Below, in pieces: positions 1 to 64,000 of a DNA stretch of 64,000 bases (its first letter is position 1; the number at the start of each line of letters is the position of its first letter). A model generated the notes under the pieces. That model saw nothing but the letters and a program-made list of their open reading frames with translations. It was not told the DNA's origin and ran no database searches. A program made the translations under genes and the position numbers. Source of the DNA: Mesobacillus jeotgali (GTDB lineage: Bacteria > Bacillota > Bacilli > Bacillales > Cytobacillaceae); assembly GCF_014856545.2 (NCBI RefSeq), contig NZ_CP109811.1, forward strand, positions 4,644,001 to 4,708,000. The letters are read 5' to 3'.

Positions 1-30
1 TTGTTGCTGTTTTACATAATCGTCCTTTTT

Positions 31-76
31 TAAGGAGCCCAAAAAGTATTCTACAGCCGGTATTGGTAAAAGTCAA
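31..76 (-). promoter_or_regulatory. pyrG promoter with GGGC initiation site (CTP-sensitive reiterative transcription)
   Basis: On the minus strand, TTGACT (71-76) is separated by 17 bp from TAGAAT (48-53), a near-consensus sigma-A promoter. The likely start is the G run at 38-40, reading GGGCTCCTT. In Bacillus pyrG (CTP synthase, normally next to rpoE), transcripts start with GGGC; at low CTP, polymerase stutters and adds extra G residues that pair with the CU-rich leader and block an attenuator. The start sequence and position here match that system. The attenuator and pyrG itself lie beyond the left edge, so the assignment rests on synteny and the start motif. Confidence 0.72.
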
Positions 77-84
77 GCTGTTAA

Positions 85-654
85 TTACAGTTCTTCGTCC
101 TCGTCATCTTCATCTTCCAGTGCCAGCTCTTCGTCTTCTTCTTCGTCTTCCAACAACTCGTCATCGTCCTCGAAATCGTCAGTGTCTTCAAGATCCTCAT
201 CGAATTCTTCATCATCATCATCATCGTCATCATCCAGGGCATCATCGTCGTCTTCATCAAATTCGTCGATGTCATCAAAGTCAAGATCTTCCTCATCGAT
301 CTCATCGAACTCGTCAAGGTCGAGGTCATCCTCATCCACTGCCTTCTTCGACTTCTTCTTCTTAGGCTTGACTGTCGTGACATTGTCTTCTTCGATTTGG
401 TCAACAGGATACCAGACGCGAAGTCCCCAGCGGCCTTCACCCTGGGACATGAAACGTCCATCTATGTTTATATCTGTATAGAACTGAACCATTTTTTCGC
501 TTACATCGGCCTCGTCCAACTTAAGAATGCTCTTGATTTCAGCCATCAGCTCTTGGAACGTGATCGCTTGCTTCTTTTCTTTTAAAATTTCGTAGGCAAC
601 TTCAATCAATGACATTTCTTGAAGCTCTTCTTTTGAGTATTGACTTAAACTCAA
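85..654 (-). CDS. rpoE: DNA-directed RNA polymerase delta subunit
   Basis: Delta is a Gram-positive RNA polymerase accessory subunit that weakens non-specific DNA binding and makes initiation sensitive to the initiating NTP. The N-terminal ~90 residues form the folded HARE-type domain (QYSKEEL, FYTDINIDGRF, WGLRVWYP). A lysine-rich KPKKKKSKK stretch follows, and then an extremely acidic Asp/Glu tail to the end. A TTG start at 654 is preferred to the GTG at 663: the GAAAGGAA ribosome site lies directly against the GTG but about 8 bases from the TTG, and the TTG start gives the same N-terminal spacing as B. subtilis RpoE. The gene sits next to the pyrG promoter, as in B. subtilis. The low-complexity tail creates long spurious serine-rich and histidine-rich frames on the other strand. 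Confidence 0.95.
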   Translation of the reverse strand: MSLSQYSKEELQEMSLIEVAYEILKEKKQAITFQELMAEIKSILKLDEADVSEKMVQFYTDINIDGRFMSQGEGRWGLRVWYPVDQIEEDNVTTVKPKKKKSKKAVDEDDLDLDEFDEIDEEDLDFDDIDEFDEDDDDALDDDDDDDDEEFDEDLEDTDDFEDDDELLEDEEEDEELALEDEDDEDEEL

Positions 655-771
655 TCTTCGCACTTCCTTTCTCTATTCCAGGCCTTACCCGGCCCTGCGT
701 CCGAAAACAAGGAAAATATCCCAGAATGCATATTCTACATTATAAACAAATTCTAAACCTTTATGCCAGTT

Positions 772-987
772 TTATCTGTCGTTTTCTTGCCTTTTTTCAC
801 TTTCATCGTCCACTTTCCCGCTGCCAGTCCTTTTTCGCTTTTTAAGCTGGGCATATGCCATGAAAAAGAAGACAATCGAAAGAATGAAAAACGATATCGC
901 ACCGAGCTGACGCTGGTAAAGATAATACATGGCTGCAGCTGCCATGACAGCTCCTGCCGTTAACAACACAGATCTCACAAATTTCAC
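772..987 (-). CDS. small two-helix membrane protein of unknown function
   Basis: This 71-residue reading frame has two hydrophobic stretches (about residues 5-23 and 30-47) and a strongly charged C-terminal tail rich in Lys, Arg, Asp and Glu, so it is probably a small integral membrane protein. I do not recognise the family. The GTG at 987 has AGGA very close upstream. The next GTG at 978 has better spacing from AGGA but shortens the first helix, so the start is uncertain. It lies between rpoE and the acyl-CoA gene block on the same strand. Confidence 0.6.
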   Translation of the reverse strand: MKFVRSVLLTAGAVMAAAAMYYLYQRQLGAISFFILSIVFFFMAYAQLKKRKRTGSGKVDDESEKRQENDR

Positions 988-1321
988 ATCCTGAAGTAGG
1001 TCGTATGTATTAGCTGATACCTAGATTATATAAGATTATTTGGTAAATGATATGAAAATTTTCTATAAAAGCTGTGATTGCATGATGTTTTTTCCGGACC
1101 AAACCTCATCTTACATTCTTGCTCTCTTGAAAAAACTGGTACAAAGCAGCAATACCTAATGCTATTTTACGAAAAAGAGCTTAACAAAATGCAAGATGGC
1201 TCATAGTTTTCCTACAAGCCACCTTGCCCAATCCAGGTCCATTGCAAAATTTCTAATGCCACGTCCTACTTTTATACACAATCTCTAATGATTTTAAACA
1301 AGCCATATACTTATGCTGCTT
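988..1321. other. intergenic region without recognised gene
   Basis: These 334 bases hold no convincing gene or terminator. The part next to the small membrane-protein gene is AT-rich and contains a TATAAT (minus strand, 1025-1030) without a good -35 partner. The part next to icmF shows nothing I recognise. Confidence 0.4.
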
Positions 1322-4300
1322 TTACATATTCCTGCGGAACTGGCCGCCTACTTCATATAGCGCCCTTGTGATTTGTCCAAGGCTTGCGTATTTTACCGTT
1401 TCCATTAGTTCAGCGAAAATGTTGCCACCGCTGACGGCTGTTTCTTTCAGGCGCTTTAGTGCATCTTCGGATTGATCCTTGTTTTTGCCTTTGAAGGCTT
1501 CAAGGTTTTGAATCTGGGTTTCTTTTTCCTCTTTCGTCGCTCGTGCCAGCTCCATCTTGTCGATTTCTTCCTCGGATGGAGGATTTGGATTCAGGTATGT
1601 GTTCACACCGATGATCGGCAGCTCCCCTGAATGCTTCTTCATCTCATAGTACATCGACTCATCCTGGATTTTTCCGCGCTGATACTGTGTTTCCATTGCG
1701 CCAAGCACGCCTCCGCGGTCATTGATCCGTTCGAATTCCTGAAGGACTGCTTCCTCTACCAAATCCGTCAGCTCTTCGATGATGAACGCACCCTGCAGCG
1801 GATTCTCGTTCTTCGTCAAGCCGTGCTCCTTCGTGATGATCATCTGGATGGCCATCGCGCGGCGGACGGATTCCTCAGTCGGCGTTGTGATTGCTTCGTC
1901 ATAAGCATTTGTATGAAGCGAGTTGCAGTTATCATGCAAAGCCATCAATGCCTGAAGTGTCGTACGAATATCGTTGAAGTCGATTTCCTGTGCGTGAAGT
2001 GAACGTCCGGAAGTCTGGATATGATACTTCAGCTTCTGGCTGCGCTCATTTGCGCCATACTTGTTCTTCATGACTGTCGCCCATATGCGGCGGGCAACAC
2101 GGCCAATCACAGAATACTCAGGATCAAGACCGTTTGAGAAGAAGAAGCTCAGGTTTGGCGCAAAATCATCGATGTTCATGCCTCTGCTCAAATAGTATTC
2201 AACATATGTGAAGCCATTTGATAGCGTGAAGGCCAGCTGCGATATCGGGTTCGCTCCTGCTTCGGCAATATGATAGCCGGAAATCGATACAGAATAATAG
2301 TTCCGGACCTTTTCGTCGATAAAATACTGCTGAATATCGCCCATCATTCTTAACGCAAATTCAGTAGAGAAGATACAAGTATTCTGTCCTTGGTCTTCTT
2401 TTAAAATATCTGCCTGCACCGTTCCACGAACGGTCTGGAGCGTCATTTCCTTCACTTGCGCAAACTCTTCGTCATTCAGCTTGCGCCCTAGCTCTTCTTC
2501 CTTCTTTTGTACCTGCTGTTCAATTGCCGTGTTCATGAACATGGCCAGGATGATTGGCGCCGGTCCGTTGATCGTCATCGACACGGATGTTGATGGATGG
2601 CAAAGGTCAAATCCTGCATACAGCTTTTTCATGTCGTCAAGCGAACAAACGCTGACCCCGCTCTCGCCGACCTTGCCATAAATGTCCGGACGGTAATCAG
2701 GATCTTCTCCGTATAAAGTCACAGAGTCAAAAGCTGTGCTCAATCGCTTCGCGTTGTCGTCCTTGGACAGGTAATGGAAACGGCGGTTCGTCCGTTCCGG
2801 TGTCCCTTCACCAGCAAACTGGCGCTTTGGATCCTCACCCTCACGCTTGAACGGGAATACGCCCGCTGTATACGGGAAGCTTCCTGGTACGTTCTCAATG
2901 TATACCCAGCGCAAAATTTCACCATAGTCCTTGTACTTTGGCAATGCCACTTTAGGGATGCTTAAACCTGAAAGGCTCTTAGTCCTTAGCTCAGTGACGA
3001 TTTCCTTATCGCGGATCTTCGTCACGAACTGGTCAGCACTGTACTTTTCCTTGAGGGATTCCCAGTTTTCGAGAATATATTTGGATTCAGGAGTCAGCTT
3101 CTTTTCCACTTCTTCCTTCAATACTTCAAGTGAGGAAACTACTTCGCTGTTTGTTTCTCTTTCTTTTACCACCTCGATTGTACCTTCCAGCTGGAACAAT
3201 CTGCGGGCAAGGTCTGCCTGCTCGGCTGCATGTTTATGGTACCCGCGAACTGTTTCCGAAATTTCACGCAGGTAGTAACGGCGGTCGTTCGGGATGATGA
3301 CATTCTGTTTTTCGACTACTGCACTGGTAGAGAAGGATGTCGTCCAGTCTGTGCCTGCTTTTTCATTGATTTTATTGACGAGGGCTGCGAAAAGCGCGTT
3401 TGTGCCCGGGTCATTGAACTGGCTGGCGATTGTGCCATACACAGGCATTTCATCAAGGTCTTTGTCAAAAAACATATGGCTGCGCTGATACTGCTTCTGC
3501 ACCTGGCGTTTTGCATCCTCTGAGCCCTTGCGCTCAAATTTATTAATGACAATCAGGTCTGCATAATCAATCATGTCTATTTTTTCAAGCTGTGAAGGCG
3601 CACCGAATTCGCTTGTCATCACATACATGGAGACATCGCAGACATCGGTGATTCCAGCATTGCCCTGTCCGATTCCGCTTGTTTCGACGATGACCAGGTC
3701 AAAGCCTGCTGCTTTGACAACATCGATCGCATCTTTAATTGCCAACGACAATTCTGATCTGGATTGCCTTGTCGCAAGGCTGCGCATATAAACGCGCGGA
3801 GAGAATATCGCGTTCATGCGGATCCGGTCGCCCAGAAGTGCTCCGCCTGTTTTTTGCTTAGTAGGGTCTACAGATAAAATTGCTACACGCTTTTCAGGAA
3901 TTTCATTGATAAATCTCCTGATCAGTTCATCCGTCAATGAGCTTTTACCAGCTCCGCCTGTACCCGTGATTCCAACAACCGGAACAGATTTTGACAAGGT
4001 CTTTACTTTTTCCATCAGTGTTTCAACAGCCGCAGCTGTTTCTTTTTCCGAACCGACATGCTGCTCGGCAAGCGTAATCAGCTTGGCTACTGCATTCGGG
4101 TCCCCAGCCTCAAGCTTTTCGATTTCCTCGACGCCTTCTGGAGTAACTGTCGGGAAATCACATTCCTTGATCATCTGTTCGATCATGCCATTAAGGCCGT
4201 ATTTCCGGCCGTCTTCCGGTGAAAAAATCCGGGCGATTCCGTATTCATGAAGCTCTTTTATTTCCCGCGGAATGATGACGCCGCCGCCACCGCCGTAAAT

Positions 4301-4588
4301 GCGGATATGTGATGCTCCTTTTTCCTTCAAAAGATCGTACATATACTTAAAATATTCTACGTGGCCGCCCTGATAGGAAGAAATCGCAATCCCCTGTGCA
4401 TCCTCCTGGATTGCGGCATTGACGACCTCCTCAACAGAACGGTTGTGGCCAAGGTGGATGACCTCGCCGCCCAGTGACTGGATAATCCTGCGCATAATAT
4501 TGATTGAGGCATCATGACCGTCAAACAAGCTTGAAGCTGTCACAAAGCGAATATGATTCTTTGGTTTATACATTTCCGGCATACTCAT
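1322..4588 (-). CDS. icmF: fused isobutyryl-CoA mutase (IcmF)
   Basis: IcmF is an adenosylcobalamin enzyme that interconverts isobutyryl-CoA and n-butyryl-CoA, with its G-protein chaperone fused in the same chain. Domain order is visible: an N-terminal B12-binding domain with the DGHD motif (His about residue 25), a MeaI-type GTPase with a P-loop GTGGAGKSS (about 209-217), and the C-terminal TIM-barrel acyl-CoA mutase ([24 protein letters not shown]). About 1,088 residues matches characterised Geobacillus IcmF. The ATG at 4588 is chosen because AGGGGG lies 6 bases upstream; an ATG at 4606 overlaps the fadR stop. It follows fadR and acdA, which suggests use of branched or odd acyl-CoA made during fatty acid or valine breakdown. 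Related variants isomerise isovaleryl/pivalyl-CoA, so exact substrate preference is inferred. Confidence 0.93.
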
Positions 4589-4602
4589 TTTGTTCCCCCT
4601 GT

Positions 4603-5241
4603 TCATAATATTTCCGACCCCTTTATCCCCTTAAAAAGCAGTTCGGTCTGCAGCTCTGTATACTCTTCAAGCGTATACAGCTTTCTTAGCGCCCAGCGGC
4701 GGAATCCCCACATCTGCCCCTGAACGAAAATATCATGTGCGATGATTTTGACGTGTTTCTCATCCAGGTCAAGCTCGCCATTTTCGACGCAGCGCTGGAT
4801 GACATCCTCAAACATCCCCACCATCTCGATTTCTTTTTTCAGCACGTAAGGAAGGGCATCCTTTGTCAGCGATTTAACTTCCTGGTACATGACAAGCACT
4901 TCATCCTGCAGATCGTCCATTACTTTGAAGTAATTGGCGATCCCGACCTTCAGGCTCTCAAGCGTTCCCTGGTTCGTATCAAGATTTTCCTGAAGGCGGT
5001 CGCGGACCTCGTCATAGATGCTGTCACAGACAAGATAAAGCACATCTTCCTTCGTACGGATATATTCATAAAGGGTGCCGATGCTAAAGCCTGAAGCCCG
5101 GGCAATCTCTCTGGTCGTCGTTCGGTGGAAGCCCTTCTGCTTGAAAAGGGTTACGGCCCCTTTGATCATCTGGTCGCGCCTTTTTTTCACAAGACGCTCA
5201 TCTTTTACCGACGCCTGCACTTCTCGCTTTTTCATCAACAT
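4603..5241 (-). CDS. fadR: TetR-family regulator of fatty acid degradation (FadR type)
   Basis: This 212-residue protein has an N-terminal TetR helix-turn-helix (about residues 22-68; [34 protein letters not shown]) and a larger ligand-binding domain. In Bacillus, FadR represses beta-oxidation genes and is released by long-chain acyl-CoA. The gene lies 12 bp downstream of an acyl-CoA dehydrogenase, and its stop overlaps the region just before icmF, so these three genes look co-transcribed. A matching operator is present in the fadF promoter at 12831-12848. ATG at 5241 or the ATG two codons on are both possible; AAGGCGGG precedes them. Confidence 0.88.
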
Positions 5242-5253
5242 CTACCCGCCTTG

Positions 5254-6393
5254 TTATTTCGTCAGCATCCTGGAGATTACGAGGCGCTGGATTTCCTGAG
5301 TTCCTTCATAGATTTGCGTGATTTTCGCGTCGCGCATGAAGCGTTCAACCGGATAATCCTTCGTGTATCCGTAGCCGCCGAATACCTGGACAGCTTCAGT
5401 TGTCACCTTCATCGCAGTGTCGCCGGCAAACAACTTGGACATCGCAGATTCCTTGCCGTATGGAAGACCTTCAGACTCAAGCCATGCCGCCTGGTAGGTT
5501 AATAGCCTTGAAGCCTCAACAGATGTTGCCATATCTGCAAGCTTGAAGCCGATTCCCTGGTTCGCCGCAATTGGCTTTCCGAATTGCTGACGCTCTTTCG
5601 CATAATCCACTGCAGCGTCAAGCGCACCTTGAGCGATTCCAACCGCCTGTGCAGCGATGCCGTTGCGGCCGCCATCAAGCGTCATCATCGCGATTTTGAA
5701 GCCTTCGCCCACTTCGCCAAGGATGTTTTCCTTCGGAACGCGGCAATCTTCAAAGATGATTTCTGTTGTTGGAGATGAACGGATGCCGAGCTTTTTCTCT
5801 TTCTTGCCGACAGAGAATCCAGCGAAGTCGCTTTCAACAATGAATGCAGTTGTTCCCTTATGCTTGCTTGATGGATCAGTCAATGCAAACACAACATAGA
5901 TATCCGCTACACCACCGTTTGTGATGAAGATTTTTGAACCGTTAAGCACATAGTGGTCGCCGTCTTCTTTTGCCGTCGTTCTCATTGCACCTGCATCTGA
6001 ACCGCTGCCCGGCTCAGTAAGGCCATATGCACCGATACTTTTTCCTTCAGCCATTGGTCGCAGATATTTTTGCTTCTGCTCTTCGTTTCCGAACTTGTAG
6101 ATCGGCCAGCCAGCAAGCGATGTGTGCGCGGACAGCATAACGCCTGTTGAAGCACAAACACGTGACAGCTCTTCAACTGCGATGCAATAAGCAAGATAGT
6201 CAGATCCGATGCCGCCGTATTCCTCAGGCCACGGAATACCAGTCAGGCCAAGTTCGGCCATCTTGTCAAAAATCTCGCGGTCAAAGCGTTCCTCTTCATC
6301 ACGCTCTGCAGCTGTCGGAGCCACTTCATTCCTTGCAAAATCACGGACCATTTTTCGGATCATTTCATGTTCTTCGGATAATCGAAAATTCAT
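5254..6393 (-). CDS. acdA: acyl-CoA dehydrogenase
   Basis: This FAD enzyme catalyses alpha,beta-dehydrogenation of acyl-CoA, the first step of beta-oxidation, passing electrons to electron-transfer flavoprotein. The length of 379 residues is typical. Signature segments are [18 protein letters not shown], and the C-terminal [16 protein letters not shown]. The catalytic base is the Glu in IYEGTQEIQ (about residue 363). It is immediately upstream of fadR and is the counterpart of B. subtilis acdA beside rpoE. Substrate length is not determinable here; a short/branched-chain specificity is possible because icmF is in the same operon. A 52-bp tandem repeat array occupies the gap upstream. Confidence 0.9.
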
Positions 6394-6484
6394 TTTTGTT
6401 TCCTCCGTTACTGTTGGATTAGTTTATATAGGTAGCTGTTACATTAACTTGCTAATTCCCGGATTTTCTTGACTACTTTGATGC

Positions 6485-7030
6485 TTCCACTGCCAAACCT
6501 GTCACGATTACGAGTTTTTCTTGACAGCTTTTCGCCTTTTACACCCAAACCTGTCACAATTACGGGGTTTTCTTGACAGCTTTTCGGCTTTCACACCCAA
6601 ACCTGGCACGATTACAGGGTTTTCTTGACAGCTTTTCGGCTTTCACTCCCAAACCTGTCACGATTACGGGCTTTTCTTGACAGCTTTTCGGCCTTCACTG
6701 CCAAACCTGTCACGATTACGGGTTTTCTTGACAGCTTTTCGGCTTTCACACCCAAACCTGTCACGATTACGAGCTTTTCTTGACAGCTTTTCGGGTTTCA
6801 CACCCAACCTGTCACGATTACAGCGTTTTCTTGACAGCTTTTCGGCTTTCACACCCCAAACCTGTCACGATTACAAGGTTTTCTTGACAGCTTTTCGGCT
6901 TTCACACCCGAACCTGTCACGATTACGAGTTTTTCTTGACAGCTTTCCTGCCTTCAAACCCAAACCTGTCACGATTACGAGTTTTCTTGACAGCTTTTCG
7001 GCTTTCACACTCAAACCTGTCATAATACCA
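6485..7030. repeat. array A: 52-bp-period intergenic tandem repeat, 11 units
   Basis: The word CCTGTCACGATTAC (with small variants) begins at 6498, 6550, 6602, 6654, 6706, 6757, 6808, 6861, 6913, 6965 and 7016, a period of 51-53 and mostly exactly 52. Each unit also contains TTGACAGCTTTTCGG, so TGACAG and CTGTCA form an inverted repeat spanning 35 bp. It fills the whole space between mmgC and acdA, which run the same way. Apparent long reading frames across it are artefacts of the repeat. The three other 52-bp arrays in this window have the same geometry. Confidence 0.95.
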
Positions 7031-7033
7031 GCC

Positions 7034-8164
7034 TTACAACTGCTTACTAATAACAATCTTCTGAATCTCGCTTGTTCCTTCGTAGATTTCGGTTACTTTG
7101 GCGTCGCGGAAGTAGCGTTCTACCGGATAATCCTTTGTATAGCCGTAGCCGCCGAATACCTGGATGGCTTCTGTGGTGACTTCTACTGCTGTGCGTGATG
7201 TGAACAGCTTTGCCATGGAGGCTTCTATTCCGCACTTTTGACCTTCTGAGCGTAACTGGGCAGCGCGATAGATTAATAGTTTTGCAGCTTCGACGGATGT
7301 TGCCATATCGGCCAGTTTGAAGCCGACGCCTTGCTGGGCAGCGATGGGCTTGCCAAATTGGACTCTTTCTTTTGCATAGTCAGTAGCCGCTTCCAAGGCT
7401 GCTTCGGCAATCCCAAGAGCCTGGGCGGCAATCCCGATTCGCCCGGCGTCGAGGTTGCTCATCGCGATTTTAAATCCTTCGCCTTCCTGGCCAAGCAAGT
7501 TTTCTGCCGGCACCTTCATGTCTTCGAATGTCAGCTGGACTGTGCGTGAGCCGTAAAGACCCATTTTGTGCTCATCCTTGCCGACGATAAAGCCTGGAGT
7601 GTCTTTTTCTACGATAAAAGCGGATACACCTTTGGTGCCAGCTTCCGGATTAGTCGAAGCGAACACAATATAGACGTCTGCTTCGCCGCCGTTGGTGATG
7701 AATACCTTCGAACCGTTCAACACATAGTGCCCATCCTTCTTGACTGCACGTGTTTTCAAGCTGGCCGCATCCGATCCGGCGCTTGGTTCTGTCAGACAGA
7801 ACGCCCCGAGATAGTCGCCTGCTGCAAGCTTAGGCACATATTTCTTCTTTTGCTCTTCCGTACCAAAATACAAGATCGGATTCGTTCCGACGGATGTATG
7901 GACGGAAAGGATGACGCCGACCGTGGCGCTGACCTTTGAGATTTCATGGATCGCGATGATGTAGGAGATGAAATCCATCTCCGATCCGCCATACTCTTCG
8001 GGAACCGGGATTCCCATCAGGCCAAGCTCGCCCATCTTTCTTAAAATCTCTCTCGGGAACTCGCCCTCTTCCATCTTTTCAACAAATGGTGCAATTTCGG
8101 TTTGCGCGAAATCCCGTACCATTTTGCGCATCATTTCCTGCTCTTCTGTAAATCTCAGATTCAT
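7034..8164 (-). CDS. mmgC: acyl-CoA dehydrogenase (MmgC type)
   Basis: This is a second 376-residue acyl-CoA dehydrogenase, similar in layout to AcdA but clearly a separate paralogue. It has [38 protein letters not shown] and a catalytic Glu in IYEGTSEIQ (about residue 362). It follows 3-hydroxybutyryl-CoA dehydrogenase (60-bp gap) and the thiolase, the same trio as mmgA-mmgB-mmgC of B. subtilis, where the genes act on short-chain acyl-CoA during sporulation. The next gene is separated by array A. Confidence 0.87.
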
Positions 8165-8223
8165 TTTTAACCCTCCCCGCGTCCAGACAAAAATTTATGT
8201 AAGGACGGATTCACGAAAAATTA

Positions 8224-9075
8224 TCACTCGTACGTGTAGAAACCGCGGCCTGATTTTTTGCCTAACCAGCCTGCTTTTACATATTTCCTTAACAACGGGC
8301 AAGGGCGGTATTTGTCATCGCCAAAGCCTTCGTGAAGTGTTTCCATGATGTAGAGGCAAGTATCAAGGCCGATGAAGTCTGCAAGTGTCAGCGGTCCCAT
8401 TGGGTGGTTCATGCCAAGCTTCATGACTTCGTCAATTGCTTCCTTCGTCGCTACACCCTCGTATAATGTGTAGATCGCTTCATTGATCATCGGCATCAGG
8501 ATGCGGTTTGAAACGAAGCCTGGGAAGTCATTGACTTCAACTGGGACTTTTTCCAATGTTTTGGTGATGTCTTCGATTGTTTGATAGACTTCATCAGCTG
8601 TCGCCAGTCCGCGGATGATTTCAACGAGCTTCATGACAGGCACCGGATTCATGAAGTGCATGCCGATGACTTTTTCCGGACGCTTTGTCGCTGCAGCGAT
8701 TTCCGTGATTGGCAGTGATGATGTATTGGAAGCAAGGATTGCATGTTCAGGTGCAATTTCATCAAGCTGGGCAAAGATTTTCGCTTTGATGTCCATATTC
8801 TCTACAGCCGCTTCGATAACAAGGTCCGTTTTTCCGGCATCTTGGAGATCAGTTGAAGCAGTGATTCTGCCAACAATTACATCCAACTGTTCAGCTGTCA
8901 TCCGGCCTTTGTCCACCTGACGGTTAAGGTTTTTCTTGATGCCAGCCAGACCGCGTTCCACAAAATCTGGCTTAAGGTCATTTAAAAAAACGTCGTACCC
9001 TGCATGTGCGCATACTTGTGCAATACCTGAACCCATTTGTCCTGCACCGATTACCATAATTGTTTTCACACTCAT
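8224..9075 (-). CDS. mmgB: 3-hydroxybutyryl-CoA dehydrogenase
   Basis: This NAD(P)-dependent enzyme oxidises 3-hydroxyacyl-CoA to 3-oxoacyl-CoA. The 283 residues begin with a Rossmann motif [12 protein letters not shown] (residues 9-20). The catalytic His is in [10 protein letters not shown] (about residue 140), followed by the conserved [11 protein letters not shown] helix of the C-terminal domain. A strong ribosome site (AGGAGG) precedes the ATG. It sits between the thiolase and mmgC on the same strand. Confidence 0.92.
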
Positions 9076-9142
9076 TATATTTTCCTCCTAAATAAGTACT
9101 GTCGATGGAGGGCAACTCTCACCTTGCCCTCCTATCAATTTC

Positions 9143-10335
9143 TTATTGCTTCGGGACCTCGATCATCACTGCGTCTCCCTGGCCTCCGCCTGAACAGATG
9201 GCCGCAATGCCGACCCCGCCGCCGCGGCGCTTCAGTTCGTGCATCAAGGTCAGATGATGCGTGCCCCACTCGCTCCGATTGGGTGTCCGAGTGCGACCGC
9301 ACCGCCGTTCACATTGATTTTTTCAGGATCGAGGTTCGCTATGCGGCCGCTTGTCAATGCGACTGCTGCAAAGGCTTCATTGATTTCGAAAAGATCGATT
9401 TCTTCAAGTGACTTGCCTGTCTTCTTCAACAATTCGTTAATGACAATCCCTGGAGTTTTCGGGAAATCCTTCGCCTCTGTCGCGATGGCTGTATGCCCAA
9501 GGATGACTGCCTGCGGCACCCTGCCTTCACTCTTGGCGCGTTCTTCGCTCATCAATACGAGGGCAGCCGCACCGTCATTGACGCCTGGTGCGTTTCCTGC
9601 CGTGATCGTGCCATCTGAATTGAATACAGGACTGAGCTTTGCCAGCTTCTCAAGCGAAGTATCCTTTCTTGGCGCTTCATCATGCTGAACGAGGATTGGG
9701 TCTCCCTTGCGCTGCGGGACTTCAACAGGAACGATTTCTTCAGCAAGCTTTCCTGATTCAATCGCTTGGATTGCTCTCTGGTGGCTGCGGTAAGACCACT
9801 CATCTTGTTCTTCGCGGCTGATTTCATATTCTTTCGCTACTTCATTTCCGTAAGTGCCCATGTGGACTCCCTTGAAGCTGCAAGTCAATCCATCGTGAAT
9901 CATCAAATCCTTCACCTGGCCGTCGCCCATCCTGAATCCCCACCGTGCTTTCGGAAGAATGTAAGGAGCATTGCTCATTGACTCCATTCCGCCAGCAACG
10001 ATGACTTCTTCTTCTCCTGCGCGGATAATCAGGTCGCCAAGTGTCAGGCTGCGCATACCGGATGCACACACTTTGTTGATGGTCTCTGTCTTAACTTCCC
10101 ATGGAATTCCTGCTGCTCTTGCTGCCTGGCGTGAAGGAAGCTGTCCCTGGCCTCCCTGCAGGACGGAGCCGAGAATGACTTCTCCGACATCCTCCGGTTT
10201 TACTTCTGCACGGGACAAAGCCTCTTTAATGGCGATTCCGCCAAGCTGGCTTGCTGTAAAGCTGCTGAGCGCTCCTCCCATCTTGCCGATTGGAGTTCTT
10301 GCACCTGCTAAAATAACTGTCTTTCCCATTGCCAT
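9143..10335 (-). pseudogene. mmgA: acetyl-CoA acetyltransferase (thiolase), apparent single-base frameshift near the 3' end
   Basis: Thiolase interconverts two acetyl-CoA with acetoacetyl-CoA or cleaves 3-oxoacyl-CoA. The N-terminal 361 residues read normally: nucleophile Cys in INKVCASGMRS (about residue 90), FEINEAFAAV, and [13 protein letters not shown]. The frame then meets TGA at 9250. Adding one base near 9252 restores the expected end ([12 protein letters not shown]...[16 protein letters not shown]) up to a stop at 9143-9145, including the essential CSGGGQGD cysteine loop. This is either a sequencing indel or a recent mutation. Two ATG codons (10335, 10329) are possible; AAAGGGAG is better spaced for the second. 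A weak FadR-like sequence lies at 10400-10417. Confidence 0.85.
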
Positions 10336-10490
10336 CTCTCCCTTTCAATCTATTAATCTTTGAAATTGAAAAATAAATCTCTTTTCCAGTGTCTTTGAGT
10401 GACTGAACGCTCGCTCGAAACTGGTCCAAAAAAATATGCAAGCAGTTGTCTTGTTATGAGGTTCTTAGGTGGTTTCTTGCTGAAGGATAA

Positions 10491-10504
10491 TGTAAGCGCT
10501 TTAT
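10491..10504 (-). promoter_or_regulatory. candidate CcpA cre site upstream of mmgA
   Basis: TGTAAGCGCTTTAT matches the central AAGCGCTTT of the catabolite-responsive element consensus and fails at the last two positions. It lies about 160 bp upstream of the thiolase start, in the gap after fadF. CcpA control of the mmg operon is known in B. subtilis. No clear promoter was identified around it. Confidence 0.45.
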
Positions 10505-10626
10505 CATATTATTCATTTTACTTTAAAAATAGTAGAAATTGAAACACTTTGCTAAAAATTCTGTCTTATGTCGAATTTTTACTGTGAGTCAACTTCTACT
10601 ATTCATGTTTTAAGTATTAAATTGTA

Positions 10627-12747
10627 TTAAGAAACAAGCGGTTTAATCTCACCAAAAACGGATTTTTCAAGTAGTTCTGCTACGTCTAGTGTATCGACGT
10701 TTTCTTCTACTTCCTTCGCTTTGGTTCCATCGGAGAGCATTGTCAGGCAGTATGGGCATCCGGAACTGATGACGGATGGGTTCACTGCAAGGGCCTGTTC
10801 TGTACGGGATACATTGATTCTGTGTCCTGTTTCTTCTTCCATCCACATCAAGCCGCCGCCTGCGCCACAGCACATTGCCGTATCGCGGTTGCGTTCCATT
10901 TCCTTTAGATCCACTCCTGGAATCGCTTTGAGGATATCACGCGGTGCGTCATATACTTCGTTATAGCGGCCAAGGTAGCAGGAATCATGGAAAGTGATTG
11001 TTTCGTTCACTGCATGCTTCGGAACGAGCTTTCCTTCTTTCACTAATTGCGCCAGAAGCTCAGTGTGGTGGTAAACCTCGCCTTCAAAGCCGAAATCAGG
11101 ATATTCATTCTTAAAGATATTATATGCGTGAGGGTCGATCGTCACGATCTTCTTCACTTCATTTTTCTCGAATTCTTCAATATTCTTTGTCGCAAGCTCC
11201 TGGAATAGGAACTCGTTGCCAAGGCGGCGTGGTGTATCACCAGAGTTCTTTTCCTTGTTTCCAAGGATAGCGAACTTGACGCCTGCTTCGTTCAATAGCT
11301 TAGCGAACGAAAGGGCAATCTTCTGGCTGCGGTTGTCAAAGGAACCCATCGCGCCAACCCAGAATAAGTATTCGAATTCTTCGTCTGCCTTTTTCATTTC
11401 TTTTACCGTAGGAATGACAACATCGTCGCGAAGCTCGCGCCAGTTTTCCTTTTCCTTACGGTTCAAGCCCCATGGGTTGCCCTGGCGCTCGATATTCGTC
11501 ATAGCACGCTGTGCGTCAGCATCCATCTTACCTTCAGTCAAAACAAGGTAACGGCGAAGGTCGATGATTTTGTCAACGTGTTCGTTCATGACCGGACATT
11601 GGTCTTCACAGTTACGGCAAGTTGTACAAGCCCAGATTTCTTCTTCTGTGATAACATCGCCAATCATGCTTGGGCTGTAAGCAAGGCCTGCAGCAGCTTC
11701 ATTCGCACCCTGGCCGGCAGCCGCCAAAGCGAGCTGGTTGCCCTTTGTGTTGGAGAAAGCAAATGTCGGCACCCATGGCTGTTTTGAAGTGACAGCTGCA
11801 CCCGTAAGTGTCAAATGGTCACGCAGCTTGACGATCAGGTCCATTGGCGACAGCATTTTTCCAGTGCCTGTTGCCGGACACATATTCGTACAGCGTCCAC
11901 ATTCTACGCAAGCATAGAAGTCGATCATCTGTTCATAATTAAAATCAGTGATTTTACCTGCACCGAATGTTTCCTGTGTTTCATCTTCAAAATCGATCTT
12001 TGTAATTTTTCCAGGTGAATCAACCCTTGTTAAATAAACATTGGCCGGTCCGGCAATCAAGTGAGCATGCTTGGACTGCGGTACGTACACCAGGAACGCA
12101 AGCAGGAATAATAGGTGAATCCACCATGCGATATAGAAAATCGTGATGGCAGCTGCCTCAGGAATTCCGCTGAATGCTGCCGCAATCAGAGATGCGACCG
12201 GTTCAGTCCAAGTTCCTTCATGGCCATGCCAGATCATGCTCATTCCGTTTCCGAGCAATACAGAAAGCATTAGTCCGCCAATGAACAGAAGTACAAGTCC
12301 ATTTTTAAAGCCGCGCTTCAGACGGACAAGCTTTTCTACATATCTGCGGTAAAAAGCCCATACAACCGCTACTAGAATCGTAAGCGTAACGAGTTCCTGA
12401 AAAAACGTGAAACCTGGATATAGAGGGCCTAAAGGCAAATGTGAGCCAGGCTTGATTCCTTTCCAGATAAAATCAATTGCTCCAAACTGGACAAGGAGGA
12501 ATCCATAAAAAAACATAACGTGGATCGCACCGCTTTTCTTGTCCTTTAATAGCCTTTTCTGGCCAAATACATGGACAAGGATTCTTCTCCAGCGATCCTT
12601 GATATCATCATCAAACTCTGATTTCTTGCCGAGCTTGATGTACTCGATTCTCGTCTTTACCACGTATACAAACAAGCTGACAGCGTAAGCGGTTACAAGT
12701 AAGAACGCGATAAGATTAATCCATAGCAGACCGTTCATAAAAATCAT
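10627..12747 (-). CDS. fadF: membrane iron-sulfur oxidoreductase for fatty acid oxidation (FadF/YwjF)
   Basis: This 706-residue protein has an N-terminal membrane part with about five or six helices (a NarI-like fold, starting INLIAFLLVTAYAVSLF). Two [4Fe-4S] motifs follow, CVECGRCTNMCP and CTTCRNCEDQCP, and then two CCG-type domains (HDSCYLGRYN, AMCCGAGGGLMW) as in heterodisulfide reductase subunits. Bacillus FadF is thought to carry electrons from electron-transfer flavoprotein to the quinone pool during beta-oxidation. Its promoter contains a FadR-type operator. The start ATG at 12747 has AAAGGGG just upstream. Confidence 0.88.
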   Translation of the reverse strand: MIFMNGLLWINLIAFLLVTAYAVSLFVYVVKTRIEYIKLGKKSEFDDDIKDRWRRILVHVFGQKRLLKDKKSGAIHVMFFYGFLLVQFGAIDFIWKGIKPGSHLPLGPLYPGFTFFQELVTLTILVAVVWAFYRRYVEKLVRLKRGFKNGLVLLFIGGLMLSVLLGNGMSMIWHGHEGTWTEPVASLIAAAFSGIPEAAAITIFYIAWWIHLLFLLAFLVYVPQSKHAHLIAGPANVYLTRVDSPGKITKIDFEDETQETFGAGKITDFNYEQMIDFYACVECGRCTNMCPATGTGKMLSPMDLIVKLRDHLTLTGAAVTSKQPWVPTFAFSNTKGNQLALAAAGQGANEAAAGLAYSPSMIGDVITEEEIWACTTCRNCEDQCPVMNEHVDKIIDLRRYLVLTEGKMDADAQRAMTNIERQGNPWGLNRKEKENWRELRDDVVIPTVKEMKKADEEFEYLFWVGAMGSFDNRSQKIALSFAKLLNEAGVKFAILGNKEKNSGDTPRRLGNEFLFQELATKNIEEFEKNEVKKIVTIDPHAYNIFKNEYPDFGFEGEVYHHTELLAQLVKEGKLVPKHAVNETITFHDSCYLGRYNEVYDAPRDILKAIPGVDLKEMERNRDTAMCCGAGGGLMWMEEETGHRINVSRTEQALAVNPSVISSGCPYCLTMLSDGTKAKEVEENVDTLDVAELLEKSVFGEIKPLVS

Positions 12748-12821
12748 TTACCCCTTTCGATGCTGATTTTTGGATGGAAAATTTTTAACCAAACAAATTT
12801 TCTGAATATACCTTTAACTAC

Positions 12822-12849
12822 ATTATATAATGAATGAGCATTCAGTCAA
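12822..12849 (-). promoter_or_regulatory. fadF promoter with overlapping FadR operator
   Basis: On the minus strand, TTGACT (12844-12849) and TATAAT (12822-12827) are 16 bp apart. The palindrome TGAATGAGCATTCAGTCA at 12831-12848 fills the spacer and overlaps the -35 box. It agrees with the Bacillus FadR consensus (TGAATGA...TCATTCA) at 15 of 18 positions. This arrangement would let FadR block polymerase directly. The regulator gene lies at 4603-5241. Confidence 0.8.
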
Positions 12850-12964
12850 CTCATTTCCTATCATTTCTGAAAATTGTTTACACTTCCTCTTTTACAGGAA
12901 CTTAACATATATGAAGCGATTTCGGCAAAAATAAAGGAAATACTTTTAAGGGAGCCGGATTGCT

Positions 12965-14152
12965 ATGGATTTTGGATGGATTTTGATTGCAATAATAGCT
13001 GGCCTTTTCCTCTGGGTCTACGTTGATTTCATGCTCGGCAGAAAGAAGCATCTGGCAAACGCGAAAACAAATACACTGCCGGTCCGGGAAAGCAACCTTG
13101 CCATTTTTGCCGAAGGCCCTAAATTGTTCGAGGATCTTTTTTCCGAATTAAAAAACGCAAAGCAGCACATTCATATTTTGTTTTATATCGTCCAGGATGA
13201 TAAAATCAGCCAGAAATTTCTCTCCATTTTAAAACAAAAAGTTAAGGACGGGGTCGAGGTGCGCCTTATGGTCGATTGGGTGGGCAGCGGACTGAAGCGC
13301 AAGACGATTAAATCGCTGAAGGCTGCCGGCGTGGAATTCGCTTATTCCCAAATGCCTAAATTGCCGTTCTTATTTTACTCGTCCCAGGTGCGGAACCACA
13401 GGAAAATCACCGTCATTGACGGAAAGATCGCTTATCTCGGCGGCTTCAATATCGGCAATGAATATAACAATCAGGATCCAAAGCTGTCGCCATGGCGCGA
13501 TTATCACTTGAAAATGACCGGGGAAGGCGTTACCGATCTGCAATCAGAGTTCCTTGAAGATTGGCGTGCAGCTGCGAAGGTCAACTTGCTGCAAAATAAA
13601 GCCTATTTCCCTTCCCTCGAAAAAGGCACGATCCGTCAGCAGCTTGTTCCAACTGAAGGCATTCTTCTGGAGGAAATGATGTCAGACCTGATCAGCAATG
13701 CAAAGACTTCGATTTTTATTGGGACACCGTATTTCATTCCGAGCAAAAGGGTATTCAGCTTATTGCGGGATGCAATCAAAAGAGGTGTTTCAGTGACGGT
13801 TCTTGTCCCGCTCGTTTCCGACCATGCCCTTGTTAAAGAAGCTTCCTATCCTTATCTGAGGACTCTTATCAGGGATGGCGCAGAGGTCTATCAGTATTTA
13901 AATGGCTTTTATCATTCAAAGGCCCTGCTCGTGGATGATACGGTTTGTGACATTGGCACCGCCAATTTTGATAAAAGAAGCATGTTCTTAAATTATGAAT
14001 TGAACTGCCTGATTTATGATGTTGATTTTATCAAAAAAATTAAGCTGATTCTGACAGAAGATATCCTGAACTCAAGGAAGGCCGCTTTGGATGACTTCAC
14101 CCGTTCCTTGCTGAAGGAAAAAGCCGCGAGTACCATTTCCTATTTTTTATAA
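12965..14152 (+). CDS. clsB: cardiolipin synthase (phospholipase D superfamily)
   Basis: The enzyme makes cardiolipin from two phosphatidylglycerols at the membrane. The 395 residues have a single N-terminal transmembrane helix (residues 4-22) and two HKD catalytic motifs: HRKITVIDG (His145) and HSKALLVDD (His317). It corresponds to B. subtilis ywjE/clsB by position, divergent from fadF and followed 35 bp later by uvsE. The ribosome site AAGGGAG lies upstream of the ATG. Confidence 0.88.
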   Translation: MDFGWILIAIIAGLFLWVYVDFMLGRKKHLANAKTNTLPVRESNLAIFAEGPKLFEDLFSELKNAKQHIHILFYIVQDDKISQKFLSILKQKVKDGVEVRLMVDWVGSGLKRKTIKSLKAAGVEFAYSQMPKLPFLFYSSQVRNHRKITVIDGKIAYLGGFNIGNEYNNQDPKLSPWRDYHLKMTGEGVTDLQSEFLEDWRAAAKVNLLQNKAYFPSLEKGTIRQQLVPTEGILLEEMMSDLISNAKTSIFIGTPYFIPSKRVFSLLRDAIKRGVSVTVLVPLVSDHALVKEASYPYLRTLIRDGAEVYQYLNGFYHSKALLVDDTVCDIGTANFDKRSMFLNYELNCLIYDVDFIKKIKLILTEDILNSRKAALDDFTRSLLKEKAASTISYFL

Positions 14153-14187
14153 TGAACCGGCCTGCTCGACAATAAAGGAGTGTCGCT

Positions 14188-15144
14188 ATGATTATTCGGT
14201 TGGGCTATGTATCCACCTCCATCAGCCTGTGGGATGCATCTCCATCCAAGGCACTTACATTCGCCCGTTATGGACAGCTGCCTGAAGACGAACGGCGTGA
14301 AAAGCTGCTTTCCGTAACCTACCAGAACCTTGTGAATACAGAAAGAATGATTCATTACAATATCGCCCACGATATACCTTTGTATCGGTTCTCAAGCTCG
14401 ATTGCCCCGCTGGCGACCCATCCGGAGGTCATGTGGGATTATGTCACGCCGTTTCGCGACAAATGGCTCGAAATCGGTGCATTGGTGAAAAAGCATGGAA
14501 TCCGGACAAGTTTCCACCCAAATCAATACACGCTGTTCACTTCTCCGAGGGAGGAAGTGACGGCTAATGCAATCATCGATATGGAATACCATTATGGCAT
14601 GCTCGAAGCAATGGGACTGGAAAACGAAGCGCTAATCAACATCCATATTGGCGGGGCATATGGTAACAAAGAAGAAACGATATTGCGCTTCCATGAAAAC
14701 TTCGCCAAACTTCCAGAGCATATCAAAAAAATCACCACACTTGAAAATGATGATAAAACGTACAATGCAGAAGAAACACTCACTGCCTGTTTGAAAGAAG
14801 ACGTCCCCTTCATGTTTGATTATCATCATCACATGGCGAATCTTTGTGAGGAGTCTTTGGAAAAACTGCTTCCCGATGGCTTCACAACCTGGGAACGGAC
14901 TGGTTTGAAACCTAAAATCCATATTTCTTCCCCTAAAACGGAAAAAGCGTATAGATCGCACGCGGATTACGTTGACCCTGAATTCATTCTGCCATTGATC
15001 GATATCCTCCGTGGCATCGGCCAGGATGTCGATTTCATGATTGAAGCGAAGGAGAAGGATAAAGCTGCTTTAAAACTGGTTGAGGATTTGGCCAGTATCC
15101 GCGGCGTGAAACGGATTGGCGGAGCTGTGTTGGAGTGGAAATGA
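14188..15144 (+). CDS. uvsE: UV DNA damage endonuclease
   Basis: UvsE (UVDE) nicks DNA 5' to UV photoproducts and starts an alternative excision repair pathway. The 318-residue TIM-barrel protein begins with [19 protein letters not shown] and carries the conserved metal-binding segments [44 protein letters not shown] and HISSPKTE. It is probably co-transcribed with clsB, as in B. subtilis (ywjE-ywjD). Confidence 0.93.
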
Positions 15145-15148
15145 GCTG

Positions 15149-15180
15149 AAGGCTGCTGGACCATCCAGCAGCCTTTATTT
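15149..15180 (+). terminator. intrinsic terminator after uvsE
   Basis: AAGGCTGCTGG pairs with CCAGCAGCCTT around a short loop, followed by a T-rich stretch. The hairpin lies between converging genes. Confidence 0.8.
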
Positions 15181-16438
15181 AATACATATTCAAAACGTAC
15201 CGGTAATTTTCGATTACTTCCTCTTGAATCCTTGTTTGCTGCGTTTCAAGTTCCTTCTGCATCATTGCTAAGGTACCCTTGCCTACAGCTAAAGAAGTAG
15301 GAGCAGCTTTCAAGTTTTCAAGCAGGTTGATGCGGTAAGCTGTCGGCGGGTGAGTCGAATCCAGTTTAGATGTCTCATGTTGTGCAAGACGGGAGAGCCG
15401 CTCTTTCTCACGGTCTGGCATTATTTTTATTTGCTCATGAACAGCATGAAATAAATTCATTGTGTTTTTCCGCACCGCTAACTCCCTTATCTTTAGATAA
15501 AAGGTATCAGCGTATTGGAATTTTTCCATTGACGAGATTAAATATTTATAGCCTACTGCTTTTGCAGCCCTTTCATCGGCTAGATACTCACCCTTCTGGG
15601 AATCGTCAAACAACAGGTGTACGAGTAATAAGAATATTGAGTAAGGGATTAATGCAAGAAATGCCATAAAATAGTATACAGGTATTTCAAAGAATCCCAT
15701 GCTGTCATATTCATCGATTGGCACAGGATTTAAAAGCTCATACCATGTCTGCAGCGTATATAAGGCAGTTCCAATATAAAATGATCTTGTTAAATCACCA
15801 TTTGATATATGGCCAAATTCATGTGCGAGGATTGCCAGCTGCTCTTCCGGTTCCATAATAGAAAATAACGGCAACCCTATCTTAATGATTTTCCTTCTTC
15901 TCCAGCCAACTTGTACTACTGATGCATTGAATTCATCATCAATAATGATTCCATCAATCCTTTTTACCTGCATAGCATCAGCTAATTGGTCCACAGCCTC
16001 GAATAAAAACGGAAATTCCTGACGGGAAATCAAGTGCTCATCTTTGTCCAGCTTTGGCACTCTTGGCCTGGCCAGCCAGGCTATACCCAAAAGAATTAAA
16101 CCTGCCGCGATGAACATGAAATGATCGTTTTGAAAGATAAGAAAGTATAAGCCCAGTAAAAATAAACTGATGCTAATTAAGTGAACAATCGTGGCTGCCA
16201 TGAAAGCTAGGCTTTTTGAAAAAGAAATCCTCTGCCGTAATTCCTGTTGGGAAACCAGTTCTTGAAAAACTTTTTGACCCCGCTTATTTCCCAGCTTTTC
16301 ATATAAAGCATTTAACTTTGAGCCCGTCTTTTCTGATGGTGAGTGATCCATATTATATCCGCAATCACACCATGAAACATAGCCTTTATTGAACGGTATA
16401 GCTGAACTGCAGTCAGGACAGACATATTCATTATGCAA
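15179..16438 (-). CDS. M48-family membrane zinc metallopeptidase with N-terminal zinc ribbon
   Basis: The protein starts with a Cys-rich ribbon (CPDC...WCDCGY), then two transmembrane helices (about residues 82-105 and 108-124), then an HtpX-like M48 protease domain with the zinc motif LAHEFGHISNGD (about residues 204-215). A further hydrophobic region follows (VYYFMAFLALIPYSIFLLLVHLLF), and the third zinc ligand region is GEYLADERAAK. It is likely a membrane protein quality-control protease. No ATG start is available: a TTG at 16438 has GGGGGA about 9 bases upstream and is preferred over the TTG at 16456. The ribbon on an M48 protease is less common than the bare HtpX form. Confidence 0.78.
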   Translation of the reverse strand: MHNEYVCPDCSSAIPFNKGYVSWCDCGYNMDHSPSEKTGSKLNALYEKLGNKRGQKVFQELVSQQELRQRISFSKSLAFMAATIVHLISISLFLLGLYFLIFQNDHFMFIAAGLILLGIAWLARPRVPKLDKDEHLISRQEFPFLFEAVDQLADAMQVKRIDGIIIDDEFNASVVQVGWRRRKIIKIGLPLFSIMEPEEQLAILAHEFGHISNGDLTRSFYIGTALYTLQTWYELLNPVPIDEYDSMGFFEIPVYYFMAFLALIPYSIFLLLVHLLFDDSQKGEYLADERAAKAVGYKYLISSMEKFQYADTFYLKIRELAVRKNTMNLFHAVHEQIKIMPDREKERLSRLAQHETSKLDSTHPPTAYRINLLENLKAAPTSLAVGKGTLAMMQKELETQQTRIQEEVIENYRYVLNMY

Positions 16439-16625
16439 AATACTTATTTCCCCCAACTCCCAATCTGTTGTATATATTGATATAGTAAGCTATTAGCAGA
16501 TTATTGGAAATATAAAAAATTATAGTATTAACTGGTATTTTTTTACTTAATCAGGAGTAAAAGTGCAAATAATAAAAAAATGGTAAAATTAGTGTATTAA
16601 CCTGATTTTAGGAGGTCGTTGCGGC

Positions 16626-17036
16626 GTGACAAAAACAGCCAAGGACCCTCGCTCAGCACGTACTATCCGGGAGAGAATGAGCGACATTTTATACAATCTG
16701 GCTTTTGTTGTTCCTATTGCCATTGTTGGTTTATTAATTGGCTTGATTAGCGGTGGGGGAGGAGAACTTTTTGTAAAAAAAGGATGGAATCCCATGATCA
16801 TTTCAGGCTTTGAAATTTTAATAGACTTTTTGTTAATAGGACTGTATTTATTTCTGGGAATAGTGAGCTTAAAGACACTTTGGTTCCTGTTTAAAGAAAG
16901 AAAAGCAGGAAGAAGTTATTTTTCTTCTAAACTTAACAAGGTCATTGAAGTTGTCCTCATCTTCGTTTTACTAGGAGGGCCAGGAACTTTATTTCTCTTC
17001 CTTGCTCTTTCCGGGTTAATGACGATCCTATTATAA
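16626..17036 (+). CDS. integral membrane protein of unknown function
   Basis: This 136-residue protein has three hydrophobic helices (about 23-42, 57-85 and 105-135) separated by basic loops. I do not recognise the family. A GTG start at 16626 has a perfect AGGAGG 10 bases upstream, which supports translation. It ends just before a shared terminator with argS and is divergent from the M48 protease. Confidence 0.65.
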   Translation: MTKTAKDPRSARTIRERMSDILYNLAFVVPIAIVGLLIGLISGGGGELFVKKGWNPMIISGFEILIDFLLIGLYLFLGIVSLKTLWFLFKERKAGRSYFSSKLNKVIEVVLIFVLLGGPGTLFLFLALSGLMTILL

Positions 17037-17038
17037 AA

Positions 17039-17078
17039 AGGCATAAGCCCCTGGTTTGAGGAGCTCATGCCTAAGTTT
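17039..17078. terminator. bidirectional terminator between the membrane-protein gene and argS
   Basis: AGGCATAAGC and GCTCATGCCT form an imperfect stem with T runs on both sides (AAGTTTTTT rightward, CCTTTTTAT leftward). It serves both converging genes. Confidence 0.78.
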
Positions 17079-17079
17079 T

Positions 17080-18750
17080 TTACATCTTCTCCGGAGCCGA
17101 AACCCCAATCAACTCAAGTGCATTCTTTAAAGTGATCTGCGCTGTCTTGATCAGCGACAGGCGGGCCACTGTTCTTTCTTTATTCTCCAGATCTAATACT
17201 TTTTCAGCGTTGTAGAAGCTGTGGAATACGGATGCCAGTTCGAAAATATAGTTGGAGATTCGATGCGGCATGCGCTTCTGGGCTGCTTCGGCAACGGCCA
17301 GCGGGAATTCGCCTAATTTCTTAAGCAGGTCGATTTCCTTCTCGGACTGGATATGCTTGAAATCTGCCTCGATGTCAAAAATCAACCCTTGTTCTGCAGC
17401 AGAACGCAGGATACTGTTGATACGGGCATGCGCATACTGTGCGTAGAATACTGGGTTTTCATTTGACTGGGATACGGCTAGATCAAGGTCGAAGTCCATA
17501 TGAGTGTCTGCACTTCTCATTGCGAAGAAGTAACGAACGGCGTCCAGACCTACTTCATCAATCAGGTCACGCATTGTGACAGCCTTTCCTGTACGCTTGC
17601 TCATCTTCATCTTCTCGCCGTTTTTGTAAAGATGGACGAGCTGGATGATTTCAACTTCAAGCGCCTCGCGATTATAGCCAAGCGCCTGGATCGCTGCCTT
17701 CATACGAGGGATATAACCGTGGTGGTCCGCTCCCCAGATGTTGATCAGCTTTTCAAAGCCTCGCTCCAGCTTGTCCTTATGGTAAGCGATGTCCGGTAGC
17801 AGGTAAGTGTACGAGCCATCCTGCTTGATCAGCACGCGGTCCTTGTCATCGCCAAGCTCTGATGAACGGAACCATGTCGCGCCATCCTCTTCGTAGATAT
17901 GGCCATTTTCACGCAATGCATCAAGTGCAACGTCAATTTTGCCATTTTGATATAGAGAAGTTTCCGAGTACCAAACATCGAATTTAACACGGAAGTTTTC
18001 AAGGTCCTGCTTCAGCTTTTCCATTTCATATTTCAAGCCGTACTCACGGAAAGCATCGAAGCGCTCCTGGTCGGATACATTCACATACTTATCGCCAAAC
18101 TCTTCAGCGAGAGTATTCCCGATGCCGATGATATCAGCACCATGATAGCCATCCTCAGGCATCGGCTTTTCCATGCCAAGCGCTTGGAAATAACGGGCTT
18201 CAACAGACAGCGCCAGGTTATTAATCTGATTTCCGGCATCATTGATATAATACTCGCGGGAAACATCGTATCCAGCCTTTGCAAGCACATTGCAAAGTGA
18301 ATCACCGACAGCTGCGCCGCGTGCATGGCCAAGATGAAGGTCGCCAGTCGGGTTGGCAGAAACGAACTCGATCTGGATCTTCTGGCCATTTCCTACCTTC
18401 GATTCACCATAGTTGTCTCCTGCTTCAAGGATTGCCGGAATCAAGTCCGTTAAATAGCTGTTATCCATGTAAAAATTGATGAAGCCAGGTCCGGCAATTT
18501 CAATTTTCTCGATGGATGCCTTGCTTTTATCGAAGTTCTCGATCAGCTGCTCTGCAATCTGTCGTGGGGCTTTTTTCGCCACTCGCGCAAGCTGCATCGC
18601 CATATTCGTGGAGTAATCCCCGTGCGCTTTTTCCTTAGGCGTCTCCAGGATTACCGCCGGAATCTGGTCTTCCCCTGCAAGGCCAGCTTTGATGATCGCC
18701 TGCTTGATTTCTTCCTTCAGCTTCAATTGAACCTGTTCAACTATATTCAT
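17080..18750 (-). CDS. argS: arginyl-tRNA synthetase
   Basis: This class I aminoacyl-tRNA synthetase charges tRNA-Arg. Its 556 residues match the family. It has the N-terminal Add1 domain, the HIGH-equivalent HLGH in [18 protein letters not shown] (about residues 133-150), the KMSK-equivalent MKMSKRTG, and the C-terminal DALR anticodon-binding domain ([16 protein letters not shown] to the end). It overlaps the upstream ywiB by four bases (ATGA), so the two are translationally coupled, as in B. subtilis. Confidence 0.97.
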
Positions 18751-19199
18751 TTGCCTTCCTCCTTATAATTGATCGTTAAATGGTATGTACCTGCACTCGC
18801 GCCCTGTATCGCCATATCATACAGCAAGTCCACATGGCCCTCCTGCTTTGTCTCGTTAAAATCAGTATCGAGCCGCTTCGTGAGCGCCGAGGTCTCGAGA
18901 AGACCATATTGGGTCTTATAATTCCCCGGAGTTTTTTTATTCAGCAGAAAATGAAGCCTCATCTTGATCGCGCCGCTGCGCAAAATCAGCACTTCGTCCC
19001 CTGATATCTTAACCGTCGTATTGACATCTCCTTCCTCCGTCACTTCATCATATTGGAGGTAAGAGCTGTTCGCCTTTGTATAGTATCGGCCAAAAGTGGT
19101 CAATTCAAAAGTTTCCTTCTCTTTGCCACTGTAAATCGCCGTTTTTACCGTCACTTTGACAGGAATCTGATCAGCGGGTTTACTAGACACCGTTAACAC
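18747..19199 (-). CDS. ywiB: DUF1934 beta-barrel protein (YwiB)
   Basis: This 150-residue protein of the DUF1934 family corresponds to B. subtilis YwiB, a lipocalin-like beta-barrel of unknown function. Conserved words are [20 protein letters not shown] and [12 protein letters not shown] start at 19199 has AAGGG just upstream; a second GTG four codons later is possible. The stop overlaps the argS start, so it is the first gene of that operon. A stem-loop precedes it in the leader. Confidence 0.85.
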
Positions 19200-19214
19200 G
19201 CCCTTTTCTTATCC

Positions 19215-19254
19215 AGCTTCAGCACTTTGCACATTTGGCCAAATAGCTGAAGCT
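19215..19254 (-). other. leader stem-loop of the ywiB-argS operon
   Basis: AGCTTCAGC (19215-19223) and GCTGAAGCT (19246-19254) are perfect 9-bp inverted arms, with a smaller TTTGGCCAAA palindrome inside the loop. In the minus-strand mRNA it lies just upstream of ywiB without a following T run, so it is not a normal terminator for that operon. In the plus direction it is followed by CTTTTCTTCTTC. No T-box features are present. Confidence 0.55.
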
Positions 19255-19416
19255 TTTCTTCTTCATTATAACTTTATAAGTATAAATATTCTCCTTTGAA
19301 AGTGCAAGGTTCGCAGGGATTTGCATGGTTATTTAAGCTGGAAAAATCAGTCTTTAGGATTAGCCCAACACCAAAGCGGGTATTGATTATCAAAACCTTT
19401 TAAGGAGGTGGCCTAC

Positions 19417-19569
19417 ATGAAGATCGAAGTTAAATGCGAAGTAGAAAACTGCAAATATTGGGCTGAAGGCGATCAATGTGTTGCCGATTCCATCCTTGTA
19501 GTAGCGAATACCGGAAAACAGGCACTAAATGAACGTGAAACCATTTGTGATACATTCGAAAAGATGTAA
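19417..19569 (+). CDS. DUF1540 small cysteine-motif protein
   Basis: A 50-residue protein with four Cys in the DUF1540 pattern (KCEVENCKYW, DQCVAD, ETICDTF) suggests a small metal-binding domain of unknown role, common in spore formers. AAGGAGGTG lies 7 bases upstream of the ATG, and a terminator follows directly, so the gene is real despite its size. Confidence 0.85.
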   Translation: MKIEVKCEVENCKYWAEGDQCVADSILVVANTGKQALNERETICDTFEKM

Positions 19570-19577
19570 TAAACCGA

Positions 19578-19610
19578 ACTGGATGGCGATTTGGCTATCC
19601 AGTTTTTATT
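19578..19610 (+). terminator. terminator after the DUF1540 gene
   Basis: ACTGGAT and ATCCAGT form a 7-bp stem followed by TTTTATTTT. Confidence 0.85.
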
Positions 19611-19639
19611 TTCTGGCCAAATTTTAGGCAAGACTCCTG

Positions 19640-19785
19640 ATTTTTTCGAATCGCATTGTTTTTATTCGTAAATTTCGAAGTTTATTCGAAAAAAAACTCA
19701 TTTATTCGCAAACTAGCTGGTTTTATTCGCAAACTAGCTGGTTTTATTCGCAAAAAACCACCATTTATTCGCAAACTGGAAATTC
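19640..19785. repeat. array F: 20-21-bp-period intergenic repeat
   Basis: The word TTATTCG recurs with ATTCG beginning at 19664, 19684, 19704, 19725, 19746 and 19767; most copies read TTATTCGCAAACT. The two central units, with AAACTAGCTGG, are identical. The array lies between the DUF1540 terminator and the atoE terminator, so it should be little transcribed. It resembles array E at 56.9 kb in period. Confidence 0.85.
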
Positions 19786-19803
19786 CACAAGGTTTTTTCC
19801 AGC

Positions 19804-19830
19804 AAAAAAGGAGAAGCCCTCAGCTCCTCC
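19804..19830 (-). terminator. terminator after the fatty acid transporter gene
   Basis: On the minus strand GGAGGAGC pairs with GCTTCTCC (one G-U pair) around TGAGG and is followed by six T. Confidence 0.85.
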
Positions 19831-19845
19831 TCATTAATCTTCTAT

Positions 19846-21165
19846 TTAGAAAAATAGCATTCCAACCGAGATGATCACCCCAGAAACAATCAGCATCAGC
19901 ACACAGTACCCCATGATGTCTTTTGCCTTGAGTCCGGCAATCGCCAGTGCAGGCAGTGCCCAGAATGGCTGAATCAGGTTGGTCCACGCGTCGCCCCAGG
20001 CAACGGCCATTGCCGTTTTCGGGATGGATACTCCCAGTGTCTGGGCTGCTTCAAGCATGACAGGTGCCTGTACCGCCCACTGTCCACCGCCAGATGGAAC
20101 GAAGAAGTTCACCACACCTGCACTCAGGAAGGTGAAGAATGGGAAAGTGAATTCATTTGAAATCGACACAAAGCCCTCTGACATGACCGCGGCCAGGCCA
20201 GATGCTGTCATCATTCCCATGATTCCTGCGTAAAAAGGGAATTGAATGATAATCCCGCTCGCTCCTTTTACCGCGTTCACGACCGCCTCAAGGAAACGCT
20301 TTGGCGTGCCATGAAACAGGATCCCAAGGAACAGGAACAGGAAGTTGACGATATCAAGATTCAGCTTAAATCCGTTTGTTGCAAAATAGTAAAATAGAAA
20401 AACAAGGCCAAGAATACCAATCAACAAAGAAATGATTTTGCTGTTTTCCAGTTTTTCAGCAGGTGTCATCGCTCCCTGCTCAATTGTTGCTGCCTGAACA
20501 TCCGCGTCAAGCAATGCAGGGTCAACTGTCACGGTAAGATCCTTACCAGGCATCATCAAGCGGTTAACCACAGGCAATACAATAAGCATAATTAAGATAA
20601 TCAGAAGATTGAAGCCGGCAAAAATGGTCTGATCTGTCGGGATAATACCAATCAAATCCTGCGAGAAGTGGCCTTCCGTCGCAATTGTCAGCGGAATTGA
20701 CCCGGAAATACCGCCATGCCAGACGATGAACCCTCCGTAAGCGCTTGCAATTAACAGCCTATAGTCTACATTTTGAACCCTTTTCGCCAACTCTTTCGCG
20801 AAAAGAGCACCAATAACCAGACCGAAGCCCCAGTTGATCAAGCTTGCAATCATCGATACGACAGTAACAATGATAATCGCCTGCCCTGGTGATTTTGCCA
20901 GCGAAGCAAGTGAGCCAAGACCCTTTTTAAAAATATGGCTGCTTGCGAGAACATGACCTGTCACAAGGACAAGCACCATCTGCATCGAGAACGTCAGCAA
21001 GCTCCAAAAGCCGCCTCCCCAGTGCTGTGCCATCTGGTACGGACCGCTGTCGGTAAAAATAAGGCCTAACCCAAATACAACAAAAGTTAAGATGATGACA
21101 AAAAGAAACGGATCAGGCAAATACCGCTGCATGATGCGGTTGAAAAAAGAAACCAATGTTTTCAT
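19846..21165 (-). CDS. short-chain fatty acid transporter (AtoE family)
   Basis: This 439-residue polytopic membrane protein has roughly 11-12 hydrophobic segments spread over its length. It has AtoE-family features such as NWGFGLVIGALFAKE, GGFIVWHGGISGSIPL and FFVPSGGGQWAVQAP. The family imports short-chain fatty acids such as acetoacetate or butyrate. In this genome such substrates would feed the mmg/icmF enzymes encoded 10-15 kb away. It appears monocistronic, with AAGGAGG upstream and its own terminator. Confidence 0.85.
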   Translation of the reverse strand: MKTLVSFFNRIMQRYLPDPFLFVIILTFVVFGLGLIFTDSGPYQMAQHWGGGFWSLLTFSMQMVLVLVTGHVLASSHIFKKGLGSLASLAKSPGQAIIIVTVVSMIASLINWGFGLVIGALFAKELAKRVQNVDYRLLIASAYGGFIVWHGGISGSIPLTIATEGHFSQDLIGIIPTDQTIFAGFNLLIILIMLIVLPVVNRLMMPGKDLTVTVDPALLDADVQAATIEQGAMTPAEKLENSKIISLLIGILGLVFLFYYFATNGFKLNLDIVNFLFLFLGILFHGTPKRFLEAVVNAVKGASGIIIQFPFYAGIMGMMTASGLAAVMSEGFVSISNEFTFPFFTFLSAGVVNFFVPSGGGQWAVQAPVMLEAAQTLGVSIPKTAMAVAWGDAWTNLIQPFWALPALAIAGLKAKDIMGYCVLMLIVSGVIISVGMLFF

Positions 21166-21280
21166 CCTTTTTACCTCCTTTTTAGTGATTACTCACATAA
21201 TCATTATATTTTCTATATTGTTCTGAATATTCCTTCTTATAAAAGTAACTATTAGTAACAGGTCATTATTTTTTCACAAA

Positions 21281-21312
21281 TAAAAACCGCTCCCTTTTAA
21301 AAAAGAGAGCGG
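21281..21312 (-). terminator. terminator after speB
   Basis: CCGCTCTC and GGGAGCGG form a stem followed by TTTTTA on the minus strand. Confidence 0.88.
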
Positions 21313-21321
21313 CTGATAAAA

Positions 21322-22194
21322 TTATTTTACAAACCCAAGCAACATTTCACGGATGATTTTGCTTGCAGTGTTTGCGGTCATTTCGGATGTATCATAGATT
21401 GGAGCGACTTCGACAAGGTCAGCTCCGACAACGTTCACACCGGAGTTTGCGATCGCATGGATTGATGCAAGCAGCTCCTTGGAAGTGATTCCGCCAGCGT
21501 CAACGGTTCCTGTCCCAGGCGCATGTGCAGGATCAAGGACGTCAATGTCGATTGTGACATATACCGGACGGCCGGCAAGTGTCGGCAATACTTCCTTTAA
21601 AGGTTCAAGAACTTCAAACTTGGAAATATGCATGCCCACTTCCTTTGCCCACTCGAATTCTTCCTTCATGCCAGAACGGATACCGAATGAGTACACATTT
21701 TTAGGGCCAATGTGCTCAGCAATCTTGCGGATCGGCGTTGAGTGCGACAATGGTTCACCTTCATAATGTTCGCGAAGATCTGTATGTGCATCAAAGTGGA
21801 TGATGGCAAGGTCTTCATACTTTTTCGCGACTGACTTCATGACCGGCCAGGACACCAGATGCTCTCCGCCCATGCCAAGCGGGAATTTCTCTTCAGCCAA
21901 AAGCTTGTCCACGTATTCCTCAATCAAATCAAGACTCTTTTGGGCATTGCCGAATGGCAGCGGAATATCTCCTGCATCGAAATAGTTCAGATCAGCCATC
22001 TCGCGGTCAAGATAAGGGCTGTACTCTTCAAGGCCGATCGATACCTCGCGAATACGAGTCGGGCCAAAGCGTGAACCAGGACGGTAGCTGACAGTCCAGT
22101 CCATAGGCATACCATAAAGGACCGCCTTGCTTTCCTGATAGTTTGAATGGCTGCCGATAAAAACATTGCCAGAATAGGCTTCATCAAAACGCAT
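21322..22194 (-). CDS. speB: agmatinase
   Basis: The enzyme hydrolyses agmatine to putrescine and urea. The 290-residue ureohydrolase has all manganese ligand motifs: GGEHLVSWP (His112), HFDAHTDL (Asp135, His137, Asp139) and VTIDIDVLDPAHAPG (Asp216, Asp218). The ATG at 22194 (MRFDEAYSG) is chosen over the in-frame TTG at 22212 because AGAGGTG lies 6 bases upstream and the length equals B. subtilis SpeB. It follows speE on the same strand, giving a polyamine operon. Confidence 0.95.
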   Translation of the reverse strand: MRFDEAYSGNVFIGSHSNYQESKAVLYGMPMDWTVSYRPGSRFGPTRIREVSIGLEEYSPYLDREMADLNYFDAGDIPLPFGNAQKSLDLIEEYVDKLLAEEKFPLGMGGEHLVSWPVMKSVAKKYEDLAIIHFDAHTDLREHYEGEPLSHSTPIRKIAEHIGPKNVYSFGIRSGMKEEFEWAKEVGMHISKFEVLEPLKEVLPTLAGRPVYVTIDIDVLDPAHAPGTGTVDAGGITSKELLASIHAIANSGVNVVGADLVEVAPIYDTSEMTANTASKIIREMLLGFVK

Positions 22195-22332
22195 ATCAAG
22201 CACCTCTTTCAAAAAATGTTTTATTACGAATTCAAAAAGTTCAATATCAATTCGATAAATGTCTAGCTTTTCACAATAAAATGGCCCCCGGATTTACCGG
22301 GAAGCCGTATTGAATATTTGAGCTAGAATTAA

Positions 22333-23160
22333 TTATTTTACAAGGTCGCCAACGAATTTAGGCAATACGAAAGCGGCTTTGTGAAGTTCTTTCGTGTAGT
22401 ACTTTGTTTCGATGTCGTGGAAGCGGTCTTCGCTCACTTCAAGCGGGTCATGCTTCTTTGATCCAAGTGTGAATGCCCACATTCCGCTTGGGTATGTTGG
22501 GATATTCGCGATGTAAAGGCGTGTGATCGGGAAGATTTCCTTCACATCCTTTTGGACATTGCGGATAAGGTCAGCCTTGAACCATGGGTTGTCAGACTGT
22601 GCAACGAAAATTCCATCTTCCTTCAATGCTTTTGAAATTCCAGCGTAGAACCCTTTTGTGAACAGGTTTACTGCCGGTCCGACTGGTTCAGTAGAGTCAA
22701 CCATGATGACATCGTACTGGTTGTCGCTTTCGGCGATATGCATGAAGCCGTCGCCAACCTGGACATCAACGCGCGGATCATCAAGCTTGCCTGCGATTTC
22801 AGGCAAGTATTTTTTAGAGTACTCGATTACCTTTCCATCGATATCAACAAGAGTCGCTTTTTTCACGCTAGGGTGCTTTAGCACTTCACGGATTACGCCG
22901 CCATCGCCGCCGCCTACTACTAGTACATGCTCAGGGTTTGGGTGAGTGAATAATGGAATATGCGCAACCATTTCGTGGTAAACGAACTCATCTTTAACAG
23001 AAGTCATGACCATGTCATCAAGAAGAAGCATATTGCCCCACTCTTCTGTTTCCACCATATCAAGCTTCTGGAATTCTGTCTGTTCTGTATGTAACGTCTT
23101 GTTCACTTTCATTGTGATACCAAAGTTCTCTGTCTGTTTTTCTGTAAACCAAAGACCCAT
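22333..23160 (-). CDS. speE: spermidine synthase
   Basis: This enzyme transfers an aminopropyl group from decarboxylated S-adenosylmethionine to putrescine. The 275 residues have the nucleotide motif [12 protein letters not shown] (about residues 81-92), [13 protein letters not shown] and the catalytic [11 protein letters not shown]. The sequence is very close to B. subtilis SpeE. It precedes speB by 138 bp; the gap holds a small GC hairpin (around 22285-22302) that may be a weak terminator. Confidence 0.96.
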
Positions 23161-23431
23161 TTTTCTTCCTTCCTTTCGGCAAAAAAATTTCCGTTATGAT
23201 GCGGCGAATTTCAGGTGATGGACTGCTGAACTGTCCAATTTTATATTGTGCAAGCATGACGCTTTCATATTATTTTTTATGTTTCCCCAACATCACAAAT
23301 ACAAACATCAGAAAAAGTATAGTTGAATCTAGCAAAAATGCAAGCAAAATTTAATTAACTTTGATTCTATGTTTAAAACCTGTTGTTTTTTTTCATACTG
23401 ATATTATCTATCTTTTTGAGGGGGAAGCAGT

Positions 23432-25495
23432 ATGGAGCTGATGACAGACCAGCGGTTTCGCAAGACAATTAAATATTTGCGTGCTTTGATCTTTTTCGGG
23501 CTTGCGGGGCTTGCACTGGCGACAATCCTCTATTTTTCGCTGATTGGCTACGCGAAGCTTCAGGGACCGCCTCCCCTGGCTGTACCGCAATCAACTTTGT
23601 TTTTTTCAGATGATGGAACGGTGATTGGCGAAAGCCACTCCGGCCAGAAGCGCTATTGGGTGGCGCTCAAGGATATCTCGCCTCATTTGATTAATGCAAC
23701 GGTTTCTATAGAGGATAAAACCTTTTTTACCCATAATGGGTTTGATTATAAGCGGATTGCCGGTGCTGCGCTTGCTGACATAAAGGCAATGGCCAAGGTC
23801 CAGGGTGCGAGCACGATTACCCAGCAGTATGCAAGGAACCTCTACCTTGAACATGACAAGACGTGGAAGCGGAAAGCGACAGAAGCGCTATATACTTTGC
23901 GGCTGGAGATGAATTATTCCAAGGACGAGATCCTGGAAGGCTATTTGAATACGATTTATTATGGCAATGGTGCGTACGGGGTCCAGGCAGCGAGCCGTTA
24001 TTATTTTGGCAAGGACGCGAAGGACTTATCCCTGGCGGAAGCTTCCATGCTTGCGGGAATTCCGAAAGGCCCGAGCATTTACTCTCCTTTCGCTTCTATG
24101 GAAAAAGCAAAGCAGCGTCAGCGGACCATTTTAAGTACGATGAAGGCAAACGGTTATATCACCGAACTTGCCGCTCAAAAAGCGAGCATTGAAAAACTGA
24201 AGCTTGTCGGAGAGCACCAGCATTCCCGGATTGGAGCGGCGCCATACTTCCAGGATGCTGTCCAGAATGCGCTAAAGAATTCATTAAATTTTGATGACCG
24301 GACCATTTCGCTCGGCGGATTGAGGGTCTATACGACACTTAATCTTGATCAGCAGGAAATTGCGGAAAAGTCGATGGATAAAATGATTGCTTCCGATTCG
24401 GAAATCCAGGCCGGCTTTGTGGCTATGAATCCGAAAAATGGACATGTGGTTGCGCTTGTCGGCGGCAGGAATTATGAAGACAGCCCGTTCAACCGTGCTG
24501 TACAGGCTGTCAGACAGCCGGGATCGACCATGAAGCCGATTCTGTACTATGCGGCACTTGAAAATGGCTTCACTCCATCTTCCACAATGAAAAGCCAGCT
24601 GACGACGTTCATGTTCGATGATGGACGCTCAGAGTATACGCCGCACAATTTTAACAATAAATATGCCGAGGATGATATTACGATGGCTCAGGCTTTGGCA
24701 TTGTCGGATAATGTATACGCCGTGAAAACCCACCTGTTCCTGGGAGAGGAAACTCTCGTTGAAACAGCGAAGCGTTTTGGCATCAAGACGGACATGGACA
24801 AGGTTCCATCACTTGCCCTCGGCACATCCGGTGTAAGGGTGATTGATATGGCCAACGCCTACAGTATTCTGGCGAACGGCGGCAAGAAAGTGGAACCCGT
24901 GCTGATCAAGAAGGTCGAAAACCATAAAGGCGAAGTGATTTACGAGTACAAGACTGAGAGAGAAGAGGTTTTGAAGCCCGAACTTGCCTCGGTGATGACC
25001 CATATGCTGACAGGCATTTTTGATAAAAAATTGAATGGCTATTCTTCCGTAACAGGAAGCACGCTGATTAAAAAGATGACAAGACCGTACGCAGCCAAGT
25101 CTGGAACGACGGAAACAGACAGCTGGATGATTGGCTATACCCCTCAGCTCGTTTCCGCCATATGGACAGGTTACGATAAAGGAAAGCCAATTGAGCTGAC
25201 AGTGGAGAAATCCTATGCGAAGAATATCTGGATGGATTTTATGGAAAAAGCATTGGATAATGAGCCTGCGAAAAAATTCAAGGCAGCAAAAGGGACTGTA
25301 GCCGTCTATGTTGATCCAGCAAATGGCATGCTCGCCTCTGATGGATGCCCTGTAAAAAGGCTGACATTATTTGCTGCAGGAACAGAACCTACTGAATACT
25401 GTACAGACCATTTGGACCACGAGGAACACAAGGAAGAAAAACCTGAGCCAGATAAGGAAAAGAAACCATGGTACAAAAGGATTTTCGGACTATAG
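23432..25495 (+). CDS. pbpG: class A penicillin-binding protein PBP2d
   Basis: A bifunctional peptidoglycan synthase of 687 residues. It has a short cytoplasmic N-terminus and a signal-anchor helix (about 17-40), then a GT51 glycosyltransferase with catalytic Glu in VSIEDKTFF (Glu94). The transpeptidase motifs are GSTMK (Ser365), SDN (425-427) and KSGT (556-559). The C-terminal tail is rich in Lys, Glu and Pro. In B. subtilis pbpG (ywhE) is expressed in the forespore and helps start spore peptidoglycan synthesis; the same location after speE supports orthology. Confidence 0.9.
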   Translation: MELMTDQRFRKTIKYLRALIFFGLAGLALATILYFSLIGYAKLQGPPPLAVPQSTLFFSDDGTVIGESHSGQKRYWVALKDISPHLINATVSIEDKTFFTHNGFDYKRIAGAALADIKAMAKVQGASTITQQYARNLYLEHDKTWKRKATEALYTLRLEMNYSKDEILEGYLNTIYYGNGAYGVQAASRYYFGKDAKDLSLAEASMLAGIPKGPSIYSPFASMEKAKQRQRTILSTMKANGYITELAAQKASIEKLKLVGEHQHSRIGAAPYFQDAVQNALKNSLNFDDRTISLGGLRVYTTLNLDQQEIAEKSMDKMIASDSEIQAGFVAMNPKNGHVVALVGGRNYEDSPFNRAVQAVRQPGSTMKPILYYAALENGFTPSSTMKSQLTTFMFDDGRSEYTPHNFNNKYAEDDITMAQALALSDNVYAVKTHLFLGEETLVETAKRFGIKTDMDKVPSLALGTSGVRVIDMANAYSILANGGKKVEPVLIKKVENHKGEVIYEYKTEREEVLKPELASVMTHMLTGIFDKKLNGYSSVTGSTLIKKMTRPYAAKSGTTETDSWMIGYTPQLVSAIWTGYDKGKPIELTVEKSYAKNIWMDFMEKALDNEPAKKFKAAKGTVAVYVDPANGMLASDGCPVKRLTLFAAGTEPTEYCTDHLDHEEHKEEKPEPDKEKKPWYKRIFGL

Positions 25496-25573
25496 AGGAG
25501 CCTTCTATAACATAATGTGTCAACAACAATTATCTCACTATAATAAGGGAAACCTTAGCGTCAAGGCCAAAAG

Positions 25574-25606
25574 AAAAACCCCGGAAGCAAGCCTCCGGGG
25601 TTTTTC
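25574..25606. terminator. bidirectional terminator after pbpG
   Basis: AAAAACCCCGGA pairs with TCCGGGGTTTTT around an 8-base loop, giving A/T runs on both sides. Confidence 0.93.
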
Positions 25607-25739
25607 TCGTCCTAGCATAAAATGTGTTTTACGCTGTTATCAGTTTACTTTTTTTATTGCATTTGAGCAAGCCAGATATTGTCACTTGCTAAGAAGTGTC
25701 ACAATTTAGACAAATTATTAGGAAAATAATCCAAATATA

Positions 25740-26255
25740 TTAATTGGCCAGTAAGTCGTTTTTCAGCTTATCTTCAGACCGTTCCCACATTCCTGAATCA
25801 TGTTTTTTCAGGAAATCAGCAAGGATCTGTTTGGATTTTTCATCCATATGATCCACGATGATATGGCGCTTGATCGACTTATCAAGACGGTTCACATGCT
25901 CCGGCAGCGACTTATAGCCCCGGCGGATTTCACGGTTGACGGTCATTTCGCAGGCAGTGACACCAGCGTAATAAGGCCCCTCTTCCTTCCTGTCAATTGT
26001 CACCCAGACAACCCAGTAAGGCTTTGCATCAGGCACTTCATTTCGGTCAGGAAGAAACTTAATTCCTTTCTCGACATCACTCCGCGCATGCATTGCACCC
26101 ACTTCTACAGCTGCCTCTCCTGCATCGACATCAATGATGACTGGCGAAACATTATCAAGTGTGAGAACACCTTTCCCAAAACCCTTATGGCCATCCATCG
26201 GGTCATTTTTAATGATATTGAAGCCAATATTCTTCTTGCCCTTTTTTTCTTCCAT
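25740..26255 (-). CDS. ywhD: YwhD family protein
   Basis: A 171-residue soluble protein matching B. subtilis YwhD in size, position and sequence character (GFGKGVLTLDNVSPVIID, CEMTVNREIRRGYKSLPEHV). Its biochemical function is unknown. It lies directly downstream of the M50 protease gene ywhC on the same strand. Confidence 0.85.
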   Translation of the reverse strand: MEEKKGKKNIGFNIIKNDPMDGHKGFGKGVLTLDNVSPVIIDVDAGEAAVEVGAMHARSDVEKGIKFLPDRNEVPDAKPYWVVWVTIDRKEEGPYYAGVTACEMTVNREIRRGYKSLPEHVNRLDKSIKRHIIVDHMDEKSKQILADFLKKHDSGMWERSEDKLKNDLLAN

Positions 26256-26278
26256 GTTGGAAACCTCCTTAAAATATA

Positions 26279-26917
26279 TCAGAAAAATAGATTGTATATT
26301 CCATCCGTCACAGCCGGAATTAAATAGTAGAAAATCGGCTGAATTGTATATTGATCGAGCGGCGTGATGACCAGGATCAAGAAAATGATCGAGCCGTACG
26401 CTTCATACTGGGTCATTTTTGCCCTGATATCCGCTGGTGCCAGATCCTCGATGATCCGGTAGCCATCAAGCGGCGGAAACGGCAATAAATTGAAGACGAA
26501 AAGCATCGCATTCAGCCCGATGAAGATATTGAGGAAAGTCAGGAAAAATTCCGGAACCCCAGGTGCCAGTCCAAGCATGACAAATATGTACCAGATGGCA
26601 AATGCCAGGAAGACCAGAATAAGATTGCTTACTGGCCCGGCAACAGACACAAGCACTCCGGCCAGCTTCGGATTTTTGAACATGAAACGATTGACCGGAA
26701 CCGGTCTTGCCCAGCCGAATCCAGCGATGAAAATTAAGATAGTCCCAAGCGGGTCCAAGTGCTTGATTGGATTCAGCGTCAGCCGCCCCTGTCTCTGGGC
26801 AGTCGGGTCGCCAAACTTATACGCCACCCAGGCATGCGCGAACTCATGGACCGCAAAAGCGATCATCAGCGCCGCTGCTACAAACGGAATTTCCTCTAAC
26901 GAATAGGGTAAGCTCAC
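26279..26917 (-). CDS. ywhC: site-2 protease-like M50 family membrane metallopeptidase
   Basis: This 212-residue integral membrane protein has the zinc motif VHEFAHAW (residues 23-30) in the first helix and the second metal-ligand motif NLLPFPPLDGYRI, both typical of rhomboid-unrelated S2P/M50 proteases without a PDZ domain. B. subtilis YwhC is the syntenic counterpart. The substrate is unknown. Confidence 0.9.
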   Translation of the reverse strand: MSLPYSLEEIPFVAAALMIAFAVHEFAHAWVAYKFGDPTAQRQGRLTLNPIKHLDPLGTILIFIAGFGWARPVPVNRFMFKNPKLAGVLVSVAGPVSNLILVFLAFAIWYIFVMLGLAPGVPEFFLTFLNIFIGLNAMLFVFNLLPFPPLDGYRIIEDLAPADIRAKMTQYEAYGSIIFLILVITPLDQYTIQPIFYYLIPAVTDGIYNLFF

Positions 26918-27067
26918 ATTCCATTCCCCTTTTTAATCTTTTCCTTAAAGTATAACTCATTCTGGTTTGAATGTGAAAAAGACAATCTCTCACCGGACTT
27001 GCGAATTTCCGCGAATTATGAAAAACTCAATTTAGAATCTATCAACCATTTCAAGGAGGCAATACAT

Positions 27068-27253
27068 ATGCCATACGTAACAGTTAAAATGATTGAAGGC
27101 CGCACAGAGGACCAAAAGAAGGCACTAGTTGAAAAAGTAACCGATGCTGTCAGCGAAACAACAGGCGCGCCAAAAGAGAAAGTCGTCGTGTTCATCGAGG
27201 AAATGTCAAAGAACCACTATGCTGTCGCAGGCAAGCGATTGAGTGACGAATAG
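27068..27253 (+). CDS. ywhB: 4-oxalocrotonate tautomerase family protein
   Basis: A 61-residue tautomerase whose Met is removed to expose the catalytic Pro (PYVTVKMIEGRT). It contains the conserved FIEEM segment and ends KRLSDE. B. subtilis YwhB is the syntenic homologue; the physiological substrate is unknown. The start is set by AAGGAGG 8 bases upstream of the ATG at 27068. Confidence 0.92.
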   Translation: MPYVTVKMIEGRTEDQKKALVEKVTDAVSETTGAPKEKVVVFIEEMSKNHYAVAGKRLSDE

Positions 27254-27262
27254 AATGGATTT

Positions 27263-27288
27263 AAAGCTCAGAGGATTCTGGGCTTTTT
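27263..27288 (+). terminator. terminator after ywhB
   Basis: AGCTCAG pairs with CTGGGCT (one G-U pair), followed by TTTTT. Confidence 0.75.
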
Positions 27289-27292
27289 GCTT

Positions 27293-27709
27293 TCTTGTGA
27301 CCGTGATCCGCGATTTTCCCTTTTCACGGGCACAAGATTCCCTTTCTTGTGACCGTGATACGCGGTTTTCCCTTTTCACGGGCACATGTTTCCCTTTCTT
27401 GTGACCGTGATCCGCGGTTTTTTCTTTTCACGGGCACATGTTTCCCTTTCTTGTGACCGTGAATCACGGTTTTCCCTTTTCACGGGCACAAGATTTCCTT
27501 TCTTGTGACCGTGAATCACGGTTTTCCCTTTTCACGGGCACATGTTTCCCTTTCTTGTGACCGTGATACGCGGTTTTCCCTTTTCACGGGCACATGTTTC
27601 CCTTTCTTGTGACCGTGAATCACGGTTTTCCCTTTTCACGGTCACAAGATTTCCTTTCTTGTGACCGTGAACCATGTTTTCCTCTTTTCACGGGCACAAA
27701 CTGTATACT
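27293..27709. repeat. array B: exact 52-bp-period intergenic tandem repeat, 8 units
   Basis: CTTGTGACCGTGA begins at 27294, 27346, 27398, 27450, 27502, 27554, 27606 and 27658, an invariant 52-bp step. Within each unit GTGACCGTGA and TCACGGGCAC form an inverted repeat spanning 37 bp, with one mismatch; in unit 7 the right arm is TCACGGTCAC and pairing is perfect. Several units also contain the small palindrome CCGTGAATCACGG. The array lies between converging ywhB and ywgA, flanked by both genes' terminators. Confidence 0.96.
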
Positions 27710-27741
27710 GCCTAACTAACCCCATCTTCCACATAACAAAA

Positions 27742-27781
27742 AATCGAGCACAAAACCGTCTATTAGGTCCCATACTCGATT
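27742..27781 (-). terminator. terminator after ywgA
   Basis: AATCGAG and CTCGATT arms, followed on the minus strand by TTTTTTG. Confidence 0.7.
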
Positions 27782-27797
27782 CATAATAAAAATCCTC

Positions 27798-28313
27798 TTA
27801 TGCCAACAATTGCCTGGACTTATTTTTCAAACTCGCAATATACGCGTAAGCTTCGTCGATTTCTTCGTCGGTGTATTTCTGGCTCTTTTTCACGGTCTGG
27901 ATTTTTTCCCGGACCTCGGCTTCTGGTAAGTTATCAAAATACAAAACAGTTGAAACGAGTTCAAGGAATCTTGCATTCTGGTCGTTGATATCGGTCAAGC
28001 AGTCACCAAGGCATGGCATCTCGACGCTGTTCTCTCCGAGGAATTCCTGGCCTGCTTCGGTCAAGGTATAGCGGTACTGGTAATAGCCGCCCTTCTTTTC
28101 TTTCACTTCGTCCAAAAAGCCCATGTTGCAAAGCTCTTCCACTCGCAATGTCAGTTCTTCTGAATATGGTCCGTAAAAATGGAACTGGAATCGTTCCTGG
28201 AAAGGAAACTCCATCTTTTTTGCGATATAGATCATTTTCTGCAGCTTTTTTCTGCCGATGACCTCTCCGGAAACTGAAATGGCATGTATGATTTTAGCGT
28301 GGTCTTTTAACAA
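27798..28313 (-). CDS. ywgA: YwgA family protein
   Basis: A 171-residue protein resembling B. subtilis YwgA, of unknown function. The N-terminal half (KKLQKMIYIAKKM, FHFYGPYSEELTLRVEEL, YRYTLTEAGQEFL) looks like a winged-helix domain of the kind found in Panacea/SocA-like proteins. It lies 18 bp after ywfO and is probably co-transcribed with it. Confidence 0.8.
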   Translation of the reverse strand: MLKDHAKIIHAISVSGEVIGRKKLQKMIYIAKKMEFPFQERFQFHFYGPYSEELTLRVEELCNMGFLDEVKEKKGGYYQYRYTLTEAGQEFLGENSVEMPCLGDCLTDINDQNARFLELVSTVLYFDNLPEAEVREKIQTVKKSQKYTDEEIDEAYAYIASLKNKSRQLLA

Positions 28314-28331
28314 AACGCGTCAACTCCTGTA

Positions 28332-29648
28332 TCAAATGGTCCCATTGTCTAAGTTCAGCTCAAGAATCTGTGCAATCTTTTCAATCTCAGGGCGTGCCTT
28401 CTCCTTTTCCAGGAAATCGGAAGGATAATATAGTTTATGGTCTGTTCGCCTTTTACCAGATATGGCATCGACAATCTCAGACTCGCGCGACAGCTCACGG
28501 ATTTCCCCGTTCTTCTTCAGCAAATGGATCGGAAGCCGTTCTTCCTCTTCACCCGGACGGTAAAAATCATAAGGCAGGTCTGATGATGAGTCGACAACCA
28601 GGTAATATTCTGGATCTAATCCCGCCTGCTCGAATAACACAGAAAGCTGAGCCAGCTTCTTGTATTCTTTGGCCGGGTCGAACTCGACGTATTTAAAGAG
28701 ATTACGGTTATTGAAGCGGCGGCACAAATCGCTCAGGATTGCGTCCTCTTCTTCCTCCCAAATCTGGAAATAGTAGAGGAATACGGCTTCATCCAATTTT
28801 AAATAGTCTTGCAGTGTCATACGATCCTCAAAGATTGAGTAAAAATGGTGCGGTTTATGTTTAAAAGTGTAGTTTTGCTCATGAAGGTGTTTGGCACGGT
28901 GCAGGATTTTCGTCAGGATGACCTCGGCACTTCTTGTCACTGGATGGAAATAAACCTGCCAGTACATCTGGTAGCGGCTCATTATGTAGTCCTCGACAGC
29001 ATGCATCCCGCTCTGCTTAATGACGACCTGGTCCTCACGCGGGCGCATGACGCGCAAAATCCGTTCCATATCAAAATGTCCGTAGCTGACTCCGGTAAAA
29101 TAGGCATCCCTTTGCAGGTAATCCATCCTGTCAGCGTCTATCTGGCTCGAAATAAGGCTGATGACAAGCTTGTTTTCATACGTTTTTTCAATAACCTCAG
29201 CGACCTTTTTCGGGAAGTCCGGCGCCACTCTTGTCAGCACCTGATTCACTTCGGTATCGCCAAGAATGATTTCCCTTGTAAAATCCTCATGGTCCAGATC
29301 GAATACCTTCTCGAATGAATGCGAGAACGGCCCATGGCCAAGATCGTGGAGCAGGGCTGCACATAGTGAGAGCAGTCTCTCTCCTTCGTTCCATTCCGGA
29401 CGGGAAGCAAACGCATTGTCCACAATCCGGCGCGTAATTTCATAGACGCCCAGTGAATGATTGAAGCGGCTGTGTTCAGCTCCGTGGAAGGTCAGGTACG
29501 TTGTGCCGAGCTGCTTGATCCTTCTCAGACGTTGGAACTCCTTCGTCCCGATCAAATCCCAGATCACCCGGTCACGGACATGGACATAGCGGTGTACTGG
29601 ATCTTTGAATACTTTTTCTTCAAGTAATTTTTCTTCCGAATATCCCAT
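28332..29648 (-). CDS. ywfO: HD-domain phosphohydrolase (YwfO, dGTPase-like)
   Basis: This 438-residue HD-superfamily hydrolase has the metal ligands in RFNHSLGVYEI (His64) and ALLHDLGHGPFSHSFE (His101-Asp102), plus a further Asp in SSQIDADRMDYLQRD. It resembles dNTP triphosphohydrolases, and the B. subtilis counterpart is YwfO. Activity on dNTPs or other nucleotides is inferred from the family. Confidence 0.88.
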   Translation of the reverse strand: MGYSEEKLLEEKVFKDPVHRYVHVRDRVIWDLIGTKEFQRLRRIKQLGTTYLTFHGAEHSRFNHSLGVYEITRRIVDNAFASRPEWNEGERLLSLCAALLHDLGHGPFSHSFEKVFDLDHEDFTREIILGDTEVNQVLTRVAPDFPKKVAEVIEKTYENKLVISLISSQIDADRMDYLQRDAYFTGVSYGHFDMERILRVMRPREDQVVIKQSGMHAVEDYIMSRYQMYWQVYFHPVTRSAEVILTKILHRAKHLHEQNYTFKHKPHHFYSIFEDRMTLQDYLKLDEAVFLYYFQIWEEEEDAILSDLCRRFNNRNLFKYVEFDPAKEYKKLAQLSVLFEQAGLDPEYYLVVDSSSDLPYDFYRPGEEEERLPIHLLKKNGEIRELSRESEIVDAISGKRRTDHKLYYPSDFLEKEKARPEIEKIAQILELNLDNGTI

Positions 29649-29819
29649 CGTTCTCCTTCTTCCTGATTAGCTTGTTTTTATTATAGCCTGTTTCGTTCGT
29701 CAATTCATCTCGATTTTCTGCAAATTTTTACAAAAATTGCATGTCTGATTGTCTTACTACCTTTAATTCCAACATTCATGGATTTATAAACAAGATTGTA
29801 GTTTGCAAGTTTCCCTGGA

Positions 29820-29862
29820 AAAAAAATCACCTCTAAACGGTTGTTTAAAGGTGTGATTTATT
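29820..29862 (-). terminator. terminator after the DUF1450 gene
   Basis: AAATCAC...GTGATTT arms with internal TAAAC/GTTTA pairing, followed on the minus strand by eight T. Confidence 0.75.
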
Positions 29863-29900
29863 TAGGCTTTTCGGAAGCCGTTATATGAAAGATATAAAAA

Positions 29901-30122
29901 CTACTTAAGTTTCTTCTGGACTTTTTCCATCAGCTCTTCTTCAGTCAGTGCAGCTACTGGCCGGTTGTTGACGAATGCGAATGTTTTTTTTCTGCCTGGT
30001 CCGCAATATGACTGGCAGCCGATGTCGACAGTCGCTTCAGGATCCAGCTGTTTCAGCTTTGGAATCAATGTTTTAAGGTTTACGGCCTGACAATCGTCGC
30101 AAACACGGAATTCGTTTGCCAT
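29901..30122 (-). CDS. DUF1450 family small protein
   Basis: A 73-residue protein with paired cysteines (CDDC near the N-terminus, CQSYCGPG in the middle) in a thioredoxin/ferredoxin-like small fold of the DUF1450 family. Function is unknown; an Fe-S or redox role is possible. The ATG is preceded by AAAGGG at about 10 bases. Confidence 0.75.
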
Positions 30123-30147
30123 TTAGGACAACCCTTTCTATAAATAC

Positions 30148-30245
30148 TGTCCAGCTCCAGCGCCAGTCTCATCCATTCACAAGCATCTCCCTGCAAAATC
30201 AGGAAAGCCTGTCTCTAAATATGGCGCCTCCGCTTTTCGTTTTAG
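30148..30245. repeat. diverged fragment of the dispersed 120-bp intergenic repeat
   Basis: The region begins TGTCCAGCTCCAGCGCC and ends GGCGCCTCCGCTTTTCG. These are the reverse complements of the end words of the repeats at 38.5 and 52.6 kb (CGCTGGAGCTAGACA; AAAAGCGGAGGCG). The middle does not match. It lies in the 325-base gap between DUF1450 and rsfA. Confidence 0.5.
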
Positions 30246-30370
30246 ACTAAAGCGTATTTTACCTCTTATTTAAAATGAATGCAAGCTGTTGAACAGGACC
30301 TATTGCTTATCTATTTAAATGAAAAACACGTATTTTAGGCAAAAAATCTACTATCCTTCCATTTTATGAT

Positions 30371-30399
30371 GTATAAGCTTTCCAATTTCCGGACAAGAT
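30371..30399 (+). promoter_or_regulatory. candidate sigma-F promoter of rsfA
   Basis: GTATA (30371-30375) and GGACAAGAT (30391-30399) are separated by 15 bp, the sigma-F arrangement. rsfA is under sigma-F in B. subtilis, and the gene starts 49 bp downstream. Confidence 0.6.
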
Positions 30400-30447
30400 T
30401 GAAATATAAGTTTCAATGTTGACCAAAGTAAAAGGGAGTTGAAGAAA

Positions 30448-31314
30448 ATGAAGACACGCCAGGATGCCTGGACGGAAGAGAATGATTTATTGCTAGCTGA
30501 AACCGTGCTGCGACATGTAAGGGAAGGCAGCACACAATTGAACGCATTTGAAGAGGTGGGCGACAAGCTTGACCGCACTTCAGCCGCCTGTGGATTCCGC
30601 TGGAACGCAGTCGTGAGGCATAACTATGAAAAAGCACTGCAGCTTGCGAAAAAGCAGCGAAAACAGAGACAGAGAATCCTAGGAAAAGACCAGGGAGGCA
30701 AAAAGAAACTGCTTTACAATCCTCCGGTGCCTGCGCTGGATGAAAGTTTGACAGGTTCTCTACCAGCAACGGACCAGCCAGAAGCTCAGCCAACCTTCGA
30801 CCTGTCCATGCTTGAGCAGGACGACAAACAGCTTGACGCAGTTCTCATGGCTGAAATGCAAGATTTAGTGAACAAGAATCAGGAACAAAAGGATTACTCT
30901 ACTGAAGCCGCTGTGGAAATGGCAGAAGTGCCTGTCCGGGAGACACAGCCAAGAGTAACCCAGACAACCCAAACATCACCTGCCCGGCATACAGTTCCGC
31001 CAACAGGCCTGACAATGGGACATGTCATTGCCTACCTGCAAAGCCTGAACGGCTCAACGCTCCAAGTAGATATTTATAAGAGCGAGAATGAAAGATTGAA
31101 GCGTGAAATTCATAGTTTAAGGAAACAGAACGAAGAGCTTCAGCAAAAGATAAGCAGGCTTGAGGAAAATACCAACACAATGCAAGAAGATTACGAAACT
31201 CTGATGAAAATCATGAACCGTGCCCGAAAGCTGGCTCTGTTTGATGAAGAAGAGCGCCCGGCAACGAAGTTCAAGATGGACCGCAACGGCAACCTCGAAA
31301 AAGTGGCCGAATAG
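30448..31314 (+). CDS. rsfA: prespore-specific regulator RsfA
   Basis: RsfA fine-tunes sigma-F-dependent transcription in the forespore. The 288-residue protein has an N-terminal Myb/SANT-like DNA-binding domain (AWTEENDLLLAETVLRHV ... RTSAACGFRWNAVVRHNYEKAL). A variable middle follows, then a C-terminal coiled coil (NERLKREIHSLRKQNEELQQ). The ATG at 30448 is chosen because GGGAG lies 9 bases upstream; the TTG at 30439 is too close. Its terminator is shared with lipL. Confidence 0.9.
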   Translation: MKTRQDAWTEENDLLLAETVLRHVREGSTQLNAFEEVGDKLDRTSAACGFRWNAVVRHNYEKALQLAKKQRKQRQRILGKDQGGKKKLLYNPPVPALDESLTGSLPATDQPEAQPTFDLSMLEQDDKQLDAVLMAEMQDLVNKNQEQKDYSTEAAVEMAEVPVRETQPRVTQTTQTSPARHTVPPTGLTMGHVIAYLQSLNGSTLQVDIYKSENERLKREIHSLRKQNEELQQKISRLEENTNTMQEDYETLMKIMNRARKLALFDEEERPATKFKMDRNGNLEKVAE

Positions 31315-31440
31315 AAATCTAGTTTATAAATAGATAGATGGCAAATGGAGAAGAAATGGCAACAGCCCCCTCTTAAGCTCTTAGGAGACTTTAAATTGGT
31401 ACTGGTAGTAAATAGATACTTAGGTTTCCAAAGAGCCTAA

Positions 31441-31474
31441 AAAAAGCCGGAAAACATGGTTTCCGGCTTTTATA
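31441..31474. terminator. bidirectional terminator between rsfA and lipL
   Basis: AAAAAGCCGGAAA pairs with TTTCCGGCTTTT around a short loop. Confidence 0.9.
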
Positions 31475-31506
31475 TATTTCATTTAGATGGTCATGCCTCC
31501 AGCAGG

Positions 31507-32352
31507 TCACTCCCGTGGCTCAAGAAATTTCTCATTCCGTTCGATGACCCGGTTGTAGTAATGATCAAACATCTCAATCTCATGGCTGTCCAGATAGCCT
31601 GATACCAGTTCATTGCTGTGGGCGTTCAGGAATTTCAAAAACCGCAGCATCACATCCTGAATCGTCATTTCTGTTCCGAACAGTTCAGATAACGATGCCA
31701 TCACTTCTGGCTGGACCTCCGGATAGATGAATTTAGTCTGCTCTCCTTTTTTAGAGCGGGCATAAAATTCACGGATCAGTTCAGCTCTCTGGCTGCCGCT
31801 CCCGGTGACACAAAGATAAATCTGCACGGCGACCCCTTTTTTCAGGCGGCGCTGCGAAATTCCGGCAAACTTTCTTCCGCCAATGCTTAAATCATAGCTT
31901 CCCGGACAATATGACTCAGAAATCTCCCTTGCCTCTATATTTTTATTAAAATCAGCAAACATTTCCTTGATCAATAACCACATAGCATCATAGCCGCGGT
32001 TGATATCAATTCCTTTTTCCTTCTCAGGCAAAATGAGAGATAAGTTCAGGACTCCTTCATCAAGCACAACAGCAAGTCCCCCAGAGTTGCGGACAATATA
32101 TTGATAGCCCTGCTCTTCAAGATAATCCAGTCCATCCTGGAGATGCGGGAGACGTGTATCCTGGATGCCGAGGACGACCGTGTCATGGTGAACCCATGCT
32201 CTTGCCGTAGCCGGTGACAAGCCTGTGCCGACCGATTCGCATAATGTATCATCCGTCCCGAATGACTGAAGAGCATGGAAGTGTGCACCCAGGACCGACT
32301 GGTCGATCAACCTCCACTTATCCTGACGCAATAAATTGAGCGCCTCATCCAT
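31507..32352 (-). CDS. lipL: octanoyl-[GcvH]:protein N-octanoyltransferase (lipoate relay)
   Basis: LipL moves the octanoyl group from GcvH to E2 subunits of 2-oxoacid dehydrogenases in lipoate assembly. The sequence follows B. subtilis LipL closely: DKWRLIDQS at the N-terminus, [33 protein letters not shown] and the catalytic Cys in [18 protein letters not shown] (Cys149). The ATG at 32352 is preceded by GAGG at about 8 bases and gives 281 residues, the B. subtilis length; the longer frame to 32403 is not supported. Confidence 0.95.
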
Positions 32353-32424
32353 CGTGATTTCCTCTTTTCTTTCTGTAGCTTTATCGTTGATATTATAGCA
32401 CATAGGGCTAGAGCGGCTAACACT

Positions 32425-32456
32425 GCAAAAAAGCCGATCGAAAAATCCGACCGGCC
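32425..32456 (-). terminator. terminator after pta
   Basis: GCCGGTCG and CGATCGGC (one G-U pair) form a stem followed by TTTTTT on the minus strand. Confidence 0.88.
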
Positions 32457-32469
32457 AGAATTCTTTATT

Positions 32470-33447
32470 TTACTTGCTTAGTGCCTGTGCTGCGGTGATC
32501 AATGCCAGCTTGTATACGTCTTCCTCGCTGCAGCCGCGGGACAGGTCGTTTACTGGACGGTTCAGACCTTGTAAAATCGGTCCTACTGCTTCAAATCCGC
32601 CTAGGCGCTGAGCAATTTTATAGCCGATATTGCCTGCTTCAAGGCTTGGGAATACGAAGACATTGGCATTACCCATGATGACTGAATCCGGAGCTTTCTT
32701 TTCCGCAACGGATGGAACGAATGCTGCGTCAAACTGGAACTCGCCATCAACAATCAATAGCGGGTCACGAAGCTTGGCTTCTTCGACTGCTTTTGAAACT
32801 CTTTCCGTTTCAGGAGATACAGCTGAGCCTTTTGTAGAAAAGCTTAGCATTGCCACGCGCGGTTCGACGTCGAACATTCTTGCTGTCTTCGCACTTTCAA
32901 CCGCGATCTCTGCAAGGTCCTGGCTGTCAGGCGCGATATTGATTGCACAGTCAGCGAATACATATTTCTCATCTTCGCGTACCATGATGAAGACACCCGA
33001 AGTCTTGCGCACGCCTTCCTTCGTCTTGATGATCTGCAATGCTGGTCTTACCGTATCCGCAGTAGAGTGTGCCGCACCGCTGACAAGACCGTCTGCTTTG
33101 TTTGAATACACAAGCATCGTGCCGAAGTAGTTTTCATCGAGAAGAATTTTGCGAGCCTGCTCTTCTGTCGCCTTCCCTTTCCGACGCTCTACGAATGCAG
33201 CGACAAGCTCATCCATCATCGCGAAGTTAGCAGGGTCGTAAATCTCTGCCGCCTCTAGCGATACATCCATGTCGGCTGCTTTTGCTTGAATCTGCTCAAT
33301 ATTGCCTACTAAAATTGGTGTTAATACTCCGTCTGCTGCCAGTCTTCCCGCTGCTGCCAGAATTCGTTCGTCGAGGCCTTCCGGAAACACGATCCGTAAA
33401 TTTTGTCCGCTTAATTTGGCTTTTAAGCCTTCAAATAAATCACTCAT
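32470..33447 (-). CDS. pta: phosphate acetyltransferase
   Basis: Pta converts acetyl-CoA and phosphate to acetyl phosphate, the first step of overflow acetate production. The 325 residues have the family words VFPEGLDERIL, GLVSGAAHSTADTVRPALQIIKT, MLSFSTKGSA and GNANVFVFPSLEAGNIGYKI. AGGAGG precedes the ATG. The upstream cre site and its place above the -35 box indicate activation by CcpA, as known for B. subtilis pta. Confidence 0.96.
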   Translation of the reverse strand: MSDLFEGLKAKLSGQNLRIVFPEGLDERILAAAGRLAADGVLTPILVGNIEQIQAKAADMDVSLEAAEIYDPANFAMMDELVAAFVERRKGKATEEQARKILLDENYFGTMLVYSNKADGLVSGAAHSTADTVRPALQIIKTKEGVRKTSGVFIMVREDEKYVFADCAINIAPDSQDLAEIAVESAKTARMFDVEPRVAMLSFSTKGSAVSPETERVSKAVEEAKLRDPLLIVDGEFQFDAAFVPSVAEKKAPDSVIMGNANVFVFPSLEAGNIGYKIAQRLGGFEAVGPILQGLNRPVNDLSRGCSEEDVYKLALITAAQALSK

Positions 33448-33475
33448 GCTGACTCCTCCTTTAATCTATACTTAT

Positions 33476-33520
33476 AGCATACTTTACCAACCTTAAAATT
33501 CAAGAATGTTACCGTTTACA
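33476..33520 (-). promoter_or_regulatory. pta promoter with upstream CcpA cre site
   Basis: On the minus strand, TTGAAT (33498-33503) and TATGCT (33476-33481) are 16 bp apart. Immediately upstream, TGTAAACGGTAACA (33507-33520) fits every defined position of the cre consensus. A cre just above the -35 box is the activating arrangement, which fits the known CcpA activation of pta. Confidence 0.8.
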
Positions 33521-33701
33521 CCTCTGAAGTCTTTTTATTAAAAATTTTCTAGCATGTTTTCCTGCCCCTTTTACTATTTGCAATCTTTAACAAAATATCC
33601 TTTTTCCGTTCAGTATAAACAAACCAGGTTTTATAAACATGACGAATGGAGAAACTATGATATGATATTGGTATATTGATGATTTTTAGGAGTGATATAA
33701 A

Positions 33702-34445
33702 ATGACTGAAGCAGCAGTGACTTTGGATGGCTGGTATTCCCTTCATGATTTCCGTACCGTCGATTGGACAACCTGGAAGATGCTCCCGGCAGAAGAGCGC
33801 CAGGAGATTATCCAGGAATTCCTCGGCCTTGTTGAAAAGTGGAATAAAACACAGGCAGAAAAACAGGGAAGCCATGCCCTTTATACTATTGTTGGCCAAA
33901 AAGCAGATTTCATGATGATGATCCTGCGCCCAACTATGGAAGAATTGAATGAGATCGAGACTGAATTCAACAAGTCTAAGCTTGCTGAATACACAATTCC
34001 TGCTCATTCTTATGTTTCCGTTGTCGAACTGAGCAACTATCTGCCAGCAGGCGAAGATCCATACCAGAACCCGCAGATCCTTGCGCGCCTTTACCCTGAG
34101 CTTCCAAAGGCGAAGCATGTTTGCTTCTATCCAATGGACAAGCGCCGTCAGGGCGAAGACAACTGGTATATGCTTCCGATGGAAGACCGCCGCAACATGA
34201 TGCGCAGCCACGGCATGATCGGCCGCCAGTATGCTGGCAAAGTTAAGCAGATCATCACTGGTTCTGTAGGCTTTGATGACTACGAATGGGGCGTTACATT
34301 GTTCGCGGACGATGTCCTTCAATTCAAGAAGCTTGTATATGAAATGCGTTTTGACGAAGTCAGCGCACGCTATGGTGAATTCGGTTCTTTCTTCGTAGGA
34401 AACCTGCTTGAAGAAGACCGTGTAGCTGAATACTTGAACGTCTAA
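33702..34445 (+). CDS. hemQ: coproheme decarboxylase (HemQ)
   Basis: HemQ carries out the last step of the coproporphyrin-dependent heme pathway of Gram-positive bacteria, converting coproheme to heme b. The 247-residue chlorite-dismutase-fold protein keeps the catalytic Tyr in FYPMDKRR (Tyr143) and the proximal heme His in [11 protein letters not shown] (His170). TTAGGAG precedes the ATG. It is divergent from pta, as B. subtilis ywfI is. Confidence 0.96.
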
Positions 34446-34457
34446 AATAAAAAAAAT

Positions 34458-34487
34458 GAATCCCCAGGCATTTGTCTGGGGATTTTT
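34458..34487 (+). terminator. terminator after hemQ
   Basis: AATCCCCAG pairs with CTGGGGATT, followed by TTTT. Confidence 0.93.
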
Positions 34488-34534
34488 GTGTGAAATTTCA
34501 ACTCTAGAAAAGAGTTTTGTATTAAAATGTTCGA

Positions 34535-34563
34535 GTCATAAAATCAGGCTTCCTTCATATGTA
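34535..34563 (+). promoter_or_regulatory. candidate sigma-E promoter of gerQ
   Basis: GTCATAA (34535-34541) and CATATGTA (34556-34563) are separated by 14 bp and resemble the sigma-E -35 and -10 boxes. gerQ is mother-cell expressed in B. subtilis. The site is about 118 bp before the start codon. Confidence 0.5.
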
Positions 34564-34680
34564 TTGAAGTGAGGATTCATTTTACTTGTACTCTCAACCT
34601 GTAAAAGCTCAACTTCACCATTTACATATATAAAGGTGAATTTGATGGAAAGGAAAAAATACTTTGAAGGAGGCTACACA

Positions 34681-35217
34681 ATGACTCAATATAATAACCC
34701 ATACTATAACTACAGAACCTATCCGCAAATGTATCAGCCGTATAGCGGCACTGAAGAACAGGCAACTGCTCAAGGCCAAATGGGACAGATGGCGCAGATG
34801 GGACAAATGGGACAAATGGGGCAAGCAGGATTCCCACAAGCAACACCTTTCCCTGCCCAGTCTGGCGGTGCCATGCCAGGTGTGGCAGGTGGTGCTATGC
34901 CAGGTGCAGGAGCAGGTGCCCAGGTCCCGGGTATGCTTCCAATTGAAGCTTCTTATATTGAAAATATCCTTCGCCTGAATAAAGGCAAGCTCGCTACCGT
35001 CTACGCTACTTTTGAAAACAACCAGGAATGGAACGCGAAAATTTTCCAGGGGATCATCGAAGCAGCCGGTAGAGATCACCTCATTCTCAGTGACCCGCAA
35101 ACAGGTAAACGAATTTTGATGCCAATGATATACCTTGATTACGTCACTTTTGATGAAGAAATCGAGTACGATTATCCATTCGGCGGAGCGGGATTGACTG
35201 CTTATCCACCGAGATAA
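34681..35217 (+). CDS. gerQ: spore coat protein GerQ
   Basis: GerQ is a coat protein that becomes cross-linked by transglutaminase and localises the lytic enzyme CwlJ. The 178-residue protein has a Gln/Tyr/Met-rich N-terminal half with repeated GQM units and a Gly/Ala/Met-rich linker, then the conserved domain (PIEASYIENILRLNKGK ... GIIEAAGRDHLILSDP). GAAGGAGG lies 7 bases before the ATG at 34681, so the longer frame beginning at 34636 is rejected. Confidence 0.92.
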   Translation: MTQYNNPYYNYRTYPQMYQPYSGTEEQATAQGQMGQMAQMGQMGQMGQAGFPQATPFPAQSGGAMPGVAGGAMPGAGAGAQVPGMLPIEASYIENILRLNKGKLATVYATFENNQEWNAKIFQGIIEAAGRDHLILSDPQTGKRILMPMIYLDYVTFDEEIEYDYPFGGAGLTAYPPR

Positions 35218-35226
35218 TAGGAATCT

Positions 35227-35260
35227 AAAAGGAGCACACCAATACGGCGTGCTCCTTTTC
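35227..35260 (+). terminator. terminator after gerQ
   Basis: AAAAGGAGCAC pairs with GTGCTCCTTTT around a loop; the symmetric A/T arms allow use in both directions. Confidence 0.88.
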
Positions 35261-35282
35261 TCTGTCTTTAAAACTGTTTTAA

Positions 35283-35663
35283 CTATAAATACTTCACAGC
35301 CGCAATCATCAGCAATACCCAGGCTGCCAGGAAGGATAAACCGCCAAGCGGGGTAATTGCACCTAGTACGCTTATTTTTGTGACACTCAAGACATACAGG
35401 CTGCCGGAAAACAATACAATGCCAATTAGCATCAGCCAGCCGGACCAGGATAGAAGAGCACTAGCCGGAAGCTTCCCTAAAAGAATTCCTATGATTAAAA
35501 TTCCGGTCGCATGGAACATCTGGTATGTAACGCCTGTTTTCCATGTTTCTAAATATTTTGGCTCAACCTTGCCTTCAAGTCCATGTGCCCCAAATGCTCC
35601 AAGCCCGACTGCCAGGAAAGCATTGATAGCTCCAATCAATATAAATAATTTCATCACTTTCAC
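35283..35663 (-). CDS. ywdK: DUF423 family membrane protein (YwdK)
   Basis: A 126-residue protein with four hydrophobic helices, beginning FILIGAINAFLAVGLGAFGAHGLE, the hallmark of the DUF423 family. Function is unknown. It follows ywdI by 9 bp on the same strand, matching the B. subtilis order. Confidence 0.88.
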   Translation of the reverse strand: MKVMKLFILIGAINAFLAVGLGAFGAHGLEGKVEPKYLETWKTGVTYQMFHATGILIIGILLGKLPASALLSWSGWLMLIGIVLFSGSLYVLSVTKISVLGAITPLGGLSFLAAWVLLMIAAVKYL

Positions 35664-35672
35664 CTCTTAAAA

Positions 35673-35990
35673 TTAGAAATCGAAGAGCGAGTCTCCGTTT
35701 GCACTATCTTCCATTTCCAGCTTCTTTGGCTGCGGAATCATGGCAGACTGCTGGTTTATCGGCATCTGCTGCTGAGGAATGCTATGCTGTGGCGGAATAA
35801 AAGGCTGTGCTGCCTGTTTCACAGGTTCAGCATACCCTCTGCTATGCTCTGACGGCTCATCAAGGACAAGCTCGCAAAGCGTTTTGATCGAATAGATCCT
35901 TTCACGCTTTATTGCTTCCGATTCCGCAGATTTTGCCCGTTTTAATTCCTCTTCCATTTTCAACAGTAATTTTTGCAGTGAAATATTCAT
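35673..35990 (-). CDS. ywdI: YwdI family protein
   Basis: A 105-residue protein with an N-terminal helical, charged segment (LLKMEEELKRAKSAESEAIK) followed by a Pro/Gln-rich low-complexity stretch. It matches B. subtilis YwdI by size, position and N-terminus. Function is unknown. Confidence 0.78.
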   Translation of the reverse strand: MNISLQKLLLKMEEELKRAKSAESEAIKRERIYSIKTLCELVLDEPSEHSRGYAEPVKQAAQPFIPPQHSIPQQQMPINQQSAMIPQPKKLEMEDSANGDSLFDF

Positions 35991-36149
35991 CGACTCACCT
36001 CCATAGGGTGTTATATATGTATATCTTGAAAATCAGTTAATGTTTATACCGTTCCATTCTACAACAATTCACACGTTTTTTCGACTTTAGGAATAATGCC
36101 AGGCCCAAACATTGTTGCTTCGAATCTGCCCTCGTGTAAAAATCATGAC

Positions 36150-36165
36150 AGTTCCACGTGGAACA
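36150..36165 (-). other. parS-like ParB (Spo0J) binding site
   Basis: The minus strand reads TGTTCCACGTGGAACT. This matches the B. subtilis parS consensus TGTTNCACGTGAAACA at all but one core position and one end position, and is the TTCCACGTGGAA palindrome used as parS in other bacteria. It lies in a gene gap between ywdI and ung. B. subtilis carries parS sites in this origin-proximal sector. Confidence 0.75.
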
Positions 36166-36184
36166 TGTCGTTTTTTGCCCATAT

Positions 36185-36210
36185 AAAAAACTCTGGTTTC
36201 CCAGAGTTTT
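36185..36210 (-). terminator. terminator after ung
   Basis: AAAACTCTGG and CCAGAGTTTT form a stem followed by TTAT on the minus strand, overlapping the ung stop codon. Confidence 0.85.
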
Positions 36211-36898
36211 AACCTTCCAGTTTTTCAATCTGCCAGTCGATTTCATGGTCACCCTGTTCTCTCAGCAGTTCGTTCACCTTGGAAAATGGCTTGCTGCCGA
36301 AGAAGCCTCTTCTGGCTGACAGCGGACTTGGATGGACAGACATGATGATTTTATGTTTGTCCTCATCAATCAACTTCAGTTTACTTTGTGCCGGCTTGCC
36401 CCAGAGAATGAATATCACCGGCTTTTCACGCTCATTCAACAGGGTGATCACTTTATCGGTAAAATGTTCCCAGCCTTTTCCCCTGTGTGAATTGGCTTCC
36501 CCTTCCCTTACTGTAAGGACCGTATTTAATAAAAGCACTCCCTGGTCTGCCCATTTTTTCAGATAGCCATGGTCCGGAATCTCACAGCCAAGGTCACCAT
36601 TCAGCTCCTTATAAATATTCCGGAGCGAAGGCGGGATCTTGACACCAGGTTTCACCGAAAAGCTCAAGCCATGGGCCTGCCCGTGGCCATGATATGGGTC
36701 CTGTCCAAGAATCACCACTTTTACGTCCTCATAATCGGTGAACTTCAAAGCATTAAATATATCATCTTTTTCTGGATAGACTGTCTTAGTGCGATATTCT
36801 TCAATTAAAAACTCTCTCAAATCCAGATAGTAGGCCTTTTCAAATTCCTCAGCCAACAGCGGCTCCCAGCCATTATTTATAAGTGCTATTGCGAACAT
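36209..36898 (-). CDS. ung: uracil-DNA glycosylase
   Basis: Ung excises uracil from DNA. The 229-residue family 1 enzyme has the water-activating loop [17 protein letters not shown] (Asp67), [17 protein letters not shown] and the leucine loop [18 protein letters not shown]. The ATG at 36898 has AAGGGAG unusually close upstream. No better start is visible. Confidence 0.95.
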
Positions 36899-36959
36899 CT
36901 CCCTTCATTTCTATCAAACTACCCGTTTTCTGAAACTATATGTGAACAATTCCCAGCAT

Positions 36960-36984
36960 GTTTAAAAGTGCCTGTACCGGTTAT
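36960..36984 (+). promoter_or_regulatory. candidate sigma-B promoter
   Basis: GTTTAA (36960-36965) and GGTTAT (36979-36984) are 13 bp apart, matching the sigma-B boxes GTTTAA and GGGTAT with one mismatch. The downstream gene is a general stress protein homologue. Confidence 0.7.
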
Positions 36985-37063
36985 ATAAATAGTGTAGACG
37001 GTGAAGGCTAAAAAAGCTTCCCAAAACTAGTATAGGCAATAAAACTATAAGGAGGAAGATACT

Positions 37064-37390
37064 ATGATGAAAGTAGAAGTAGTAGAAAACGGAGTCCAAG
37101 CTACAGAAAAAATCAACTCTCTTGAAGCTGCAGGCTTTGGCAAAGAAAATATTTATGTCTTCGCACATGATGAAGATCGCAGCAAGCATTTGACAGATGC
37201 TATTGAAACAGGCGACATGGGCTTCAAGGAGCAAGGTTTCTTTGATTCCATCGGAAATATGTTCAAATCCCGCGGAGACGAGCTTCGCAATAAATTTGAA
37301 TCCCTAGGCCTTTCCAAGCAAGAAGCTGAACAATACGAAGTTGAACTGGATAAAGGCCGTCTTGTGCTAGTGGCGACTGACGAAAAGTAA
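37064..37390 (+). CDS. general stress protein (YflT/17M family)
   Basis: This 108-residue protein has the YflT pattern: an N-terminal alpha/beta segment (VEVVENGVQATEKINSLEAAGF, NIYVFAHDEDRSKHLTDA) and a C-terminal YEVELDKGRLVLVAT. YflT (GSP17M) belongs to the B. subtilis sigma-B regulon. A sigma-B-type promoter lies 80 bp upstream, and AAGGAGG precedes the tandem ATG codons. Molecular function is unknown. Confidence 0.82.
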   Translation: MMKVEVVENGVQATEKINSLEAAGFGKENIYVFAHDEDRSKHLTDAIETGDMGFKEQGFFDSIGNMFKSRGDELRNKFESLGLSKQEAEQYEVELDKGRLVLVATDEK

Positions 37391-37440
37391 TCAACTTGGG
37401 ACGTAATAGCATAACCGATCCATAGAGATCGTTTATATAG

Positions 37441-37470
37441 AAACCCCCTGCCGATTTGGCAGGGGGTTTG
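37441..37470. terminator. bidirectional terminator between the stress gene and moeB
   Basis: AAACCCCCTGCC pairs with GGCAGGGGGTTT around GATTT. Confidence 0.93.
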
Positions 37471-37485
37471 CGCGTGTATAGGGAT

Positions 37486-38505
37486 TTATCCGAAAAATCT
37501 TTGATAGATGCTCCGTGCCTGAGCCAGGTCCTTTGTTCCATGAATGAGAGCACGTCCATCCTGGAAAATAACCATCCTGTTGTCAACCATGTCTACGGAT
37601 ACCAGGTATGGATTTCCCTTAACCTGATAGCCTAAATCCCTCATTTTTCCAGCGGTTTCCTGCAGGTTAAGCTGCTGCTGCTTCGGCGGCCTGATTTGGA
37701 CAGTATCGCGTCCGCATAGAACCGTCGTCTTGGTCATGTTCTCCACATTCAAATAAGGATATTCAGGCCGTTCACCGCAACTAAGGCACCCCGGGTCCTT
37801 CGCTTTGGACATTTTCATGCTGGTGTACTGGTTTCGCCATAAATCAAAGCTGACGAATGACGTTCGCACGGCATCCCAGTCCTCAACAAGGATTTTCAGC
37901 GCTTCCGCTCCCTGATGGGCAATGACCATCTGCACAGCTGGTCCGATAATGCCTCCTGTATCACAGGTCATCCCTTGCAGCGGAACGGTTTTCAGCAAAC
38001 AGTTCAGGCATGGCGTTTTCCCAGGAATGATCGAAAAACTCATGCCGAAGCTGCCAACGCAGGCACCATAAATCCAGGGAATCTGGTATTTTTGCGAAAT
38101 ATCATTAATCGCCATCCGTGTTTCAAAATTATCCGTGGCATCGATGATTAGGTCGACTCCATGAACAAGCTCGGCCAATTTTTCAGGAGTAGCATCGGCG
38201 ATATAGGCATTGATTTCAACATCCGAGTTGATCGCTCTGAGCCTTTTTTCCGCCGCCGCGGCCTTCGGAAGTTTCTCGGCAACATCTTCCTCTGTATATA
38301 ATTGCTGTCGCTGTAAGTTACTCGCTTCAACATAATCACGGTCAACAATCGTCAGCCGGCCAACACCTGCCCTTACCAGCAGCTCAGCATTGCCTGAACC
38401 GAGCGCTCCGGCACCAATCATCAATACATGCTTGCTGCGGATTTTCTCCTGTCCGGCCTTGCCAATTGGAGGAAACAGCGTTTGACGTGAATATCTTTCT
38501 GACAT
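37486..38505 (-). CDS. moeB: ThiF/MoeB-family adenylyltransferase with rhodanese-like tail
   Basis: MoeB adenylates the C-terminal Gly-Gly of MoaD for sulfur transfer in molybdopterin synthesis. The 339 residues have the nucleotide loop MIGAGALGSGNAE (about 29-41), DRDYVEASNLQRQ, LIIDATDNFETR and the zinc Cys pairs CLNC and CLSC. About 90 C-terminal residues follow the catalytic domain. The gene is the last of the FDH/Mo-cofactor block, downstream of moaD. ThiF or HesA-type roles cannot be excluded, but the Mo context favours moeB. Confidence 0.85.
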   Translation of the reverse strand: MSERYSRQTLFPPIGKAGQEKIRSKHVLMIGAGALGSGNAELLVRAGVGRLTIVDRDYVEASNLQRQQLYTEEDVAEKLPKAAAAEKRLRAINSDVEINAYIADATPEKLAELVHGVDLIIDATDNFETRMAINDISQKYQIPWIYGACVGSFGMSFSIIPGKTPCLNCLLKTVPLQGMTCDTGGIIGPAVQMVIAHQGAEALKILVEDWDAVRTSFVSFDLWRNQYTSMKMSKAKDPGCLSCGERPEYPYLNVENMTKTTVLCGRDTVQIRPPKQQQLNLQETAGKMRDLGYQVKGNPYLVSVDMVDNRMVIFQDGRALIHGTKDLAQARSIYQRFFG

Positions 38506-38526
38506 GGGTTACCCCTCCTTGTAAGA

Positions 38527-38766
38527 AAAGCGCAAGCGCCTTGGTCAGACCCGACAAGCGGTGGAGGGCCTGGCAGTGAAGTCGTTCTTCGACTTCATTG
38601 ACAGGACCGAACTTGAAAAGCGGAGGCGACTGCCCAACTCCGACAAGCGCTGGAGGGCCTGGCAGTGAAGTCGCTCTTTGACTTCATTGGCAGGACCGAA
38701 GCGTCTCGAGGAGTTAGGAGCCGCAGCTAGACAAGCGTCTCGAGGGGCTAGGCGCTGGAGCTAGAC
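38527..38766. repeat. dispersed intergenic repeat, one and a half to two copies in tandem
   Basis: The region starts AAAAGCGCAAGCGCCTTGG and ends GGCGCTGGAGCTAGACA. It contains two related blocks (38527-38640 and about 38641-38766), each with CCGACAAGCG, GTGGAGGGCC or CTGGAGGGCC, and a hairpin TGAAGTC...GACTTCA. A third block at 52633-52754 is highly similar. Inverted end words (AAGCGCCT and AGGCGCT) give each block a MITE-like fold. It separates moeB from moaD and occupies most of a 366-base gap. Confidence 0.85.
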
Positions 38767-38871
38767 ACTAATCAGAGTTTAAAACTTCACTTAGAAAATA
38801 AGAAAAGCACAAACGCCCTGTTCCATCGACCATCAAGTCAACAGAACGGGCGCCGCAGTTGCTATGTCGGA

Positions 38872-39105
38872 TCAACCGCCAGATACAGGCGGAATGAAGG
38901 CGATTGTATCTCCTTCTTTAATGACTTCATCGTGGGATGAAAATTCTTCGTTGATTGCTGTCATTGATGTATCGAGCTTTTGTACACCGTACTTATCAGC
39001 AACCATTTCTTTTAACTCAGCAACCGTTTTGCCGGCTGCTTCGATTTCCACTGATTCATGACCTGCTTCGTCTCTTAGGTGGGCAAAGAATAATATTTTA
39101 TTCAT
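38872..39105 (-). CDS. moaD: molybdopterin synthase small subunit
   Basis: A 77-residue ubiquitin-like sulfur carrier ending in PPVSGG, whose terminal Gly becomes the thiocarboxylate that sulfurates precursor Z. It has the usual FFAHLRDEAG start. The gene overlaps the end of moaE by eight bases, so the two synthase subunits are coupled. Confidence 0.93.
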   Translation of the reverse strand: MNKILFFAHLRDEAGHESVEIEAAGKTVAELKEMVADKYGVQKLDTSMTAINEEFSSHDEVIKEGDTIAFIPPVSGG

Positions 39106-39562
39106 TGAGATCCTTCTCCTCCGGTTTCCCTGTCGGATATGGGACAGTTTCTAGTTGATTGCCGATCCATTCCTCGCCATCTTCCCAATGCTCTTTTTTC
39201 CAGATTGGGACGATTTCCTTGATGCGCTCGATTGCATAGCGATTCGCTTCATAGGCATCGTTGCGATGCGGTGTGGATACAGCGATCACCACGGCGATAT
39301 CCGTGATGTCGAGCTTGCCGACGCGGTGCGTAATCGCAACCTCGGCACCATTCCAGCGCTCCTGGATTTCCTTACCGATTTGCTCCAGCTTTTTCACTGC
39401 CATCGGCTCGTATGCTTCATATATAAGGTAAAGGGTTTTTTTGCCCTTTGTCAATTCACGGACAGTGCCAATGAAAGTTGTGATTGCTCCCGCTTCACGC
39501 TGGACCACTTTATCAATGACAGATTGAACGTTGATTGGATCTTTCGCTATTTCATAATTCAT
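39098..39562 (-). CDS. moaE: molybdopterin synthase catalytic subunit
   Basis: MoaE converts precursor Z to molybdopterin using MoaD thiocarboxylate. The 154-residue protein has GAITTFIGTVRE, YEAYEPMAVKKLEQI, ITHRVGKLDI, VIAVSTPHRNDAYEA and the active-site lysine region PIWKKEHWEDGEEW. GAGGTG lies 6 bases upstream of the ATG at 39562; the frame upstream of this runs into array C and is not coding. Confidence 0.94.
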   Translation of the reverse strand: MNYEIAKDPINVQSVIDKVVQREAGAITTFIGTVRELTKGKKTLYLIYEAYEPMAVKKLEQIGKEIQERWNGAEVAITHRVGKLDITDIAVVIAVSTPHRNDAYEANRYAIERIKEIVPIWKKEHWEDGEEWIGNQLETVPYPTGKPEEKDLNE

Positions 39563-39599
39563 CAAAATCACCTCAATAAACTGATCCGGGTCAGATTTA

Positions 39600-39918
39600 A
39601 TATTTTTACGGACACTTTTCTCGGATTCCGCCTCCGATTTATCCGTTAGAGCCCTCCTATCGGACACTTTTCTCGGATTCCGCCTCCGGTTTGTCCATTT
39701 GAGCCCTTCTATCGGACACTTTCACCGGATTCTATCCTCGGTTTGTCCGTTAGAGCCCTTCTATCGGACACTTTCACCGGATTCCGCCTCCGATTTGTCC
39801 ATTAGAGCCCTTCTATCGGACACTTTCGCCGGTTTCTGCCTCCGGTTTGTCCGTTAGGACCCTTCTATCGGACACTTTCACCGGATTCTGCCTAAAGTTT
39901 GTCCGTTAGAGTTCTTCT
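39600..39918. repeat. array C: exact 52-bp-period intergenic tandem repeat, 6 units
   Basis: CGGACACTTT begins at 39609, 39661, 39713, 39765, 39817 and 39869, an exact 52-bp step. In each unit CGGACA and TGTCCG (or close variants) form an inverted repeat spanning 37 bp, with CCGGA/TCCGG nested inside several units. It lies between moeA and moaE, which run in the same direction, so it may be transcribed inside the operon. Confidence 0.96.
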
Positions 39919-39932
39919 ATGCACAGCTATGT

Positions 39933-41851
39933 TTAAAAATAAACCGGCTCTGGGTTTTCGACGACGGCGTAGCCGCCGATTTTGGCGACTTCGGCTTTGA
40001 AGGCTTCAGACTGGATCACGTTCCTTAACCAGATACCCTTTTCGCTATCGAAAAATGCCTTTGTCATCAGTAAATCGTAGTTTTCATCAGAGACCGGGAT
40101 GAAGTCAAGGCCCATAGCCCTGGCTGCCGGGAAGATGCCGAGGCTGCCGCATTGTCATTTCCTTTTACTTCAGCGGCGACGCTCAGATGCGAGAACATTT
40201 CACGGTCATAGCCGTTCACATCGTCTGCTGACAAGCCTGCTTCTTTTAACAATAAATCAAACAATATGCGAGTGCCAGCGCCCTTTTGCCTGTTGGCATA
40301 ATCTATGCCCTTTTCGGCAAGGTCGCTGACGTTCTGTATTCCAAGCGGGTTGCCTTTTGGAAGCAGCCACCCCTGGGTTCTTTTTAAAAATGGATAAAGG
40401 ACTGCGCCTTGCTCCGCAAGGAATTTCCTTACATAGGTAACATTATATTCTTTTGTCTCCGGGTCCAGCAAATGAATGCCCGCTACATGGGCTTCCCCTT
40501 TTCTGATTGCCATTAAACCGGCCATGCTGCCAACATGGGAAGAAACAATTTTCATGTCGGTACGCTGCTTCTTGAGTTGGGAGGACAGAAGGTCAATCGT
40601 CAGATCATGACTGCCGCTGAAGACGATTGCGTTCTTGATCTCTTCGACAGGCCGGTACAGTTCGACCTCGACAACATCTCCTTGTTCGTATCCCAGCTCC
40701 TCAGGCGGTACGACGAGTAAACCGTCTGCACGTACAAGCGACATGGTGACGCCCGCTGCGCGTGTCAGCGGATTGGCGACAAATTGCCCATCCACATAGC
40801 CGATATTCATTCGGACAAAGTCCTCCGCCCCCATTGTGGAGACGATCCTGCGGCCAAGCTTTACCTTGAGCTTTGGCCTTTCTGGTTCCGGTACACCTAG
40901 ATATTTACAAACGAGCGGTCTTACAAACCACTCAAGTGCCATGTACGCGGAAACTGGATAGCCCGGTACACCGACGACTACCTTATCTTTAATTTTCCCG
41001 AGAATGACTGGCTTACCCGGCCTTGTTGCGACTCCATGGGTAAAAACAGTGCCAAGCTCCTCAAGAATATGAACTGTATAATCTTTTGACCCAGCGGATG
41101 ATCCGGCATTGATGACGACGATATCCGATGTCTCCACCGCATTCAGGAGTGCTTCCCTGATTTTTTCCGGCTCATCCTTCACGATTGGATGCAAATACGG
41201 GTTGCCGCCCCAATCATCTACATAGTTGCTGAAAACCGTTCCATTGAATTCAATAATCCGGCCTGATGACAACGATGCGTCTGCGCTGACAAGCTCATTT
41301 CCAGTCGGGATGATGGTCACCAGCGGCTTTTTGACAACCGCTACCTCGGTGACCTGGGCTGCAAGAAGCGCCCCAAGATCCGCAGGCCGCAGTCGATGTC
41401 CCTGTGTGAACAGCATTTCCTCCTGGACGATATCCTCGCCAATCGGGCGGATATGCTGCCATGGTGTGGCCGGCTCAATGATCTCAATCGTCTCATCGTC
41501 AATGACCTGGATGTTTTCCACCATGATCACGGCATTATATTGAGGCGGTATCGCATTACCGGTATCAACGTATGCGAATTGCTCGCCTTTTTTCAAATGA
41601 AGAGGGTGCTGTTCATGCGCTTCATACGTATCCTCGGCATTCACAGCAACGCCGTCCATCGCGGATGCATGGTAAAAAGGCATCGAGACATTGGCGAAAA
41701 CAGGTTCAGCAGTAATACGTCCAAGTGCAGCGGCAGCCGGTATCCACTCTTTTTCCTGAGGCAGGTCGAATGCGGCCAGCACTTCATTCCTGGCTTTTGC
41801 TCTCGGCTTGTCTTCAAGATAAATTTTTCGATTATAGCGTATCTTATCCAT
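39933..41851 (-). pseudogene. moeA: MoeA-like molybdenum insertase fused to a periplasmic-binding-like domain; apparent single-base frameshift
   Basis: The first ~400 residues are a MoeA molybdotransferase (YHASAMDGVAV, DTGNAIPPQYNAVIMVE, AGSSAGSKDYTV, GVPGYPVSAYMALEWF). They are followed by a ModA/PBP-like domain (AIVFSGSHDLTIDLLSSQL, GWLLPKGNPLGI, KGAGTRILFDLLLKEAG). The frame breaks near 40136-40142, where one missing G changes A-S-G-I-F-P into an unrelated tail. With one base restored the protein runs to 39933 (GLDFIPVSDENYDLL ... PEPVYF). This two-domain form is known in bacteria and may sense molybdate or regulate insertion. It lies 13 bp after a second, single-domain moeA. Confidence 0.85.
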
Positions 41852-41864
41852 GATGCGGCTCCCC

Positions 41865-43097
41865 CTATCTTGTCAAAATGACTGGAACGTATTCGCCTTG
41901 AGAAATTCCTTCTTTTTCGGATACAATCTCGACGATTCCATCGCTTTTTACCAATGTCGTAATCAGGCCTGACTTGCCGATGATCGGCTCTGCCCACCAT
42001 TCTCCACTCTTTTCCTCAAGTCTTACCCTGATATAATCAGATCTTCCTGGTGAAGAGGCTATGTTTTTTACAATCCGGGCAAAAATCCGTTCAGGCTTAT
42101 GCTCGATTTTCTCGCCCTTCAGCCTTCTGAAAACCCTTTCGCCAAACAGCTTAAAAATGATCATCGCAGATGCTGGATGACCCGGCAGTCCGATGACGGG
42201 CTTTCCGTCCGCAACAGCGAGGATTGTCGGCTTCCCTGGCTTGATAGAAATTCCGTGGACAAAGACGCCCGGATCTCCAAGAGACTGGATGACTTCGGTT
42301 GTATAGTCCTTCGCGCCGACTGAGCTTCCACCGGATAAAATCAGGCAGTCAGCCTGTTCATACAATTCGCGGGCTTTCTGGGCGAATTCCTGATATTCAT
42401 CGCGTGTGATTCCGCCATAAATTAGTTCGATATCCCACTCATTGACCAGGCCCTTTACGGTCAAGTAATTGATATCGCGGATTTGTCCTGTTTCAAGTGT
42501 TTTTGTTTCAAAAGGAACAATTTCGTCCCCTGAAGAAAGGTATGCAGCCTTCAGCTTTCGGTAGACTTTCACCTCGGAAACACCAAGTGCCGCCAGTGCT
42601 CCAAGCTCCTGCGGCCGCAATCTTGTCCCTTCAGATAACAGGACTTCACCTGCTTTGATGTCTTCACCTTTCCTGATGACATTCTCACCCGGCGCGATTT
42701 GCTTGTACGTATTCAACAGCCCGCCAATTTCCTCGCAATGCTCGATCATCAGCACGCTGTTACTGCCCGGCGGCAGCATTCCGCCTGTCGGTACGTAAAT
42801 AGCCTCGCCTCTGCCTACCGGCTTTACCGCTTCCTCGCCCATATGGACTTCGCCGGCTACATTCAAGAAGCCTGGCATCGATTCGGAAGAACCATATGTG
42901 TCACGGGCGATGACGGCATAGCCATCGACGGTGGAGCGGTCGAAACCAGGAACATTCTCGCACGCAGTGACATCCTCTGCCAGGATGTAATGAAGCGCCT
43001 CATCCAGCAGACGGATTTCGGTTTCCGTGATCTTGCCGATTTTCTCATCAATTAACGCAAAGGTCTCCTCAACACTTTTCACTTTGAAAAATTGCAT
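41865..43097 (-). CDS. moeA: molybdopterin molybdotransferase
   Basis: MoeA inserts molybdenum into adenylated molybdopterin. The 410 residues are full length: DEALHYILAEDV, GFDRSTVDGYAVIARD, YVPTGGMLPPGSNSVLMIE, GGSSVGAKDYT and GLPGHPASAMIIFKLF. It lies upstream of the MoeA-PBP fusion gene and downstream of mobA in the same operon. Having two MoeA proteins suggests one serves formate dehydrogenase specifically, or one has a regulatory role. Confidence 0.94.
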   Translation of the reverse strand: MQFFKVKSVEETFALIDEKIGKITETEIRLLDEALHYILAEDVTACENVPGFDRSTVDGYAVIARDTYGSSESMPGFLNVAGEVHMGEEAVKPVGRGEAIYVPTGGMLPPGSNSVLMIEHCEEIGGLLNTYKQIAPGENVIRKGEDIKAGEVLLSEGTRLRPQELGALAALGVSEVKVYRKLKAAYLSSGDEIVPFETKTLETGQIRDINYLTVKGLVNEWDIELIYGGITRDEYQEFAQKARELYEQADCLILSGGSSVGAKDYTTEVIQSLGDPGVFVHGISIKPGKPTILAVADGKPVIGLPGHPASAMIIFKLFGERVFRRLKGEKIEHKPERIFARIVKNIASSPGRSDYIRVRLEEKSGEWWAEPIIGKSGLITTLVKSDGIVEIVSEKEGISQGEYVPVILTR

Positions 43098-43128
43098 GCT
43101 GACTTACTTCCTTTCTAGCACCTGAAAA

Positions 43129-43728
43129 CTATTCTCCGGACTCCGCCCATTTTCTTGCATTTTCATACTCTTCTGGATGATTCATATTGTAAAAGACTCG
43201 ATCAAGGCTGCCCTCGAAATAAAGCTGCAGATCTGTGTCATCGAGGAAGCGAACATTCAGCTTTTCAAGCATGTGCCTGATCCTCAAATTTCCTTCTTCA
43301 ATGCAGGACTTAGCCTCTCGCGAGATCCGTTTCTGGTATGCGGCAAAAAGCGGATGCTGACGGCCATGACTTACCGGCACGACCGCATCGTGGTGCTTAA
43401 GCGCTTTTACAAGGCTTGAAGCAAGCTCAGCGGATACAAATGGCATATCACAGGCTACAACGAAATTTTCCTCATAGTCTGATGCCTCAAGCCCTGCATG
43501 GATTCCCGCGAGCGGTCCGGAACCCGGATACTGGTCTGTTACAATTTTTATATTTAAAAACTGATAGGTTTCAGGATCATTCGTTACTAGAATTATATCA
43601 TCAAATACGTGCTGTAACTCATCCTTAATTCTTTCAATATTCGTTTTTTCATGAAATTTCAGGAGAGCCTTATTTGTTCCCATCCTGCTAGATTTGCCGC
43701 CTGATAAAATGATCGCTCCGGCTTTCAT
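43129..43728 (-). CDS. mobA: molybdenum cofactor guanylyltransferase
   Basis: MobA attaches GMP to Mo-molybdopterin, producing the bis-MGD cofactor that formate dehydrogenase needs. The 199 residues begin with the nucleotide motif IILSGGKSSRMGTNKALL and contain DQYPGSGPLAGIHAGL and VACDMPFVSAEL. The ATG at 43728 has AAGAAGGTG at good distance; the longer frame to 43800 is not supported. It starts 16 bp after fdhE. Confidence 0.94.
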   Translation of the reverse strand: MKAGAIILSGGKSSRMGTNKALLKFHEKTNIERIKDELQHVFDDIILVTNDPETYQFLNIKIVTDQYPGSGPLAGIHAGLEASDYEENFVVACDMPFVSAELASSLVKALKHHDAVVPVSHGRQHPLFAAYQKRISREAKSCIEEGNLRIRHMLEKLNVRFLDDTDLQLYFEGSLDRVFYNMNHPEEYENARKWAESGE

Positions 43729-43744
43729 CCCACAGCACCTTCTT

Positions 43745-44554
43745 TTAGTTTGTCTGTTTTGTTTCTCCAGCAGATTTATATCCATGCTCCTGGGCAACAA
43801 AATCCAAATGGATAGTGTTCAGGTCGAGCATTGCTGGTGTTGGCTTTACGATATATTGTCTTGTATCGATTACTTTAGTATACCCTTTGCATTCTTCACA
43901 AATCTGGATTTGCGCGGCTGATTCGCCTTCGATTGTCAGGATTTTCACTGTTTCATGATCGTTATTTCCGCAATGTGAGCAAGCTACGCGGCGGTCATTC
44001 CAGTGAGCCGAACAACGCGGGCAGTGGAGTACTTTCTTTCCTTCTCCCTCAAGCTGTGCAAGGCGTACAGGTTCTCCGCATACAGGGCAGCCAGCGCCGT
44101 GTACACCGTGATGAATTTCATCCTGGACCTTGGCAGCAGTCAGCTGAAGGTATGGACGTAGCACTGTTTCTGCAACGAATTGCGGAATCCAGCCATCCAG
44201 CTCATTTTCCTCAGCAAAACTGGCAAAGTAAATATAGTTAAAAGCAAATGCTTCATCGATCCATCTCTTAGCTGTCTCTTCATCCATAAGACTTTTAATA
44301 GTCTGCATCGAACTTTCTATCTCTGGTTGATACTTCGATAAAAGCCCACCTATATCCTCTATCCACTGTAAGAATAGGGAAATATCAAAATCAATAGCCG
44401 CTAACGCAGTGACAGGCACTCCTGCCTCCATCGCAGCTTTATCAATCTTGGGACGGACACAGTCAGGATCCAGAGATGTCTTCCATTGTTCCTGCAATTG
44501 AATGATATCCTTCTGCAATTTCTGATACTCTTTTGAGACAACGGACTTTTTCAT
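43745..44554 (-). CDS. fdhE: formate dehydrogenase accessory protein FdhE
   Basis: FdhE is a rubredoxin-like iron protein needed for formate dehydrogenase activity after assembly. The 269-residue protein has a helical N-terminal half and a C-terminal half with four CxxC motifs (CPVC, CPRC, CSHC, CEEC). It lies directly after the FDH cytochrome subunit. Confidence 0.9.
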   Translation of the reverse strand: MKKSVVSKEYQKLQKDIIQLQEQWKTSLDPDCVRPKIDKAAMEAGVPVTALAAIDFDISLFLQWIEDIGGLLSKYQPEIESSMQTIKSLMDEETAKRWIDEAFAFNYIYFASFAEENELDGWIPQFVAETVLRPYLQLTAAKVQDEIHHGVHGAGCPVCGEPVRLAQLEGEGKKVLHCPRCSAHWNDRRVACSHCGNNDHETVKILTIEGESAAQIQICEECKGYTKVIDTRQYIVKPTPAMLDLNTIHLDFVAQEHGYKSAGETKQTN

Positions 44555-44594
44555 TGCTGCAGCCCCTCTTTCGCTCTATTATTCTAAATTTTGA

Positions 44595-44628
44595 AGGGAA
44601 TGGAGCCCTGTCAGAGCAGCCATTCCCT
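44595..44628 (-). other. intercistronic hairpin between the FDH cytochrome subunit and fdhE
   Basis: AGGGAATGG and CCATTCCCT are perfect 9-bp arms between the two genes. On the mRNA strand there is no U run, so it more likely protects or partly attenuates the message than terminates it. Confidence 0.55.
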
Positions 44629-44639
44629 CTATTAATGTT

Positions 44640-45347
44640 TTACGCGCCTTTTTTCTTGTTCTTGTTTTTATCAAGGTCAGGGAAATTGCCCTTCTTGACT
44701 TCTTCTTCATACCATTCTGTATAGTGGTCCTTCGCCCACTCAGCAGGAACCTCACCTGTAATGACTCCAGTGTATCCCGGTCTTGAGTTTTTGTGGATGA
44801 CACTCAGATAGATATGGCCGACCACTACCGCGATTGCCAGACCGAAGCCAACGTTATGGGCAACATATGCCCACTGGACGACCGCTTTCGGGAACAGGTC
44901 CGGGAACCACATTGGGAAGCCGGAACCGATAATTAGGATCGCAGTCAGGATCTGGATGATTGAGTTGATTTTCTCACCAGCGTTGAAGAATGTTTGTTTT
45001 ACATGCTTGAACTTAAAGCCAAATAGTTCTTTGACGAACTCAGTGAAAAACTGGATATCTCTTTTTTTCCAAGTAACAAGCTCTTTTCCCCAGCGCAGGA
45101 ACCCCTTAGGATCCATGATCAGCCAGATGAAAGTAGGCGTAATGAAGGCGATCGCGAATATCCTGTGAAGCAGGCGCGCTCCTTCTGGTCCGCCTAGTAC
45201 TGGATAAAGCCAGTCAAACCACTCTGTATACATTGGCAGGGCCGTGATATACAGTGCAAAGAATGAAAGGGCGTTCACAGCATGTGCGATAACAAAACCT
45301 TTCGAGAAACGCTTAACCTTCACACCTGAATACTGCGTATTACTCAT
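44640..45347 (-). CDS. formate dehydrogenase cytochrome b556 (gamma) subunit
   Basis: This membrane anchor passes electrons from the iron-sulfur subunit to quinone. The 235-residue protein has four hydrophobic helices with candidate heme-binding His in KGFVIAHAVNALSFF, LLHRIFAIAFI, YVAHNVGFGLAIAVVVGHIYLS, and a FdnI-type C-terminus (EWAKDHYTEWYEEE). GGAGGTG lies 6 bases before the ATG at 45347. The start overlaps the end of fdhB by eight bases. Confidence 0.88.
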   Translation of the reverse strand: MSNTQYSGVKVKRFSKGFVIAHAVNALSFFALYITALPMYTEWFDWLYPVLGGPEGARLLHRIFAIAFITPTFIWLIMDPKGFLRWGKELVTWKKRDIQFFTEFVKELFGFKFKHVKQTFFNAGEKINSIIQILTAILIIGSGFPMWFPDLFPKAVVQWAYVAHNVGFGLAIAVVVGHIYLSVIHKNSRPGYTGVITGEVPAEWAKDHYTEWYEEEVKKGNFPDLDKNKNKKKGA

Positions 45348-46167
45348 GGCTGCCACCTCCATCCTCTTCATGGCCTTTGCCTTCTTTATTGAATAGCTTG
45401 TTGGACACGAATGCCCCTACAAGCGCCATGCTTGTTGCTCCAAGCATCATCTTGCCGATTGGCTGTGCGTAGTCCTTCCAGACAACAGCTGATGTTGGAA
45501 CCTTTGGTTTTTCAGGAAGCCCGTAGACAGATGGTTTTTCAGCAAGTACATAAACAGTGTGTGTACCGCCGACTCCTTCTGGGTTGTAAATCATTGCGTT
45601 CGGATACTTATCCTTGATTTCGCTCAGGCGCTTTTCAGCCTTCTTGAGCATTTCTTCTTTCGTGCCAAATTCCATTGCGTCTGTATGGCAGGTAGTGACA
45701 CAAGCAGGCTGCATGCCTTCTTCAAGACGATCGACGCACATTGTGCATTTCTGCGCCTTCTTGTATTCCTTGCCGTTTTTGTCTTTGTAAGTCGCCAGCT
45801 GGACAACATCGAATGGGCAGTTCTGCACACAGTAGCCGCAGCCTACGCATTTGTCCGTATTGACATCCACTGTTCCGAAATCTGTGTAGTGCATGGCTTC
45901 TTCAGGGCAAACCTTAACGCAAGCCGCTTCCGAGCAATGGAAGCATGAAGAATGGCGGAAAAGGTAGTCCAGATTGCCTTTTGAATCTTCGTGTTCAATG
46001 AATGACAGGACGTTCCATGTGTTTGCTGTTACCTTCGCATGAGACTGGACGCTGCCCTGGAACTCTTCCGGCTCAGCCGGAAGATCGTTCCAGTTTTTGC
46101 AGGCGACCATACAGGCGCGGCAGCCGTCACACTTGGTTACATCGACATATTTAATATACTCCGCCAT
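45340..46167 (-). CDS. fdhB: formate dehydrogenase iron-sulfur (beta) subunit
   Basis: The 275-residue protein holds four ferredoxin-like [4Fe-4S] clusters (CDGCRACMVACKNW near the N-terminus, CFHCSEAACVKVCP, CVGCGYCVQNCPFDV, CTMCVDRLEEG...CVTTC). A C-terminal transmembrane helix (MMLGATSMALVGAFVSNKLF) fits anchoring beside the cytochrome subunit. The start overlaps the fdhA stop (TAATG). Confidence 0.93.
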   Translation of the reverse strand: MAEYIKYVDVTKCDGCRACMVACKNWNDLPAEPEEFQGSVQSHAKVTANTWNVLSFIEHEDSKGNLDYLFRHSSCFHCSEAACVKVCPEEAMHYTDFGTVDVNTDKCVGCGYCVQNCPFDVVQLATYKDKNGKEYKKAQKCTMCVDRLEEGMQPACVTTCHTDAMEFGTKEEMLKKAEKRLSEIKDKYPNAMIYNPEGVGGTHTVYVLAEKPSVYGLPEKPKVPTSAVVWKDYAQPIGKMMLGATSMALVGAFVSNKLFNKEGKGHEEDGGGSHE

Positions 46168-49151
46168 TAGTCAGCCCTCCTTATATCACAGAGGAATGCC
46201 TTATATTCAGGAATGGTCGTATTCGCATCCCCGATATGAGGTGTCAAGCGGTTTGCTGTATCCCCTGTTGCAATTCCTTTATAGCCAAAGTGCCAAGGCA
46301 TGCCGACCTGATGCACCTTCTTGCCGTTCATCATATGAGGCTTGAAGCGCTTGGTAACCATTGCATAGGCTGTGATATCACCACGGGCCGAGCTGACAAT
46401 GATTTTATCTTTGTTCTTGATGCCTTTTTCCTTTGCGAGTTCTTCACTCATTTCAATATACATATGGCCTGACAGCTCGGACAGCCATTCCTGATTACGT
46501 GTCATCGAACCAGACTGCCAGTGCTCAGAAACCCTGTAAGTTGTACCGACGATCGGATATTTCTTGCTGTCGCCTTTCAGGTTGAACTCGCCCTCAATGA
46601 TGACAACTGCCGGGTTGATTTCCTGGCTAGAGAAGGTATTTTTCACCGGGCTTTCAAACGGTTCATAGTGTTCAGGGAACGGACCGTCATTCAGCGTTGG
46701 CGCGAATAGACCTCCGACTCCGCCGTTGATCATGATGAACGGATTCGTTCCGCCTGCATCTGAAGGTGCTACTGTTGGCTTGAAGTCAGGAATGTCATTT
46801 CCAGTCCATTTCTTCTGGCTTCCATCCCACCAGATGACCGCTTTTTTGTCGCTCCATGGCTTTCCGCTTGGATCAGCAGATGCACGGTTGTAAAGGATTC
46901 GGCGGTTCGCAGGCCATGCATATGCCCAGTTCAGGAAGTTCCCGCCGCCAGTATCCTTGTTGTCACGATTCTTGGAGCGGTTCTTGCCTTCCTCTGGATA
47001 GAAGCCTGAATAAATCCAGTTACCAGAGCTTGTTGTACCATCATCCTTCAGGTCGCCGAAGCCTTTCAAGAGTTGTCCTGTTTTCAGGTCATAGCCATTG
47101 ATTTCCTTTGCGACAAGGTCGATATCCGGATGGTGGCCTTCACCATAGTTCCAATACAACGCATTGATCTGCTTGGCTGCAGCTGAACTTTCATTTTGAT
47201 AAAGGGCCTTGATATTCTTGACCAGCATGTGAATGATTTCCAAGTCAGCCAAAGATTCTCCTTTTGGATCAATCGCCTTCCAGCGGTATTGCATCCAGCG
47301 TGAAGAGTTAGACACACTGCCCTCTTTCTCATAAGAGCTTGCTGCCGGCAGAAGGAAAACTTCTGTATCGATCTTCGATGGGTCACTGCCCGCTTCCTCT
47401 TGCCAGAAAGCAGATGTTTCGGTTTCCCAAAGGTCAACCGCTACCATCCATTTAAGATTTGACAGCGCTTCTTTTTCCTTGCCTGCATTCGGGCCGCCGA
47501 CTACAGGGTTTGTTCCAAATAAGAACGCGCCTTCCAGTTCGCCTTTATACATAGCATTGAACAAATTGATATGCGAGTAGTTCTTGTTTCCTTTCGGAAG
47601 GTACTGGTATCCAAATTCGTTCGCTTTTGTCGCATTCGGGCCATACCAGGCCTTCAGCATACTGACTAGGAACTTAGGTTTGTTGCTCCAGTAACCGCCA
47701 GATGGTGTTTCCTTTTTGTTGTAGCCTTCTAATGTCGCATGCTCAGGGATTGCAGTTGGCGTTCCAACATATCCTGGAAGCAGGTGATAAAGCAGAGCAA
47801 AATCAGTGGATCCCTGTACATTGGACTCTCCGCGCATCGCGTTGATTCCGCCGCCAGGCAGACCGATATTTCCAAGCAGCAATTGGATGATTCCAAAAGC
47901 ACGGACGTTCTGTGTTCCAACCGTATGCTGGGTCGTACCCATCGCATACATGATCGTACCGGATTTGCCAATCTTGCTTGTTGAACAGAAAGTCTCACAG
48001 ACTTTCAGGTAATCTTCTTTTGGTGTTCCTGTTACCGCGATTACTGAATCGACATCATAGCGTGAGAAATGCTTCTTCAGCAGCTGGAATACAGATCGCG
48101 GATGTGTAAGGGTTTTATCCTTTTTCGGATTGCCTTCTTCGTCTGTTTCAAAAGCCCATTTCGTTTTGTCATACTTGCGGGTTGCTTCGTCATACCCGCT
48201 GAATAGTCCATCATTGAACTCAAAATCTTTTTTTACAATGAAAGATGCATTTGTATATTCAGCAACATACTCTCTGTGGATCAAGTTATTCTCTAACGCA
48301 TAGTTGATCATTCCGCCCATGAAGGCAATATCCGTTCCTGAGCGAAGCGAAGCATAGACGTCAGCCTTTGATGAGGTCCTCGTGAAACGAGGGTCAACAG
48401 AGACGATTTTGCCGCCTTTTTCTTTCGCTTTAGTCAACCATCTGAAAGAAATTGGGTGATTCTCGGCAGGATTCCCGCCCATGATCAATGCACAATCGGT
48501 ATTTTGCAGATCGCTCCAATGGTTTGTCATTGCTCCACGCCCTACTGTAGGTGCCAGACCGGCAACCGTAGAACTGTGTCATATTCGTGCCTGGTGTTCG
48601 AGATAAACGACGCCAAGCCCTCTCATCATTTTCGCAAGCAGATAAGTCTCTTCATTATCAAGAGCTGCTCCGCCTAAGCTCGCAATGGCTTCGGTCTTAT
48701 TGACAAACATGCCATTTTCTTTCTCAATGAATGTTTTGTCGCGTGTTTCCTTCGTACGTTTTGCAATTGTTTCATACATCCAGTCCCAGCTTTTCTCTTC
48801 CCATTTCTTGCTGCCAGGAGCTCGATATAATGGCTTTGTTAAGCGTTTTTCAGATGTGTAGACTTGTCTGATTGTTGTACCTTTACTGCAAAGTGTACCT
48901 TCGTTGACTGGGCTATCCGGATCCCCTTCCGTATAAACCACAGTATTGTCCTTTGTGTGTACCAAGATTCCGCAGCCTACGCCGCAGAATGCACAAATGG
49001 TTGGTGTAACAGTAGCTTTGGCAATCTTGAGTTCTTTTGATTTTGCATGGACCTCTTTTTCGTTAAAGCCCAACTCGACAACCGCCAGGGTCGCCGCAGT
49101 GGCACCTGACAGCTTCAAGAACTGCCGGCGATTCAGGTTGATTTCAACCAT
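46167..49151 (-). CDS. fdhA: selenocysteine-containing formate dehydrogenase, catalytic (alpha) subunit
   Basis: The enzyme oxidises formate to CO2 at a molybdenum bis-MGD site. A twin-arginine signal (NRRQFLKLSG) directs export. The N-terminal [4Fe-4S] motif is CAFCGVGC...C (Cys53, 56, 60, 88). The frame contains a TGA at 48579-48581 in the context EHQARI-TGA-HSSTVAGLAPT, exactly where selenocysteine occurs in FdnG (QARVUHGPTVASLAPT), so residue 191 is read as Sec. A SECIS hairpin follows at once. The rest (GGNPAENHPISFRW, VDPRFTRTSSKAD, GTTQHTVGTQNVR) is intact to the stop, 994 residues in all. The ATG follows GGAAGGAG. Automatic callers will split it into 190- and 787-residue pieces. No sel genes lie in this window. 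Confidence 0.94.
48550..48581 (-). promoter_or_regulatory. UGA selenocysteine codon and bacterial SECIS element in fdhA
   Basis: After the UGA (48579-48581) come 11 bases and then the hairpin GGU-U-GCC-GGUCU-GGC-ACC (48567 down to 48550). The E. coli fdhF SECIS has the same 11-base spacing, the same bulged U after GGU and the same GGUCU loop, which SelB recognises. The stem here is one pair longer. Confidence 0.92.
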
Positions 49152-49206
49152 CTCTCTCTCTCCTTCCCAATAGTTGCTTAGAACATCCCTAATCCCACAG
49201 GTGGTG

Positions 49207-50009
49207 TCAATTCAGTACTTGCTGGGCTTCCCCCCTTTCAAGTAAATCCTCAGAGGCAGCCGCCGGAGTTAAATCATCATTAATCCTCCTGGCAGATGTA
49301 TAGACAGTCGCCATTTTTCCTCTCAAGTAGCCAACGACCTCAATGTTGAGGAAGCGGGCCAGCTGGATGGCCTGCTTTGTGGCCGCAGTACGCGAGCCAA
49401 TGACGGCAAAACCAAATTTAGCAGCTTTTGAGAGCATTTCATATGAAACCCTTCCAGTCGTCAAAAGGACGAGACGGTCAGGCTGCAAACGCTTTCGAAT
49501 TGCGTGGCCAATAATCTTGTCAACAGCATTATGCCTGCCGATATCTTCCCTGACTTCAATGCTACCATCTCGAGGATGATACAGGCACCGTGCATGCCGC
49601 CCGTTTCAAGGTATAGCGGCGAATTTTGCGCAAATTCCGCGCGTTTTTTCAACAAATATGTCATCGAATAGGTTTCATCGGAATTCACTTTATTGAACTT
49701 CTTGACATCCGTCATCGAAAAGAAGGTCACTCCCCGACCGCAGCCGGCTGTATAATGCTTCTTTTTCGAAAACATCTGCTCAGGATCAAAGGAATTGCAT
49801 AATGCTACATCCAATGTTCCGGTCTTTTCGTTGAATTGGACGCTGACAACGTCCTCCGGCCCATCAATCAAACCTTCTGAAAAAAGGTAGCCATAAACCC
49901 AGTCTTCCAAATCTTGATTTGTCAGCTGGAATACCGCAATCTCATACCCATTCAGCTTCAGGCTGATTGGATATTCTTCAGGACAGCCTTTCTTGATCAT
50001 GTTCTTCAC
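49207..50009 (-). pseudogene. fdhD: formate dehydrogenase sulfurtransferase FdhD, apparent single-base frameshift
   Basis: FdhD transfers sulfur from IscS to the molybdenum cofactor before its insertion into FDH. The N-terminal part reads EYPISLKLNGYEIAVF, GYLFSEGLID and the active-site region TAGCGRGVTFF, then ETGGMHGACIIL. The frame breaks near 49568-49574; one added base restores EDGSIEVREDIGRHNAVDKIIGHAIR and the rest to the stop at 49207 (LVLLTTGRVSYEML, EVVGYLRGKMATVYT). The active Cys is in the intact part. It is the first gene of the FDH block. Usual family length is about 260 residues, matched when repaired. Confidence 0.87.
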
Positions 50010-50134
50010 CCCTTATCTGGTACTTCATCCCCGGGCTCCGCTGCAACTATCGACTTCTTCCCTTCCATCATCGGTGTGATGGGATTGAAAGACTGTTATG
50101 AATCTTGCAAGCTATATTCGGTTCATTAAAGTTA

Positions 50135-50433
50135 GGCTCTGTTAAATTTGACTGTTGATTTTCGTTCCAGGCGCTTCGCTTTCCGCGGGGAAGAATTATG
50201 AAAAAGCCCAACTGCCGGCTTTTTCATAATTCTTCCTTGCAGTCGGGGAGCCTCCTCGGCGCTTCAAGCGCCTGCGGGGTCTCCCCATGACTTGCTCATC
50301 CCGCAGGACATTGATTGTGCTTCCTGCACCTGCCCACGCACGATGAAAATGCGTTAGCATTTTCGGAGGAGTCTTCTCGCCTTCCACTACAATCAACAGG
50401 ATGTAAAGATCAACATTGGGTTATAACAGAGCC
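50135..50433. mobile_element. 299-bp MITE-like element with GGCTCTGTTA terminal inverted repeats
   Basis: GGCTCTGTTA (50135-50144) and TAACAGAGCC (50424-50433) are perfect terminal inverted repeats, with a second inverted pair CTGTTGATT/AATCAACAG further in. Inside lie a perfect 19-bp inverted repeat GAAGAATTATGAAAAAGCC (50190-50208 with 50217-50235), a GGCGCTTCAAGCGCC palindrome and a GAAAATGC/GCATTTTC hairpin. AAAGTTA flanks the left end and recurs one base outside the right end, a possible target duplication. GGCTCT ends resemble ISL3-family termini. The element has no transposase. It lies upstream of fdhD. Confidence 0.8.
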
Positions 50434-50522
50434 AAAAGTTAAGAACCTTATATTAAAAAAACATTCCACTATGCAAAGAGGGTTAATACCCCTATGCCTT
50501 TAATGTACTGGAAATTACATGG

Positions 50523-50546
50523 TTGTAACCGTTTCAATTGTTACAA
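50523..50546. promoter_or_regulatory. inverted repeat, candidate operator between fdhD and pdxK
   Basis: TTGTAAC (50523-50529) and GTTACAA (50540-50546) are perfect arms with a 10-base spacer, in an AT-rich part of the 846-base gap between divergent fdhD and pdxK. The binding protein is unknown. Most of the remaining gap outside the MITE and the pdxK promoter shows nothing I recognise. Confidence 0.4.
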
Positions 50547-50738
50547 TAATATAGATGAAAATTGTCTATTTTTTAACAAACTCTTAAATTGAGATTTTTT
50601 ATTTACGAAAAATCCCTAGTGGGTCAATTTTCACATAGTCAACTGTAATTCAATTTATTTTCCCTCAGTAACATTCATCACGTCAAAGCACTAATGCCAC
50701 AAAATCGTCAAAAGTTAATTTTAACCAACTTAAAAAAG

Positions 50739-50782
50739 ATACCAATCCAATCCTTTGTCTAAATCTATAGAATTGGTATAAT
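50739..50782 (+). promoter_or_regulatory. pdxK promoter overlapped by an inverted repeat
   Basis: TTGTCT (50755-50760) and TATAAT (50777-50782) are 16 bp apart. Perfect 8-bp arms ATACCAAT (50739-50746) and ATTGGTAT (50772-50779) bracket the -35 region and overlap the -10 box, which suggests an operator. Confidence 0.62.
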
Positions 50783-50855
50783 CATAAGAAAGTGATGAAG
50801 GTGACTTGTCTTGTTCTAATGAGCAGTCACCATTCTTAAAATGGAGGTAGTATAG

Positions 50856-51680
50856 ATGAGTTTGAAAAAGGTGTTAACAATCGCGGGTTCCGATACAAGC
50901 GGCGGCGCTGGCATCCAGGCTGACCTTAAAACCTTTCAGGAGCTGGGCGTATATGGAATGACCGCTCTTACCACGATTGTGACAATGGATCCTAAAAATC
51001 ACTGGCATCATGAAGTTTTCCCACAGCCAGTTGAGCTTGTCGAAAAGCAGCTTGAAACGGTTCTTTCCGTTGGAATAGATGCAATGAAGACAGGTATGCT
51101 CGGAACAGTCGAGATCATCGAGCTATCTGCACGTAAAATCGATGAGCATAAATTGGACAGGGTAGTCATCGACCCTGTAATGGTATGTAAAGGGGAAGAC
51201 GAGGTTCTCATGCCTGAAAACACAGATGCAATGAGAGAATTGCTTCTGCCAAGAGCAACAGTTGTCACTCCGAACCTGTTTGAAGCATGGCAACTCGCTC
51301 AAACCGGGCCAATCCGTACAATAGATGACATGAAGGAAGCAGCGGTAAGAATCCATGATCTAGGCGCGAAGAACGTTATGATTAAAGGTGGAAACAAGCT
51401 GAACCACGAAAAAGCAGTGGACCTTCTATATGATGGAAAAGATTTCACTCTTTTCGAATCCGAAAAGGTCGAAACAAGCTTCACACATGGTGCAGGCTGC
51501 ACATTCGCTTCCGCGATCACTGCACAGCTGGCAAAAGGCAAAACAGTACCTGAAGCATTGGAAGTGGCGAAGGGATTCATCACCGAAGCCATCAAGCACG
51601 GCTTCAGGCTGAATGAATATGTAGGCCCAACCGCACACCTCGCGTACAACAAGTACGCAGGCGGCAATCGCGGGGAATAA
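50856..51680 (+). CDS. pdxK: pyridoxine/hydroxymethylpyrimidine kinase
   Basis: This ribokinase-like enzyme phosphorylates pyridoxal/pyridoxine in B. subtilis (gene once named thiD). The 274 residues contain LTIAGSDTSGGAGIQADLKTFQ, GMTALTTIVTMDP, DAMKTGMLGT, IDPVMVCKG, VTPNLFEA and the anion-hole motif FTHGAGCTFASAI. The sequence is close to B. subtilis PdxK and occupies the same neighbourhood near ung. Strict assignment between PdxK and ThiD activity is inferred. Confidence 0.9.
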   Translation: MSLKKVLTIAGSDTSGGAGIQADLKTFQELGVYGMTALTTIVTMDPKNHWHHEVFPQPVELVEKQLETVLSVGIDAMKTGMLGTVEIIELSARKIDEHKLDRVVIDPVMVCKGEDEVLMPENTDAMRELLLPRATVVTPNLFEAWQLAQTGPIRTIDDMKEAAVRIHDLGAKNVMIKGGNKLNHEKAVDLLYDGKDFTLFESEKVETSFTHGAGCTFASAITAQLAKGKTVPEALEVAKGFITEAIKHGFRLNEYVGPTAHLAYNKYAGGNRGE

Positions 51681-51690
51681 AAGGCAAAAC

Positions 51691-51747
51691 AAAAAGAGGC
51701 TGCCTCCAAAGCTCATTATTTTGAGCTTTCGGCAGCCTCTTTTTTCT
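51691..51747 (+). terminator. terminator after pdxK
   Basis: AAAAAGAGGCTGCC pairs with GGCAGCCTCTTTTT, with an inner AAAGCTCA/TTGAGCTTT stem, and is followed by T's. Confidence 0.95.
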
Positions 51748-51799
51748 GTTACTGAATGATATAGACATTAAACGGCATGCTTTTGTGCGATAGAGTCTT

Positions 51800-52052
51800 T
51801 CTAATGGACACTTTTCCGGGAATTCCTCATGCGTTTGTCCGATAGAGACCTTCTAATGGACACTTTTCCGGGAATCCCTCATGCGTTTGTCCGATAGAGA
51901 CCTTCTAATGGACACTTTTCTCGCAAACCTTCATGAATTTGTCCGATAGAGACCTTCTAACGGACACTTTTCTGGGAATCCCTCATACTTTTGTCCGATA
52001 GAGACCTTCTAACGGACACTTTTCTGGGAATCCTCATACTTTTGTCCGATAG
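51800..52052. repeat. array D: exact 52-bp-period intergenic tandem repeat, 5 units
   Basis: GGACACTTTTC begins at 51806, 51858, 51910, 51962 and 52014, an exact 52-bp step. Each unit has GGACA and TGTCC as inverted arms spanning 35-37 bp, with CGATAGAGACCTTCTAA as linker. The arms and the words CTTCTA and TAGAG are shared with array C, while the centre of the unit differs. The array lies between converging pdxK and the DUF2512 gene, beyond the pdxK terminator. Confidence 0.96.
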
Positions 52053-52055
52053 TTA

Positions 52056-52412
52056 CTATATCTTCCGATTAATACGAAGAACCCGATCTGCCATATAACT
52101 GTGGAAGAACCATTCACCAGAAGCGATCAATACGGAAGCAAATAGAGCAGCGAAAACAATACCATTACTTTGCTCGAACAACATCAACCCAAGTCCCCAT
52201 ATCACGAAAAATGAAAGGGCCAGGTCGGATAAAGAGGCGGTAAGATTGCTTGTTTTCGGAAGAATAAACAAGTCACCGGCAAGATAGGAAATCGCTCCAA
52301 GAACGAGCGTAATGACGAGAATATCTCCGATCCCAGCAAAACTCCCTATTAATAGAAGAAGAACTGCAAATGTCATGATGCCTTTTATCAATAATGCCTT
52401 TGCATGGTTCAT
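52056..52412 (-). CDS. DUF2512 (YndM-like) membrane protein
   Basis: A 118-residue protein with four hydrophobic helices and a C-terminal segment rich in Arg, typical of DUF2512/YndM proteins of spore formers. Function is unknown. Its stop codon is only a few bases from the last unit of array D. Confidence 0.78.
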   Translation of the reverse strand: MNHAKALLIKGIMTFAVLLLLIGSFAGIGDILVITLVLGAISYLAGDLFILPKTSNLTASLSDLALSFFVIWGLGLMLFEQSNGIVFAALFASVLIASGEWFFHSYMADRVLRINRKI

Positions 52413-52632
52413 AAGCTCCCTCCTTTTCCTTCACTATTTCCATTTGCTTTCCTGATTAAACACTTTATGTAAAACTCGCTTACATGCTCACTGTTTTTGT
52501 ATATTTCCAATTAAAATAGGTAATTTTCATTTTTGATTAGATAAATCATGGGCCTTCCTCAATAATCTTCTAAGCGTACATTTCGCTTTTAAAAGTATTT
52601 TTTAGTAATATAGGTATTATTGATTTTTATAA

Positions 52633-52754
52633 GAAAAGTGCAAGCGCCTTGGTCAACCCCGACAAGCGCTGGAGGGCCGACCAGTGAAGTCGTTCTTTGA
52701 CTTCATTGGGCGGACCGAAGCGACTCGAGGGGTTAGGCGCTGGAACTGGACATT
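52633..52754. repeat. dispersed 120-bp intergenic repeat, full copy
   Basis: The block begins AAAAGTGCAAGCGCCTTGG, contains CCGACAAGCGCTGGAGGGCC and the hairpin TGAAGTC...GACTTCA, and ends GGTTAGGCGCTGGAACTGGACA. It is very similar to the copies at 38.5 kb. It occupies the 408-base gap between DUF2512 and yojF. Nothing else was recognised in that gap. Confidence 0.88.
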
Positions 52755-52820
52755 CATAGAAGGCCATTCATTCGGCTATTATAAACTGAAAACTTCTAAG
52801 CCCAGGAAGGAGGAACAAAG

Positions 52821-53168
52821 ATGGATCCGGTGATTATATCCGAAGTCCAGGAAGCCCTGGACCGTTTTAAAGACAAAGAAGTCTATATCCATTTAGAAAC
52901 AACAAATGGAGCATACGCATCCCACAACAACGAATCATTCTTCTCATCAGGCGCTTATATCCGCAATGCGAAGGTAACCTATGAACGCGCGAAGATAACT
53001 GGTGAAGGCCCTTATCGGACTGGTTTGAAAATACCTTTTGGCTGGGTTTATGCTGAAGGAATCACACACTTCGAAATTGATGACAAAGGAAGGCTGCTGC
53101 TTGCCGGCCATGATTTTAACGGAAAGCTTGCCGTCGCCCTTGAAATAAGTGAAACACCGTTCGAATAA
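52821..53168 (+). CDS. yojF: YojF family protein
   Basis: A 115-residue protein of the DUF1806/YojF family, mostly beta-strand, whose gene is regularly paired with bshB2. Function is unknown, but the pairing suggests a role alongside bacillithiol synthesis. AAGGAGG precedes the ATG. Confidence 0.85.
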   Translation: MDPVIISEVQEALDRFKDKEVYIHLETTNGAYASHNNESFFSSGAYIRNAKVTYERAKITGEGPYRTGLKIPFGWVYAEGITHFEIDDKGRLLLAGHDFNGKLAVALEISETPFE

Positions 53169-53203
53169 GTTATTTGGACTTGGCTGAAAGGAGAGATTTT
53201 ACG

Positions 53204-53872
53204 ATGGAAAAAGAAAGGCATGTTCTTGTCGTGTTCCCTCATCCTGATGATGAGGCATTCGGTGTTTCCGGAACAATCGCATCCCATATAAACATGGGAA
53301 CGCCTGTCACATATGCCTGTTTGACACTTGGCCAGATGGGGCGGAATATGGGGAATCCCCCGTTCGCAAACCGGGAAACCCTTCCTGCTATACGGAAAAA
53401 GGAATTAAAGGACGCTGCGCGCGCGATGGGAATCAATGATTTGCGCATGCTCGGGTTCCGTGACAAGACGGTCGAGTTCGAGGATGAAAATATGCTGACC
53501 AACCTGATGTCTTCATTGATCACCGAATTGAATCCTTCGCTTGTCATCACCTTCTACCCCGGCTACTCCGTCCACCCGGACCACGAGGCAACCGGTGCAG
53601 CTGTGGTGCGAGCAGTTGAAAAAATTCCTGAAGCAGACAGGCCGAAGCTCCATTGCGTAGCGTTCTCACGAAACTGTGTCGAAGAGCTTGGCGAGCCGGA
53701 TATCGTTTATGATATAAGTGCTGTCGCAGACATCAAGCTTGATGCAATCCGTGCACACCGCTCCCAGACTGAGCTGATGCTGGAAGAAATGGCTGATAAA
53801 CTGAAGGAAAAAGATCCAAAAACATTGGCGTGGCTCAACAATGAACGCTTCTGGACCTATAAGTTCTCATGA
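53204..53872 (+). CDS. bshB2: bacillithiol biosynthesis deacetylase BshB2
   Basis: This zinc enzyme removes the acetyl group from N-acetylglucosaminyl-malate in bacillithiol synthesis. The 222-residue PIG-L/LmbE-type protein starts with VVFPHPDDEAFGVSGT (zinc ligands His13, Asp16) and has FYPGYSVHPDHEATG as a further metal site. The ATG at 53204 is supported by AAAGGAGAG; the longer frame to 53174 is not. Confidence 0.92.
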   Translation: MEKERHVLVVFPHPDDEAFGVSGTIASHINMGTPVTYACLTLGQMGRNMGNPPFANRETLPAIRKKELKDAARAMGINDLRMLGFRDKTVEFEDENMLTNLMSSLITELNPSLVITFYPGYSVHPDHEATGAAVVRAVEKIPEADRPKLHCVAFSRNCVEELGEPDIVYDISAVADIKLDAIRAHRSQTELMLEEMADKLKEKDPKTLAWLNNERFWTYKFS

Positions 53873-53874
53873 TT

Positions 53875-53902
53875 AAATCCACCTTATTAAGGTGGATTTT
53901 TC
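53875..53902 (+). terminator. terminator after bshB2
   Basis: AAATCCACCTT pairs with AAGGTGGATTT around ATT, followed by TT. Confidence 0.85.
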
Positions 53903-54236
53903 ACTTTCGTTCATAAACTCCCTCAATCATCAAGCCTTTTACGAATACAACCTTATCCTCCGGCTCCCCTTTAATCTTCCACACCGATTCCTTGAATCCG
54001 AGAAACTTGCTGTTATCGGTCTTGCCAATCAAGCGGTCAATTTCAAAGGTTTTCTCGCCATTCACATAATATTTTTGATACGTTTCATAGCCTCGATGGA
54101 ACTCTTTGTCTTTATGGACTATTACTCCGTCTGTTTTATTCATGTACACATCCAAATTCGCATCATAGAAATACAGGCCCGCTATCAGCAGAACCGGAAC
54201 AAGAATCAGCACCAGACGCTTCTTTTTAAAAAACAA
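53901..54236 (-). CDS. small membrane-anchored protein of unknown function
   Basis: A 111-residue protein with a single N-terminal hydrophobic anchor (about residues 8-24) after a Lys-rich start, and a polar extracytoplasmic domain rich in Lys, Tyr and Asp. I do not recognise the family. The TTG at 54236 has GGGGAAG about 9 bases upstream. It is monocistronic, between converging bshB2 and the divergent ABC transporter operon. Confidence 0.6.
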   Translation of the reverse strand: MFFKKKRLVLILVPVLLIAGLYFYDANLDVYMNKTDGVIVHKDKEFHRGYETYQKYYVNGEKTFEIDRLIGKTDNSKFLGFKESVWKIKGEPEDKVVFVKGLMIEGVYERK

Positions 54237-54344
54237 GAGATCACTTCCCCTATTTTAAAAATTTTCAGTTATCTCTACCTCGTATGATAGCACATAAACA
54301 TCGAATAAGATATTTGCATAATGATGTAGAATTATAGATTAATT

Positions 54345-54411
54345 TGTGAGTGATTACTCACTATACAAAATCAAATAATTGCGATATGATCTGAGTGAGT
54401 GATTACTCACT
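54345..54411 (+). promoter_or_regulatory. ABC transporter promoter flanked by two identical TetR-type operators
   Basis: GTGAGTGATTACTCAC occurs at 54346-54361 and again within AGTGAGT-GATT-ACTCACT at 54394-54411, with centres 49 bp apart. Between them a possible promoter TATACA (54362-54367), 17 bp, TATGAT (54385-54390) is visible. Palindromes of this type are typical TetR-family operators. The TetR gene closing this operon (56197-56856) is the obvious candidate. Confidence 0.82.
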
Positions 54412-54436
54412 TTTATAAAAGGATGGTGAAGGTCCT

Positions 54437-55159
54437 ATGATTGTATCAATCAAAAACGTAAGTAAAAGTTATGGCAAACATAAGGTTTTAGAGAATATCA
54501 ATCTAGAGATTGAGAGCGGAGAAATTTTTGGACTGCTTGGTCCCTCTGGAGCAGGAAAAACTACGCTTGTCCGGCAGCTCGTTGGGCTTGAAATGCCGAG
54601 TGAAGGTGAAAATTTTCTTTTCGGCGAAAAACTGCCTTCCTTAAAGCTTATTGAAAGGATTGGCTATATGGCCCAATCGGACGCACTTTACACTGAATTA
54701 TCTGCGAAAGAAAATCTTGAATTCTTTGCTTCCTTGTTCGGGCTCAAGGGCACGCACCGGAAAAAACGTATTTTAGAAGTATTGCAGCTTGTCGACTTGT
54801 CTGATCATCTAAACAAACTGGTAACCAATTATTCTGGCGGCATGAAGCGTCGTCTATCGCTCGCTTCCGCACTGCTTCATGAGCCAGAGCTGCTGATCCT
54901 CGATGAACCGACTGTCGGCATTGATCCTGTTCTGCGCCAGAGCATTTGGTCAGGTTTCTATGATTTAAAGGCAGAGGGAAAGACGCTGATCGTTACAACA
55001 CATGTCATGGACGAAGCCGAAAAATGCGACAGGCTTGGACTGATTCGAGATGGACGTCTGATCGCGGTCGGCACTCCTGCAGAATTGAAGGAAAAGACTG
55101 GGTCTGCCAGCGTTGAGGAAGCATTTTTAGCATACGGAGGTGTCCAGCATGAGAATTAG
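54437..55159 (+). CDS. ABC transporter ATP-binding protein (exporter type)
   Basis: A 240-residue ATPase with Walker A GPSGAGKTT (residues 35-43), Q-loop GYMAQSDALY, signature NYSGGMKRRLSLA, Walker B LLILDEPTVGIDP and the switch His in VTTHVMDEAEKCDR. It pairs with the downstream ABC-2 permease. This class exports drugs, lipids or peptides; the substrate is unknown. Confidence 0.92.
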   Translation: MIVSIKNVSKSYGKHKVLENINLEIESGEIFGLLGPSGAGKTTLVRQLVGLEMPSEGENFLFGEKLPSLKLIERIGYMAQSDALYTELSAKENLEFFASLFGLKGTHRKKRILEVLQLVDLSDHLNKLVTNYSGGMKRRLSLASALLHEPELLILDEPTVGIDPVLRQSIWSGFYDLKAEGKTLIVTTHVMDEAEKCDRLGLIRDGRLIAVGTPAELKEKTGSASVEEAFLAYGGVQHEN

Positions 55160-56174
55160 AGCTTTAGTGATCAGGATTATCCGGCAATTCCTAAGGGATA
55201 AAAGGACACTTGCAATGATGCTTGTCGCCCCGCTCCTGATCCTGACGATGCTCCACCTTGTTTTTAACGGTGAAAACTATGTTCCAAAGGTCGGTTTTGT
55301 GGATGCTCCTGCTGTTGTAATGGAGAAGCTGGACCTCGAGGATGCCACAGTGAAAGAATATGACTCTGCAAAAATAGCAAAAGAGGATGCTTTGGTACGA
55401 GAAATTGACGGGTATATCACCTTTAATGGCCCTATAATAGATAAAATCGTTTTAGAAGGAAGCGACCCAACAGTTAATGGTTCGGTTATTAAATGGATCC
55501 AGCAAGCAACGAAGCCATTGACGCCATCACAGGGAAATCTGGCTGTCGATTATCTTCATGGCTCAGATGATATGGGACAGTTCGATTATTTCGGACCGGT
55601 TCTATTAGGGTTCTTCGCTTTCTTTTTCGTCTTCATCATATCCGGAATCTCTTTTTTAAGAGAAAGAACAAGCGGTACACTGGAAAAATTGCTGGCGAGC
55701 CCACTGCGGAAATGGGAAATCGTCATTGGCTATGTCCTTGGCTTCGGAATCTTCACGATGCTGCAGGCGACGCTGATTGCCTGGTATGCCATCTATGTCC
55801 TTGGAATGCTGATGGAAGGTTCCTTTGTCTATGTGTTAGTGATCACTTTAATGCTGTCAATGACAGCACTGACGCTCGGTACACTTTTGTCCGCATTCGC
55901 AAACAATGAGTTCCAGATGATTCAGTTCATCCCGATCATCATCGTACCGCAGTTCTTCTTTTCCGGACTGATCAATCTCGATACGATTTCCGATTGGCTG
56001 AGCTGGCTGGGGCCAATTACGCCGCTCTATTATGCTGCCGAAGCACTGCGTGATATTATGGTAAGAGGATACGGATGGGATGCCATCTACGGAAATATGC
56101 TGATGCTGGCCGGATTTTCAGCACTGTTCATCTTCCTTAATATTTTGGCATTGCGGAAACACCGCGCAGTTTGA
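55149..56174 (+). CDS. ABC-2 type transporter permease
   Basis: A 341-residue membrane protein with one N-terminal helix, a large extracytoplasmic domain (about residues 45-150), then five helices including the FLRERTSGTLEKLLASPL motif of ABC-2 exporters. The ATG at 55149 has GGAGGTG upstream and overlaps the end of the ATPase gene by 11 bases, so they are coupled. Confidence 0.92.
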   Translation: MRIRALVIRIIRQFLRDKRTLAMMLVAPLLILTMLHLVFNGENYVPKVGFVDAPAVVMEKLDLEDATVKEYDSAKIAKEDALVREIDGYITFNGPIIDKIVLEGSDPTVNGSVIKWIQQATKPLTPSQGNLAVDYLHGSDDMGQFDYFGPVLLGFFAFFFVFIISGISFLRERTSGTLEKLLASPLRKWEIVIGYVLGFGIFTMLQATLIAWYAIYVLGMLMEGSFVYVLVITLMLSMTALTLGTLLSAFANNEFQMIQFIPIIIVPQFFFSGLINLDTISDWLSWLGPITPLYYAAEALRDIMVRGYGWDAIYGNMLMLAGFSALFIFLNILALRKHRAV

Positions 56175-56196
56175 CCACGGGCGAAAGGAGCAGCAC

Positions 56197-56856
56197 ATGA
56201 GTGACCAAGACTTAAACATTGATGAACTAATCGATGGCGAAGACCTGACCGAGAAGCAAAGGAAAATCATCATATCGGCGATTGAATCCTTTGCCGAAAA
56301 AGGGTTTTCCGCCACTTCAACCAGCGAAATCGCCAAAAAGGCAGGCGTTGCTGAAGGTACGATTTTTAGGCATTATAAAACGAAAAAGGATTTGCTGCTG
56401 GCAATTGTCGCTCCAGTAATGGCAAAGTTTGTGGCACCTTTTATCATAAAAGACTTGCAGAAGGTTCTTCATCAGGATTACGAGCATTTTGAAGATTTTC
56501 TTACTGCCATGCTTTTAAATCGCCGTGATTTCCTTGTTAAAAATCTTTCAACTGTTAAAATCCTGGTGCAGGAAATTCCGTTCCACCCTGAGTTAAAGGA
56601 ATTGTTCAAGGAGCATATCGCCCTAAAAGTATATGCTCAATTCATAAAGCTTGTTGAGTATTATCAGGCAAAAGGCCAGATCATGGATATTCCGGCCTAC
56701 AGCGTGTTTAGAATGACATTTTCAACAATTTTTGGCTATTTGATTGCACGATATATGATCCTGCCTGAAGCAGACTGGGATGATGAAGCAGAAACAGAGC
56801 GGACAATTCAATTCATCATGCATGGATTGGCAGGACCGAACAGCAGCAAAAAATAA
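56197..56856 (+). CDS. TetR family transcriptional regulator
   Basis: A 219-residue regulator with a short acidic N-terminal extension, a helix-turn-helix (ISAIESFAEKGFSATSTSEIAKKAG, GTIFRHYKTKKDLLLAI) and a ligand-binding domain. It is the third gene of the exporter operon and probably autorepresses it through the paired operators at 54346-54411. Confidence 0.9.
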   Translation: MSDQDLNIDELIDGEDLTEKQRKIIISAIESFAEKGFSATSTSEIAKKAGVAEGTIFRHYKTKKDLLLAIVAPVMAKFVAPFIIKDLQKVLHQDYEHFEDFLTAMLLNRRDFLVKNLSTVKILVQEIPFHPELKELFKEHIALKVYAQFIKLVEYYQAKGQIMDIPAYSVFRMTFSTIFGYLIARYMILPEADWDDEAETERTIQFIMHGLAGPNSSKK

Positions 56857-56881
56857 ACCGGGCTTGGGTGCCCGGTTTTTT
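56857..56881 (+). terminator. terminator after the TetR gene
   Basis: ACCGGGC pairs with GCCCGGT around TTGGGT, followed by TTTTT. Confidence 0.92.
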
Positions 56882-56920
56882 ATTGTGGAGACTGGAAAAA
56901 ATCATCGATAATTTCCAATT

Positions 56921-57066
56921 CGCTATATAAATTGAGATTTCGCTATATAAATTGAGATTTCGCTATAAAAATCAGATTTTCGCTATATTATTCGATTTTT
57001 CGCTATATAAATGGGATTTTCGCTATATAATTGAAATTCTCGCTATAAAAAAAGATTCTCGCTATT
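56921..57066. repeat. array E: 20-bp-period intergenic tandem repeat, 8 units
   Basis: CGCTAT begins at 56921, 56941, 56961, 56981, 57001, 57021, 57041 and 57060, a 20-bp step (last step 19). Most units read TTTCGCTATATAA followed by a variable seven-base end. It lies between converging TetR and sugar dehydrogenase genes, beyond the TetR terminator. The remainder of this 315-base gap (57067-57171) shows nothing I recognise. Confidence 0.93.
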
Positions 57067-57171
57067 CCCTTCATATTATGGTTTTCTTTTTATCGATAAA
57101 CCAGCCTATCTTCTAGGTTTTTAGAGCTTTTTTTATGAAACTGCTTTAGAAATCAATAAAATCTCACTTAA

Positions 57172-58272
57172 TTATCGCAATTCATCAACTTTTACCCGAT
57201 AAAGCTTGTCATCGCCCTCACCCGGAGTGCCGCGGCCGTCGGTATTATTGCTGATAAAGTATAGATTACCGTCTTCAACGATGACATCGCGGATTCGGCC
57301 TAATCCTGTGACTACTTCCCTTGTAGTTTTGGCCGCAGGATCAAACTCACGGAGCGCGTTGCCTCTCAGGGTAGCCACATATAACTTCCCGCCATGTGCC
57401 ACCATCCCTGATGGTGCCCATGTATTGCTTCCTGAATGGAAAATTGGCGTTTCCATGCCCTGCTTCGTGTCATCACCGGTTATCTCCGGCCAGCCATAGT
57501 TTTTGCCTGCCTTGATCAAATTGATTTCATCCTGTGCGGATGGGCCGTGTTCGCTGGCATAGAGCATTCCATCCTCCGACCAGGCCAATCCCTGCGGATT
57601 GCGGTGACCATAGCTGTATACGTAGGAACCTTCAAATGGATTATCTGCCGGAACCGATCCATCAAGATTCATACGGAGGATTTTGCCGCCAAGTGAACCT
57701 AGATCCTGGGCGATTTCCGGATTGGTTGCCGCATCGCCTGCCGTGGCGTAAAGCTTTCCGTCCGGGCCGATTTTCAGCCTGCCTCCGTGATGGAAGCGTC
57801 CACTCGGGATGTTATCGAGCAGCAGCTTGCCTTCCACCCATTCATCATTTTTCAAAATCAGTTCGACAATCCGATTGAACTGCCCGGTGCCATTCTCGTA
57901 TGTATAATAAGCAAATGCCTTGTTGGACTGCTCGAAGTCAGGAGCAAGCACAAAGCCAAGAAATCCAGCTTCTGCCGCCTGGGACAATTCCTTTTTAAAA
58001 GAAACCTTCTGCCGCTCCGTGCTGCCGCCCTCCACTTTTACAATCGACCCCGGGCGTTCGCTCAGATAAAATGTTTCGCCGCTTTTATTGATGGACCAAG
58101 GCACTTCCAGATTTTCCGCGACAACCTCAAGCTGGTCTGCCTGGGCAACAGCCTCTTTGCCTTCTTCTGGTTTTGGACCACCTTCACCTGCAGGCTTTGT
58201 TTCATCGCCACCGCCAGAACAGCCTGCCATCAACATCAGCATTGCCAGTAACACATACAAGACTCTTTTCAT
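57172..58272 (-). CDS. PQQ-type sugar dehydrogenase-like lipoprotein
   Basis: A 366-residue six-bladed beta-propeller of the glucose/sorbosone dehydrogenase family. It has a lipoprotein signal (lipobox LMAGC, Cys18) and an acidic linker, then LEVPWSINKSGETFYLSERPG, AEAGFLGFVLAPDF, RFHHGGRLKIGPDGKLYAT, YSYGHRNPQGLAWSEDGMLYASEHGP. It would act outside the membrane on sugars. Whether the cofactor is PQQ or absent cannot be told from sequence. Confidence 0.87.
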   Translation of the reverse strand: MKRVLYVLLAMLMLMAGCSGGGDETKPAGEGGPKPEEGKEAVAQADQLEVVAENLEVPWSINKSGETFYLSERPGSIVKVEGGSTERQKVSFKKELSQAAEAGFLGFVLAPDFEQSNKAFAYYTYENGTGQFNRIVELILKNDEWVEGKLLLDNIPSGRFHHGGRLKIGPDGKLYATAGDAATNPEIAQDLGSLGGKILRMNLDGSVPADNPFEGSYVYSYGHRNPQGLAWSEDGMLYASEHGPSAQDEINLIKAGKNYGWPEITGDDTKQGMETPIFHSGSNTWAPSGMVAHGGKLYVATLRGNALREFDPAAKTTREVVTGLGRIRDVIVEDGNLYFISNNTDGRGTPGEGDDKLYRVKVDELR

Positions 58273-58329
58273 GACACCCTCTCCTTGGTTTTCATAACGT
58301 TTTGAAAATCAATCTTGCGCAATCAAAAT

Positions 58330-59190
58330 TCAGCCTTCCAACACCTTCATGATCGCTTTTCCAACGCCGCTTTCTTCATTCGACAATGTCACTTCGCCGC
58401 ATAAAGCTTTGATTTCCTCTGCAGCATTGCCCATTGCGACCGGTTTGCCGACTCTTTCCAGCATCGATACATCATTGAAATTGTCGCCAAGCGCCATCGT
58501 TTCCTTCATGGTGATTCCTCTTGATGCTGTGAATTTTTCCAGAGCTACCCCTTTTTGAGCGTCCAGGCTTGTGATTTCGATATTCTCACGGCCAGATGAA
58601 CTGACCGCAAGCCCGGTGATTTCCTTCAGGCCATTTCTTGCAGCACCAAGCTTGGCATCATCCAGCGAAAAAGCAAGCAGCTTGTAAATTTCATATTGGT
58701 CGTCCTCGAATAATCGGTCATAATGTTCGATCTTCGTAATCAGTCCTTTATGCATCCTTTCTTCGGCAGCTTCAGCAATTTTTTCAATCGGCACTTCAGG
58801 GTTTGCGGTTGAAAAAATATCAACGATAATCGAGATTGCCTTGTCCTCATCTTCAGTGAAGGTACCTTTGTTTGTGTAAACCTCAAAATACACGCCGCTT
58901 TCCACAAGCCTTAATGCAGCCTGTCGGGCCTTCGCTTTGTTCAACGGACTTGAAGAAACGATTTCCCCATTCTCGGAACGGACCTCGGCTCCATTTACAC
59001 AAATCATCGGCAGTTTTAGGCCGGATTCCTCAAGCACGAACCTCGCTTCCTGATAGGAACGGCCGGTTGCGACCACAACCTCGATTCCGCTCTCTTTTGC
59101 TTTTAAAACTGCTTCCCGATTCTCATCAGTGATCTGCTGGGTGGCAGTCAAGAATGTTCCATCCATATCTGTTGCTATGCACTTAATCAT
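58330..59190 (-). CDS. HAD-superfamily Cof-type phosphatase
   Basis: A 286-residue hydrolase of the Cof subfamily with motif I DMDGTFLTA (nucleophile Asp8), motif II VVATGRS and the C-terminal GDNFNDVSMLERVGKPVAMGNA. Such enzymes dephosphorylate sugar phosphates or flavin/nucleotide phosphates; the substrate is unknown. The ATG at 59190 has GAAGGTG at good distance; a frame extending to 59313 is not supported. Confidence 0.9.
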   Translation of the reverse strand: MIKCIATDMDGTFLTATQQITDENREAVLKAKESGIEVVVATGRSYQEARFVLEESGLKLPMICVNGAEVRSENGEIVSSSPLNKAKARQAALRLVESGVYFEVYTNKGTFTEDEDKAISIIVDIFSTANPEVPIEKIAEAAEERMHKGLITKIEHYDRLFEDDQYEIYKLLAFSLDDAKLGAARNGLKEITGLAVSSSGRENIEITSLDAQKGVALEKFTASRGITMKETMALGDNFNDVSMLERVGKPVAMGNAAEEIKALCGEVTLSNEESGVGKAIMKVLEG

Positions 59191-59493
59191 GTTTTCACCT
59201 TCAGTTATTTTTTTCAGTATTAACAACCATGATAGACCTTCAAACACATGACAGCAAATAATACGTGTATATACTAATTTTCCAATTATTATGACCATGA
59301 AGTATCCCTTCAATTCAGCCTTAAACTAATAGTCTATAAATTTAATTATCTTAAAAACTTACATATTGTCATTGTAAAATTCATATGCTATTATGAATCC
59401 GAAGCTGCAATCGTTTGCATATATGGGTAGCATTAAGGTGTCATTCGTAAAAACCCAGTTAAATCAATGTTTTTACTATCCACACTCCTAATA

Positions 59494-59567
59494 TGTAAGC
59501 GTTTTAAAGGTGTTGTATAAAATCAATTTCAGCAAGAGTTTTATGCAAAAATATGCAAACGCTTTCG
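59494..59567 (+). promoter_or_regulatory. two CcpA/LacI-type operator sequences upstream of the sugar-binding protein gene
   Basis: TGTAAGCGTTTTAA (59494-59507) and TGCAAACGCTTTCG (59554-59567) each fit the cre-type consensus with one or two mismatches. Either CcpA or the LacI regulator encoded at 62768-63793 could bind. A TATAAA at 59516-59521 lies between them without a strong -35 box. The rest of this 431-base gap shows nothing I recognise. Confidence 0.6.
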
Positions 59568-59621
59568 GAACGCATGTGGTTGCATGCAAAAAAAATATAA
59601 ATATTTGGGGGTATCTCAACA

Positions 59622-60929
59622 ATGAAAGCAAAAAAGCTATTTCCAGCAGTTCTTTCTCTTGGACTTTTGATTGGCGGAGGTCTTGCAGGATGTTCATCAG
59701 GCGATGACAAGACATCTGGAGAAGGTGGAAAAGACGGCGAAAAAGTAACCGTTGACATTTTCCAATTCAAGGTTGAGTTCAAGGATCAGTTCGAAGACAT
59801 CGCAAAAGCTTATGAAGAAGCTAATAAAGATGTGGATATCAACATCACAACTGTTGGCGGCGGCGAGGATTACGGTGCTGCACTTAAATCCAAGTTCGCT
59901 TCAGGCAATGAACCAACCATCTATAACGTAGGCGGACCGCAGGACGTTGCAGACTGGGAAGATAAGCTAGCTGACCTTTCTGACACAGATGCTGCAAAAG
60001 CTGCTCTTAGCGGAACTCTTGAAGGCGTAACAAAAGACGACAAAGTACTTGGACTTCCATATAACCAGGAAGGATATGGCTTCATCTATAACAAAGCAAT
60101 TTTTGAAGAAGCAGGAATCGATCCAAAGAGCATCACTAGCTACAGTGCTTTAGAAGAAGCTGTTAAGACTCTTGACAGCAAGAAAAAAGACCTTGGTCTT
60201 ACATCTGTATTTGCTCTTCCTGCAAAAGAAACTTGGGTAACAGGACTTCACCTGTCAAACGTGTTCCTTGCACCTGAATTCGACCAGAACGTCATCAACG
60301 CTTTCGAATCGAAGGAAGTTACTTTTGAACATGGCGATGCATTCAAGAAGATTCTTGACCTGCAAAACGAATACTCTGACCAGCCTACTGTAAGCCTTGA
60401 CTATGCTAAGCAGGTTGAAGAGTTGTTCTCTACTGGCAAAGCGGCAATCATCCAGCAAGGTAACTGGGTAGCAGGTTCAATCGCAGGTATCGATGAAGAG
60501 CTTGCTAACAGCGGCGTAGGCATCCTTCCAATCCCGGTTGAAGGCTACAAAGAAGATTCAATCCCAGTTGGCGTGCCAATGTACTGGGCTGTAAACAGCA
60601 ACAAGGACGAAAAAGAAGTAGCAGCAGCTAAGGCATTCCTTGATTGGTTATATACTTCTGAAGAAGGTAAAACAGCTGTAATCGAAGACTTCAAATTCAT
60701 TCCTGCTTATGAAGGATATGATGCTGGCAAGATCTCTGATCCACTTGCAAAAGAAATCTATGAATACTCTTCAGCTGGCAAAACATTGGCTTGGACATTC
60801 ATGGGTTACCCAACTGGATGGGGACAAGAAAAGCTTGGAATCAACATCCAAAAATATGTGAGCGGCGAAATGACTTGGGACGAATTAGTAGAAGAGTCTT
60901 CCAAAGCTTGGGCGGAAGCTCGTAAGTAA
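59622..60929 (+). CDS. carbohydrate ABC transporter substrate-binding lipoprotein
   Basis: A 435-residue family 1 (MalE-like) solute-binding protein with a lipoprotein signal and lipobox LAGCSS (Cys24), an acidic linker, and the bilobed domain (VDIFQFKVEFKDQFEDIAKAYE, GLPYNQEGYGFIYNKAIFEEAG, LFSTGKAAIIQQGNWVAGS). Two permease genes follow. Context with a GH13 alpha-glucosidase and LacI regulator points to an alpha-glucoside or isomalto/maltodextrin substrate. No ATPase gene is present, so a shared MsmX-type ATPase is likely. Confidence 0.9.
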   Translation: MKAKKLFPAVLSLGLLIGGGLAGCSSGDDKTSGEGGKDGEKVTVDIFQFKVEFKDQFEDIAKAYEEANKDVDINITTVGGGEDYGAALKSKFASGNEPTIYNVGGPQDVADWEDKLADLSDTDAAKAALSGTLEGVTKDDKVLGLPYNQEGYGFIYNKAIFEEAGIDPKSITSYSALEEAVKTLDSKKKDLGLTSVFALPAKETWVTGLHLSNVFLAPEFDQNVINAFESKEVTFEHGDAFKKILDLQNEYSDQPTVSLDYAKQVEELFSTGKAAIIQQGNWVAGSIAGIDEELANSGVGILPIPVEGYKEDSIPVGVPMYWAVNSNKDEKEVAAAKAFLDWLYTSEEGKTAVIEDFKFIPAYEGYDAGKISDPLAKEIYEYSSAGKTLAWTFMGYPTGWGQEKLGINIQKYVSGEMTWDELVEESSKAWAEARK

Positions 60930-60947
60930 TAAGTGTTAACTAAAGAA

Positions 60948-60989
60948 GGAAACAGAACGGCCGCGGCTGTTTTGTTTCCTATCTTTTTT
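60948..60989 (+). terminator. hairpin between the binding-protein and permease genes (partial terminator)
   Basis: GGAAACAGAAC with GTTTTGTTTCC forms an imperfect stem capped by GCCGCGGC, followed by CTTTTTT. Leaky termination here would give more binding protein than permease, a common arrangement. Confidence 0.78.
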
Positions 60990-61061
60990 CCTTGAAGCGG
61001 TGCTCCATTTGCTTCGGAAAATTTACTTCCCCTGATATCACAAAGATAGGAGGATTTACAG

Positions 61062-61922
61062 ATGCGAAACCGGAACCTCTGGTACTGGCTTTTCCTGGCT
61101 CCCGCTCTGCTCGCGCTTGCTGTCGTGGTCATTTTGCCGCTGGCATTCGGTGTGTACTACTCATTTACTGACTGGAACGGGATCAAGACACCTTCATTTG
61201 TAGGCCTTGAACATTATAAAGCGCTTTTTGCTGAGGAAGAATTCAGAGATGCATTATGGTTCACAACAAAGTTCACTGTTGTTTCCGTGTTCCTGATCAA
61301 CTTCTTCGGCCTTTCACTTGCATTGCTCGTCACCCAAAAATTCAGGACGAATAATATCTTGAGAACGATTTTCTTCATGCCTAACCTGATTGGCGGACTG
61401 ATCTTAGGATTCATCTGGCAGTTCATTTTCACAAAAGTTTTCGCGAGCGTCGGAGAACTGATTGGCGTCGAAGCTTTGGAGGGATGGCTGTCCACTGAAA
61501 CAACGGGCTTCTGGGCAATGGCGATTCTGATGAGCTGGCAGATGGCCGGTTACATCATGGTCATCTATATTTCATTCCTGGAAGGAGTGCCGCAGGAATT
61601 GCTTGAAGCAGCAGAAATTGATGGCGCGAACAGCTTCCAGCGTTTTTATCACGTCACTTTCCCGCTGGTCATGCCGGCGTTCACAGTCAGTTTGTTCCTG
61701 ACACTTTCCAATTCGTTCAAGCTTTATGACCAGAACCTGTCACTCACTGGCGGCGGTCCATACAATTCGACACAAATGGTCGCGATGGAAATTTTCAAAA
61801 CGGCATTTGTGGAAAACGCGATGGCATTCGCACAGGCAAAAGCGGTTATTTTCTTCCTGATCGTAGCGGCTATTTCGCTTACACAGGTTTACATCAATAA
61901 AAAACGGGAGGTCGAGATGTAA
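61062..61922 (+). CDS. sugar ABC transporter permease (MalF-like)
   Basis: A 286-residue permease with six transmembrane helices, including YWLFLAPALLALAVVVILPLAFGVYYSFTDW at the N-terminus. It has the EAA loop LEAAEIDGANSFQRFYHVTFPLVMP that docks the ATPase. AGGAGG precedes the ATG. The stop overlaps the next start (TAATG). Confidence 0.93.
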   Translation: MRNRNLWYWLFLAPALLALAVVVILPLAFGVYYSFTDWNGIKTPSFVGLEHYKALFAEEEFRDALWFTTKFTVVSVFLINFFGLSLALLVTQKFRTNNILRTIFFMPNLIGGLILGFIWQFIFTKVFASVGELIGVEALEGWLSTETTGFWAMAILMSWQMAGYIMVIYISFLEGVPQELLEAAEIDGANSFQRFYHVTFPLVMPAFTVSLFLTLSNSFKLYDQNLSLTGGGPYNSTQMVAMEIFKTAFVENAMAFAQAKAVIFFLIVAAISLTQVYINKKREVEM

Positions 61923-62743
61923 TGAAAAAGAAGAAGCAGAGCAGAATCATTCTTGAAATTCTCGGCATCATCCTTGCCCTGATCTGGCTTTCCCCGTTTT
62001 ACTTGATGATCGTCAACTCTTTTAAAACAAAAAGAGAAATGTTTGAGGATACCTTAAAGCTTCCGGATGTTTTTTCATTTGAGAATTACACAGTTGCCTT
62101 TGAGCGTTTGGATTTTCTAAAAACCTTTTTCAACTCTGTACTGATTACAGTGCTGGCTGTGGCTGTCATCATCATTTTTTCATCAATGGCCGCTTATGCC
62201 CTTTCAAGACGCGGCGGCAAAACCAGCGGGATTATCTTCATGCTGTTTGTCGCAGCAATGCTTATTCCTTTCCAGTCTGTCATGATTCCACTGGTGTCGA
62301 TTTTTGGTAAGCTTGAAATGCTGAACAGGGGCGGACTGATTTTCATGTACCTTGGTTTCGGCGCAAGCTTGTCCATTTTCCTATATCACGGAACATTGAG
62401 CGGAATTCCGAAATCGCTTGATGAAGCGGCAACAATCGATGGAGCGAACCGGTTCCAAATTTTCTGGCACATCATCTTCCCGATGCTAAAACCGGTGTCC
62501 GTTACAGTGGCCATCCTGAACATCATCTGGATCTGGAATGACTACCTGCTTCCTTCCCTTGTCATCAATAAGCCGGGAATGGAAACAATTCCGCTTAAGA
62601 TGTTCTTCTTCTTTGGGGAATATACTAAACAATGGCATCTGGCACTGGCAGGACTGACGATCGCGATCATTCCGGTCATCATAATTTACTTCTTCCTCCA
62701 AAAGCAAATCATCAAGGGAGTTTCAGAAGGCTCGGTAAAATAA
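61922..62743 (+). CDS. sugar ABC transporter permease (MalG-like)
   Basis: A 273-residue permease with six helices and the EAA loop LDEAATIDGANRFQIFWHIIFPMLKP. The N-terminal YLMIVNSFKTKREMFEDTLKLPD and central domain are typical of MalG. It forms the transmembrane pair with the preceding permease. Confidence 0.93.
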   Translation: MKKKKQSRIILEILGIILALIWLSPFYLMIVNSFKTKREMFEDTLKLPDVFSFENYTVAFERLDFLKTFFNSVLITVLAVAVIIIFSSMAAYALSRRGGKTSGIIFMLFVAAMLIPFQSVMIPLVSIFGKLEMLNRGGLIFMYLGFGASLSIFLYHGTLSGIPKSLDEAATIDGANRFQIFWHIIFPMLKPVSVTVAILNIIWIWNDYLLPSLVINKPGMETIPLKMFFFFGEYTKQWHLALAGLTIAIIPVIIIYFFLQKQIIKGVSEGSVK

Positions 62744-62767
62744 TCGATACTATAGGAGAGACGACCA

Positions 62768-63793
62768 ATGGCAGTCACAATCAAAGATGTAGCGAAGGCA
62801 GCCGGTGTGTCACCATCTACCGTTTCCAGGGTGATTGCCGATCACCCTCATATCAATGAAGGAACGAAGAAGCGTGTACGGAAGGTGATGGAGAAACTGG
62901 GGTACCACCCGAACTTCCAAGCACGCAGCCTGGTGGTAAGGAGTACTGAGACAATCGGTATCGTTATGCCAAATTCGGCTACCCAGGCATTGCAAAATCC
63001 ATTTTTTCCCGAGGTCATTAGGGGTATCAGCATGAAGGCCCATGAACATCAATTCGGGGTGTATTTAACGACTGGCATCACGGACGAGGAAATCTTCCAG
63101 CAGGTGGTATCGATGGTGCAGGGCCGCAGGGTTGACGGCATCATCCTATTGTATTCAAAGACGGATGACAAAATCATGAACTACTTGCTGGAGCGTAATT
63201 TTCCCTTTACTGTCATAGGCCGCCCCAGCAGGAACGCTGAGCGGATCACCTATGTCGACAATGACAATATTTATATTACCAAACAGGTTACTGACTACTT
63301 GATCAAGCTGGGGCATGAAAAAATTGCTTTCATCGGTTTCAATTTAGAGCATGTTTTTACAATCGACCGGCTGGAGGGTTATAAGCAAGCCCTGCACGAA
63401 GCTGGCATCCCATTTGACGAAAAATATATTATCCACGAGCAATGCTTAAAATCTGAAGGAAAAGAAGGCATCACCAGATTTCTTTCCTCACATGAGCCGC
63501 CTACTGCCCTGGTAGTGGCAGATGATTTTACCGCCATCGAGCTTATGAGTTATTCCGAGGAACTGAATATCAAGGTGCCGGAAGAAATCTCAATAGTAAG
63601 CTTCAATGATGTACCGCTCGCGGAACATATGAAGCCGCAACTGACTTCTGTTAATATTGACATCTTCCAGTTAGGTTTCGAAGCGGCTAACTGTTTAATA
63701 GAAATCATTAAAAATCCGGATGCACTGCCTAAGAGAGTGACAATCCCGGCGAAAATGATAGAGCGAAAATCATGCAGTCCAATTCATAAGTAG
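62768..63793 (+). CDS. LacI family transcriptional regulator
   Basis: A 341-residue LacI/GalR regulator with helix-turn-helix TIKDVAKAAGVSPSTVSRVI (residues 4-23), the hinge LGYHPNFQARSLV, and a periplasmic-binding-like sugar domain. It follows the permease by 24 bp and probably represses this sugar operon, perhaps through the sites at 59494-59567. Confidence 0.92.
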   Translation: MAVTIKDVAKAAGVSPSTVSRVIADHPHINEGTKKRVRKVMEKLGYHPNFQARSLVVRSTETIGIVMPNSATQALQNPFFPEVIRGISMKAHEHQFGVYLTTGITDEEIFQQVVSMVQGRRVDGIILLYSKTDDKIMNYLLERNFPFTVIGRPSRNAERITYVDNDNIYITKQVTDYLIKLGHEKIAFIGFNLEHVFTIDRLEGYKQALHEAGIPFDEKYIIHEQCLKSEGKEGITRFLSSHEPPTALVVADDFTAIELMSYSEELNIKVPEEISIVSFNDVPLAEHMKPQLTSVNIDIFQLGFEAANCLIEIIKNPDALPKRVTIPAKMIERKSCSPIHK

Positions 63794-63828
63794 CTCTTGG
63801 ACAGCACAAAATGACTAATGTAAAATAA

Positions 63829-64000
<172 letters not shown>

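What the first reader, a model, noticed from the sequence alone, without database searches (positions are those of the whole stretch)
6485..52052. Four unrelated-looking intergenic arrays share an exact 52-bp period and a 35-37-bp internal inverted repeat
Arrays A (6485-7030, 11 units), B (27293-27709, 8), C (39600-39918, 6) and D (51800-52052, 5) differ in sequence, yet B, C and D step by exactly 52 bp at every unit and A by 51-53 bp, mostly 52. Each unit holds inverted arms (A TGACAG/CTGTCA; B GTGACCGTGA/TCACGGGCAC; C and D CGGACA/TGTCCG) spanning 35-37 bp, leaving a 15-17 bp linker. A, C and D also share a GACA(n)CTTTTC-type word beside the left arm. 52 bp is close to five turns of B-DNA, so identical faces would repeat. 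A common period with locus-specific sequence implies selection on spacing or a copying mechanism with fixed length. I know of no named family that fits. The phasing and arm geometry are seen directly; a role in protein binding, nucleoid organisation or an unknown amplification process is inference.
Basis: partly seen in the sequence, partly recalled or inferred. Interest (0 to 1): 0.9.

Follow-up and report, generated by a model that had tools for sequence, protein, structure and literature searches.

The report
Fork-oriented 52-bp satellite arrays
The four arrays belong to an already published class of constant-length, variable-sequence bacterial tandem repeats, but here they prove to be short DNA palindromes joined by purine-rich spacers that mostly point the way the replication fork moves, which gives a lead on their unknown role.

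Summary
All four arrays have period 52. In 81 stretches of the same genome (1.664 of 4.836 Mb) 54 arrays fall at period 52 and 7 at 53; block-shuffled DNA gives none at 52. The claim that no named family fits is wrong: Subirana and Messeguer described this class in Bacillus (PMC8161180), with constant 51-53 or 20-21 nt length, variable sequence and unknown function.

What I add, not found in what I could read:
(1) The arms are kept as a DNA dyad: 3.3% mismatches in stems, 12.6% elsewhere, and no excess of G-T over A-C mismatches.
(2) Spacers are 69% purine on the leading strand. Polarity follows the replication fork in 57 of 63 arrays, including 6 of 6 between genes running against the fork. 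Fourfold sites reach only 51-53%. A second species agrees in 13 of 14, another genus in 7 of 9; one stretch of the second species disagrees.

Best mechanism (inferred, 0.35): hairpins on the lagging-strand template drive array upkeep. Main rival: polar termination of head-on transcription. Why 52 stays unexplained.

The parts
6464..7022 (-). Array A, 10.8 units of 52 bp, GACAG family; purine-rich strand is minus (the leading strand here); lies between two acyl-CoA dehydrogenase-like genes on the minus strand
   Evidence: also best fits 259 bp (five units)
27290..27699 (-). Array B, 7.9 units of 52 bp, CTTGTGCCCGTGA family, no indel; in a convergent gap
   Evidence: also best fits 156 bp (three units)
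39609..39920 (-). Array C, 6.0 units of 52 bp, CGGACA family, no indel; 13 bp after a minus-strand gene in my gene calls
51776..52052 (-). Array D, 5.3 units of 52 bp, CGGACA family, one 1-bp deletion in the last unit; in a convergent gap
   Evidence: dyad not significant by itself (p 0.19)

Best explanation
Arrays A-D are members of the published constant-length (52-nt) satellite class of Bacillus and relatives. Shown here: in most arrays the unit holds two complementary arms, conserved within an array but different between families, plus spacers that are purine-rich on the leading strand; the polarity follows the replication fork, not the neighbouring genes. Inferred: the arrays are kept by replication. 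When the fork passes, the lagging-strand template (which has the purine-rich sequence) is single-stranded; the arms fold into hairpins at a fixed pitch, separated by purine-rich gaps that may hold single-strand binding protein poorly. Units that fold are duplicated, lost or copied by slippage or annealing on that strand, in blocks of one to several units, which keeps arms complementary and polarity fixed while the sequence drifts. The 52-53 bp pitch would be set by the footprint of a structure-specific protein on the array; this last step is a guess.
For: Fork polarity: leading-strand purine 0.612 on average in 63 arrays, above 0.5 in 57, against 0.516 in 562 non-array gaps; 22 of 23 arrays between genes along the fork, 6 of 6 against it, 20 of 22 convergent, 8 of 10 divergent. 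Non-stem bases are 69% purine, fourfold third positions only 51-53% on the leading strand. AGAAAA lies on the leading strand in 31 of 63 arrays and its complement in 1. Same polarity in G019 (13 of 14) and, weaker, in G035 (7 of 9). Dyad: stem columns 3.3% mismatches, others 12.6%, columns complementary about other centres 9.0%; 7 of 11 double changes restore pairing; DNA folding z -2.84 and -2.89 on the two strands, -0.58 and -0.55 in control gaps. Density flat from origin to terminus, 30-47 per Mb. Block duplications of 3 and 5 units in B and A. Gap of array A 160-1221 bp in 19 congeners.
Against: Six of 63 own arrays do not fit the polarity, nor 2 of 9 in G035; in G019 21 of the 100 listed GAAAAGCTGTC places, at 2.26-2.61 Mb, oppose the sign of nearby GC skew. 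Folding energy does not differ between the strands (p 0.08), so nothing shown here singles out the lagging template. Nothing explains 52: within-array indels do occur (149 events to 1898 substitutions). Array A has been kept in place in all four congeners fetched, which would also fit a selected function. The terminator reading explains the same polarity.
Confidence: 0.35

Rival explanations
1. Polar transcription barriers. On the lagging strand each hairpin is flanked by a T/C-rich tract, so the array acts as a row of weak intrinsic terminators that stop transcription running against the fork (head-on or antisense) and let transcription along the fork pass.
For: Terminator-like sites in RNA read against the fork: 96, shuffles 32.2, in 38 of 63 arrays; along the fork 13, shuffles 7.8, in 5 of 63 (first 420 bp of each array). 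Convergent gaps are enriched (22 of 61 arrays, 175 of 1040 gaps, p 4e-4).
Against: T-richness borders the stem on both sides, not only downstream (56 arrays); array C gives no site; the excess of GU over AC read on the lagging strand (55 to 41) is not significant; polarity also holds in divergent gaps (8 of 10), where little head-on transcription enters; 52 is not explained.
Confidence: 0.25
2. A double-stranded protein platform (nucleoid organisation), with units on the same helix face about five turns apart, as the first reader and Subirana and Messeguer suggest.
For: Constant 52-53 bp, near five turns; the other class is 20-21 bp, near two turns (and PMC8161180).
Against: At least eight arm types by eye in one genome, arm distances differ between families, and it does not predict fork polarity.
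Confidence: 0.2
3. RNA element of the upstream gene's transcript (3' UTR hairpins or small RNA).
For: In co-directional gaps 21 of 29 arrays lie nearer the upstream stop than the downstream start (medians 88 and 168 bp). B. coagulans satellites appear in RNA-seq reads (PMC8625621, section 3.2 read).
Against: Polarity follows the fork even between genes against it (6 of 6); no wobble preference; no Rfam match in the window at gathering scores.
Confidence: 0.1
4. No function: slippage satellites whose purine skew is plain mutational strand bias.
For: Copy number varies widely at one locus (gap 160-1221 bp in 19 genomes); blocks of units are duplicated.
Against: Fourfold sites reach only 51-53% purine against 69% in spacers; stems are conserved; one period only.
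Confidence: 0.1

Closest known systems
Constant-length 52-nt (51-53) tandem repeats of Bacillus, Subirana and Messeguer 2021 (PMC8161180; parts 1-3 of 5, tables and references read)
   Same: Period 52, variable sequence, several families per genome, short words with their reverse in one repeat, Bacillaceae; B. subterraneus is among their species
   Different: Nothing sets these arrays apart; fork polarity, dyad conservation and gene context are not mentioned in the parts and passages I saw. Their 2020 J. Bacteriol. paper was not held
20-21-nt tandem repeats of the same authors
   Same: Present in the same genome and window; constant length, variable sequence
   Different: Not clearly polar: 15 of 21 above 0.5, mean 0.53
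REP/BIME palindromic arrays with RAYT transposases (recalled)
   Same: Intergenic palindrome arrays near gene ends
   Different: Fixed 52-bp pitch, many unrelated arm types, and three array-bearing genomes without any Y1 transposase match
Fork-polar motifs KOPS/SRS (recalled)
   Same: Purine-rich on the leading strand over both chromosome arms
   Different: No fixed motif: the recalled SRS octamer occurs twice in 20,750 bp of arrays; no rise towards the terminus

Membership tests
Constant-length 52-nt Bacillus satellites | Repeat length 51-53 nt in most arrays of the genome | tested here: met
   54 arrays at 52 and 7 at 53 in 1.664 Mb
Constant-length 52-nt Bacillus satellites | Variable sequence, several families in one genome | tested here: met
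   At least eight types by eye among 66 consensus units
Constant-length 52-nt Bacillus satellites | Non-coding | tested here: met
   Most of 61 arrays lie in gaps between called genes; a few overlap a called gene end (negative distances); 52 is not a multiple of three
Constant-length 52-nt Bacillus satellites | A short word and its reverse in the same repeat | tested here: met
   Dyad better than shuffles (p at most 0.05) in 47 of 66 arrays
Constant-length 52-nt Bacillus satellites | Transcribed (reported for B. coagulans) | not testable with these tools
   No RNA data
REP/BIME with RAYT | A RAYT (Y1) transposase goes with the arrays | tested here: not met
   Y1 in 18 of 21 genomes of the genus, one in this genome; G006, G015 and G016 have none but have 38, 18 and 17 array-pattern matches
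CRISPR | Unique spacers between near-identical repeats | tested here: not met
   The whole 52-bp unit repeats, 86-90% matches in A-D; cas genes were not sought
Intrinsic terminators | Hairpin followed directly by a T-tract, one-sided | tested here: inconclusive
   96 sites against 32 in shuffles on the lagging strand, but T-rich on both sides of the stem
KOPS/SRS | A fixed octamer, denser towards the terminus | tested here: not met
   Recalled SRS octamer twice in 20,750 bp; flat density
Known structured RNA family | Match at gathering score | tested here: not met
   0 matches in the window, Rfam 15

The most novel reading that the evidence does not exclude
The 52-bp satellites are a genome-wide, fork-oriented structural system: regularly pitched hairpins with purine-loaded gaps on the lagging-strand template, kept by replication itself or read by a structure-specific replication protein. 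Length, not sequence, would be the conserved trait, and one protein footprint of about 52 nt would set it.
Probability: 0.3. Interest if true: 0.8.

Novelty: new member of a known kind. Interest (0 to 1): 0.55.

Why it matters
PMC8161180 leaves both the function and the constant length of this class open. Fork polarity that ignores gene direction, together with a conserved DNA dyad, narrows 'nucleoid protein or small RNA' to processes tied to replication or to head-on transcription, and these can be told apart by simple orientation tests in a laboratory strain.

Tried and rejected
RNA element: not favoured, polarity ignores gene direction, no wobble preference, no Rfam match. Mutational skew as sole cause: fourfold sites 51-53% against 69%. 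RAYT/REP: three array-bearing genomes lack Y1. Loss of SbcC (palindrome nuclease) as the permissive cause: the SbcC_Walker_B family is found in 58 of 61 genomes, this one included; it is missing in G010 (66% complete), G035 (which has arrays) and G052. SRS/KOPS: octamer too rare to define the arrays (2 in 20,750 bp; by the genome-sample rate about 0.5 expected), no gradient. Neobacillus sp. OS1-33 (20 x 20 kb): only two 52-bp arrays, little power. Literature: searches gave, for this class, PMC8161180, PMC8625621 and PMC6749651; the J. Bacteriol. 2020 paper was not held, so I do not claim that polarity is unpublished.

Rows dropped: 66 arrays found, 63 kept with at least 2.5 units; two overlapping pairs (L032, L183) are counted as two each; 61 of 63 have gene context; stem figures use the 56 arrays with dyad score 6 or more. 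Genes were called by my own codon-score script, not an annotator. An earlier, smaller context count (27 arrays) is superseded.
Full report
What is there. TRF finds the four arrays with period 52: A 6464-7022, B 27290-27699, C 39609-39920, D 51776-52052. The strongest autocorrelation lags of the window are 52, 104 and 156. B and C have no indel, D one and A four indel columns. B scores higher at 156 bp than at 52 and A higher at 259 bp, as if blocks of three and five units had been duplicated.

The genome. The window is 4,644,001-4,708,000 of a single contig of 4,835,561 bases. The acyl-CoA dehydrogenase-like protein beside array A is 94% identical to one of Bacillus sp. REN3 and 91% to one of Mesobacillus subterraneus, the two best of 80 named loci; the organism is probably in or near Mesobacillus. 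Arrays there: 54 of period 52, 7 of 53, one each of 51 and 54, two of 104 and one of 107; 10 of 20 and 6 of 21; other periods are few. Block-shuffled DNA gives none at 52. By extrapolation the genome holds about 180 (63 in 1.664 Mb). By eye the consensus units form at least eight types (CGGACA, GACAG, CTTGTGCCCGTGA, ATAAGGGTAC, TGACGGACA, CACCAAT, ACATTTCGG, TTTACCG). The ATAAGGG type runs at 53-54.

Is it known? As a class, yes. Subirana and Messeguer (PMC8161180: parts 1-3 of 5, tables, references and term passages seen) report 1886 of 4029 Bacillus tandem repeats at 51-53 nt and 781 at 20-21 nt, constant in size, variable in sequence, function unknown; they suggest nucleoid binding or small RNA and note that short words and their reverse often share a repeat. 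Their species include B. selenatarsenatis, B. boroniphilus and B. subterraneus. A companion paper (PMC8625621: abstract, section 3.2 and term passages) finds B. coagulans satellites in RNA-seq reads. Of PMC6749651 I saw the abstract and term passages. The J. Bacteriol. 2020 paper is not held.

The dyad is DNA-level. Consensus units have a better circular dyad than their shuffles (p at most 0.05) in 47 of 66 arrays; D alone does not. In the 56 arrays with a dyad score of 6 or more, stem columns differ from consensus at 3.3% and other columns at 12.6%; columns complementary about other centres differ at 9.0%. Of single changes in stem pairs read on the leading strand 41 give G-T and 55 A-C (p 0.18); of 11 double changes 7 restore pairing. 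Two-unit segments fold as DNA with mean z -2.84 and -2.89 on the two strands, against -0.58 and -0.55 in 63 control gaps; the strands do not differ significantly (p 0.08). Arm spacing differs between families, so the period is the constant.

Polarity follows the fork. GC skew changes sign between the stretches at 2.51 and 2.57 Mb. Leading-strand purine is 0.612 on average in 63 arrays, above 0.5 in 57, against 0.516 in 562 non-array gaps (p 6e-24). It does not follow genes: along the fork 22 of 23, against it 6 of 6, convergent 20 of 22, divergent 8 of 10. Non-stem bases are 39.6% A, 29.4% G, 16.2% C, 14.7% T; fourfold third positions give 51-53% leading-strand purine. AGAAAA occurs on the leading strand in 31 of 63 arrays and its complement in 1; AGGAAA in 22 and 0. 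Of 14 CGGACA-type loci looked at, 10 with the usual loop strand have 0.57-0.72 leading purine; of four with the loop flipped one has 0.64 and three 0.45, 0.50 and 0.53. GAAAAGCTGTC occurs 121 times forward and 93 reverse in this genome (reversed control 1 and 4); the 50 places listed, 16 kb to 1.07 Mb, are all on the leading strand, the other 164 were not listed. Density is flat from origin to terminus (30-47 per Mb).

Relatives. TGTCCGATAGAGCCCTTCTATCGGACA (up to 3 mismatches) is found in 22 of 61 genomes, 18 of them among the 21 of this genus, with none for the reversed control. In G019, same genus, 13 of 14 sampled arrays agree with local GC skew, the miss lying where skew is 0.004. Against this, of the 100 GAAAAGCTGTC places listed for G019 (of 174), 21 at 2.26-2.61 Mb oppose the sign of the skew samples at 2.22 and 2.45 Mb. 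In G035, another genus, 7 of 9 agree, mean 0.55, the two misses being the lowest-scoring arrays. Neobacillus sp. OS1-33: 2 of 2 arrays of lag 52; with the 50-54 rule used elsewhere 3 of 4, the miss being a 51-bp array whose coding status I did not check. Two named Mesobacillus loci: 2 of 2 by the skew of their 9 kb. The 20-21-bp class here is not clearly polar (15 of 21, mean 0.53) and 12 of 21 are convergent.

Locus history. The gap around array A is 160 to 1221 bp in 19 of 21 genomes of the genus (coordinates, table; G004 and G010 not measured). Four fetched congeners (18 had been asked for) and M. subterraneus hold the same type at 52 bp on the same strand, with other unit numbers. Bacillus sp. 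REN3 shows no array there. Three other Bacillaceae loci (L111, L113, L114) carry 21-bp arrays just after the same gene; words such as AAGTTGACCGAAG in L113 look like 52-bp arms.

Gene context. Of 61 arrays 22 are convergent, 29 co-directional, 10 divergent, against 175, 660 and 205 of 1040 gaps of at least 50 bp; the convergent excess is significant (p 4e-4), the divergent share is not different (p 0.62). In co-directional gaps 21 of 29 lie nearer the upstream stop.

Mechanism. Sequence-blind, structure-bearing, fork-polar and without gradient best fits a process on the lagging-strand template: hairpin-driven slippage or annealing with purine-rich gaps. This is inference; the footprint that would fix 52 is a guess. 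The main rival is polar termination of head-on transcription: 96 terminator-like sites against 32 in shuffles on the lagging strand, 13 against 8 on the other, though T-richness borders the stem on both sides. RAYT, SbcC loss and SRS-like motifs were tested and not supported.

Verdict.

Noticed in passing
window 56919-57065 and 19701-19754: Two arrays of the other published class, about 20-21 bp (TTCGCTATAAAAAT type and a 21-bp one), in convergent gaps.
   Followed up: partly
L111 5242-5335, L113 5215-5315, L114 5195-5272: Other Bacillaceae carry 21-bp arrays just after the orthologue of the gene beside array A; cores such as AAGTTGACCGAAG look like the arms of 52-bp arrays, so the two classes may be related (direct against inverted use of one core)..
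   Followed up: partly
window 27290-27698 and 6460-7022: Higher-order repeats of three (156 bp) and five (259 bp) units, a trace of block duplications.
   Followed up: no
window 38699-38767; L031 18752-19043: Dispersed CTCGAG-containing repeats (34-bp and 124-bp periods) unlike the 52-bp class.
   Followed up: no
G019 C1:2255564-2609627: Four or more arrays of one family oppose the local GC skew; a recent terminus shift or rearrangement might explain it.
   Followed up: no
G000 C1:4307853-4308179: A single Y1 transposase-like gene (192 aa open frame), with longer relatives in most genomes of the genus.
   Followed up: partly
window about 51690-51745: Read by eye: a bidirectional terminator-like hairpin with A and T runs just left of array D, so D may lie within the 3' end of the right-hand gene's transcript.
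   Followed up: no
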